Shown here piece by piece: positions 1 to 37,739 of a DNA stretch of 37,739 nt. Position 1 is the stretch's first letter, and the number at the start of each line of letters is the position of its first letter. The notes beneath the pieces are model-generated. The model was not told the origin of the DNA and made no database searches. It saw nothing but the letters and a program-made list of their open reading frames with translations. A program made the translations under genes and the position numbers. The stretch is from positions 1-37,739 of the forward strand of contig MGUG01000057.1 of the NCBI GenBank assembly GCA_001799845.1, given 5' to 3'. This DNA comes from Elusimicrobia bacterium GWC2_64_44. Its GTDB lineage: Bacteria > Elusimicrobiota > Elusimicrobia > Elusimicrobiales > UBA9959.

Positions 1-555
1 CTGCAGCAGCGCGAAGAAGCGCTCGCCGTCCTTGGGCGGGCGGATGAGGCCGTTGACGGCGTCGCCCTTGCGCAGGCCGAGCTTCTTGATCTGGGACGGG
101 GAAACGTAAATATCCTCGTGGCTGGAAAGGTAGTTGTATTCCTGCGAGCGCAGGAAGCCGAAGCCGTCCGGCAGCACTTCGAGGACGCCTTCGCCCTGCG
201 CCACGCCGTTGGCCTTGGCCTGGGCTTCCATTATCTTGCCGATGAGCTCCTGCTTGCGCAGGGAGGCCACGCCTTCCATGTTGAACTGCTCGGCGATCTT
301 CACCAGCTCGGCCACGGTCATCTTGGTCATGCCGGCGATGTCGAGCTTGGGCAGGTTGGGATTCGGGTTCTGGCCCTGGTTCTGAGGGCCCTGCTGCCCC
401 TGCTGGCCCTGGTTCTGAGGCCTGTTATCGTTCATTCTCTGGTTTCCCCTCTCGTCGCGGCGCTGGTCGTTGCCGTTGTTGGGGCGCTGGCCGCCGTTGG
501 GAGCCCCGTTCTGGCTCCGGTGAAATTTTCTTTCTTCCTGCTGTGAGTCGTTCAT
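1..555 (-). CDS. rho: Transcription termination factor Rho, N-terminal part (cut by window edge)
   Basis: Rho is the hexameric RNA helicase that ends transcription at unstructured C-rich RNA sites. Only the first 185 codons are present; the ATPase domain lies beyond base 1. After the start comes a hydrophilic stretch (about residues 5-55) very rich in Q, N, G and R, then a Rho N-terminal helical domain (about 58-100, with MTVAELVKIAEQFNMEGV) and the cold-shock-like RNA-binding domain (GVLEVLPDGFGFLRS, then YVSPSQIKKLGLRKGD and IRPPKDGERFFALLQ). These blocks are characteristic of Rho. The ATG shares one base with the TAA of coaE (TAATG) and has AAGGA upstream, so translation is probably coupled to coaE. 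The Q/N/G-rich extension is the odd part: low-complexity insertions are known in some Rho proteins, but this one has no visible motif. Confidence 0.96.
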   Translation of the reverse strand, partial: MNDSQQEERKFHRSQNGAPNGGQRPNNGNDQRRDERGNQRMNDNRPQNQGQQGQQGPQNQGQNPNPNLPKLDIAGMTKMTVAELVKIAEQFNMEGVASLRKQELIGKIMEAQAKANGVAQGEGVLEVLPDGFGFLRSQEYNYLSSHEDIYVSPSQIKKLGLRKGDAVNGLIRPPKDGERFFALLQ

Positions 556-1187
556 TATTTCTTTTTTCCTTGAGCCGTCTCCTTCAGGAAACGGCAGATG
601 AATCTTATCTTGGCCGCCAGGGCCGCCGGTCCGCCGGAATTATCCAGCGTGAGGTCCGCCCTGGCGCACTTCTCTTCCGCGGGGAGCTGGGCTTTCACCC
701 GCTCCAGGTACTGCCTCCTGCTCCAGCCCCTCTTCAGGGCCCTGGCCTCCAGCGTTTTAGCCGGGGCCGACAGGCAGACGGTAAACGTAAAACACTCCGC
801 GAGTCCCGCTTCGAACAGCACGGGCGCCTCGACAACCGCTAGCTTTTTATCTGATTCTTTTATTAAGGAGTGAATTCTTCTGAGGATTTCCGGGTGCAGC
901 AGGCTTTCCAGCCATTTGCGCTTTGCGGGCGAGGCGAAAATCTCGGCCGCGAGCTTTTTCTTGTCCAGTAAACCTTTGGTTTGGATTTTATCGGGACTAA
1001 ACTTCCTTGATATTGTATGGTAAATCCGGGGGGTTGTCAATAGTTCGGAAGTTACAGTGTCAGCCGACACCCCGAAGGCCCCGGCACCTATGAAATACTT
1101 CAAAGCCAGGCTCTTGCCCGAAGCGATGGGCCCGGTCAGGCCGATCACGGTTTTGCCGCGTATGGACGTAAAGTTCACAGGCTTCAC
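555..1187 (-). CDS. coaE: Dephospho-CoA kinase
   Basis: CoaE phosphorylates the 3'-hydroxyl of dephospho-CoA with ATP, the last step of coenzyme A synthesis, in the cytosol. The 210-residue protein has the family's usual length. The P-loop GPIASGKS sits near residue 19, followed by the typical SADTVTSELL stretch (the family's D-x-(I/L) region), the middle block ALLHPEI-like SLLHPEILRRI, and VVEAPVLFEAGL, the family's conserved PLLFE-type strand. The start is GTG; it overlaps the rhomboid stop by 4 nt (GTGA). At the other end the stop overlaps the rho start. A polA, coaE, rho gene order is also found, as I recall, in Chlamydia, so the linkage is probably old. The rhomboid gene inserted between polA and coaE is the local variation. 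Confidence 0.95.
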   Translation of the reverse strand: MKPVNFTSIRGKTVIGLTGPIASGKSLALKYFIGAGAFGVSADTVTSELLTTPRIYHTISRKFSPDKIQTKGLLDKKKLAAEIFASPAKRKWLESLLHPEILRRIHSLIKESDKKLAVVEAPVLFEAGLAECFTFTVCLSAPAKTLEARALKRGWSRRQYLERVKAQLPAEEKCARADLTLDNSGGPAALAAKIRFICRFLKETAQGKKK

Positions 1188-1933
1188 GCGCGCCCCCCGT
1201 TCTTTTTAGCGTAGTCGTCCAGCCGCCGCAGCTCGGACCGGCTGAGGGAGGCCTGCCCCTTGCGGGAAACCTTCTCCAGCAGGCGGTCGATCTCTTCCCG
1301 CTCCAGCGCGGCCGGGTCCGGCTCTTCCCTCACGGGCCGCTCACGCCAGCGGCGTTCGCCCCACAACCACAGCAGGCCGGCCGCCAACCCGCCCAGGTGG
1401 GTGATATTGGAGATCCGCGACCCCTCCCGCGACATGGTCATAAAGAACTCCATGGCGCACAGCAGGATGGCCAGCGTGCGGGCGCTCATCGGGAACAGGA
1501 AATATAAATAGACCTGCGCCTCCGGGTAGAGGAAGGCGAAAGCCCCCAGGAGGCCGTAGACCGCGCCGGACGCGCCTATGACCGGGGTCAGGGAGCCCGG
1601 CTGCCAGGCCGCCGTCACCAGCGCGGCGGCCGCGCCGCAACCGAGGAAGTACAGCAGGAACTTGCGGGAGCCCATGTGGGGCTCGAGGATGCGCCCCAGC
1701 ATCCACAGCATCAGCCCGTTGAAGATAAAGTGGAAGAAGTCCGCGTGCAGGAACTGGTAGGTGAGCGGCTGCCAGAGCCAGAATTGTTCCGTCAGGTTGA
1801 ATGGCACCAACCCCAGGTAGAAGGAAGCCCGGAAGCCGAAGACCACCTTTACCAGCCAGCCCGCGAAGATGGCGCCGACCAGCCAGCGCGTTACCGGAGG
1901 CAGTTCCCGCAGCGGCGCCGCGTTAAGCCTCAT
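1184..1933 (-). CDS. Rhomboid-family intramembrane serine protease
   Basis: A membrane protease of about 249 residues with six hydrophobic segments. The catalytic serine is in GASGAVYGLLGAF and the catalytic histidine in NITHLGGLAAG; the HADFFHFIFNGLMLWMLG segment is the usual rhomboid helix 2 block. After the last helix a cytosolic charged tail ends in a motif (EEIDRLLEKVSRKG, then LSRSELRRLDDYAKK) common in the C-terminal tails of rhomboids of this type. I chose the ATG at 1933 because it places a short cytosolic N-terminus before the first helix; the frame stays open upstream to a TTG at 2029, but that extension is arginine-rich and atypical. No clear ribosome-binding site is visible. The natural substrate cannot be inferred. 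The 3' end overlaps coaE by 4 nt. Confidence 0.9.
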   Translation of the reverse strand: MRLNAAPLRELPPVTRWLVGAIFAGWLVKVVFGFRASFYLGLVPFNLTEQFWLWQPLTYQFLHADFFHFIFNGLMLWMLGRILEPHMGSRKFLLYFLGCGAAAALVTAAWQPGSLTPVIGASGAVYGLLGAFAFLYPEAQVYLYFLFPMSARTLAILLCAMEFFMTMSREGSRISNITHLGGLAAGLLWLWGERRWRERPVREEPDPAALEREEIDRLLEKVSRKGQASLSRSELRRLDDYAKKNGGRA

Positions 1934-2098
1934 AGCGCGTTGCCGCCGCGCCAGCCGGTCCGGATCGCAAAAACGGCGTCTCGCACACCGTGCTCGCACC
2001 TCCCCGTCTCGGCCTCCGCGCTTACGCAAGCGTCGGCCTCCGACAGGGTTTTGCTAACCCGGACCGGCCGTCCCGGCGGAACCCCCAATTTCGTCCGA
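1934..2098. other. Intergenic spacer between polA and the rhomboid gene
   Basis: No gene is supported here. The spacer holds a 10-bp direct repeat (TCGGCCTCCG at 2009-2018 and again at 2033-2042) that flanks a small hairpin CGCTT-ACGC-AAGCG at 2019-2032. No terminator or convincing promoter is seen, so polA transcripts probably continue into the rhomboid gene. Confidence 0.5.
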
Positions 2099-4669
2099 TT
2101 ACCCCTCATATTTGGTCATATCGCGCCAGTTGGGGCCGGTCTTGAAGTCGGCCACCAGCGGCACGGCCAGCTCGTAGGCGCCTTCCATCGCCTTTCGTAT
2201 CTCCGCCGCCGCTTTTTTCAAGTGGCCGGCGCGCACCTCGAACACCAGTTCGTCGTGCACCTGCAGCAGCATGAAAACGTCCCTGGACTCCCTGAACTTG
2301 CCGAACAGTTCCACCATGGCCTTCTTGATGATCTCGGCCGAGCCGCCCTGCACCGGCGTGTTTATGGCAGCGCGCTCGGCGAAGCCGCGCAGGTGCGGGT
2401 TCGAGGCCGCCAGTTCCGGCAGCAGGCGGCGGCGCCCCGTGAAGGTGGCCACCTGCCCGGTGCGCTTGGCGTCGGCCACGGTGCGGTCGCTCCACTCCTT
2501 CACCCCGGGACAGGCCTCGAAATAATGCTTTATGTAATTGGCCGCCTCGGTGCGGCTGATGCCCAGGTCCTGCGACAGGCCCTGCGCCGTCTTGCCGTAG
2601 ACTATGCCGAAATTTATGGCCTTGGCCGCGCGGCGCATCTCCGGCGTGACCAGCTGCGGGGCGCAGTGGAAGATCTCCGACGCCGTGCGCTGGTGTATGT
2701 CCTCGCCGCTCTTGAAAGCGTCGATCAGGTTGCGGTCGCCGCTCAGGTGGGCCAGCACCCGCAGGTCTATCTGCGAATAGTCGGCCGAGAGCAGCGTGAA
2801 GCCCTCCCGCGCGATGAAACATTTGCGCACCAGCAGGCCGGACTCCGAGCGCACCGGGATGTTCTGCAGGTTGGGCCTGGAGCTGGAGAAGCGGCCAGTC
2901 GCCGCGCCCAGCTGGTCAAAAGTGGTGTGCAGCCGCCCGTCCGGTCCGGCGGCGGCCAGCAGCACGTCCACGAAAGAGGACTTCAGCTTGGAGACCTCGC
3001 GGTATTCCAGCAGCAGCGGCACCACCGGGTGCGCGGCCTTCAGGTACTGCAGGGCCTCCTCGCCGGTTGAGTAGCCGCCGTCCTTGTTCTTGAACTGCTT
3101 TTTCTGCGCCTCGCCCAGGCCCAAGTTGAGCTTCTCGTAGAGCAGGAAGCCCACCTGCTTGGGGGAATTCAGGTTCACCTGCGCGCCGGTCAGGCGCTCG
3201 GATTCCGCCTGCAGCTCCGCCAGCCGGCTCTCGAAGCGGGAGGCCAGCTCGCCCAGCAGGGCGGTGTCGGCCGCGGCGCCGGTGCGTTCCATGGCGTAGA
3301 CGGCGGGCAGCAGCGGCAGCTCCAACTCGTCGAAGACTGCGGTCATGCCGGTCTTATCCAGCTCGGCCCGCAGCAAGGCTTCCAGCTCCGGGAGCGCGGC
3401 GCAGCACTGCGCCGCCTCCTCATCCGAGCCGGGCAGCTGCAGCGGCGCCGACAGGCGCTCAAAGGCCAGCTGCGGCAGCGGCGTAGCCCTGCCCGCGGCC
3501 AGCAGCGCCGCGGCGGCCTCCGCGTCAAAGAAATTCTCCGGCACAAAGCCGGCCGGCAGGTCCAGCGCCCGCAGCACCGACTTCAGCCCGAAAACGGATT
3601 TGCGGCAGGCCTTGTCTCCCAGCAGGCTCACCGCAGGGGCGGCCTGCTCCGGGCTGAAAAAGCCGGGCCGCAGCAGGCAGACGCCCGCGTCCGACCCTAT
3701 GGCCAGGGTCTCGCCGAAGACCGCAAAGGCCGCCGAGGCTTTCAGCGCGGGCAGCACAACCTCAGGCGTCTGCACCGGGGGCAGCGGCACCTGCTTATGC
3801 GCGGCCGGTGCCGCTCCGGAGAGCGCCAGCAGCTCCTTGAACTCCAGGCGCCGGGCCATCTCCTCCAGTTCGGGGCCGCCAGGCGCCGAGGGCTTTAAAC
3901 CTTCCAGGCCCTCCTCTATCGGGGCGTCGCCTTCCAGCGTGACCAGGCGGCGCGAGAGGCGGGCGTTCTCCATGTCCCTGGCCACCTTGGCCAGGGCCTT
4001 GTCGGCCGCCGTCAGCGCCGGGTCCATGGCGGCGGCGAGGATCTTCTCCAGCGCGCCGTAGGCCTGCACCAGCTTGACCGCGCTCTTGGGGCCCACGCCG
4101 GCCACTCCGGGCACATTGTCGGAGGAATCCCCGGTCAGCGCGAAATATTCGGGCAGCAGCGCTGGCGGCAGGCCGTACTTCTTCTCCACCGCCTCGGGGC
4201 CGGAGAATTCGGGGCTAGAGCCGTCCCACATCTTCACCTTCTCCCCCACCAGCTGCGCGGCGTCCTTGTCGCCGGAAACTATCACCGCCTCCAGGCCGGC
4301 CGCGGCCGCGCGGCGGGCCAGCGTGGCGATGAGGTCGTCGGCCTCGTAGCCTTTCAGGTAAACGCCCTTGAGCCCCAGCACGGCCACCAGGTCGCGCGCG
4401 GTATTGAGCTGGCCCAGCAGGCCCGGCTCCGTCTCCTTGCGGTTGGCCTTGTACTCGCCGTACAGGCCCTCCCTGAAGCTGCCGCCCCGGGAGTCGAAGC
4501 AGACGGCCACGTACTCGGGGCGCTTCTCGCGCAGGATCTTCAGCAGCAGGCGCATGAAACCGAACAGCGCGCCCACCTCCTCACCCTTGGACGTGGAGAA
4601 CTTGGGCAGGGCGTGGTAGCTCCTGTGCAGGAACGCGTGAGCGTCTATTATAAAAACGCGGGAAGCCAT
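2099..4669 (-). CDS. polA: DNA polymerase I with a degenerate proofreading domain
   Basis: Pol I fills gaps and removes RNA primers in repair and replication. Domains in order: the 5'-nuclease (about 1-290; IDAHAFLHRSYHAL, YKANRKE, SGDKDAAQLV, LTGDSSDNVPGVAGVGPKSA), a degenerate 3'-5' exonuclease-like domain (about 295-440) and the polymerase domain (about 450-856). Motif A is DYSQIDLRVLAH (Asp630), motif B RRAAKAINFGIVYG and motif C VHDELVFE (Asp806), so polymerase activity should be intact. In the exonuclease region the metal-binding acidic residues are not recognisable: where the family has FDTET this protein reads FAVFGE. Proofreading is therefore probably lost, as in Taq polymerase. The phenylalanine in INFGIVYG is the usual bacterial residue. 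The gene is probably the first of polA, rhomboid, coaE, rho; no convincing promoter was found upstream of its start. Confidence 0.97.
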   Translation of the reverse strand: MASRVFIIDAHAFLHRSYHALPKFSTSKGEEVGALFGFMRLLLKILREKRPEYVAVCFDSRGGSFREGLYGEYKANRKETEPGLLGQLNTARDLVAVLGLKGVYLKGYEADDLIATLARRAAAAGLEAVIVSGDKDAAQLVGEKVKMWDGSSPEFSGPEAVEKKYGLPPALLPEYFALTGDSSDNVPGVAGVGPKSAVKLVQAYGALEKILAAAMDPALTAADKALAKVARDMENARLSRRLVTLEGDAPIEEGLEGLKPSAPGGPELEEMARRLEFKELLALSGAAPAAHKQVPLPPVQTPEVVLPALKASAAFAVFGETLAIGSDAGVCLLRPGFFSPEQAAPAVSLLGDKACRKSVFGLKSVLRALDLPAGFVPENFFDAEAAAALLAAGRATPLPQLAFERLSAPLQLPGSDEEAAQCCAALPELEALLRAELDKTGMTAVFDELELPLLPAVYAMERTGAAADTALLGELASRFESRLAELQAESERLTGAQVNLNSPKQVGFLLYEKLNLGLGEAQKKQFKNKDGGYSTGEEALQYLKAAHPVVPLLLEYREVSKLKSSFVDVLLAAAGPDGRLHTTFDQLGAATGRFSSSRPNLQNIPVRSESGLLVRKCFIAREGFTLLSADYSQIDLRVLAHLSGDRNLIDAFKSGEDIHQRTASEIFHCAPQLVTPEMRRAAKAINFGIVYGKTAQGLSQDLGISRTEAANYIKHYFEACPGVKEWSDRTVADAKRTGQVATFTGRRRLLPELAASNPHLRGFAERAAINTPVQGGSAEIIKKAMVELFGKFRESRDVFMLLQVHDELVFEVRAGHLKKAAAEIRKAMEGAYELAVPLVADFKTGPNWRDMTKYEG

Positions 4670-4690
4670 TTTTCAGGGAATAAAGGGGAG

Positions 4691-4723
4691 AAAAACGGCC
4701 CGCCGCGGTCTTCCGCGGCGGGC
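4691..4723 (-). terminator. Rho-independent terminator of trxA
   Basis: An 11-bp perfect stem (GCCCGCCGCGG at 4698-4708 with CCGCGGCGGGC at 4713-4723) closes a four-base loop. Read on the minus strand it is followed by CGTTTTTC. It lies 6 nt past the trxA stop and would isolate polA from trxA transcription. Confidence 0.9.
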
Positions 4724-4729
4724 TTCGGG

Positions 4730-5056
4730 TCAGCCGAGCAGTTCTTCGAGGTACTTCTTAAGCTCTTCTTTGGGCTGCAGACCCACCAACTGGTGCTTTA
4801 CCTGGCCGTCCTTGAAGAGCAGGATGGTAGGTATCGCGGAGATCTGGTACTTGGAGGCGGTGTCCTGGGCCTCGTCGGTATTGAGCTTGCACACCTTGAC
4901 CTTGCCGGCGTATTCGGCGGCGAGCTGCTCTATCACAGGGCCGATCATCCGGCAGGGGCCGCACCAGGGGGCCCAGAAATCCACCAGGACGGGTTTGTCG
5001 CTCTTCACGACTTCCGCTTCGAAAGTCGCGTCCGTGAGCTGTATTTCGTTTGACAT
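4730..5056 (-). CDS. trxA: Thioredoxin
   Basis: A 108-residue thioredoxin, the usual family length, which reduces protein disulfides in the cytosol using electrons from thioredoxin reductase. The redox centre is WAPWCGPCRM (about residues 29-38), with the buried Asp in VDFWAPW and the cis-proline in ISAIPTILLFKDG. There is no signal peptide, so it is cytosolic. GAGG lies 6-7 nt upstream of the ATG. It has its own promoter inside the end of the upstream regulator gene (5108-5136) and a strong terminator, so it can be made as a single-gene transcript. Confidence 0.97.
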   Translation of the reverse strand: MSNEIQLTDATFEAEVVKSDKPVLVDFWAPWCGPCRMIGPVIEQLAAEYAGKVKVCKLNTDEAQDTASKYQISAIPTILLFKDGQVKHQLVGLQPKEELKKYLEELLG

Positions 5057-5107
5057 GTTTTGCCTCGCTTGCTATTAAAATGCCGAAAATCGACTAGATA
5101 TACAAAG

Positions 5108-5136
5108 ATGGTATAAGACTTACTTTTTCTTGTCAA
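5108..5136 (-). promoter_or_regulatory. Sigma70-type promoter for trxA
   Basis: On the minus strand TTGACA (5131-5136) is followed after 17 nt by TACCAT (5108-5113). The -35 box is a perfect match to the consensus and overlaps the last codons of the response regulator gene. The predicted start leaves a leader of about 45 nt before trxA, which carries the GAGG ribosome-binding site. Confidence 0.6.
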
Positions 5137-5503
5137 GGAGATAGCGAAGCTCTTTCCAGAGTTCCTCTATGTCCACCGGCTTGGAGAAGAAGGCGCCGGC
5201 GCCGGCCAGCATGGCCTCGGAGCGGTCCGCCGGCTCGGTGTACTTGGCCGAGATGAAGATAACGGGCACAGCCTTGAGGCGCGCGGACTGGCGCAGGACG
5301 CGCAGGAACTCCACGCCGTGCATGTCCGGCAGCTGGATGTCCAGGATGATACCCGAGGGCACTTCCCCGGCCAGGGCGTCCAGCGCCTCGCGCGCGCTCT
5401 TGGCCACCGCGATCTCGGCCTCCACGTGCTTGAGTTTGAGGCCGTCGCGCAGCGTCTCTATGAAATTAGCGTCGTCGTCTACTATCAGGATGGTAATGGG
5501 CAT
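5120..5503 (-). CDS. Single-domain response regulator (CheY-like)
   Basis: A 127-residue receiver domain with no output domain. The acidic pocket is in ILIVDDDANF, the phosphoacceptor is Asp55 in GIILDIQLPD, the switch Ser83 lies in VIFISAKY and the conserved Lys106 in FFSKPVDI, so it should be phosphorylatable. Such stand-alone receivers act by binding a partner protein or by passing phosphate on. The ATG lies 2 nt after the stop of the metallophosphoesterase gene, so both are read from one mRNA, probably together with smc. No kinase is adjacent and the partner is unknown. A longer reading frame extends upstream in this phase, but it only overlaps the phosphoesterase gene. Confidence 0.92.
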   Translation of the reverse strand: MPITILIVDDDANFIETLRDGLKLKHVEAEIAVAKSAREALDALAGEVPSGIILDIQLPDMHGVEFLRVLRQSARLKAVPVIFISAKYTEPADRSEAMLAGAGAFFSKPVDIEELWKELRYLLDKKK

Positions 5504-5505
5504 AA

Positions 5506-6237
5506 TCAGAATCCGTAGCTGAGGCGCTCGGCCAGCATGCCGGGCATTTTCAGGTCGGACATGCGCCGCTGGGTGGCGCCTACGTCGTAAAATACCTTGA
5601 AATGGTCGAACAGCCTGCGGGCCGGGTCGTAGATGCCGCAGGAGGCCCGCGGGTCCCCGTCGCGCGGCTGGCCCACCGAGCCGGGGTTGAACATCACCGG
5701 CCCCTCCGGGATGACCACCCTGTCCATGGACAGCATGAAATTCACCGCCGGTATGCCCTCTTTCTGCCGGAAGAACATCGGCATGTGGCTGTGGCCGATG
5801 AAACACGGCGAGGTCGTCCAGCCCTTCACATTGTCTGCGAACTGGGTTTCGTTGAGCAGGTACTCGGTCAGCGGCTTGCGCGGCGAGCCGTGCACCACGG
5901 TGAACTCCGCGGTCTCGGCCCGCTCGGGCAGGCGGGCTATGAAGTCCAGCGCCTCTCCGGAGAGGTTCTTGCGGGCGAACTCTATGGCCCACGCCGCGTT
6001 GGCATTGAACCACTTCACGTCCATCCTGCCCACCACCGCCGCGTCGTGGTTGCCCAGCACTGCGGTCAGGCCCTTAATGCCGCGCAGGGCCTCCACGCAC
6101 TCGCTCGGCTGCGGGCCGTAGCCCACGATGTCGCCGCAGCAGACAAAATTCTCCACGGCGTTCTTCCGGTAAAAATCGAGCACGGCCTTAAGGGCCTCGT
6201 AATTGCCGTGCACGTCGGAGAAGACGCCGTATCTCAC
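5506..6237 (-). CDS. Metallophosphoesterase, YfcE/MJ0936-like family
   Basis: A 243-residue cytosolic calcineurin-type phosphoesterase with a two-metal site. All family motifs are present in order: FSDVHGN (about residue 7), CGDIVGYGP, LGNHD, VHGSPR, GHSHMP, and a NPGSVGQPRDGDPRA block typical of this subgroup. Relatives hydrolyse phosphodiesters or phosphomonoesters; the substrate here is unknown. The start is GTG, one base after the smc stop (TAA-A-GTG), so it is tightly coupled to smc, and the receiver gene follows 2 nt downstream. The smc-phosphoesterase-receiver order is compact, but I know of no established functional link. Confidence 0.93.
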   Translation of the reverse strand: MRYGVFSDVHGNYEALKAVLDFYRKNAVENFVCCGDIVGYGPQPSECVEALRGIKGLTAVLGNHDAAVVGRMDVKWFNANAAWAIEFARKNLSGEALDFIARLPERAETAEFTVVHGSPRKPLTEYLLNETQFADNVKGWTTSPCFIGHSHMPMFFRQKEGIPAVNFMLSMDRVVIPEGPVMFNPGSVGQPRDGDPRASCGIYDPARRLFDHFKVFYDVGATQRRMSDLKMPGMLAERLSYGF

Positions 6238-6238
6238 T

Positions 6239-9200
6239 TTAGTTCAGCGCCCCCTGGTCTTTGTTGTCCACCATGTTGGAGGCGCGCTTAAGGTCCACGG
6301 CCACCAGCTTGGAGACGCCGAGCTCCTCCATCGTCACGCCATAGAGGGTGTCCGCCGCCTCCATCGTGCGCTTGTTGTGCGTGATCACTATGAATTGCGT
6401 GGTAGAGGAGAACTCGCGGATCAGGCGCACGAAGCGCTCCACGTTGGCCTCGTCCAGCGGGGCGTCGGCCTCGTCCATCACGCAGAAGGGCGAAGGATTG
6501 ACGCGGAAGAAACTGAACAGCAGCGCCAGCGCGGTCAGGGCCTTCTCGCCGCCGGACAGCTGCGAGATGCTGACGAGCTTCTTGCCGGGCGGGTGGGCCA
6601 GGATCTCCACGCCGGTCTCCAGCAGGTTCTCCGGCATGGTCAGCACCAGGTCGGCCTCGCCGCCGTTGAAGAGCAGCGAGTAGATCTCCTTGAAGTAGCC
6701 GCGCACCTTGTCGAAGGTGATCTTGAAGTTCTCCCGCGTGGTGTCGTTGATCTTGTTGATCGCCGAGCGGAGGTCGGCCTTGGCCTTGTTGAGGTCCTCC
6801 ACCTGCGAGTTCATGAAGTTGAAGCGGGCGGTCAGCGTCTCGTATTCCTCGGGCGCGGTCATGTTGACGTTGCCCAGTTCCGCGATGCGGCGCTTCAGGA
6901 AGCCTACGCGCTCGGCGTCGGCCTGCACCCCGGCGAAGCGCTCGCGCGCCTCGTCGGCGGTGACGCCGAATTCCTCGGTCATGCGCTTGGCGACGTCCTC
7001 GGCGTGGGCGGCGATGGTGGCCAGCTCGGTCTGGATGCGGTAGCTGGAGCTCTCGCTCTCTTTGGCCAGGTCCTGGCTGTCCTTGAGGTTCTGCGTGAGG
7101 CGCGCCACCGTGCCGCGCTGCTCGTTCAGTTCATCCTCCATGGAGCGGTCGATGATCTCTTTCTCGGCCAGGTCGTGCATCAGCTCCGCCAGGCGGGCCC
7201 GCGCGGCCGTGATCTCGCCCTTATAGCGCTCGTCGCGCGCGTTCTGCTCGGCGCGGGTGCCTTCGAAATGGGACTTCTCCTCGGTCAGCGCGGCCAGGTC
7301 GCCCTCGGCGCGGGCCAGCTCGCCCTTCAGCGCCTCGAGGTTCTGCCGGTAATTGTCCAGGCTGGCCCTGCGGCCGCCCAGGTCTTCCTTCTTCTGACCG
7401 TGCTCGGCGTGCAGGGCGTCCTTCTTCTCGCCCAGCGCGGCCTGCTCGGCCCGCTTGGCCTCGGTGGCGGCGCCTGCCGCGGCCTTGGCTTCCTGCAGGG
7501 CGGAGAACTCGGCCTCGGCCTGGCGGATATTGGCCTCGGCCTTCTCTTTCTGCGCCTGCGACAGCGCGAGGTTTTCCCGCTTTATGCGCAGGTCCTCTTC
7601 GGTGGAGGCGATGTCGTTGCCGTTCTTGTGGAAATCCAGGTCCAGCGTGCGCACCCGGTCCTCGGCGGCGGCCTCGGCTTCCAGCGCGCCCTCGAACTGC
7701 GGCTGCAGCGAGGCCTTCTCGGCCTCGAGCGCCGCGTGCTCCTCGTCGGACTTCTTCAGCAGCTCCTTAAGGTCGTCGGCCTCCTCCCAGTAGGGCTCGT
7801 TGGAGGCTATCTCCTCCACGCCGCCGGTCACCCAGAAGGGCCCGTGCACCGAGCCGCCAGCGGCGTAGACGCCGGAGAGCAGGCCGCTCACGAGCGGCAG
7901 GTACTGCGGGTCGCAGGAGATCTTTTCCAGCACGCGCTGCGCGCCGGGGGCGGTCCAGCCTTCCTGCTGCGCCGCGGCCTGCGGGGCCCGGTCCAGGATC
8001 AGGAAGCGGCAGCGGCCCTTGCCGAGGTGCTTGAGGTAATTGATGGCCTCGTCGGCGGCGGCGGCGTTGTCGCAGACTATGGAATCCAGGAAGCGGCCCA
8101 GCGCCTCGTCCACGGCCAGGCGGTCCTCCTTGCGGATGGACAGCAGGTGGCGCAGCGTGCCGCGCACGCCGGCGGCGCCGGAGTTCAGCACGCCGTTGAT
8201 GCCCACCCAGTAGGAATCGTGCTCGCCCTGCGCCAGGATGGCCTCCAGGCGGCTCTGGTTCCAGGCCTTCTCCTCGCGGAGCTTGGACTGGCGGGCGGCT
8301 ATCTCTTCGAGCCGGGCGGACAGGGCTTTGCCCTGCGCCTCGGCCGCGGCCTCTTTCTCTTTTTCGGCGGCCAGTTCGGCGCCCAGCGCGGCGGAGCGCG
8401 CCTTCATTTCCTCTATGCGCGCCCCGATGCCGCCGGCGGCGGCGGTAATATCGTTGATGTCCTTTTCCAGGCCGGCCTTGTCCTCGCTGTAGTGGCCGAT
8501 GCTCGAGCCGGTGGCGGCGATCTTATTGGAGATCTCCATGTGGCGCGAGTAGGCCTCGTTCATCTCGCGGGCGATGGCGTCGGCGGCCTCGTCGGTGACG
8601 CGCATCTGCTCGGCCACGCCGGCCAGCGCGGCCGCCGCGGCGTCGTACTCGGCCTGCAGGGCGGGCAGGCCGCCCTCGTCGGAGGAGAGGCGGGCGTGCA
8701 GCTCGGCTATGCGGGGCTCGGTGGCGGCGAACTTCTCGGCGTTGCGCCGTTCGGCCGCGGCCAGCTGCTCCCGCTGCTTGGCGATATCCGCCACGAACTC
8801 TTCGCCGCGCACGATGGTGCCTTCCGCCTGTACCTTGTCGGTCTTTACGGTGCTGATGGCTTCTTTCAGCACGCGCTGCTCCTCGCTTTTCTGCACCAGC
8901 GTCAGGTTCAGCGCCGCTATCTCGCCCTCCAGGCCGGTGATGGCCACGGCTATCTCGGCGAGTTCCTTCTGAACGGGTTCCAGGCGGGCGTTGGCCTCGG
9001 CGGCCCGCGCGGCGTAAGCGTCGCTGTCTTTCAGCAGCACGGCCACTTCGGCGCCGGTGAGCTCTTCCTTGTATTTCTGCTGCAGGCGGGCTTTGGCGGC
9101 CTCTTTGTCGAGCTTCTTGATCTGTTCGTCTAGCAGCACCATGCTGTCGGCCAGGCGGTTCAGGTCGTTCTCCACCTTCTCGAGCTTCCGGGCGGCCTCT

Positions 9201-9724
9201 TCGCGCTTGGCCTTGAACTTTGAGACGCCGGCGGCCTCTTCGAACAGCTCGCGGCGCTGCTCGGGGCTGGAGCTGAGCACGGTCTCCACCTCGCCCTGGT
9301 CTATGATGGCGTAGCCGTCGGTGCCTATGCCGGTGTCGAGGAACATCTCGCGGATGTCCCTGAGGCGGCACTGCACCTTGTTGATGAAATACTCGGACTC
9401 CTCGGAGCGGAAGATCTTGCGGGTGACGGCCACCTCTTCGAAGTCCAGGTTCAGCTTGCGGCTGGAGTTGTCGAAGATCATCGACACTTCGCCCATGTTC
9501 TGGGCCTGGCGCTTGGTGGTGCCGGCGAAGATGACGTCCATCATGGACGGCATGCGCAGGGATTTCCAGCTCATCTCGCCTATGCACCACTTTATGGAGT
9601 CCACTACGTTGGACTTGCCGCAGCCGTTGGGGCCGACTATGCAGGTGATGCCCGGCTTCAGCGGCATCTTTATCTTGTTGGCGAAGGATTTAAAACCGTA
9701 AATTTCAAGCGCTTTGAGGTACAT
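6239..9724 (-). CDS. smc: Chromosome segregation protein SMC
   Basis: The ATPase core of the bacterial condensin (with ScpA and ScpB), which organises and segregates the chromosome. The 1161 residues match the family length. The N-terminal head carries Walker A GPNGCGKSNV (residues 31-40); next come a long coiled coil, the hinge (about 500-620, GVLNSGAAGVRGTLRHLL onward, with SIVCDN), the return coiled coil, and the C-terminal head with signature LSGGEKALTALALLF, Walker B FCVMDEADAPLDEANV and the D-loop/H-loop ITHNKRTME. One oddity is GEMSWKSLRM where most SMCs have GEQSAKSLRG or similar. AGGA lies 7 nt upstream of the ATG. It is followed by the phosphoesterase and receiver genes; scpA and scpB are not in the window. 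Confidence 0.97.
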   Translation of the reverse strand: MYLKALEIYGFKSFANKIKMPLKPGITCIVGPNGCGKSNVVDSIKWCIGEMSWKSLRMPSMMDVIFAGTTKRQAQNMGEVSMIFDNSSRKLNLDFEEVAVTRKIFRSEESEYFINKVQCRLRDIREMFLDTGIGTDGYAIIDQGEVETVLSSSPEQRRELFEEAAGVSKFKAKREEAARKLEKVENDLNRLADSMVLLDEQIKKLDKEAAKARLQQKYKEELTGAEVAVLLKDSDAYAARAAEANARLEPVQKELAEIAVAITGLEGEIAALNLTLVQKSEEQRVLKEAISTVKTDKVQAEGTIVRGEEFVADIAKQREQLAAAERRNAEKFAATEPRIAELHARLSSDEGGLPALQAEYDAAAAALAGVAEQMRVTDEAADAIAREMNEAYSRHMEISNKIAATGSSIGHYSEDKAGLEKDINDITAAAGGIGARIEEMKARSAALGAELAAEKEKEAAAEAQGKALSARLEEIAARQSKLREEKAWNQSRLEAILAQGEHDSYWVGINGVLNSGAAGVRGTLRHLLSIRKEDRLAVDEALGRFLDSIVCDNAAAADEAINYLKHLGKGRCRFLILDRAPQAAAQQEGWTAPGAQRVLEKISCDPQYLPLVSGLLSGVYAAGGSVHGPFWVTGGVEEIASNEPYWEEADDLKELLKKSDEEHAALEAEKASLQPQFEGALEAEAAAEDRVRTLDLDFHKNGNDIASTEEDLRIKRENLALSQAQKEKAEANIRQAEAEFSALQEAKAAAGAATEAKRAEQAALGEKKDALHAEHGQKKEDLGGRRASLDNYRQNLEALKGELARAEGDLAALTEEKSHFEGTRAEQNARDERYKGEITAARARLAELMHDLAEKEIIDRSMEDELNEQRGTVARLTQNLKDSQDLAKESESSSYRIQTELATIAAHAEDVAKRMTEEFGVTADEARERFAGVQADAERVGFLKRRIAELGNVNMTAPEEYETLTARFNFMNSQVEDLNKAKADLRSAINKINDTTRENFKITFDKVRGYFKEIYSLLFNGGEADLVLTMPENLLETGVEILAHPPGKKLVSISQLSGGEKALTALALLFSFFRVNPSPFCVMDEADAPLDEANVERFVRLIREFSSTTQFIVITHNKRTMEAADTLYGVTMEELGVSKLVAVDLKRASNMVDNKDQGALN

Positions 9725-9794
9725 GTGTTTTCCTGGTCAGTGAGTATGTAATAAGGGGATACGCCCTCCGGACCGGGGGGCGAAAGGATAATTA

Positions 9795-9830
9795 TATAAA
9801 TAAAAGGGCCCGGGAGGATATCCCGGGCCC
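9795..9830 (-). terminator. Rho-independent terminator of surface cluster A
   Basis: A 10-bp perfect stem (GGGCCCGGGA at 9806-9815 with TCCCGGGCCC at 9821-9830), loop GGATA, followed on the minus strand by TTTTATTTATA. It lies 16 nt past the stop of the fibre-like gene and separates it from smc. Confidence 0.88.
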
Positions 9831-9846
9831 CGGCTTGCGGCCTGCG

Positions 9847-11697
9847 CTACTGCCAGAACCAGTACAGCACGACCCAGTCGGTCCCGTCGCTCTGCAGCAT
9901 GACGGCTTCCCCCTGAAGGTTGCTAAGCGACTGGGAGTCGGATCCCTCCACTAGCCCGCCGGCCGAATCGATTATTACGCTGTTAACCGCGCTCAGCCTC
10001 TTCACCACGTAAATGCGCCCCGCGGTCAAAGCCGCGTCCGGGAGTGTTACGGTGACATCATCGCCGGATGTGTCGGCCAGTATGGTGTAGTCGGTCTCTT
10101 TTGCCGTATCGGAGGCGGCTATCCGCCTTATTGGCAGGGACAGTGACCCGCCTATGCTTACTACGGAGTTGGGGCTGGCGGTACCAAGCCCGGTACGGCC
10201 GGCGGCCACCACCAGGCCGGAAGAGACGGCGACACCTGGCACAGTGGGGCTTATCGAAGTAAAAGAAACAGAGCCGCTTAAAGCCTGGGTCGAAGCAAGG
10301 GCGGCATAGTCCGCCAGGCTGGCGTTATGGGCGGCCGTGGTCTCCAGATCGGCCAGGTCGGCCGCGGCGGCATAGCCGGCGAGGGCGTGGTTCCCCCAGG
10401 TAAAAGCGGAGTTCCAGTTACCCGCGTTGGCCAGCGGCGCGGTGGAAGTTATGACCGCGTTCAGGTCGGCGCGCAGCGTGGCCGTGGCGGAAGCTATGGT
10501 GGCGTTAGCCGCGGAGTTGACCCCGGTAAGCTGCGAGCCGTCCCCGATGAATCGGGCGGCCATGTTAACGCCCGTGGCTGAAACGGAGGAGACCACGGTC
10601 CCCGCGCTGTTGCGCCAGAGCTGGGCCATATCGGAGGCGGCGGAGCCGGCCGCCACTACGTCCAGGCGGCCCTGCGCGGGCGAGGCCGTGCCTATGCCGA
10701 CATAGCCATTGGCGACCGCGAGCGTGGAACCGCCCACGGAGAAGGCGCCGCCGGACACGGTCAGCGTGGAGACATTGTGGATGGAATACCCGGCCATATC
10801 CAGCGCCTGGGAAGCGGTATGATTGCCGAGGTTATCCACCGATGTCCAGGAGCCCTTGCAATTATCGGCTATGCACAGGCCGGCCGAGGCGTTGATGCTG
10901 CCGCCCTGCACGTCCAGCTTGTAGCCGGGGGCGTCAGTTCCCACCCCCACCCTGCCGCCGACGGCGGTCAGCACATTGCCGCCGACGGAGAACTCGCCGC
11001 CGGTCACGGTCAGGGTAGAGCCGGAGAGCGTCAGTTGACCGGTCATGGTATCGCCGGCCCTGGCCACCACTCCCGCGGGCGCGGGGAGGTTGGAAAGCAG
11101 CGAGGCGTCCGCGGCTGGCAGCCGGCCCGTACCGTCGAGCCGCACCAGCTGGTCGGTTCCGTTGAAACCGCCGTAGAAAGCGCCGGTGCTGATAGAGACC
11201 CGGCTGTCGCTGAATTTGCCGGAGCCGATGGCCGCCGTGGAGAGAACGACATGAGAATCGTTCACGGAGCCGGCCCCGATGCTGGAGGCCGGTATTTCGG
11301 CGTCGGGGGCCAGGGCCTGCGCCACCAGGGCGTACGGGGCCGAGACCATCTCCTGGCGCGGGGACAGCGGCACGCCGTCCACGGTCATCTCCACGTAGCG
11401 CGCTCCCGAGAAGGCGGCTGTGGAGAGCGCGGCGGGCGTGCCGGCCGAAAGCACCGCGCTGAAAACGCCGTTGGAGAGCGTCAGGGCCTGCGTCTGGCTG
11501 GTCCAGACCAGATTGCCGCCCGAGACGGCGTCATAGATCTTGAAGATGAAGTTCTTGGAGCCCTCGGCGGGCAGCCCGCTCTCGTCCAGGCGGCCCTGGA
11601 AGTTTATCTTCAGCGGCGCCCCCGCGAATAGCGGGCCGGAGCACAGCCCGAGCGCCGCGGCCAGGACCAGGAAACGAAAAAAAGAAGTCTTGTTCAT
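9847..11697 (-). CDS. Secreted fibre-like surface protein
   Basis: A 616-residue exported protein with a signal peptide (about residues 1-25, ending SGPLFAG). The first mature domain (about 28-130) starts LKINFQGRLDESG and continues with FKIYDA, LVWTSQ and PRQEMVSAPYALVAQAL; the same domain opens the protein at 35511, so the two are paralogues. The rest is low-complexity, A/S/G/T/V-rich, with recurring short blocks such as LTVTGGEFSVGGN, LTVSGGAFSVGGS, VGIGTASP and GDGSQLTGV, which look like the beta-helical shafts of fibres or tail-fibre-like proteins. A C-terminal block (about 530-616, ending WVVLYWFWQ) looks like a compact tip. It is probably displayed on or released from the cell surface. 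GGAGA lies before the ATG; it is the last gene of the PorV operon and a strong terminator follows. Exact function unknown. Confidence 0.82.
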   Translation of the reverse strand: MNKTSFFRFLVLAAALGLCSGPLFAGAPLKINFQGRLDESGLPAEGSKNFIFKIYDAVSGGNLVWTSQTQALTLSNGVFSAVLSAGTPAALSTAAFSGARYVEMTVDGVPLSPRQEMVSAPYALVAQALAPDAEIPASSIGAGSVNDSHVVLSTAAIGSGKFSDSRVSISTGAFYGGFNGTDQLVRLDGTGRLPAADASLLSNLPAPAGVVARAGDTMTGQLTLSGSTLTVTGGEFSVGGNVLTAVGGRVGVGTDAPGYKLDVQGGSINASAGLCIADNCKGSWTSVDNLGNHTASQALDMAGYSIHNVSTLTVSGGAFSVGGSTLAVANGYVGIGTASPAQGRLDVVAAGSAASDMAQLWRNSAGTVVSSVSATGVNMAARFIGDGSQLTGVNSAANATIASATATLRADLNAVITSTAPLANAGNWNSAFTWGNHALAGYAAAADLADLETTAAHNASLADYAALASTQALSGSVSFTSISPTVPGVAVSSGLVVAAGRTGLGTASPNSVVSIGGSLSLPIRRIAASDTAKETDYTILADTSGDDVTVTLPDAALTAGRIYVVKRLSAVNSVIIDSAGGLVEGSDSQSLSNLQGEAVMLQSDGTDWVVLYWFWQ

Positions 11698-11712
11698 AAA
11701 TTGTCTCCGCTT

Positions 11713-12246
11713 CTACCAGATGACCATCAGCTTGCCGGTATTCTTCTGCGAACCGCTCTTGACGGTGAAAACGTAAACCCCGCTGACCACGGCCTGGCCG
11801 CGGGAATTCTTCAGGTCCCAATCCAGGGTCTCCCCCGCGTCGTTCTTCTCCAGCGCGCGCACCAGCTCTCCGCTGACGGTATAGACGCGCACCGCGGCCG
11901 CGCGCGTCAGCCCGGTAAAGGTTATCTTGGTGTGCCCATCGGACTGCCTGAACGGCACCGGGTAACAATGCGCGGCGCCCAGGTCCCCGCGCGCGGACGC
12001 CGTTACCAGCAGCAGCGCCGGCGCGCCGCCGGTGATAACGCTGAAGGCTCCGCCGGCCGGCGAGGAGGAGGAAAAAGAGGGCCCGCCCAGGTTCATGGCG
12101 GAGAGAGAGAAACTCCCCCCCGACGCGGGGCCGCCCCCGGAGAGCGAGACCACGAACGGCACGCTGTAGGCACCTCCGCTCAGCGCGGCGGCCGCGCGGG
12201 GCGCGGAGGCCGTGGATAGCGTCAGGAGCAGTAAAAATATTTTCAT
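11713..12246 (-). CDS. Small secreted protein with FlgD/CHU_C-like C-terminal domain
   Basis: A 177-residue protein: signal peptide (about 1-20, MKIFLLLLTLSTASAPRAAA), a glycine/serine-rich segment with LSGGAYS and SPAGGAFSVITGG motifs (about 21-75), and a C-terminal Ig-like domain (about 90-177) with VRVYTVSGELVRAL, LDWDLKNSRGQAVVSG and GVYVFTVK, ending KLMVIW. This type of end resembles FlgD Ig-like and type IX secretion sorting domains (established for other families; assignment here is by motif). The end of the Fn3 protein at 29926 is clearly the same fold (IYDLSG, WDGKANGRAVSGG, YVYQIR, LLVIR). The ATG at 12246 is 2 nt after the PorV-like stop; a longer open frame upstream was rejected because it lacks a signal peptide. 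It may be a minimal cargo for the neighbouring PorV-like barrel. Confidence 0.82.
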   Translation of the reverse strand: MKIFLLLLTLSTASAPRAAAALSGGAYSVPFVVSLSGGGPASGGSFSLSAMNLGGPSFSSSSPAGGAFSVITGGAPALLLVTASARGDLGAAHCYPVPFRQSDGHTKITFTGLTRAAAVRVYTVSGELVRALEKNDAGETLDWDLKNSRGQAVVSGVYVFTVKSGSQKNTGKLMVIW

Positions 12247-12248
12247 GA

Positions 12249-13646
12249 TCAGCGCGGCAGCTTTAACAGCGCCTCCAGGATAGCTCCCTTCACGGGCTCG
12301 GCCTCTTCGTTTTTCAGCGCCTCTTCCAGGGCGCTCCGGCAAACGTCGCCGCCGCGCGCGGCCAGGGCAGGCGCGGCCAGCCTGCGCACTTCCGCGTCCT
12401 CGTCGCGCAGGGCGCCTGCCAGCAGCAGCGGGGCCCTGTCGGAGGAGCAGCGCGCGAGCCCCCGCAGCGACGCCGCCTTCCAGTCCCGGCGGCCGGAGGC
12501 CAGCATGGCGGAGAAATGTTCCAGCACCCTGGGGCTGCAGTCCGCGGCCAGGGACTCGGCGGCGGCGGCGGCCTTCTCGCCGTCGGTCCCGTACAGGGCG
12601 TCTATATCGGCGGAAAATTTATCTCCGGGGGCCATAGGCGGCTCTTCTTTAGCCGGCGCCTCCGCAGGCGCGCCGGCCTGCGGCTTGTCGAAGCGGTACG
12701 AAAGGCCGAATTTATGGATATTCCCGAAGTCGTAGGTGGAGCCAAAAGAGTAGTCCAGGCGAACCCCGCGCCCGAAGCGCTCCGGCACGTTCAGGCCCAG
12801 GCCGAAGGTAACGCCGTTAGCGGCGTCGCCGAAAGAAGTGTACCCCACCCTGAGGGCGAGGGCGCCGTAGAGCGTGTTCTCCAGGCCGGCGGAAAAATAG
12901 CCGGGGCCGTCCTCCGGGAAGGCCGCCTCCGCGGACAGCAGCGCGGCCACCGGCCGGCGGCCGGCGCGGTAAGAAAGTCCTGCCTTGAACTTCCTGGCCG
13001 GCCTGGCGCCGGGCCCGTCAAAAGCCAGGCGGCTGGCGGCCGCGTTCTCCGCGGCCGCGCCGAGGGCCAGGCCGTCCAGGCCGGTAACCAGCAGCAGGCC
13101 CGCGTCCAGCGCGGCCCCGCCGGCACTGCTGCCGTCGAGGTTCTCGGTCAGGTACTTGCCGGCCAGGCCGTAGCGCAGCGACGGCAGGAAAGCCAGGCCG
13201 GTTTTGAAGCCGCCGCCGTAGCCCAGGCTGACGGCCGCGCCGTAGGCAGACACCTTGCCGGTCGGGTTATCCTGCGCGTCATAGGAATTAAAAGCGCCTA
13301 CCTGTAAATAATTGAGCCCCAGGCCCCAGGCGCCGCCGGCCGCGGGCAGGGCCACGGCGGCGGCATGCTGGGAGATGCCCGAGTAATAGTTGTTGTAGGA
13401 ATAGTCCAGCGCCGGCGACTCCAGCAGGGAAAGGCCGGCCGGGTTGTAGTAGACGGCGCCGGGAGCGCCGCCCACGGCCGTGAAGGCCCCGCCTAGCGCG
13501 GACTCCCTGGCCCCTACCGGTATCTTCAGGAAATTGGCTGCGGTGGTGCCCGGCCCGGAGGCATAAGCCGCCGCGGCGCTCAGGCAGAGCGCGCCGGCCG
13601 TCAATAGGCTGGCGTGAACCAGGGGTTTTAGTGATCGCACTTTCAT
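12249..13646 (-). CDS. PorV/PorQ-like outer-membrane barrel with C-terminal HEAT repeats
   Basis: A 465-residue exported protein. After a signal peptide (about 1-30) it has the family hallmark FLKIPVGARESALGGAFTAV then VYYNPAGLSLLE, followed by alternating amphipathic strands typical of a beta barrel (to about 330, ending KFGLSYRFD). A proline/alanine/glutamate-rich linker leads to HEAT-like helices (about 360-465, with RDEDAEVRRLAAPALAARGG). PorV carries cargo with C-terminal sorting domains in type IX secretion; this family is wider than that system, so the role is inferred. The barrel-plus-HEAT fusion is unusual and puts a protein-binding module, probably periplasmic, on the barrel. The start has no clear ribosome-binding site; TATAAT lies only 2 nt before the ATG, so the GTG at 13640 is a possible alternative. 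Confidence 0.85.
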   Translation of the reverse strand: MKVRSLKPLVHASLLTAGALCLSAAAAYASGPGTTAANFLKIPVGARESALGGAFTAVGGAPGAVYYNPAGLSLLESPALDYSYNNYYSGISQHAAAVALPAAGGAWGLGLNYLQVGAFNSYDAQDNPTGKVSAYGAAVSLGYGGGFKTGLAFLPSLRYGLAGKYLTENLDGSSAGGAALDAGLLLVTGLDGLALGAAAENAAASRLAFDGPGARPARKFKAGLSYRAGRRPVAALLSAEAAFPEDGPGYFSAGLENTLYGALALRVGYTSFGDAANGVTFGLGLNVPERFGRGVRLDYSFGSTYDFGNIHKFGLSYRFDKPQAGAPAEAPAKEEPPMAPGDKFSADIDALYGTDGEKAAAAAESLAADCSPRVLEHFSAMLASGRRDWKAASLRGLARCSSDRAPLLLAGALRDEDAEVRRLAAPALAARGGDVCRSALEEALKNEEAEPVKGAILEALLKLPR

Positions 13647-13657
13647 TGATTATATAA

Positions 13658-13684
13658 TTTGCCGCGCCTCGCTGCTGCGGCAAA
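13658..13684. repeat. Inverted repeat upstream of the PorV-like gene
   Basis: TTTGCCGC (13658-13665) and GCGGCAAA (13677-13684) form a perfect 8-bp inverted repeat with an 11-nt loop, just before TTATATAATC and the PorV-like start codon. It could be an operator or a leader hairpin. It partly overlaps the T-tract of the terminator of the upstream operon. Confidence 0.5.
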
Positions 13685-13711
13685 AAGAGAAGGCCCGGTT
13701 TCCCGGGCCTT
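13682..13711 (-). terminator. Rho-independent terminator of the FecR/outer-membrane operon
   Basis: A 9-bp perfect stem (AAGGCCCGG at 13690-13698 with CCGGGCCTT at 13703-13711) with a GAAA loop on the minus strand, followed by CTCTTTTTG. It lies 18 nt past the stop of the 400-residue outer-membrane gene. Confidence 0.88.
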
Positions 13712-13729
13712 CCTTCAGACCCCGGGGCT

Positions 13730-14932
13730 TCAGTAGGACAGCTGGTAGGCCAGGCCGAAGCTGTTGCCGGTATAGTTGTACGGCATGTATTTCTCGAACT
13801 TGTTGTTCGAGTTGGCCACGATCAGGGAACCGAACAGCCGCACCATGGCCACCTCGTTGATGCGCTTGCGGATGGAGCCGGTCAGCGTGGTCATGGTGTT
13901 GACCTGCTTCTCGGTGGTGAAGTCGTTGTCCGCGTTGCGGGCGTAGCGCTTGTCGTAGGCGCGGCGCTGTATGCTGAAGGCGCCGCCTATGGCCCACTTG
14001 CTGGTGATGTTCAGGTCCACCGGCACGGAGAGGTTCATTTCCTTGAAGTTATAGTAGCTCGCGGCGAACTCCGGAGCGGTGTCGCCCAGGAACTTGTACT
14101 TCATGAAGTTCTGGTTGGACTCGTGCATGGTATAGGAGACCATGGGGTACATCTCGAAGATCCACAGCCGGTGGTGGAAGCCGAAGTCCAGCATGGTGTC
14201 GGTGTCCTTCTGCTTGGTGTCGCCGTAGACGCCGCTGGCCGCCACGACCTTCTGGTTCTTGTAGTTCTGCACGGTGTAGGTCACGCCGCCGAAGAACTTG
14301 TTCCACGCGGGGCGCAGCGAGACCTGGCCCATGGTCTGGTCCTGCAAGCCGCCGTTGACGCTGGCCCTGTTGGCCGGGTCCTGGAACTCGCGCAGCAGGT
14401 CGGTGTAGTTCGGGAACGTCACGGTGCGCAGCAGGTACTGCAGCGTGACGTAGCCGTTCTTCCCCTCGTCGAAGATATAGTCGGCCGCCAGCTGGCCGCC
14501 GGCGGAGTTCATGTTGTACAGGCCGTTCTTCCAGGCCTCGTTGGCGCCGGTGCGGCTGTAGCCGCGGTTAAAGCCGACTCCGGGCCGGACCCGGATGCGG
14601 TCGGTCACGCTGCGGCGGTACTCCAGGTTGAACCCGTGCGCCATGGACCGGTCGGTGAACTGCTTGCTGTCCTGCGGGGCGAAGCCCGCGCCGCTGTAGT
14701 TGAAGTTATACAGCGCGAACAGCTGGTCCTTCTGGGTGATCTTCGACAGCAGGCCCACCTGGGTGTTGATGTTGCCGCCGCTGAAGATATTGCCCTCAGA
14801 CGGCAGGAAGGCCGCCTCGGAGAGGGTCATGTCGAAGAACGGCGTGAAGATCTTGGAATCCTCCGCCGAGGCCGCGCAGAGCCTGCCGGCCAGGCCGGCG
14901 GCGATGAAAGCGCTTAAAAGAAGTTTTTTCAT
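13730..14932 (-). CDS. Predicted outer-membrane beta-barrel protein (400 aa)
   Basis: Not recognised as a named family. It has a signal peptide (about 1-20, MKKLLLSAFIAAGLAG) and then many alternating strands with aromatic residues and tight turns, for example QLFALYNFNYSGAGF, YVTLQYLLRTVTF and FEMYPMVSYTMHES, and it ends in LAYQLSY, the aromatic C-terminus used by barrel-assembly machinery. The strand content suggests a barrel of more than ten strands. It is the third gene of an operon behind the FecR-domain protein and the 251-residue protein, with 10 nt to the latter, and a strong terminator follows. A channel or surface structure working with the FecR-domain protein is possible, but no substrate is indicated. 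Confidence 0.75.
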   Translation of the reverse strand: MKKLLLSAFIAAGLAGRLCAASAEDSKIFTPFFDMTLSEAAFLPSEGNIFSGGNINTQVGLLSKITQKDQLFALYNFNYSGAGFAPQDSKQFTDRSMAHGFNLEYRRSVTDRIRVRPGVGFNRGYSRTGANEAWKNGLYNMNSAGGQLAADYIFDEGKNGYVTLQYLLRTVTFPNYTDLLREFQDPANRASVNGGLQDQTMGQVSLRPAWNKFFGGVTYTVQNYKNQKVVAASGVYGDTKQKDTDTMLDFGFHHRLWIFEMYPMVSYTMHESNQNFMKYKFLGDTAPEFAASYYNFKEMNLSVPVDLNITSKWAIGGAFSIQRRAYDKRYARNADNDFTTEKQVNTMTTLTGSIRKRINEVAMVRLFGSLIVANSNNKFEKYMPYNYTGNSFGLAYQLSY

Positions 14933-14942
14933 TTATCGGTCC

Positions 14943-15698
14943 TTAGAAGTTCAGGTGGAAGTTCCAGACGGGGTGGAACACCAGCACGCCCTCTGGGAAG
15001 ATGTTCAGCCCGAGCTCGAAGTATTTGCCGTACCAGCTCACCTTGCTGGAGAAGGTCTGCGTGTTCAGGCCGTAGTTGAGCTGTATGCTCCACAGCTTGT
15101 TGATGCCCTTGGGGGTCTCGATGCCGGCTATGAAGAAGTCGTCCTTGAAGCCGGTGTCGAAGCTGTTGACCTTGGTGCCCAGGAACTCGGGCTCCTGGCC
15201 GGCCTTGAAGTCCAGCTTGGCCTTGAGCACGCTGCGCTTGTAGCCCCAGAAGGTGCGCACGCGCGGGCTGACCGAGGTGCTCATGATGGCGCCGGCGTAA
15301 TAGCCTCCGAACTTGGCGCTATCCACGGTCTCGGAGTCCTTGGTGGCCATCTTGGCCGCCAGCATGTCCCAGTAGCCGCCGATAAGGTCCAGCTGCGGCA
15401 CGCCGGGGGCTATGCGGCCCTCGCCGTGCAGCCGCACCTTGAGCGACGCGTTGGTGTACGTCATCGGTATGGTGGTCGGGAAGAGGGAGGTCTGTATGCC
15501 GAAGCTCTTGCCGGGCGGCAGCGGGGTGGTGGCTTCCAGGTCCTGCTGGAAGTCGTAGAAGAAACCCGCGGGGTTGGCGATGATCTCGCCGGCTATCTGC
15601 ATGCCCTTCGACTCCCAGTCTATGGCGGCGAAGGCGGGGCTTTTTACCAGAAAAAGCGCCAAAAGGATAAGTATAAGCTTTTTCATTATTTTTCCCAT
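14943..15698 (-). CDS. Predicted outer-membrane protein (251 aa)
   Basis: A signal peptide (MKKLILILLALFLVKSPAFA) is followed by an N-terminal segment (AIDWESKGMQIAGEIIANP) and strand-rich sequence ending in an aromatic C-terminus (VWNFHLNF), which fits a small outer-membrane barrel. I did not recognise a named family. The annotated ATG overlaps the TAA of the FecR-domain gene (TAATG); a second ATG 12 nt further in, at 15686, gives the same signal peptide and may be the real start. It lies between the FecR-domain protein and the 400-residue barrel in one operon, so the three probably act together in the envelope. Confidence 0.75.
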   Translation of the reverse strand: MGKIMKKLILILLALFLVKSPAFAAIDWESKGMQIAGEIIANPAGFFYDFQQDLEATTPLPPGKSFGIQTSLFPTTIPMTYTNASLKVRLHGEGRIAPGVPQLDLIGGYWDMLAAKMATKDSETVDSAKFGGYYAGAIMSTSVSPRVRTFWGYKRSVLKAKLDFKAGQEPEFLGTKVNSFDTGFKDDFFIAGIETPKGINKLWSIQLNYGLNTQTFSSKVSWYGKYFELGLNIFPEGVLVFHPVWNFHLNF

Positions 15699-17515
15699 TA
15701 CTCCCCGAGGTTCGTGATAGCGGGCAGCATGCGCTGCACCGCGGCGACCATCAGGTCGGGTATGAAGACCAGGTCCACATTGGTGCCGGCGCCCTTGTAC
15801 GCGAAGTAGTCCGTATCGCTGATGTCGGCCTTGGCCAGCGCGCTGGTGGTAAGGCCGGCCTCGGAATCGGTATTGGACTGCTTTATGTACATGACGCTCT
15901 GGATGGCGTTATCCTTGAGCAGCGTGAACGGGTCGGAGGACGAATTGGTGAAGTCGCCCGCGCTCCGTATCTGGCCGCCGTTGCCTATAACGTAGTTCTC
16001 CTTGGCGAACCACATGTAGCTGCTGTGGGCGTTGCCCACGTCGTACATGTCGGCCTGGTACTGCGTCAGCGGCGCGTTGTCCGGCCTGTTCTGGGGCTCG
16101 GAGTAGCTGACGGCGGTGTTGGTCTTTATCGCCCAGAGGACGTTGCTGGAAGCGCCGTTTACCGTAGTAGCGGTAACCGCAGACCGGTCTGCATTGGTGT
16201 ATTTAAGCGTGCCGTTGCCCGCTGAAGCGTCGGCCACCTGCAGGTTAGAGATACGGTTAAGGCCTTCGATGGCCGAAACCCCTGCCTCGTCCTTCAGCAC
16301 CCCGGTCACTATGACGTTACGGTCATCGGGATTGGAGGCCAGGTAAGGCGTGGTGCCGTCCACGGTGAGCACCCAGGGGTTATTCACCAGCATGTCCCGG
16401 GGCGCGTCGTATTTGTAGCCCTGGGCTATAAAGAATATCTCGCTGGCGTCGGTCCGGTTGGCCATCACGAAAGAGGCCCAGTCCGGCTTTATCTCGTTGC
16501 CGTTGAAGAAACTCGGCCATTCCTCGATGCGGGCGGGCAGGTCCCTATTGAAGGCCATCGTCATCTGCATGTAGTCCAGCCGGTTGGTAACGCCCTGCGC
16601 GCCGTTGTAAGTGAAGCCAGCGCGTCCCACTCCGGTAGCGGTGCCGGCGTTGTTGTAGACCGGGCGCTTCACGAGGTTGAAGAACTGTATCTCGTTGCCG
16701 TTGGGCCGCATCATGCGCTGGTCCACGCGGACCAGGTTGCCGTGCGCGTCGGTCAGGGTGCGGCCGGCCTCGAGGTCGGACTCCTTGACCACGTTGAGAA
16801 AGTTCTTCACGGCGTTCTCGGCGTTGGTGGTAGCCTTGGCGAAATCCTTTATCTGCGCCCTGTCGTTCTCTTTCTGCTGCAGCCCCTTCTGGCGCTCCTC
16901 GGCCTTCAGGCCGGGGTTCCAGTTCTCCAGGGCCTCGCGCTCAACCTTGGCCGTCAGCAGCATGGGCTTGTTGGCCTTGCCTTCCTCGGCGGTGGTGAGG
17001 CCCTGGCCCTGCGGTATGCTGAACTGCGTGGGGCCCTTGGCCGGCGGGATGGTGAACTTGAACTTCACCTCGCCGAACAGCACCTGCAGGTCCATCTTGC
17101 CGCTCTCGTCGGAGCCCATCACGAACTCGGTGCCGCGCACGGCGCAGACGGCCACCGGGGTGCGCACCTCGAACTTTTCCTTGCGCATCAGGTGCGGCAC
17201 GCGCACCTTGATCTTGCCGAACACCAGCGCCAGGCGCGAAGCCAGCGTCTGCCGCTGCTCGATCTCCAGGCTGGAATTCTCTTTCAGCCAGACCTTGCTC
17301 TTGTTGGGCATCAGCAGCACGGCCTGGCCGCCGGCGGCGGTGCGTATGCCGCCGCCTTCGGCTATTTCCATGTTTTCGGTGGCGGCGGTCCACTGGCCCT
17401 CGCGGGCCGGGCGGACTTCCACGGCGCCGCTCAGGGAAAGCAGTTTGGCCTCTCCGGCCAGAACTACCCCCGGCAGCGCTATCAAAAAGAAGAACCACAG
17501 GATTTTTGTCCTCAT
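15698..17515 (-). CDS. Exported FecR-domain protein (605 aa)
   Basis: The ATG at 17515 gives a clean signal peptide (MRTKILWFFFLIALPGVVLA); a longer open frame upstream is rejected. The FecR-like domain follows (about 20-150: LLSLSGAVEVRPAREGQW, IRTAAGGQAVLLMPNKSKVWLKENSSLEI, KFEVRTPVAVCAVRGTEFVM). In the classic system FecR is an anti-sigma factor regulator with an inner-membrane helix, but this protein has neither that helix nor a neighbouring sigma factor, so here the domain probably acts in the periplasm or at the surface. A charged helical linker (about 205-260) leads to a long domain of unknown type (about 260-605) with NG/D-rich turns. It is first in the operon with two outer-membrane proteins and is probably translated from a leaderless mRNA. 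Confidence 0.82.
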   Translation of the reverse strand: MRTKILWFFFLIALPGVVLAGEAKLLSLSGAVEVRPAREGQWTAATENMEIAEGGGIRTAAGGQAVLLMPNKSKVWLKENSSLEIEQRQTLASRLALVFGKIKVRVPHLMRKEKFEVRTPVAVCAVRGTEFVMGSDESGKMDLQVLFGEVKFKFTIPPAKGPTQFSIPQGQGLTTAEEGKANKPMLLTAKVEREALENWNPGLKAEERQKGLQQKENDRAQIKDFAKATTNAENAVKNFLNVVKESDLEAGRTLTDAHGNLVRVDQRMMRPNGNEIQFFNLVKRPVYNNAGTATGVGRAGFTYNGAQGVTNRLDYMQMTMAFNRDLPARIEEWPSFFNGNEIKPDWASFVMANRTDASEIFFIAQGYKYDAPRDMLVNNPWVLTVDGTTPYLASNPDDRNVIVTGVLKDEAGVSAIEGLNRISNLQVADASAGNGTLKYTNADRSAVTATTVNGASSNVLWAIKTNTAVSYSEPQNRPDNAPLTQYQADMYDVGNAHSSYMWFAKENYVIGNGGQIRSAGDFTNSSSDPFTLLKDNAIQSVMYIKQSNTDSEAGLTTSALAKADISDTDYFAYKGAGTNVDLVFIPDLMVAAVQRMLPAITNLGE

Positions 17516-17522
17516 ATTATGA

Positions 17523-17551
17523 AGTTTAGTAGAAAATCCGCCTTGTGTCAA
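17523..17551 (-). promoter_or_regulatory. Promoter of the FecR operon, predicting a leaderless mRNA
   Basis: On the minus strand TTGACA (17546-17551), a 17-nt spacer and TAAACT (17523-17528). The -10 box ends 7 nt before the ATG at 17515, so transcription should start at or next to the A of the start codon. No ribosome-binding site precedes the ATG, which agrees. Confidence 0.72.
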
Positions 17552-17571
17552 CCGAGCTATTTTGGGATAAT
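17543..17571 (+). promoter_or_regulatory. Possible divergent promoter toward mltA
   Basis: TTGTGT (17543-17548), 17 nt, GATAAT (17566-17571). The -35 match is poor but the -10 matches 5 of 6. It would give mltA a leader of about 145 nt. Its -35 box overlaps that of the FecR promoter, so the two would compete for polymerase. A short inverted repeat (GTTTTC-CCAAT-GAAAAC, 17590-17606) lies just downstream. Confidence 0.4.
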
Positions 17572-17722
17572 TGCATTTGCCCGCGGCCCGTTTTCCCAAT
17601 GAAAACCGGCCCTCTGTATACCAGGGCACACTTGACTTTTGTTACCGGCGCGGCCAGGCCCGCAGCCGGCAGCCCGACGGCGCAGCCGCCGCCGCGGGCC
17701 GTAAGCGGCGGGGAGGAAATAC

Positions 17723-19057
17723 ATGAGGAACGTCACTTTAGTCATATTCAGCCTGGCGCTGGCCGGCTGCGCGGCGCTGCCGCCCAAACCCGTAGCCGAC
17801 TGCCCCGCCTGTCCCGCCTGCCCGCCCTGCCCGGCCGCGGCGGCCCCGGGCGTAACGCCGCCCGCCGTTTCCACGGCCGCGGCCGTTCCCACCGCGGAGG
17901 TCGGCCCCATGTTCCTGCCCGCGCCCGGGGCCCTGCCCGCCTTCGCCGACGGCGACGACCTGAAGCCGCTGCTGAAGGCCGCCCTGCTCAACCGCAAATA
18001 TCTCAGCGGCCTCAATAACGGCCCGGCCTACAATTTCGGCAGCCGCCGGATAACCTCCAGGGAACTGGCCGAGGCCAACGAGGAATTAATAAAGATACTG
18101 GGGGCCTCCCCCTCCCCGCAGGACCTGGACCGCCAGCTGAAGGAGAAATTCGACGCCTACCAGATGGCCGGCCGCGACTCCACCGGCACCGTGATCTTCA
18201 GCTCCTACTACGAGCCCACGCTGGAAGCCAGCCTGAAGAAGACCAAAAAATACAAATATCCCATCTACGCCAAACCCCGGGACCTGGTCACCATAAACCT
18301 GGGCGACTTCAACGAGAAGTTCAAGGGCGAGAAGCTGACCGGCAAACTCAAGGGCGACCAGCTGGTGCCCTACCTGACCCGCGACGAGATAGACTTCGCC
18401 GGCAAGATGAAGAAGGGCCGCCCGATAGCCTGGTTCCCCAACCGGGCCGACATCATGGACCTGCACACCGAGGGCTCCGGCCGCCTGGCCCTGCCCGACG
18501 GGAAGATTGTCAAGGCCAAGTTCGCCGCCACCAACAGCCACAAGTTCAAAGGCTGGCTGACCGCGCTGATAGAGACAGGCTCGCTGCCGCGCGAGGGCAT
18601 CAGCCACGAAAAGGGTATGCAGTACCTGGAAGAGCACCCCGAGAAGGTGCGCGATATCCTCAGCCGCAACCGCCGCTACGTCTTCTTCTCCATAGACAAG
18701 GACTCCGACCCGGACGAGGGCCCCGACGGCACCTACGGGCTGCCGCTGACCGGCTGGCGCTCCATAGCCATAGACAATACCCTGGTGCCCATGGGCACGC
18801 TCGCCTTCATGACCACCACCATGCCCGATGTGGACGCTGAGGGCACGCTGCTGGGCCGCAAGGCCGACAGCCGCCTTGTGTTCTGCCAGGACACCGGCGG
18901 GGCCATAAAGGGCCCGGGCCGCGTGGACTTCTTCGCCGGCGCCGGCAAGAAGGCCCGCACCTTCGCCTTCAAGCTTTGGGACCCGGGCGCCCTGTACCTG
19001 CTGGTGCTCAAGGAAAAGCCCGCCGCCCCCGCCGCGGCGACGGAGAAAGCCCTGTGA
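17723..19057 (+). CDS. mltA: Lipoprotein membrane-bound lytic murein transglycosylase A
   Basis: MltA cleaves the MurNAc-GlcNAc bond of peptidoglycan to leave 1,6-anhydroMurNAc ends, in the periplasm. The 444-residue protein starts with a lipoprotein signal whose lipobox is LAGC (Cys16). A short cysteine/proline-rich segment follows (CPACPACPPCP) and then the MltA domain (about 145-430): SSYYEPTLEAS, YPIYAKPRDLV, YLTRDEIDF, the GSGRLALPDG block, and the 3D-like catalytic region FCQDTGGAIKGPGRVDFFAG with its aspartates. GGGGAGG lies 6 nt before the ATG. The extra CPxCPxCP stretch after the lipid anchor is not part of the family core and could bind metal or form disulfides. It is followed by namZ with a 4-nt overlap. 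Confidence 0.95.
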   Translation: MRNVTLVIFSLALAGCAALPPKPVADCPACPACPPCPAAAAPGVTPPAVSTAAAVPTAEVGPMFLPAPGALPAFADGDDLKPLLKAALLNRKYLSGLNNGPAYNFGSRRITSRELAEANEELIKILGASPSPQDLDRQLKEKFDAYQMAGRDSTGTVIFSSYYEPTLEASLKKTKKYKYPIYAKPRDLVTINLGDFNEKFKGEKLTGKLKGDQLVPYLTRDEIDFAGKMKKGRPIAWFPNRADIMDLHTEGSGRLALPDGKIVKAKFAATNSHKFKGWLTALIETGSLPREGISHEKGMQYLEEHPEKVRDILSRNRRYVFFSIDKDSDPDEGPDGTYGLPLTGWRSIAIDNTLVPMGTLAFMTTTMPDVDAEGTLLGRKADSRLVFCQDTGGAIKGPGRVDFFAGAGKKARTFAFKLWDPGALYLLVLKEKPAAPAAATEKAL

Positions 19058-20262
19058 AAAACCTGAAAATCGCCCCCCTCGCTTTAGCCCTGCTCTTTCC
19101 CGCGGCCGCCGCGGCCGCGCCCGCGGTGCTGACCGGCCTGGACGTGCTGGAACGCGACGGTTTCCGCCCGCTGCACGGCAAACGCGTCGGCCTCATCACC
19201 AACCACACCTCGCTCAACGCCGCCGGCCAGAACGCGGTGGACGCCTTTCACGCCGCCGGCAGCTTCAAGCTGGCGGCCATCTTCTCACCCGAGCACGGCT
19301 TCCGCGGCACCGAGGAGGGCGGCGTCTACATAGAGAACACCACCGACCCGGCCACCGGCGCGCCGGTCTACAGCCTCTACGGCAAAGGCAAGCAGCGCCC
19401 CACGCCGGAGATGCTCAAGGACCTGGATATCCTGGTCTTCGACATACAGGACATCGGGGCGCGTTTCTACACCTACCTGACCACCATGGGCTACGCCATG
19501 GAAGAGGCCGCCAAGGCCGGCCTGCCCTTCATGGTGCTGGACCGCCCCAACCCGATAGGCGGCCTGGTGGAAGGCCCGGTGCTGGACCCGGACCTCAGCT
19601 TCTTCACGGCCTATTTCCCCGTGCCCACGCGCCACGGCTTCACCGCCGGCGAGATGGCCCAGTTCCACAAGGACAACCTCAAGCTGGAGCTGGACCTGAC
19701 GGTGATAAAGATGGAGGGCTGGCGCCGCAACATGTTCTTCGACGAGGCGGGCCTGCAGTGGGCCAATCCCTCGCCCAACATCCGCGACCTGGACGCCGAG
19801 GTGCTCTACCCTGGCCTGGGCTGCTTCGAGGCCAGCAACGTCTCGGTGGGCCGCGGCACCGACATCCCCTTCCACTGGTTCGGCGCGCCCTGGATGAAGG
19901 CCGACAAGATAGTCAAGAAGTTGAAGAAAGCCAAACTGCAGGGCGTGAAGTTCGCCCCGCTGACGCTGGCTCCCAATAAGGATATGTACCAGGGCAAGGA
20001 CTGCCCCGGCGTGCTGATCTCGGTGACCGACAAGGCCGCCGTGCGCGCGCTGGACATCTTCGTGCACGCCGCCTGGCTGCTGCAGGACTATAACGAAAAG
20101 GACTTCGTCCTCAAGGAAGTAGAGATCCGCAAGATGACCGGCTCCTCCGACCTCTATAACATGCTCAAGGCTGGCAAAAAGCCGGCCGAGATAATCGCCG
20201 CGTTCGAAAAAAGTTCGCAGGCCTTCCGCGAGGCCGCGCCCAAGTTCCGGCTTTACAAATAA
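19054..20262 (+). CDS. namZ: Exo-beta-N-acetylmuramidase NamZ (DUF1343 family)
   Basis: The DUF1343/NamZ family removes N-acetylmuramic acid from the non-reducing end of peptidoglycan fragments. The 402-residue protein begins with a GTG that overlaps the mltA TGA (GTGA), with GGAGAAAG upstream as ribosome-binding site. A signal peptide (about 1-22) puts it in the periplasm. Family blocks are VGLITNHTS, AIFSPEHGFRG, LVFDIQDIGARFYTYLTTMGYAMEE (as two parts), MVLDRPNPIGG, EGPVLDPDLSF, PTRHGFTAGEMA and NVSVGRGTDIPF. The pairing with mltA suggests one cassette for wall turnover: MltA releases anhydro-muropeptides and NamZ trims MurNAc. Its last codons contain the -35 box of the downstream regulator. 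Confidence 0.9.
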   Translation: MKNLKIAPLALALLFPAAAAAAPAVLTGLDVLERDGFRPLHGKRVGLITNHTSLNAAGQNAVDAFHAAGSFKLAAIFSPEHGFRGTEEGGVYIENTTDPATGAPVYSLYGKGKQRPTPEMLKDLDILVFDIQDIGARFYTYLTTMGYAMEEAAKAGLPFMVLDRPNPIGGLVEGPVLDPDLSFFTAYFPVPTRHGFTAGEMAQFHKDNLKLELDLTVIKMEGWRRNMFFDEAGLQWANPSPNIRDLDAEVLYPGLGCFEASNVSVGRGTDIPFHWFGAPWMKADKIVKKLKKAKLQGVKFAPLTLAPNKDMYQGKDCPGVLISVTDKAAVRALDIFVHAAWLLQDYNEKDFVLKEVEIRKMTGSSDLYNMLKAGKKPAEIIAAFEKSSQAFREAAPKFRLYK

Positions 20263-20280
20263 GGGGGAATGTGTTAAATT
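20252..20280 (+). promoter_or_regulatory. Promoter of the 20287 response regulator, leaderless type
   Basis: TTTACA (20252-20257), 17 nt, TAAATT (20275-20280), then 6 nt to the ATG. The -35 lies in the last codons of namZ. A perfect 12-bp palindrome GTTAAATTTAAC (20273-20284) covers the -10 box and could be an operator. The purine run 13-20 nt upstream of the ATG is too far to be a ribosome-binding site. Confidence 0.62.
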
Positions 20281-20286
20281 TAACCT

Positions 20287-20655
20287 ATGGGGAATAAAAT
20301 TCTTGTAGTCGACGACGACCCCGAAATCTCGAGCCTGGTGCAGTACACCCTCGAGTCGCTGGGTCACCAGATCAAGGTTTGCGACAACGGCCGCGAAGTG
20401 ATGGACGTGCTCAGGTCCTACCAGCCCGACCTGCTGGTGCTCGACGTGATGCTGCCAGGCATAGACGGCTATTCGCTGGCCACGCAGATCTCCGAGGACG
20501 AGACCCTGGGCAAGATGCCCATCGTGGTCCTCTCCGCGCTCGAACCCTCGCGCACCATGTTCCAGCGCTTCTCGCAGGTGGCGGCCTTCCTCACCAAGCC
20601 GTTCAACACCGACGACCTGATGGAAGCCGTGAAGAACGCCCTCGCGAAAAAATAA
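20287..20655 (+). CDS. Single-domain response regulator (CheY-like)
   Basis: A 122-residue receiver without an output domain. Acidic residues in ILVVDDDPE, phosphoacceptor Asp53 in LLVLDVMLPG, Ser83 in VVLSALE and Lys104 in FLTKPFN are all present, so it can be phosphorylated. Close relatives serve motility, polar localisation or phosphorelay, but the partner is not indicated by the neighbours. It is not simply part of the mltA-namZ operon: it has its own promoter overlapping the end of namZ. A terminator with a GAAA loop ends the transcript. Confidence 0.9.
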   Translation: MGNKILVVDDDPEISSLVQYTLESLGHQIKVCDNGREVMDVLRSYQPDLLVLDVMLPGIDGYSLATQISEDETLGKMPIVVLSALEPSRTMFQRFSQVAAFLTKPFNTDDLMEAVKNALAKK

Positions 20656-20671
20656 TCTGACAGGCCCAATA

Positions 20672-20700
20672 AAAGAGGAGAGCGAAAGCTCTCCTTTTTT
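20672..20700. terminator. Bidirectional rho-independent terminator
   Basis: Stem AGGAGAGC (20676-20683), loop GAAA, stem GCTCTCCT (20688-20695), followed by T5 on the plus strand and by CTTTTATT on the minus strand. It ends the regulator transcript and the converging queG transcript. Confidence 0.9.
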
Positions 20701-20736
20701 ATTTAGTCATCCCGGCGCCGGCCGGGACGCGGCCGT

Positions 20737-21585
20737 TTATACTATCGGGTCAAAGCCAGGGGCCACGCGGCCCGGGGCCTTGTTCTGGGGGCAGGCTTCC
20801 TGGCAGATATCGCAGCCGTAGGCCCAGCCGGGATTGCGCTCTTCGGCCTCTTTCGGAATGGTGTTTTTGCTCTGCGTGGTCCAGTAGGCCAGGCAGCGCC
20901 CGGCTTCCAGGCGGCCGTCCTTCAGGGCGCGGGTAGGGCAGGCCTTCACGCACTGGTCACAGCCGCCGCAGGAATCCTCGGAGGGCTCGTCGGCCTGCAA
21001 GGACAGGTTAAGCGCGATGCCGCCCAGGAAAACATAGCTGCCCATGGTCCGCGAAAGCAGCAGGGTATTCTTCCCCCGGAAGCCTATGCCGGCCAGGCGG
21101 GCCAGCTCTTTCTCCATGACCGGGGAGGTGTCGCAGAAGATCTTGCCGTCGGCGGCGTGGTTCTCCGCCCGGATGTCGGCCAGGATGGCGGTAAGTTTTT
21201 CTTTTACGGCGTCGTGGTAGTCCCGGCAAAGGGCGTACCGCGAGATCTTGGCCCCGGGCTTGGCCAGCAGCTGGGGCTGGTTGGGTTTGCGGCCGGTCCT
21301 CTTGAGGAACTCCGCGGGGTCCCCGGCGGCTTTCAGCACCGCGGCGTGGCTCATGTCCGGCGTCCAGTAGCGGAAGGCGCAGACCAGCACCGAGCGCGCG
21401 CCGGCGTACCACTTCTTTATGCTTTTTCTTACCAGGGGGTCCCGCTTGAGGTAGAGCAGGCCGTCGGGAATGATGGTGATGGCGGTGTCGAACCGCCGGA
21501 ACTCGGCCAGGTCCGCGGCCGGGGCTATGCCGGCGGCCGTTGCGCCGCGGGCTAAAGCGATCTCCTTGATGCGCGCGGCGGTCAC
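20737..21585 (-). CDS. queG: Epoxyqueuosine reductase (short QueG form)
   Basis: QueG performs the last step of queuosine formation in tRNA, reducing epoxyqueuosine with a cobalamin and two 4Fe-4S clusters. This 282-residue protein has the cobalamin-side blocks SVLVCAFRYW, ISRYALCRDYHDAVKEKL and DTSPVMEKELARLAGIGFRGKNT (as parts), then two cluster motifs CGGCDQCVKACPTRAL and CDICQEACPQNK. It lacks the C-terminal HEAT-like domain of the longer E. coli enzyme; short forms occur in many bacteria. The start is GTG, overlapping the birA stop by 4 nt. The enzyme is cytosolic. Confidence 0.93.
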   Translation of the reverse strand: MTAARIKEIALARGATAAGIAPAADLAEFRRFDTAITIIPDGLLYLKRDPLVRKSIKKWYAGARSVLVCAFRYWTPDMSHAAVLKAAGDPAEFLKRTGRKPNQPQLLAKPGAKISRYALCRDYHDAVKEKLTAILADIRAENHAADGKIFCDTSPVMEKELARLAGIGFRGKNTLLLSRTMGSYVFLGGIALNLSLQADEPSEDSCGGCDQCVKACPTRALKDGRLEAGRCLAYWTTQSKNTIPKEAEERNPGWAYGCDICQEACPQNKAPGRVAPGFDPIV

Positions 21586-22187
21586 GACTTGGCCTGGCTG
21601 CCGTATTCCCAGGCGGAATACTCCAGCCAGAAATTCTTGAAGAAGGCCTGCAGGAACTCCTCGCGCGAGACTTCCTTGCCCTTTATGGCTTTCACGCTGA
21701 CGGCGGTGTCGAGCTTGGGCCGGTTATTCAGGTTTATGCCGAGCCCCAGCAGCAGCCAGCTGGCGTCCTTGTTGATAGAGGACGACTCGGTGAGGATGCC
21801 GGAGATCTTGAGCCACTTGCGGCGGCGAGGGTGGTAAGCGTAGACGTCATTGGGCTTCTTGATGCGGGTCCTTATGCCGTAAAGGTCGGCGATGGTCTCG
21901 GCCACGGCCTCGCCGCTGAGCACGCTGAGATGCGGCAGGAACTTCACGCCGGTCTCGGGCTTGAGCAGCAGGGTCATGTAGAGCCCGCCGGGGGCGCTCT
22001 CCCAGACGCGGCCCAGGCGGCCCTTGCCGCCGGTCTGGGTTTCCGCCAGCACCAGGGTCTTCTCGGCGGTTCCCTCGAGGGCCAGCTCGCGGGCCACGGC
22101 CTGCGTAGAGTCCACCTCGTCGAGGCAGACTATTTTGCTGATGCCGGGCAGGGTATCCAGGTTAAGGTCGCAGTTGCAGGTTTTCAT
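21582..22187 (-). CDS. birA: Biotin-protein ligase, catalytic domain only
   Basis: BirA activates biotin with ATP and attaches it to the biotin carrier domain of carboxylases. At 201 residues this protein lacks the N-terminal DNA-binding helix-turn-helix of E. coli BirA and also most of the small C-terminal domain, so it should be an enzyme without repressor activity. Visible motifs are DEVDSTQ, GGKGRLGRVWESAPGGLYMTLLL (given as parts: the GxGRxGR adenylate loop), PNDVY (usually KWPND, here KKPND) and ISGILTE. It overlaps nadC by 4 nt (ATGA) and queG by 4 nt (GTGA), so all three cofactor genes are coupled. Confidence 0.93.
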   Translation of the reverse strand: MKTCNCDLNLDTLPGISKIVCLDEVDSTQAVARELALEGTAEKTLVLAETQTGGKGRLGRVWESAPGGLYMTLLLKPETGVKFLPHLSVLSGEAVAETIADLYGIRTRIKKPNDVYAYHPRRRKWLKISGILTESSSINKDASWLLLGLGINLNNRPKLDTAVSVKAIKGKEVSREEFLQAFFKNFWLEYSAWEYGSQAKS

Positions 22188-23029
22188 TTGGTGGTCACCT
22201 CGAAAGAGATATCCAGCGGCCTCGCGCCGCTGGTGATGGAGCCTGCCGAGATGCGGTCGGCGCCCAGTTTTGCGTAGCGGGCGGCCATCTTCAGGTCCAC
22301 CCCGCCGGAGATTTCAACTTCCGTCTTTTTGCCGAAAGCGCGTATCAGCGCTATGGCCTGCTTCATGTCGGCGTAGGCCATGTTGTCGAGCATTATCACA
22401 TCCGCGCCGAGGGGCAGGAAAGCTTTCAGCTGGGCTAAAGTGTCCACTTCCAGCTCTATCTTGAGCCCGGGCTTGGCTTTGCGCATGGCCGCCATGCGAG
22501 CCCCCAGCACTTCCGCGCTGTTGCCGGCGAAAGCGACGTGGTTATCCTTTATCATGGCCATGTCGTAGAGGCCCAGCCGGTGATTGCTGCCTCCGCCGCA
22601 GCGCACGGCGTACTTCTCTATCCTCCGCAGGCCGGGCAGCGTCTTGCGGGTGTCGTAGATCTTAGTGCGGGAACCTTTAAGGACGGCCGCGAACTGCGCC
22701 GCCTTGGTGGCCACGCCGCTCATATGCTGCATGAAATTCAAGGCCGTGCGTTCGGCGGTCAGGATAGAGGCGGGGCCCTCAACCTTCATCAGGACGTCGC
22801 CCTTTTTGACGCGGGCGCCGTCTTTTTTCACTATTGTCACCCTGGAGCCGGGAGCCGCGAGGGCGAAAACGCGTTTGGCCACCTCGCCGCCGCAGAATAC
22901 CCCGACGTCCCTGGTCCGCATTTCGCCGTAAAACCTGGTCCCCAAAGGCACAAAGAACCGGGTAGTTACGTCCCCGGTCCCTATATCCTCTTTGAGCGCC
23001 GCCTTGATAACACCGTCAAATTCTTTCAC
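22184..23029 (-). CDS. nadC: Nicotinate-nucleotide pyrophosphorylase (carboxylating)
   Basis: NadC makes nicotinate mononucleotide from quinolinate and PRPP in NAD synthesis. The 281-residue length is typical. Motifs in order: EDIGTGDVTT, ILTAERTALNFMQHMSGVAT, DTRKTLPGLRRIEKYAVRCGGG (split), MIKDNHV, ELEVDTLAQ, MLDNM, EISGGV and ADRISAGSIT. The GTG start is 6 nt from a TAAAAT box, which fits a leaderless mRNA, although AAGGGG also lies directly before the GTG. It is first in nadC-birA-queG, a cofactor operon. The other de novo NAD genes nadA and nadB are not in the window. Confidence 0.96.
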   Translation of the reverse strand: MKEFDGVIKAALKEDIGTGDVTTRFFVPLGTRFYGEMRTRDVGVFCGGEVAKRVFALAAPGSRVTIVKKDGARVKKGDVLMKVEGPASILTAERTALNFMQHMSGVATKAAQFAAVLKGSRTKIYDTRKTLPGLRRIEKYAVRCGGGSNHRLGLYDMAMIKDNHVAFAGNSAEVLGARMAAMRKAKPGLKIELEVDTLAQLKAFLPLGADVIMLDNMAYADMKQAIALIRAFGKKTEVEISGGVDLKMAARYAKLGADRISAGSITSGARPLDISFEVTTK

Positions 23030-23035
23030 CCCTTG

Positions 23036-23041
23036 ATTTTA
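23036..23041 (-). promoter_or_regulatory. Possible -10 box of the nadC operon
   Basis: TAAAAT (5 of 6 consensus bases) ends 6 nt before the nadC GTG. No good -35 box is found at the right distance, so the call rests on the -10 and on its position, which matches the leaderless promoters elsewhere in this window. Confidence 0.35.
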
Positions 23042-23087
23042 CCATTTACCAGCCCCCCCCGCCCTATGAAAATTAACCGGCCGCCCC

Positions 23088-23116
23088 TTGAAAAAAACGG
23101 TTTCGGGAGCTATACT
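23088..23116 (+). promoter_or_regulatory. Strong sigma70-type promoter of an orphan transcript
   Basis: TTGAAA (23088-23093), a 17-nt spacer and TATACT (23111-23116): five of six matches in each box with ideal spacing. It points away from nadC and toward the 3' end of uvrB, and no conventional gene follows. Confidence 0.75.
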
Positions 23117-23153
23117 ATAGTTGAGGGCGGGAAGCCGCCAGGCATGGAGGATT

Positions 23154-23204
23154 ATGGAGCCCATGCAACCAGCAGCGGCAGCAAAAAAAGCCGCAATCGG
23201 CTGA
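23154..23204 (+). CDS. Possible 16-residue small reading frame inside the orphan transcript
   Basis: ATG at 23154 is preceded by GGAGG only 3 nt upstream, and the frame codes MEPMQPAAAAKKAAIG before TGA. The spacing is shorter than ideal, and the ribosome-binding site sits at the foot and in the loop of a hairpin. It is too short for composition to prove coding. It could be a leader or small peptide, or chance within a structured RNA. Confidence 0.25.
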   Translation: MEPMQPAAAAKKAAIG

Positions 23205-23236
23205 AGCCGGGACAGGTGTCCCGGCTTCGGCTTTAC
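23183..23236 (-). terminator. Terminator of uvrB
   Basis: On the minus strand the long GC-rich stem AAGCCGGGACA/TGTCCCGGCTT is followed by a smaller hairpin AGCCG-ATTG-CGGCT and then a T7 run. It lies about 15 nt past the uvrB stop, and its DNA is shared with the convergent orphan transcript. Confidence 0.75.
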
Positions 23237-23251
23237 CGCGGCGTGAACAGG

Positions 23252-25261
23252 TCAACTGCGGCGGCGGGTTTTGGGCTTTACACCGGTCATTTCGCGGATC
23301 TCGTAGAGGCGGTCGCGCAGCTCGGCGGCGAGTTCGAAGTTGAGGTTATCGGCGGCGTCGCGCATGCGGCGCTCTATGTCGTCGGTCATGGCCTTGACCC
23401 CGGCCTTGGGCAGGCCCTTGGGCAGCGGCTCGGCCACGTTTATGCCCTGCCGCTTGGCCTGCGTGCGCAGCTCTTCGAACTCCACGAACTTTTTGATGAT
23501 GGTCTTGGGCTCTATGCCGTGTTTCCTGTTATAGGCGGTCTGCCGGTCGCGGCGGCGCTTCATTTCGGCTATGGCCCGCTCCATGGAGCCCGTCATGCGG
23601 TCGGCGAAGAGGATGACCTCGCCGCACAAATTGCGGGCGGCGCGGCCGGAGATCTGTATCAGCGTGGTCTCGCTGCGCAAAAAGCCCTCGTTGTCGGCGT
23701 TGAGGATGGCCACCAGCGTGACCTCGGGGATATCCAGGCCTTCGCGCAGCAGGTTGATGCCGACGAGCGCGTCGAACTCGCCCTTGCGGAAGGCCGACAG
23801 GATGTCCAGGCGCTCAAGCGTGTCCATGTCGGAGTGCATATAGCGCGCCTTCAGGCCTTTCTCCTTCAGGTATTCGCTCAGGTCCTCGGCCGTCTTCTTG
23901 GTCAGCGTCAGCACCAGCGTGCGCTCTTTCCTGGCGGCGCGCTTCTCTATCTCGGCCGTCAGCGCCTTGATCTGGCCGGTCACCGGCAGGATCTTGATCT
24001 CCGGGTCCACCAGGCCCGTCGGGCGGATGATCAGGTCGATGATGTCTTCCTTCGCGCAGGTCTTCAGTTCGTAAGGGCCCGGCGTGGCGGAAACGAAAAC
24101 AGTGGCGGGGCGTATCTCCTCGAACTCGGCGAACTTCAGCGGCCGGTTGTCCAGCGCGGACGGCAGGCGGAAGCCGAAGTCCACCAGCGTCTGCTTGCGC
24201 GAGCGGTCACCCTCGTACATGCCGCGGATCTGCGGCACCGTCACGTGCGACTCGTCGATGAAGAGCAGGAAATCTTTCTTGAAATAATCGAACAGGCAGT
24301 CCGGCCTGCTGCCGGGCGGGCGGTTGGAAAGGTGGCGGGCGTAGTTCTCTATGCCGGAGCAGTAGCCGGCCTGGCGTATCATCTCCAGGTCGTAACGCAC
24401 GCGCTGGCCCAGGCGCTCGGCCTCCAGCAGTTTTCCCTCGCCCTTCAGCACGGCCAGCCGCGCGGCCAGCTCGGCCTCTATGGAAACAGCGGCCGTCTCC
24501 ACCTCGCCGGAGGTGGATACGAAATGCGTGGCCGGGAAGACCCAGATCTCCGGCAGCTCGCGGATGGCGTCGCCGGTCAGCGGGTCAATCTCCTTTATGC
24601 TCTCCACCTGGTCGCCCAGCTGCACCCGCCACGCGGTCTCGGCGTCGGCGGGGAAGATGTCCAGGTTGGCCCCGCGCAGGCGGAAACAGCCGCGGGTAAA
24701 TTCCATCTCGTTGCGCTCGTAATGGATGCTCACCAGGAAGCGCGTCAGTTCCTTCCTGTCGGCCGGCTGCCCGCGCTTGATATTCAGTGCCAGCTCCGAG
24801 AAATTATCCGGCGAGCCGATATTATAGATGGACGAGACAGAAGCCACCACCACGGTGTCGGGCCGCGTCAGGATGGAGGTGGTGGCCTTCAGCCGCAGCT
24901 TGTCGATATGGTCGTTTATCGACGAGTCCTTCTCGATATAGGTATCGGTGGAAGGGATGTAGGCCTCGGGCTGGTAATAGTCGTAATAAGAAACGAAATA
25001 CTCCACGGCGTTTTCGGGGAAGAAGGTCTTGAACTCGCCGTAGAGCTGGGCCGCCAGCACCTTGTTGGGGGAAATGATCAGCGCCGGCCGCTGCAGGCGC
25101 TCGATGGCCGCGGCCACGGCGAAGGTCTTGCCCGAGCCGGTGACGCCCAGCAAAGTCTGGTTGGCCTTGCCGGCTCTCACGCCGGCACAGAGCGCGTCTA
25201 TGGCCCCGGGCTGGTCGCCGGCCGGTTTGAACGGCGCCGTCAGTTTGAATTTATTTTCCAT
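23252..25261 (-). CDS. uvrB: Excinuclease ABC subunit B
   Basis: UvrB verifies DNA damage and loads UvrC in nucleotide excision repair. The 669 residues match the family. Motifs: GVTGSGKTFAVAAAI (Walker A), the beta-hairpin YYDYYQPEAYIPSTDTYIEKD (split), FIDESHVTVPQIRGMYEGD, the helicase motif region VGINLLREGLDIPEVTLV, ISGRAARN, and a C-terminal UVR motif (DDIERRMRDAADNLNFELAAELRDRL, split). Small differences from the usual sequence are ILNADNEGFLRS where LDADKEGFLRS is common and SIYNIGSP instead of the usual CIYGLGSP. Its ATG overlaps the end of the upstream membrane protein by 11 nt (ATGGAAAATAA), so it is the last gene of an operon that starts with an OmpR-type regulator. Confidence 0.97.
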   Translation of the reverse strand: MENKFKLTAPFKPAGDQPGAIDALCAGVRAGKANQTLLGVTGSGKTFAVAAAIERLQRPALIISPNKVLAAQLYGEFKTFFPENAVEYFVSYYDYYQPEAYIPSTDTYIEKDSSINDHIDKLRLKATTSILTRPDTVVVASVSSIYNIGSPDNFSELALNIKRGQPADRKELTRFLVSIHYERNEMEFTRGCFRLRGANLDIFPADAETAWRVQLGDQVESIKEIDPLTGDAIRELPEIWVFPATHFVSTSGEVETAAVSIEAELAARLAVLKGEGKLLEAERLGQRVRYDLEMIRQAGYCSGIENYARHLSNRPPGSRPDCLFDYFKKDFLLFIDESHVTVPQIRGMYEGDRSRKQTLVDFGFRLPSALDNRPLKFAEFEEIRPATVFVSATPGPYELKTCAKEDIIDLIIRPTGLVDPEIKILPVTGQIKALTAEIEKRAARKERTLVLTLTKKTAEDLSEYLKEKGLKARYMHSDMDTLERLDILSAFRKGEFDALVGINLLREGLDIPEVTLVAILNADNEGFLRSETTLIQISGRAARNLCGEVILFADRMTGSMERAIAEMKRRRDRQTAYNRKHGIEPKTIIKKFVEFEELRTQAKRQGINVAEPLPKGLPKAGVKAMTDDIERRMRDAADNLNFELAAELRDRLYEIREMTGVKPKTRRRS

Positions 25262-26399
25262 CTTCCAGCAGCTTCAGGCGTTTGAGGTCCAGCAGCGCCA
25301 GCCCGGCGGGCTCGGCCGTTATTACCCACGCGTTCCCCCCGCTTACCGCGAAGCCGGCCACCCGGCCTTCGGGCAGGTAGCTGCCGGCGTCAGCGCTGCC
25401 CAGCAGTTCAGGCTTTGCGGTAAGGGTATAGGCGGCAAGCCTCCCTGTTTCAGCGTCCAGTTCCCAGAGTTTTCCTCCGGACACGGTCAGCCACGCGCCA
25501 AAACCTTCCGGTAACTGGAAGACGGCTTCAGGCGCGGGTTTTTCTCCAGCTGCGTAGCGCACCAGCCTGCCCCCGACTGAGGCCGCCCAGAGGTTCCGGC
25601 CGTCCCAGGCAAGCGCGAAGACGCCGGGGCCGGCCTTGTAGGCGCCGGCCTCCGGATAGGGAGCACCCTGCGGATAGCGGAAGATAGAGGTGCCGTCGGT
25701 AGTCCAGAACGCCGCCCCGTCATAGGCCAGGGCCTTCAGTCCCTGGGCCTGGAAAGACTGCAGCCCCTCCACGCGCCGGCCGGCAATGGAGACCGTCACC
25801 AGCAACTGCCTGTGCGGGTCGGTGAAAAAAGCGCGCGAGCCGGCGCCATCGAGGCAGAGCCCTGCGACGGCCGAGGACGGCAGCGGGAAAGAGGTTTCCT
25901 CCTCTCCGCCATAAAACATGAACAGGAACAGGGCGGCGCAGAGCGCGGCGCCTGCCGCCGCGCGGGCCCAAAGCGCGGAGCCCCGTGAGGGAGGCCTCTT
26001 CTCAGGCTCCTGGCGTTTGGCGGGGCCCGGAGGCGCGGGTTTAACAGGGCGCGCCGGCGGCGGCGCTGAGGCTGCGGCGTTGCCCTCCGGCGCGGCGGCG
26101 GGCTTCGCCTCCGGCGGCGGAGCGGGTTTTTCGGCTGCTGAGCCTCCCATGACGGCCAGGTCGGTCTCGAGCTTGGCCTTGATCTCCATTACCGCCAACT
26201 GGCTGGCGGAAAAATCGTCCTGCACTCCCCGCTTCATGGCGGCGAGTTCCTGAAGCGCGGGGTATTTGCGCGCCGGCTCGGCAGGCAGCGGCAGCGGCTC
26301 TAAAGAAACGGCCGGGCGCTCCAGTTTAAGGGCGTCCAGTTCGGCGGCATGTTTTTCAAGAAGCCGTCTGGCCCGCTCGCCGCGGCGCGGATCGGTCAC
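25251..26399 (-). CDS. Single-pass membrane protein with predicted periplasmic propeller
   Basis: I do not recognise the family. The 382-residue protein has a charged cytosolic N-terminus (about 1-90, helical), a proline/alanine-rich linker (about 90-140), one membrane helix (about 143-163, ending FLFMFYGG) and an outer part (about 175-380) with repeated strand-turn units such as GLCLDGAGSRAFFTDP, LAYDGAAFWTTDGTS, LAWDGRNLWAASVGG, VSGGKLWELDAETG and VSGGNAWVITAEPAG. These W-x-(x)-D-G/A repeats resemble a beta propeller. The start is GTG, overlapping the coiled-coil gene by 4 nt, and the end overlaps uvrB by 11 nt. It may sense something outside the cytosolic membrane and pass it to the coiled-coil partner, but this is inference. 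Confidence 0.72.
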   Translation of the reverse strand: MTDPRRGERARRLLEKHAAELDALKLERPAVSLEPLPLPAEPARKYPALQELAAMKRGVQDDFSASQLAVMEIKAKLETDLAVMGGSAAEKPAPPPEAKPAAAPEGNAAASAPPPARPVKPAPPGPAKRQEPEKRPPSRGSALWARAAAGAALCAALFLFMFYGGEEETSFPLPSSAVAGLCLDGAGSRAFFTDPHRQLLVTVSIAGRRVEGLQSFQAQGLKALAYDGAAFWTTDGTSIFRYPQGAPYPEAGAYKAGPGVFALAWDGRNLWAASVGGRLVRYAAGEKPAPEAVFQLPEGFGAWLTVSGGKLWELDAETGRLAAYTLTAKPELLGSADAGSYLPEGRVAGFAVSGGNAWVITAEPAGLALLDLKRLKLLEDGK

Positions 26400-28666
26400 C
26401 GCTCCTCCCCTTCGCCCGGGGCGGAGAGTTCCTGCAGCAGTTTGCGTTTTAGCGCTTCCAGGGCCGCCGCTTTCCGCTCGTAATCGCCGACCAGTTCTTT
26501 CGACGCGGCTTCCAGCCCGGCCGCCCTGGCCCGGAGCTCTTCCTCCACCGCCCTGGCCTTGGCTTCCCTGTCCTGGAATTCCGCCGTGAAGTGCTTGTTA
26601 AGTTCCAGCAGTTTCGCCTCTTTCTGCGTGTAAAGTTTTTCCGCCGCGGCCGTACCGGCGCGCAGGTCCTCGAGCATGGCCGCGTGACGCCGTTCGAATT
26701 CCTCCTGGTAGCCCTTTTGCTCGGCCTCCAGAGTCCTGTGGCGGCGCGTCCAGCCCTCTTCCAGGGCGCGCTCCTTGGCGGCCAGCCCGGCCAGCAGCTC
26801 CTCCATCTTCCGGGAACGCTCCGCGTCCTTCTGGGCCTCGGCTTTAATAAATTTCCCCTTCTCATCCGCCAGCCGCTCGCTGAGCTCGGCCAGCTCGCTG
26901 AGGGCCTTGCCGAAATGTTCCTTTATCTTGCCCAGCTCCTGCTCCAGGGCGGCGGCGCGGGCGGCCTCCTCGCGGAATTTGGACTCGGCGGCCGGTATCT
27001 CGTTCTCGCAGCGTAGCCTGGCCTGGGCCACCGCTTTCTCCCCCTGCAGCAGCTTCGCCTCCAGTTCCGCTATGCGCCCGCCCAGCCCCCTGGCCTCGGC
27101 CCGCGCCTTCTGCTCGCGATCGGACGCCTCGGAGCGCCACTTCTCGAGTTCCGGCCCTTTCTTTTCCCATTCTTCCAGCCGCTTGGACAGGGCGTCCTTC
27201 TCCATCTCCGCCAGCCGGCGGCGCTGCTCTTCGGCCGCGGCCGCCTCTCTGGCGGCCTCGCCGGCTTTTTCCAGCGCGGCGGCCTTTTTTTTAAGTTCCG
27301 CGGCCTGACCCTGCACTTCTTCCATATGCAGGCGCCACTTATCGGATTCGCGCTTCCCGTCGCGCAGTTCCAGCTCCAGCGCGGCGATGCGCTCATGGTA
27401 GGGCTGCGCCTCCTTCCGGGAGCTCTCCTCTATCACGCGGCATTTTGCCTCTCGCGCCTTTAGTTCGGCGCGGAATTTTTCAAGTTCCGGGCCCTTCTTC
27501 TCCCACTCCTCCAGCCGCCGGGCCAGCGCGGCGCGGTCTATTTCGGCCATGCGGCTTTTCTGCGCGGCCTCGGCCGCGGCGGCGCGCTCGCCCCCGGCGG
27601 TCTTTTCCAGTTCCTCGGCGTGTTTGCGCGCGGCGGCCAGCTGCGCCAGCGCCTCGTCGGCGCGGAGCGTCAGTCTTTCCACTTCCCGCTCGCGCTCGCG
27701 CAGGGCCGCCTGCAGCCCGTCGGCGCGCTCCTGCTGCGGGCGGGCCTCGCTCCGCGCGGCCTCTTCGATGCGCCGGCAATTTTCTTCGCGCGCCTTCAGC
27801 TCGGCGCGCCAGTTCTCCAGTTCGGGTCCCTTTCTCTCCCACTCTTCCAGGCGCCGGGCCAGCGCTTCTTTTTCAAGGTCGGCCAGCCTGCGGCCCTGGC
27901 CGGCCCCGGCGGCGGATTGGCGCTCGGTATCGAGGGCTTTTTCCAGTTCCTCGACGCGCTTGCGGGCCTCGGCCAGCTGCGCCACGGACTCGCCGGCCCT
28001 GAGGCGCCAGGTTTCGGCCTCGGAGGCCAGCATGCCCTTCTCTTTCTGAAAGGTACCGTCGGCGGCCACGCGCTCGGAGGAGAAAGAAGCCGACAGCTCC
28101 TCCACCGCGGCGCGGCGGCCTTCTTCGATGCGCTCCCTAAGATGTTTCTCCGTCACGGAGATCTCTTTCTCACGCAGGGCGAGGTTCTCGGCCCTGGTCT
28201 TGAGCTCCCCGGCCCGCTCGGCGTGCTCGCGCTCCAGCTCGGCCAGCCTGGACGAGACGCGCTCCTTCATTTCCTTCTCCAGGCCTTCTTTCTCCCGGGT
28301 CAGCTCGGTGCGGACCTTTTCCAGCGCCGCCTCCTGCTCAGCTATGTCGTGCTTCTTCCTGACCAGTTCGGTCACTTCCAGCTCGCCAGCGCGGCGCATG
28401 GCTTCGGGGCGCATCAGGAACTTGCGTTCCAGCTCGGAGTACTGGCCCTTCAGCTTGGCCAGCTCGCCGCACCTGGCGTCGTAGCGAAAACTGAGATGTT
28501 CGAGTTCGGCAGAGTATTTGGCAAGGGCTTCCTTCAGCGCGCCGATATCGTCCTCTTTGCGGCTCCAATCGGGGTGCTCGATAGAGCGGATGCGGTCTAT
28601 GATCCCGCGTACCGCGTCTTTCGTCTTATTGAAATCCTCGCCGCCGCTCTTTTCCGGATTTTGCAT
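26396..28666 (-). CDS. Long coiled-coil protein with 112-residue repeats
   Basis: A 756-residue protein that is almost entirely heptad-rich, with no signal peptide or membrane helix, so it is probably cytosolic. From about residue 260 it contains tandem units of 112 residues (16 heptads exactly) at 260-371 and 372-483, with a third, decaying copy from 484 to about 560 and a half unit before 260. Each unit starts near ALARRLEEWEKKGPELE. A final segment (about 600-756) has other coiled coil. AGGAG lies 10 nt before the ATG, 21 nt after the stop of the regulator gene. It shares composition with SMC-like and filament proteins but lacks ATPase heads. A scaffold or cytoskeletal role is plausible. 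No named family was recognised. Confidence 0.82.
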   Translation of the reverse strand: MQNPEKSGGEDFNKTKDAVRGIIDRIRSIEHPDWSRKEDDIGALKEALAKYSAELEHLSFRYDARCGELAKLKGQYSELERKFLMRPEAMRRAGELEVTELVRKKHDIAEQEAALEKVRTELTREKEGLEKEMKERVSSRLAELEREHAERAGELKTRAENLALREKEISVTEKHLRERIEEGRRAAVEELSASFSSERVAADGTFQKEKGMLASEAETWRLRAGESVAQLAEARKRVEELEKALDTERQSAAGAGQGRRLADLEKEALARRLEEWERKGPELENWRAELKAREENCRRIEEAARSEARPQQERADGLQAALREREREVERLTLRADEALAQLAAARKHAEELEKTAGGERAAAAEAAQKSRMAEIDRAALARRLEEWEKKGPELEKFRAELKAREAKCRVIEESSRKEAQPYHERIAALELELRDGKRESDKWRLHMEEVQGQAAELKKKAAALEKAGEAAREAAAAEEQRRRLAEMEKDALSKRLEEWEKKGPELEKWRSEASDREQKARAEARGLGGRIAELEAKLLQGEKAVAQARLRCENEIPAAESKFREEAARAAALEQELGKIKEHFGKALSELAELSERLADEKGKFIKAEAQKDAERSRKMEELLAGLAAKERALEEGWTRRHRTLEAEQKGYQEEFERRHAAMLEDLRAGTAAAEKLYTQKEAKLLELNKHFTAEFQDREAKARAVEEELRARAAGLEAASKELVGDYERKAAALEALKRKLLQELSAPGEGEER
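27218..27889 (-). repeat. Two tandem 336-nt units coding a coiled-coil repeat
   Basis: 27554-27889 and 27218-27553 code two consecutive 112-residue units that share LARRLEEWE(R/K)KGPELE and LKARE at identical positions. A third, partly diverged unit follows from 27217 downward, and a half unit precedes 27889. The exact 16-heptad period keeps the coiled coil in register. Confidence 0.8.
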
Positions 28667-28687
28667 ATTTATAAGCTCCTCGCCGGC

Positions 28688-29416
28688 CTACGCCCTGCCG
28701 CCGCCTGCGTTCTTCGCCGCGCGGCCGCCCGTATTTTCCTCAGGGGGCACCAGGCAGTATCCCAGCTTGGAAACCGTCTGTATCATTCTACCATGAGCGC
28801 CCAGCGCTTTGCGCAGGCGGCTGACCACCGTATCCACCGCCCGCAGGTAGGCGGAACTGTCGGAGCGCCAGATATTGCTGAGCAGGTAAGGCCGGCTCAG
28901 CACACGGCCGGCTTTCAGCATCAGAACTTCCAGCACCGCAAATTCCAGAGGCCGCAGGATCACCCGCCGGCCGGCCGCCAGGCAGCGCCTCTGGCTGGGA
29001 TCGATCTCAATATCCCCTACTGTCAGCGGCCCGCCCCACTGTTCCAGGGCTTCGAAGCGGCGCCTCAGCACGGCCCGCACGCGTACGCGCAGTTCGCGCA
29101 GGTCGTAGGGTTTCTGCAGGTAGTCGTCCACCCCCAGGCCGAAAGCCTCGGCAAGGGATTCTTTGGTTTTACTCTCAGAGACCAAAATGACCGGCAGGTC
29201 CCGGCCGTAGGAAGCCTCTCGGATGACCCGCAACAGAGCGAGCCCAGGCATATCAGGCATGTCGGAATCCAACACCAGCAGGCTGGCCGGCATGGCGCGC
29301 AACCGCTCCAGCAAAAGATGGGCAGCCTCAAAGGATTCCACGGAGAATTCGTTCCCGAGTTGACGCATGATCGCGACGGCCTCGGAGTTTCCTGCCAGAC
29401 AGATATTGTAAGCCAT
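28688..29416 (-). CDS. Atypical OmpR-family response regulator with winged helix
   Basis: A 242-residue regulator: receiver domain (about 1-118) and OmpR/PhoB-type winged helix (about 130-228: LTVGDIEIDPSQR, LRPLEFAVLEVLMLKAGRVLSR, DTVVSRLRKALG, IQTVSKLGYCLVPP). The receiver keeps Asp50 (LVLDSDMP), Ser80 and Lys102, but the acidic pair near the N-terminus that binds Mg2+ is replaced (ICLAGNSE instead of ILIVDDE), so phosphorylation is probably impaired and another signal may be read. The ATG at 29416 is 6 nt after the -10 box, predicting a leaderless mRNA; a slightly longer frame upstream was rejected. It heads the operon of the coiled-coil protein, the membrane protein and uvrB, and is divergent from the receiver gene at 29535. 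Confidence 0.9.
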   Translation of the reverse strand: MAYNICLAGNSEAVAIMRQLGNEFSVESFEAAHLLLERLRAMPASLLVLDSDMPDMPGLALLRVIREASYGRDLPVILVSESKTKESLAEAFGLGVDDYLQKPYDLRELRVRVRAVLRRRFEALEQWGGPLTVGDIEIDPSQRRCLAAGRRVILRPLEFAVLEVLMLKAGRVLSRPYLLSNIWRSDSSAYLRAVDTVVSRLRKALGAHGRMIQTVSKLGYCLVPPEENTGGRAAKNAGGGRA

Positions 29417-29422
29417 AAAAGC

Positions 29423-29452
29423 ATTGTATAAAAAATGCCAACATTTTGACAA
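29423..29452 (-). promoter_or_regulatory. Promoter of the OmpR-type regulator operon, leaderless type
   Basis: TTGTCA (29447-29452), 18 nt, TACAAT (29423-29428) on the minus strand: five of six matches in each box. The -10 ends 6 nt before the ATG at 29416 and there is no ribosome-binding site. The -35 box overlaps the inverted repeat at 29442-29459. Confidence 0.7.
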
Positions 29453-29459
29453 CAAAATG
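29442..29459. promoter_or_regulatory. Perfect inverted repeat, possible operator
   Basis: CATTTTG and CAAAATG (29442-29448 and 29453-29459) are separated by ACAA. The site covers the -35 of the minus-strand regulator promoter and lies 20 nt upstream of the plus-strand promoter, so a bound regulator could control both directions. Autoregulation by the winged-helix protein is an obvious guess. Confidence 0.5.
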
Positions 29460-29478
29460 ACACATTAGTGGCAAATCC

Positions 29479-29506
29479 CTGAAAACTTATCTATGTAATA
29501 TATAAA
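29479..29506 (+). promoter_or_regulatory. Probable promoter of surface cluster B
   Basis: CTGAAA (29479-29484), 16 nt, TATAAA (29501-29506). It gives a leader of about 22 nt containing GGAGG before the ATG at 29535. Other AT-rich alternatives overlap it. Confidence 0.4.
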
Positions 29507-29534
29507 CAGGAAATTCAAACGTTCTGGAGGCGCA

Positions 29535-29924
29535 ATGTACAAGATTTTAATAGTAGACGATGACCCGATAATCTCGAAAGTGCTGGCCAGCATTTTCAGG
29601 TCCGAAAAATACGAGGTCACCTCATGCCGCACCGGAGAGGACGGCCTTCTGGCCGCGCAGAGAGAGCTGCCCGACCTGGTATTGCTGGATATTAACCTCC
29701 CCGACGGCAACGGCCTGGACATATGCAAGCGGTTGAAAAGCAATCAGCGCCTCAAACATATCCCTGTGATCCTGATAACCGGTGACGCCACCTCGGTGGA
29801 GAACAAGGTGCAGGGCATAGAGAACGGCGCGGACGACTATGTGCTGAAGCCGTTCATCGCCGACGAACTGATAGCCCGGGCCGCCGGGATCATAAAGCGC
29901 ACACTTAAATTCGGCTCACATTAA
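29535..29924 (+). CDS. Single-domain response regulator (CheY-like), first gene of cluster B
   Basis: A 129-residue receiver with intact residues: acidic pair in ILIVDDDPI, phosphoacceptor Asp52 (LVLLDINLPDG), Thr82 (ILITGDA) and Lys105 (YVLKPF). There is no DNA-binding domain. GGAGG lies 5 nt before the ATG. The next gene starts 1 nt after its stop, so it is co-transcribed with the Fn3 protein, the PorV-like barrel and, 4 kb on, the histidine kinase, which could phosphorylate it. That pairing within one operon suggests control of surface-protein export or function, at the protein level since no output domain is present. Confidence 0.92.
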   Translation: MYKILIVDDDPIISKVLASIFRSEKYEVTSCRTGEDGLLAAQRELPDLVLLDINLPDGNGLDICKRLKSNQRLKHIPVILITGDATSVENKVQGIENGADDYVLKPFIADELIARAAGIIKRTLKFGSH

Positions 29925-29925
29925 C

Positions 29926-32190
29926 ATGAAAAAGGCCGCCCTCCTCTTCCTCGCGCTCCTGCCCGCCGCGTTTACGCAGCGGGCCGGCGCCGTTGGGGAA
30001 ATGAGCGGCGGGTCGGTGGCGCTGTCCCGCTGGGCGGCCAACTCTCAGGGCCAGGTGAGCTCCGGCGCGGGCTTCAATCTCTACTCCTCGGTAGGGGAAA
30101 CGGCGTTTTCCAGCGCGGCGGCCGGCGGCCTGGCGGTCAACCCCGGCTACATGAAGGTGGCGGCCCAGCCCGGCACCATAGTTTCAATAACCGCCGTCAC
30201 CAAGGCCACCGGTACGCTGGAGCTGGCCTGGGCGGCCCCCGGCGCCGACGGTTTCCTGGGCGGCATCACCGGCGGCGTCTACCGGCTGGATTATTCCAGC
30301 GACCCGCTGCACTCCTTCTCCCCCACCACTTTCCTGACGGAGTTCTCCACCTCGGTGACCGCGGGCTCGGCGCAGCGCCTGGACATCCCCGGCCTGCAGG
30401 CCAACACCACTTATTACACTAAAATTTATTTTGGCGACTCCGGGAAGATGATAGCGGCCGACTCCGCGCTGAGCGCCGAATCCACGCTGGCCGATCTGCC
30501 GGTAGACCCGTTCTTCTCCGCGGTTAACGGCTGCGACGCCACCATAAGCTGGGCCCTCCCCGGCAGCGGCGCCCGCGGCTACAGCACCGACTCCTCCACC
30601 ACCAGCTTCGGCGTGCTGTCGCCCGGCGGCGAAGTCAGCACCGTGGGCACCCCCGACGGCCTGCAGGCGAACCTGGTCATCAGCGGCCTGGCCCCCGGCA
30701 GCACCTATTACTTCCGCGTAGCCAGCCTCAACTGGCAGGGCAACAAGAACTTCACCACCCTGATCTCCACCGTCACGCCCCGCACGCTCTGCCGGTTCCC
30801 CGTCTCCGGCCTAAGCGCCTTCGGCGACGCGCTCTCCCGCGCCGTAACCCTCACCTGGGTCAACCCGGCCTCGCCCTCGCTGGAAGGCGTGGTGATAATG
30901 CTGAGCACCAGCGCGGCCCCCGCCCCGCTGCCCGACGGCTCCGTGCTGACCCCCGGCCAGGTGCTGGCCGACGGCTCCATAGTGAAGTCCACCCAGGCCG
31001 CCGCGCCGCTGGGCGACTCGGGCCTTACGCTCGACACCACCTACTTCTACCACCTGATGACGCGCTACACCGGGCCCGTCTACTCGGTGGGCGTTTCCAC
31101 CAACGTCTTCCTGGACCTGCCCCCGATGGCGCCGGCCGGCCTGACGGCGGACCTGAACGCGGACGGCACGGCCGTGACGCTGAACTGGAACGGGGTGACC
31201 AGTAACCTCGACGGCTCGGCTTTCAAGGCGCCGGCGGCCCCCATGGGCGTAGAGCTGGCCCGCTACAGGGTAGAAAAATCCTCTTCCGTGGGCATGCCCT
31301 CCTGGGTAGCCGTGGCCACCCTGCCGGCCAGCGCGCAGAGCTACGTTGACGCCGTAGCGCCCGGCGACCCGGCCTATATCTATCGCATCGCCTCCTTAGA
31401 CTCGCTGGGCACCGAGGAGCGCGCGATGGCGGTGGACACCCGCCGCGGCGTGTACGTCTTCGCCCCCGACCAGGTAGCCCGCCTGGAGATCCCTGCAAGC
31501 CTCAGCGGAGAACTGCTGGCGGCCAATAGCCCCTACGGTTCCAACATCCTGATCCGTTCGGTCAACGAGGGCTCCGACGCCCCCAGGAGCATCTACAACT
31601 CCGTGCGCTTCGAGGCCGTGCGGACCCCTGGCAACGAGGTGCTGGAGAATTTCAGCTTCTCGCGCCCCGAGCTTACCGTGGCCGTGCGCTACGAGGTCTC
31701 CGGCGGCCGCGTGGTACCCTCCGGCGCCGGCGCCCAGGCCGTCACCGCCAGCGACGCCGCCCAGCGCCTCGGCCTCTACTGGAACAACGGCGAGAAGTAC
31801 GTGAAGCTCTACGGCAAGATAGACACCGTCAACCAGCTGGCCAGCGTGCAGAGCTCCATGCTGGGCAGTTACCAGATACGCTCGCTCTACCGCGATTCGG
31901 GCGTGCACTTCGACATTTCGAACCTCAGCAACCGCGCCATCACCCCCAACGGCGACGGGCTCAACGACTCCGCGGTCTTCACTTTCGACAACCCGCGCGA
32001 CTCGGCCTTCTCCGGCAAGATCTACGACCTGAGCGGGGCCTTCGTGGCGGACATGACCCCGGGGCCGGTGGTCAACAGCCTGGTCTGGGACGGCAAGGCC
32101 AACGGCAGGGCGGTCTCGGGCGGGGCTTACGTGTACCAGATACGGTCGGAGGAGCGCACCTTTAACGGTACGCTGCTGGTGATAAGATGA
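29926..32190 (+). CDS. Secreted Fn3-type protein with CHU_C-like C-terminal domain
   Basis: A 754-residue exported protein. Signal peptide (about 1-22); an N-terminal segment with SGGSVALS, SSVGETAF and AVNPGYM (a motif found, in shorter form, in the 177-residue protein at 11713); then several fibronectin-III-like modules, seen as ITAVTKATGTLELAWAAP, ISWALPGS, GLAPGSTYYFRVASLN, VTLTWVNP and VTLNWNGV. The last 83 residues start ITPNGDGLND and continue IYDLSG, VWDGKANGRAVSGGAYVYQIR and LLVIR, matching the CHU_C/FlgD-like end domain that serves as sorting signal in type IX secretion (known for other phyla; here inferred). The start is 1 nt after the receiver stop, and it overlaps the PorV-like gene by 4 nt, so both should be made together. 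Confidence 0.85.
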   Translation: MKKAALLFLALLPAAFTQRAGAVGEMSGGSVALSRWAANSQGQVSSGAGFNLYSSVGETAFSSAAAGGLAVNPGYMKVAAQPGTIVSITAVTKATGTLELAWAAPGADGFLGGITGGVYRLDYSSDPLHSFSPTTFLTEFSTSVTAGSAQRLDIPGLQANTTYYTKIYFGDSGKMIAADSALSAESTLADLPVDPFFSAVNGCDATISWALPGSGARGYSTDSSTTSFGVLSPGGEVSTVGTPDGLQANLVISGLAPGSTYYFRVASLNWQGNKNFTTLISTVTPRTLCRFPVSGLSAFGDALSRAVTLTWVNPASPSLEGVVIMLSTSAAPAPLPDGSVLTPGQVLADGSIVKSTQAAAPLGDSGLTLDTTYFYHLMTRYTGPVYSVGVSTNVFLDLPPMAPAGLTADLNADGTAVTLNWNGVTSNLDGSAFKAPAAPMGVELARYRVEKSSSVGMPSWVAVATLPASAQSYVDAVAPGDPAYIYRIASLDSLGTEERAMAVDTRRGVYVFAPDQVARLEIPASLSGELLAANSPYGSNILIRSVNEGSDAPRSIYNSVRFEAVRTPGNEVLENFSFSRPELTVAVRYEVSGGRVVPSGAGAQAVTASDAAQRLGLYWNNGEKYVKLYGKIDTVNQLASVQSSMLGSYQIRSLYRDSGVHFDISNLSNRAITPNGDGLNDSAVFTFDNPRDSAFSGKIYDLSGAFVADMTPGPVVNSLVWDGKANGRAVSGGAYVYQIRSEERTFNGTLLVIR

Positions 32191-34169
32191 CGACTCACGG
32201 CGGAAAGGAACGGGCTCGCGCCCTCGCGGCGGCCATACTGGCCGTCACGCTCCTTGCCGCCCCCGCGCGCGCCGCCTTCGACGACCTGGGCGCCGGCGCC
32301 CGCGCCCCGGGCATGGGCAACGCCTTCACCGCCATCGCCGACGACGTCTACGCCATCTACTACAACCCGGCCGGCCTGGCGCTGCTCGACAGGCCGACGT
32401 TCGCGGCGTCCCACACCCAGCACCTGGCCGGACTCTCCGACGGCTCCGGGCTCAACACCTCCTTCCTCGGCTACGCCCACCCGCTCAAGTGGGACCGCGG
32501 CACCGTGGCCGCCGGGGTGCAGAACTTCAGCCTGGACGGCTCCTTTTACAACGAGCAGGCATACTACCTTTCCTACGCCAGGGAAGTACCGGTGTCCCTG
32601 GAGCTCTACGACCTGTTCTGGGGCATCAACATAAAGAACCTGCGCCGCTCCTTCGGCAGCCTGCCCGAGGCCTCCAACGCCATGAACGGCCTGACCGCCA
32701 CCGGCCTGGCGGACCCGGTGCTCTCCGGCAAGCGCTCGGTCAACGTCTTCGACGCCGACCTCGGGCTGCTTTACAAGATCGGCAAGGGCTATACCGCCGG
32801 CCTGGAGCTGATGCACCTCGCCACGCCCAACGTGGCCTTCTCTCCCGCGGACACGGACAAGCTGCCGCTGCGCACCAAGCTGGCGCTGGGCTACTCCAGC
32901 ATGCTTTCCAACATCGCCGCCCAGTACGAAACGGCTGCCAGCCCCACGGGCACGCGCGACCACCGCCTGACCATGGCCGCCGAGCGCTGGTTCCCCTGGC
33001 TGCTGGTAGGCAACATAGGCGCGCGCGCCGCCCTGAGCGTGGGCAACCGCGATTTCCGCCAGGCGTCCGCCGGCCTCTCCTACCGCACCGGCCGCATCGG
33101 CGTGGATTACGGCTTCATCCTGCCCATAAACAGCATCGCCTCCACCTACGGCACGCACCGCCTGAGCTTCTCCATACGCTTCGGCCCGGTGCAGGAGGAG
33201 GAGGAATCCGCGAAGCTGGTGCTCGCCGCTATGCGCGCCCTGAAGTCCGGCAAGGCCCCCGAGCTGGCCGCCTCCCCGGCTTCCCCCTCCTACGCCGGCG
33301 CCCTCCGGGCCCGCCTGGACCGCGCGCGTTTCCTGGAGGCCGAGGGCCGCTACCCGGAGGCCGCCCTGGAGATCTCCGCCGCGCTGGAGCTGAGCCCCAA
33401 AGACGAACCGCTGCTCCGGCACCATTCGCGCCTGAACCTAGTCTCCGCGCAATTGGGCAGGCTGGAGGCCCACAAGACCGACAGCGTGCAGTCGGCGCTG
33501 TACCGCTCCGCGCTGGCCTTCCTCACCGGCTCCGACGAGGAAGCCGTCGCCCAGGCCGCGGCGGCCCTGGCCCTGCGGCCCGCCAGCCGGCAGATCTCGG
33601 ATTACCTGGCGCAGCTTGAGCTCACCACCGGCCTGCAGGCCCGCAAGAGCGACCTGCCCCCCGATATCGCCGTGAAGGTGCAGAACCTGCTGACCATGGC
33701 CTCAGAGGCCCTCGAAGACTCCCGCTACGACGAGGCTGCCCTGATGAGCGAGGCCGTGCTCAAATACCAGCCCGAGAACCTGACCGCGCTGGAGAACCTC
33801 GGCATCTCCTACTTCGCGCAGGGCGAGTACCAGAAGTCGCTCGACGCCTGGAAGAAAACCTACCGCCTCGAGACCGGCAAGGCCCGCCAGACCATGATAA
33901 AGTCCCAGATCGCTTCCGTGGAGAACGTGGCGAGGCAGCAGAAGCGCAAGACCGACGCCACCGCCGCGGGCGCAGCCCCCAGGCCGGCCGGCCCTGCCGG
34001 CCCCTCCGCCCCCGCCCAGGCGCAGAAGCTTTACAGGGAAGGCCTCGACCTCTACAGCTCCGGAGAGCTGCTCAAGGCCCAGGTCATATTCCAGAAGGTG
34101 CTGGAGGCCGACCCCGGCAACATCCCGGCCGCCAACGCGATAAAGCGCATACAGCGCGAGCTGAGGTAA
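32187..34169 (+). CDS. PorV-like outer-membrane barrel fused to TPR repeats
   Basis: A 660-residue exported protein with a signal peptide (about 1-29). The barrel part (about 30-335) carries the PorV-family block DLGAGARAPGMGNAFTAIADDV then IYYNPAGLALL and ends with strands RLSFSIRFG. From about 375 it has helical TPR-like repeats, for example RARFLEAEGRYPEAALEISAALELSP, ALENLGISYFAQGEYQKSLDAWKK and KLYREGLDLYSSGELLKAQVIFQKVLEADPGN (in parts). PorV homologues bind sorting-domain cargo; the adjacent, overlapping gene makes such a cargo. The TPR half mirrors the HEAT half of the PorV-like protein at 12249: both barrels carry a helical repeat domain that could recruit partners. Confidence 0.87.
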   Translation: MTTHGGKERARALAAAILAVTLLAAPARAAFDDLGAGARAPGMGNAFTAIADDVYAIYYNPAGLALLDRPTFAASHTQHLAGLSDGSGLNTSFLGYAHPLKWDRGTVAAGVQNFSLDGSFYNEQAYYLSYAREVPVSLELYDLFWGINIKNLRRSFGSLPEASNAMNGLTATGLADPVLSGKRSVNVFDADLGLLYKIGKGYTAGLELMHLATPNVAFSPADTDKLPLRTKLALGYSSMLSNIAAQYETAASPTGTRDHRLTMAAERWFPWLLVGNIGARAALSVGNRDFRQASAGLSYRTGRIGVDYGFILPINSIASTYGTHRLSFSIRFGPVQEEEESAKLVLAAMRALKSGKAPELAASPASPSYAGALRARLDRARFLEAEGRYPEAALEISAALELSPKDEPLLRHHSRLNLVSAQLGRLEAHKTDSVQSALYRSALAFLTGSDEEAVAQAAAALALRPASRQISDYLAQLELTTGLQARKSDLPPDIAVKVQNLLTMASEALEDSRYDEAALMSEAVLKYQPENLTALENLGISYFAQGEYQKSLDAWKKTYRLETGKARQTMIKSQIASVENVARQQKRKTDATAAGAAPRPAGPAGPSAPAQAQKLYREGLDLYSSGELLKAQVIFQKVLEADPGNIPAANAIKRIQRELR

Positions 34170-34176
34170 AGGATCT

Positions 34177-35514
34177 ATGAAGATACGGACCAAGATAACT
34201 TTGCTCCTCTCCGGCGTGATAGCGCTGGTGGTAGCCGGCATGATACTGGCCCTGGTCGCGCTGGAGCGCCGCCAGATCGCCAAGGCGGAGAGCGAACGCG
34301 TCTCCTCGGTGATGGCCAGCATAACCCGGGCCGCGGGCGAATCCCTGAGCCTGCGCGACGACCTGCTGCTGCTGAGCTACCTGCGCTTCCAGATGAAGCA
34401 GGCGCCGGAGATAGAGATCTGCCTGGTGACCAGGAACGGCTACACCACCATCCTGGGCAAAGTCAGCAGCGACCTGGAATACAGGACCGTCTCGGCGTCT
34501 GTCGCCGGGGAGACGGTAACGGTGCAGGCGGGCTTCTCCAAGGAATTCCTGCGTGAGGAACTGCGCCAGGAGAACATGGCGCTGCTCGCGGTCTCCCTCG
34601 GGATGGCGGCTATCGGCCTGGGCCTCGGCTTCGCGGGCTCAGTGTTCATCAGCCGCAAGCTGTCGGAGCCGGTGGCGGCGCTGTCGGAAGCCGCCGGCAA
34701 GCTGGGCCGCGGCGACCTGGACGCCGAAGTGGCGGCGAACGGTTCCGACGAGATAGCGGAACTGGCCGGAGCGTTCAATAACATGGCCTCGAACATACGC
34801 GAGTCCGTCAGGGCCAAGGAAGACCTGCTGAGCACACTGACCCACGAGCTGAACAACCCGCTGGCGGGCTTAAAGGCCTACATCGCGCTGCTGCGCGACC
34901 CGGGCCGCATCGCCACCATCGCCGATACGCGCCAGGCCTACGAAACCATGGCCGACGCCGTGGGCCAGATGGAACTTACCCTTTCCAACGCGCTGGAACT
35001 TTTCAGGACCTCGGCCAAGCCGGAACTGGACCTGGAGATAGTAGACCTTGCGGCGATGGCCCGCGAGGTCACGGGGCTCTATTCCCCGGTCGCGCGCTCC
35101 AGCCACATCGATCTCAAGCTCGAGGCCCCGGAACACGGCCTCTCGATAACGGCCGACCGCAAGCTGCTGCGCCGCGTGATGGTAAACCTGGTCTCCAATG
35201 CGCTGAAGTACACGCCTGAGCGCGGGGCCATCTCGGTAACCCTCTCGGTGAAAGACGGCTGCGCTGAATTCAGGGTCGCCGACAATGGCTACGGCATCAG
35301 CAAGGAAGACCAGAAGCATTTGTTCACCAAGTTCTACAGGGTGCGCGGCGCCGACGGCAAGAAGAGCAAGATCCCGGGCTCGGGCCTGGGCCTGGCGATA
35401 GTAAAGCAGGCGATAGAACTGCACCGCGGCAAGATCGGTGTTGAGAGCGAAAAAGGCAAAGGTTCCACTTTCATAGTTTTGCTGCCTAAGTCCGATTCCG
35501 GAGAATGCATATGA
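34177..35514 (+). CDS. Membrane sensor histidine kinase
   Basis: A 445-residue kinase. Two membrane helices (about 7-29 and 136-158) enclose a periplasmic sensor (about 30-135) of no recognised family; a HAMP domain follows (about 159-213); the HisKA domain has the phospho-accepting His223 in LTHELNNPLAG; the ATPase has the N-box NLVSNALKYTP (about 337-347), VADNGYGIS (about 368-375), LFTKFYRV and GSGLGLAIV. All catalytic motifs look intact. AGGAT lies before the ATG, 7 nt after the PorV-like stop, and the stop overlaps the next gene (ATGA). Its likely partner is the receiver at 29535 in the same operon; no DNA-binding partner is next to it. Confidence 0.93.
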   Translation: MKIRTKITLLLSGVIALVVAGMILALVALERRQIAKAESERVSSVMASITRAAGESLSLRDDLLLLSYLRFQMKQAPEIEICLVTRNGYTTILGKVSSDLEYRTVSASVAGETVTVQAGFSKEFLREELRQENMALLAVSLGMAAIGLGLGFAGSVFISRKLSEPVAALSEAAGKLGRGDLDAEVAANGSDEIAELAGAFNNMASNIRESVRAKEDLLSTLTHELNNPLAGLKAYIALLRDPGRIATIADTRQAYETMADAVGQMELTLSNALELFRTSAKPELDLEIVDLAAMAREVTGLYSPVARSSHIDLKLEAPEHGLSITADRKLLRRVMVNLVSNALKYTPERGAISVTLSVKDGCAEFRVADNGYGISKEDQKHLFTKFYRVRGADGKKSKIPGSGLGLAIVKQAIELHRGKIGVESEKGKGSTFIVLLPKSDSGECI

Positions 35515-37739
35515 GCACGATCAAAAAATTAACAGGATTTGCGCTGGCCGCGCTGTTTGCGCTGGCTCCATGGCCAGCGGCGGCCCAGACGGTGCCGGAC
35601 CGGGTAAGCTTCCAGGGGCGCCTGACGGACACGCTGAATAACCCGCTCGCGGGAAGTTATAACTTTAACTTCGCCATCTATCCTGCCCTGACCGGCGGCG
35701 CTCCGCTCTGGAGCGAAACGCAGAACGGCGTGACGGTGGCTAACGGCATCCTCGCCGCCGAACTCGGCGCCTCCTCCCCCATCCCCGCCGCGGTCTTCTC
35801 CGCGGCGCAGCGCTACCTCGAAATTACCGTGAACGGCACCACCCTTGCGCCCAGGCAGCGCCTGCTGGCCGTACCCTATGCCGTCAACGCGCAGACCTTG
35901 AACGGCAGGGACTATTCCGCCCTGGTGTCCACCGACGCGGCGCAGACCATCTCCGGCGCCAAAACCTTCACCTCTGACATCAGCATGGGCGGCAGCGCCC
36001 GCGTTACCAACCTGGCCGCCCCGGCCGCGGCCGGCGACGCCGCCACCAAGGCCTACGTGGACGCCGCCGCGGGCGGGTCTCAGACCTCCGTGCTGTCCTC
36101 CACCCAGGTTTTCACCGGGCAGAACACTTTCGTAAACCTGGTCTCGGCGTCTTCCGACGTCTACCTGTCCGCGGGCAGGATAAAACTGCAGGGCAACTTC
36201 GTGACCACGCCCGCCGGGCTGCTGGACGCCTCCATGCTGGCGAACACCGTGCCCAACACAGCGCTGGACGCCTCCTCGGTCACCAAGCGCGGCAACGCCT
36301 TCAACGCCGCCGGACAGCTGGTGCTCTTGGACCCCGCCGGCAGACTGCCCGCCATAGACGGCTCGCAGCTGATAAACCTGTCGGCCGCCAGCGTACTTAA
36401 CGGGGTTTACTCCACCGGTTCTTACGCCAACCCGCCCTGGCTTACCAGCCTGGCTACCGCCAAGATAGATCTTTCCACCGTTACCGCCGCGCTGGCGCTC
36501 AAGGCCGACATAGCGTCTACCCTTTCCAATACCGCCGCGGTGCCGCCAGGCCTGGTGGACCTCTCTACGGTTACCGCCGCCCTTGCGGGGAAGCTGCCGG
36601 CCAACGCAACCGTTTCACCGGCCTTAGTGAACCTGTCCACCGTTACAGCGGCGCTCGCGCTCAAGGCCGACGCCGCGTCTGCGCTTTCCAATACCGCCAC
36701 AGTGCCGCCAGGCCTGGTGGACCTTTCTACGGTTACCGCCGCCCTCGCGGGCAAGCTGCCGGCCGACGCTACCGTCTCACCGGCCTTGGTGAACCTGTCC
36801 ACCGTTACAGCGGCGCTCGCGCTCAAGGCCGACGCCGCGTCTGTGCTTTCCAATGCCGCCGCGGTGCCGCCTGGCCTGGTGGACCTCTCTACGGTTACAG
36901 CCGCCCTCGCAGGCAAGCTTTCCGCTTCGGCGGGAGTACCCGCGGCCCTGGTGGACCTATCCACCGTCACCGCCGCGCTGGCAGGCAAGCTGCCGGCCGG
37001 CGCCACGGTCCCCCCCGCCTTGATCAACCTTTCCACCGTTACCGCCGCGCTGGCAGGTAAACTATCCACTAGCGGCGACGGCTCCGGCCTGATCAACCTG
37101 ACCGCCTCCAATATATCCGGCGGCAAGCTGGGCGGTTCGGTAGTTGCCTCTTCCCTCGCCGTCAACAGCGTTTACGCTGAAAGTCTGCGCGACGGCGCGC
37201 TTACTTTCGCCAAGATAGGCCCGAACAGCTGCGGGCCCAACGAGGTGCTGCGCAGGAACGCCGCCAACACCGCCTGGATCTGCGGACCCGACGAGGGCGG
37301 CGTAGTGGGCACGGTAACTATCGCCCCGCCGGCGGCCCTTGCCGACAATTCCGCCAATGCCACCATCTTCATTAACGATACCGCAGGCGGCAACCTCCTG
37401 CAGCTGCAGCAGGGCGGCGCAGACAGGTTCGTAGTAAACAACGCCGGGCTGATAACGGCGGGAAGCCTAGGCGCCGCGCAGGTGGCAGCGGGGCCGCTGC
37501 CTTCCGGGGTTATCGCCTCTTCCGCCGCGGTCGGATCCGTCTACCCCGGAGCCATGAAGGCAGGTTCCTACGGCATTGATATCCTGGGCAACGCCGCCAC
37601 CGTTTCCAACGGCGTTTACACCACCGGCGCCTACGCCAACCCGGCGTGGCTGACTTCGCTGTCTACCGGCAAGATTGACCTCTCCACCGTTACCGCGGCT
37701 CTCGGCACAAAGCTCTCCGCTACCGGCGACGGTTCCGGC
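35511..37739 (+). CDS. Repeat-rich secreted fibre-like protein (3' end outside window)
   Basis: The ATG at 35511 overlaps the kinase TGA. The 743 codons present are open to the window edge. After a signal peptide (about 1-24) comes the same N-terminal domain as in the 9847 protein (VSFQGRLTD, FAIYPAL, PLWSETQNGV, PRQRLLAVPYAVNAQTL). The body holds tandem repeats of a DLSTVTAAL motif (about 320-520), then a VYAESLRDGAL/CGPNEVLRR block, and near the end a second copy of the NGVYTTGAYANPAWLTSL segment, which suggests a longer periodic shaft downstream. This is a beta-rich fibre or adhesin type by composition. It is the last visible gene of cluster B and probably the main surface product. The true length is unknown. 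Confidence 0.83.
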   Translation, partial: MSTIKKLTGFALAALFALAPWPAAAQTVPDRVSFQGRLTDTLNNPLAGSYNFNFAIYPALTGGAPLWSETQNGVTVANGILAAELGASSPIPAAVFSAAQRYLEITVNGTTLAPRQRLLAVPYAVNAQTLNGRDYSALVSTDAAQTISGAKTFTSDISMGGSARVTNLAAPAAAGDAATKAYVDAAAGGSQTSVLSSTQVFTGQNTFVNLVSASSDVYLSAGRIKLQGNFVTTPAGLLDASMLANTVPNTALDASSVTKRGNAFNAAGQLVLLDPAGRLPAIDGSQLINLSAASVLNGVYSTGSYANPPWLTSLATAKIDLSTVTAALALKADIASTLSNTAAVPPGLVDLSTVTAALAGKLPANATVSPALVNLSTVTAALALKADAASALSNTATVPPGLVDLSTVTAALAGKLPADATVSPALVNLSTVTAALALKADAASVLSNAAAVPPGLVDLSTVTAALAGKLSASAGVPAALVDLSTVTAALAGKLPAGATVPPALINLSTVTAALAGKLSTSGDGSGLINLTASNISGGKLGGSVVASSLAVNSVYAESLRDGALTFAKIGPNSCGPNEVLRRNAANTAWICGPDEGGVVGTVTIAPPAALADNSANATIFINDTAGGNLLQLQQGGADRFVVNNAGLITAGSLGAAQVAAGPLPSGVIASSAAVGSVYPGAMKAGSYGIDILGNAATVSNGVYTTGAYANPAWLTSLSTGKIDLSTVTAALGTKLSATGDGSG
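36399..37739 (+). repeat. Long-period repeat within the fibre gene
   Basis: The segment coding NGVYSTGSYANPPWLTSL (starting 36399) recurs as NGVYTTGAYANPAWLTSL (starting 37608), 1209 nt or 403 codons later, again followed by KIDLSTVTAAL. The pattern implies that the whole module, including the short repeats, may be repeated beyond the window. Confidence 0.7.
36468..37025 (+). repeat. Alternating 90-nt and 72-nt coding repeats
   Basis: Units of 90 nt (A, 30 residues: DLSTVTAALALKAD...PPGLV) and 72 nt (B, 24 residues: DLSTVTAALAGKLPA...PALV) alternate: A 36468-36557, B 36558-36629, A 36630-36719, B 36720-36791, A 36792-36881, B 36882-36953, B 36954-37025; a further partial copy follows. The A+B super-unit is 162 nt, and copies are nearly identical, pointing to recent duplication or gene conversion. 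Confidence 0.88.

Follow-up and report, generated by a model that had tools for sequence, protein, structure and literature searches.

Two gene clusters with fibre genes in an Elusimicrobia genome, probable carrier-cargo loci of a type 9-like export system

The window analysed here is a stretch of 37,739 bases forming the whole of contig C57 of Elusimicrobia bacterium GWC2_64_44 (G000; 3.09 Mb, 60 contigs, 90.2% complete). It carries two gene clusters, A on the minus strand and B on the plus strand, and in agreement with a preliminary description we found three parts in each of them: a barrel of the PorV/PorP family, a protein that closes with a C-terminal domain (CTD), and a fibre whose head is common to both clusters. 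Homology, co-location and conservation make it probable that A and B belong to a large set of carrier-cargo loci, which would serve a divergent, type 9-like SprA-carrier-CTD system for export and anchoring, with dedicated carrier-cargo pairs and recognition fibres. From the same evidence we infer an export path, a mode of anchoring, a docking of the fibres and a role in adhesion, predation or gliding.

Make-up of the two clusters

The features of the two clusters are the following.

12249..13646, minus strand: barrel of the PorV/PorQ family with a C-terminal HEAT extension, putative carrier (NF033709, HEAT_2)
11713..12342, minus strand: small secreted CTD protein, putative fibre adaptor or anchor (TIGR04183)
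11716..12000, minus strand: CTD of cluster A, T9SS type A-like (profile matches)
9847..11697, minus strand: fibre A, with a signal peptide-like start (judged by eye) and a MAT-like head (A5 profile, NF053851)
11308..11625, minus strand: FQGRL/MAT-like N-terminal domain of fibre A (profile matches)
29535..29924, plus strand: response regulator, receiver domain only (PF00072, 101.7 bits)
29926..32190, plus strand: secreted FN3 protein with a C-terminal CTD, putative cargo (fn3, CHU_C)
31903..32187, plus strand: CTD of cluster B, T9SS type B/CHU_C-like (profile matches)
32187..34169, plus strand: PorP/SprF- and PorV-related barrel with a C-terminal TPR extension, putative carrier (PF11751, TPR_2, NF033709)
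34177..35514, plus strand: HAMP histidine kinase (HATPase_c 107, HAMP 53.8, HisKA 39.4 bits)
35505..37739, plus strand: fibre B, with a MAT-like head and nine STVTAAL repeat units (A5, NF053851)
35586..35912, plus strand: FQGRL/MAT-like N-terminal domain of fibre B (profile matches)

The gene order of cluster A is barrel-HEAT, small CTD protein, fibre. Its barrel passed the cut-off of the PorV_fam model NF033709 (100.8 bits, cut-off 90), and the extension passed that of HEAT_2 (30.5 bits, cut-off 27.7). The true start of the small CTD protein is probably the ATG at 12246, which would give a product of 177 aa; its CTD scored 32.8 bits with the T9SS type A model TIGR04183, over the cut-off of 23, and remained below 27 with both Pfam Por_Secre_tail (20 bits) and FlgD_ig (23.9 bits). 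Fibre A, on which no CTD was found, reached 143.5 bits with the A5 profile, which includes fibre A itself, and 22.6 bits with NF053851, under the cut-off of 60. Counterparts of this cluster were detected in two further genomes, G019 (locus L120) and G023 (locus L129), with barrels 53.6% and 50.8% identical to barrel A, respectively, and with fibre-adjacent small CTD proteins (182 and 184 aa). Next in the window (13730-17629, minus strand) are the genes for a FecR-domain protein and then for two proteins lacking a confident Pfam match, which may be outer-membrane components of another system.

Cluster B is arranged as response regulator, FN3-CTD protein, barrel-TPR, histidine kinase and fibre, an order that is kept in G019 (locus L117, barrel on C25) with 71.8% identity for the barrel and 70.8% for the CTD protein. 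The FN3 domain scored over its cut-off (fn3, 37.3 bits), and the CTD passed the cut-off of CHU_C (27.8 bits, cut-off 27) and scored 27.5 bits with the type B model TIGR04131, under its cut-off of 35. Barrel B passed the cut-off of PF11751, PorP_SprF (41.1 bits, cut-off 22.3), and was under that of PorV_fam (59 bits, cut-off 90), its extension giving 39.8 bits with TPR_2. Fibre B is incomplete, as it has no stop codon and runs to the contig end at 37739, so that its tip is missing. It scored 156.6 bits with A5, a profile that includes fibre B itself, and with NF053851 it scored 35.3 bits as a whole protein and 41.1 for the head alone, both under 60.

The two clusters had been described as matching three-part sets. 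The parts indeed correspond, with E values in the local set of 2e-21 to 4e-21 between the fibre heads and of 1.5e-4 to 9e-4 between the CTDs, and 29.9% identity between the barrels, but the gene order differs between A and B, and cluster B additionally holds the response regulator and the histidine kinase. Likewise, a PorV-like barrel had been claimed for both clusters; this stands for A, where a PorV/PorQ-family barrel accompanies a type A-like CTD, whereas barrel B looks PorP-like and accompanies a type B-like CTD. In Bacteroidota, PorV is described as serving substrates of type A, and dedicated carriers resembling PorP as serving those of type B (PMC12635249; PMC9143113), and the two clusters thus follow the Bacteroidota pairing.

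Co-location of barrels, C-terminal domains and fibres

SprA-like, barrel, PorU, Gld and flagellar rod genes were tallied over 41 genomes; the CTD profile search covered 3 genomes, and the fibre search 10 of the 41. Two genomes were tallied whole, G000 and the relative G019, of 100% completeness. As 10 of the 11 rows of the CTD profile and all five rows of the fibre profile (A5) came from the window's own genome, G019 and G023 constitute the fairer tests.

After barrel fragments less than 1.5 kb apart had been merged, G000 and G019 held 24 and 28 barrels, 26 and 28 CTDs, and 7 and 10 fibres, respectively. A CTD on the same strand within 1 kb accompanied 18/24 barrels in G000 and 21/28 in G019 (39/52 together), and it was upstream (5') of the barrel in 17 and 20 cases (37 together). 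The chance expectation of such a neighbour is about 1.2-1.3% per barrel, a figure that assumes random gene placement, and since orthologous loci are not independent, the P values of co-location are too small. Partnerless within 2.5 kb on the same strand were 12 barrels and 12 CTDs of these two genomes.

The fibres behaved similarly, with a same-strand CTD within 6 kb of 7/7 (G000) and 9/10 (G019) and a same-strand barrel within that distance of 4/7 and 8/10. When the ORFs around the 25 fibres of G000, G019 and G023 were read, a CTD or a barrel lay within 3 kb of 24 of them (CTD 19, barrel 20, both 15) in several different arrangements, the fibre at L135 being the sole one without either neighbour. 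Small CTD proteins of 177-194 aa, comprising that of cluster A and eight others, were located beside or near fibres. Genome tallies and fibre neighbourhoods therefore rejected an independent scattering of the three families, which instead co-locate. The further suggestion that the fibre is the main product holds at best partly, as the two tallied genomes contain 17 fibres compared with 39 barrels that have a CTD within 1 kb.

A pair was also observed in a genome of another family (G033, L140:7337-12518), where a 1,397-aa CTD protein is encoded directly 5' of a barrel, so that the pairing extends beyond the window's genus. The CTD profile gave no match in G033, yet a local scan recovered this protein with 45 bits, and the genome-wide CTD counts may accordingly be low.

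PorV-family barrels were present in 41/41 genomes, over the family cut-off in 27/41. Among 48 distinct barrels scoring more than 100 bits in the local scan, 35 carried an extension of at least 60 residues and 10 one of at most 3 residues. The domains recognised in these extensions were TPR, HEAT, LysM or OmpA, and none of these was recognised in the barrels of L010 and L129. The repeat domain had been proposed to select the cargo. We rejected this role because the extension is variable and sometimes absent; moreover, in T9SS it is the extracellular loops of the carrier that are described as binding the CTD (PMC10994853). A fused anchor or coupler fits better, by analogy with PorE of P. gingivalis, a protein with a TPR domain that binds peptidoglycan and PorP (PMC9143113).

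An SprA-like translocon and the relation to type IX secretion

We agree with the earlier observation that no core T9SS gene is located within the window; a homologue of SprA is encoded elsewhere in the genome. The SprA model TIGR04189 gave matches at E <= 0.001 in 41/41 genomes, in 0/41 of them over its curated 200-bit cut-off. The SprA-like protein of G000 (1,794 aa) matched with 128.6 bits and E 1.4e-37 in three stretches that follow the order of the model, and it shares 95% identity with its counterpart in 'Elusimicrobiales bacterium isolate STC_50'. The structure predicted for a 95%-identical relative (pLDDT 77.3, pTM 0.53) models two thirds of the protein. In a Foldseek search with this model, four SprA chains came first with E values from 1.5e-52 to 2.6e-40, the next match being at 1e-5, and the alignments spanned 625-907 residues for SprA compared with roughly 250-340 for the remaining barrels listed. 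By VIA-align Z score, the SprA matches (18-19, rmsd 8-17 Å) were tied with ordinary porins (18.4 downward). No SprA match was obtained in Pfam, and sequence searches of the PDB returned neither SprA nor anything else relevant. For the 210 relatives of this protein that were found, 78 loci were kept, their titles being mostly Elusimicrobia or Elusimicrobiota and the rest mostly plain 'bacterium'. LptF/LptG genes adjoin the SprA-like gene in 20/21 loci (for instance L009:9787-17485) and, in a broader sampling, in 34/45 loci no shorter than 19 kb, a neighbourhood that could hint at another role.

The PorU peptidase, GldL, GldM and GldN were not found in the profile searches. The PorU model NF033707 matched in 29/41 genomes, in 0/41 over its cut-off, and no control genome exceeded this cut-off either. 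With at most 13 candidates scored per genome, the matches listed were all in the C-terminal part of the model (from position 949), and among these matches in the 41 genomes the peptidase region was unmatched. GldL, GldM and GldN were each detected in 0/41 genomes, and as no control genome gave a match either, divergent homologues are possible. An attachment to LPS seems unlikely, judging from the sortase peptidase not being found in a search in which no control genome was over the PorU cut-off.

The suggestion that the set represents a variant of type IX-like export in which the barrel is linked to the CTD was supported by the co-location data and by the CTD profile matches. The system most resembles two known branches of T9SS. 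It shares with the type B branch (SprB-SprF, PG1035-PorP-PorE) an SprA-like translocon, a FadL-type barrel adjoining the CTD protein, giant CTD proteins and a TPR module associated with the barrel, and differs from it in that the PorU peptidase, GldL, GldM and GldN were not found, with the controls silent, that SprA is under the family cut-off, that the TPR, HEAT, LysM or OmpA module is fused to the barrel, and that the phylum is another one. With the type A branch (PorV, PorZ/PorU-type CTD) it shares a barrel, that of cluster A, over the PorV_fam cut-off and a CTD over that of TIGR04183, again with no sortase peptidase detected by a model whose cut-off no control genome passed. Because PorU peptidase and the three Gld proteins were not found, we would file the system, on its sequences, as a variant sharing the SprA-carrier-CTD core and not as a canonical T9SS.

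In the mechanism that we propose, CTD proteins would enter the periplasm via Sec and pass into the SprA-like outer-membrane translocon encoded outside the window. The PorV/PorP-family barrel encoded next to each CTD protein would then take it over and keep hold of it on the cell surface, by analogy with the handling of CTDs by T9SS carriers (described in PMC10994853, PMC12635249 and PMC9143113), and the HEAT, TPR, LysM or OmpA extension, taken as periplasmic, would anchor or couple the carrier in the way suggested by PorE for PorP. Finally, the N-terminal head of the fibre would dock on the neighbouring CTD protein, and the fibre would present its variable tip for the recognition of surfaces or other cells.

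T9SS has been described as confined to Bacteroidota or to the Fibrobacteres-Bacteroidetes-Chlorobi group (PMC4793230, PMC11205867, PMC10994853), and in the portions available of open-licence papers on Elusimicrobia and type IX secretion, the mentions of type IX stand in reference lists. An SprA-carrier-CTD set conserved among Elusimicrobiota would extend this range and would test which parts of the system form its indispensable core.

Flagellar-type motor loci, fibres and the nature of the C-terminal domain

FliG_C was detected in 25/25 same-genus genomes, in 1-7 copies, and in 0/16 genomes of the other family, and the flagellar rod family PF00460 in 0/41 genomes, with four flagellate controls positive. 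All 23 FliG-like loci of seven genomes were read, revealing a barrel within 3.5 kb in 23/23, MotA in 21/23 (the two remaining stretches end too early) and a CTD in 16/23. Five loci of G000 (C7, C35, C5, C30 and C54) carry a FliF/FliG-like hybrid and MotA/MotB beside PorV-family barrels. The C7 locus is headed by a 6,036-aa CTD protein and contains, between CTD-barrel pairs, the hybrid followed by MotA and two OmpA/MotB proteins (L013:3771-7466); the hybrid combines in one protein a signal peptide-like start, a FliF-like part, a membrane span and FliG_C. The MotA of C7 matched PomA/MotA structures at E 7e-38, and the FliG of C35 matched T. maritima FliG at 2.4e-32. These loci thus resemble a flagellar motor in their FliG middle and C domains, PomA-like MotA and OmpA/MotB proteins, and are unlike it in the fusion of the signal peptide-like start, FliF-like part and membrane span to FliG, in the rod genes not being found and in the adjoining outer-membrane barrels.

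It is quite possible, and compatible with the carrier-cargo reading preferred here, that such FliF/FliG rotors and MotA/MotB stators replace GldLM in moving or ejecting carrier-adhesin complexes. In F. johnsoniae, carrier and adhesin are described as being transported on a track that the T9SS motor sets in motion (PMC12635249, PMC10994853), and by analogy the FliF/FliG-MotAB motors could move barrel-anchored adhesins. The motor cannot power SprA generally, because the other family has SprA-like proteins and barrels without FliG. Moreover, the FliG-linked loci are orthologous across genomes, so their counts are not independent, and the window showed neither a FliG nor a MotA gene. Under the motor reading, cluster B would be a static relative of a motor-linked carrier: the C30 locus encodes relatives of the cluster B barrel (34.5% identical) and kinase (29.8% identical) followed by a FliG-like gene, which places cluster B in the same locus family, itself without the motor. 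Somewhat more tentatively, flagellum-free FliF/FliG hybrid rotors with PomA-like stators may take the place of GldLM to move giant adhesins and fibres, constituting a gliding or cell-capture machine; if true, the type 9 system, the flagellar motor and MAT fibres would each have contributed parts to it. The loci with FliG/MotAB and barrel genes suggest that the flagellar motor may serve here without a flagellum. A search of the open-licence literature for FliG and MotA in non-flagellated gliders found nothing, and the available text of a paper on non-flagellar FliG/MotAB (PMC12505986) does not contain 'Elusimicrobi'.

One conserved cysteine was observed in the extension of FliG-linked barrels, in 6/6 orthologues of one group (L011, L122, L131, L165, L169, L174) and in 5/5 of a second (L157, L164, L167, L172, L175). 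No extension cysteine occurs in window barrel B or in the C35 and C7 groups. The conserved cysteine recalls the SprF-GldK disulfide and serves as a lead only, because motor-less barrels carry extension cysteines too (three in window barrel A, four in L129 and ten in L123).

Concerning the fibres, 21/27 heads matched NCBI Bdello_MAT_N at E <= 0.001, the two window fibres being under the cut-off of 60. No fibre was found in any of the 3 genomes of the other family that were searched. We consider it unlikely that the fibre is exported alone, in the manner of an autotransporter or a phage tail, with the CTD-barrel pair as a mere neighbouring system. Such self-export would account for the fibre ORFs, around the 25 matches in G000, G019 and G023, on which no CTD was found, and Bdellovibrio, the source of the described MAT fibres, is not known to have a T9SS. 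The proximity of a CTD or barrel to nearly every fibre, in several arrangements, argues against it, and the two window fibres gave no match in PHROGs, which speaks against a close phage origin.

Under the preferred reading, in which the fibres belong to the carrier-cargo loci, the gene order naturally suggests a putative CTD adaptor that would hold the fibre, because small CTD proteins adjoin the fibres or lie near them. MAT proteins are described as trimeric fibres with variable tips that act in prey recognition in Bdellovibrio, and the head is presumed to be seated on the cell surface, attached to a partner that the authors leave unidentified (PMC10769870). The gene neighbours of the fibres name candidates for this partner. 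The Elusimicrobiota fibres are like those of Bdellovibrio in having an apparently related N-terminal head, a long repetitive protein and several copies per genome, and unlike them in that the window heads score below 60 bits and that the fibres are linked to CTD and barrel genes.

Regarding the CTDs, profile matches above 15 bits ended at most 6 residues from the C-terminus in 42/57 cases and within 17 residues in the remaining 15, one match in a cut-off frame having been dropped (57/58). Searched against the PDB, the profile of 11 CTDs matched PorZ (1.2e-7) and PorU (9.3e-6) ahead of FlgD (6e-4), with the Bacteroidota CTD chains 8glj and 8glk (0.003 and 0.04) ranking below FlgD. FlgD_ig was under its cut-off in CTD A and unlisted for CTD B, in a genome without detectable flagellar rod genes. 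AlphaFold models of the two window CTDs had a pLDDT of 42 and were left unused. That the CTDs are ordinary FlgD-like or CHU_C Ig domains, the barrels FadL-like transporters and the SprA-like protein an envelope component, for example in lipid export, is very improbable: FlgD matches exist and LptF/LptG adjoin the SprA-like gene, but the C-terminal position of the CTDs, the one-sided order of CTD and barrel genes, the better matches to the CTD regions of PorZ and PorU and the structural match to SprA speak against it, and plain FlgD domains were rejected on the first three of these grounds. Giant CTD proteins were also observed, with open frames of 4,569-13,463 aa at four CTD matches of G000 (C7, L137:1057-19167; C31; C35; C48).
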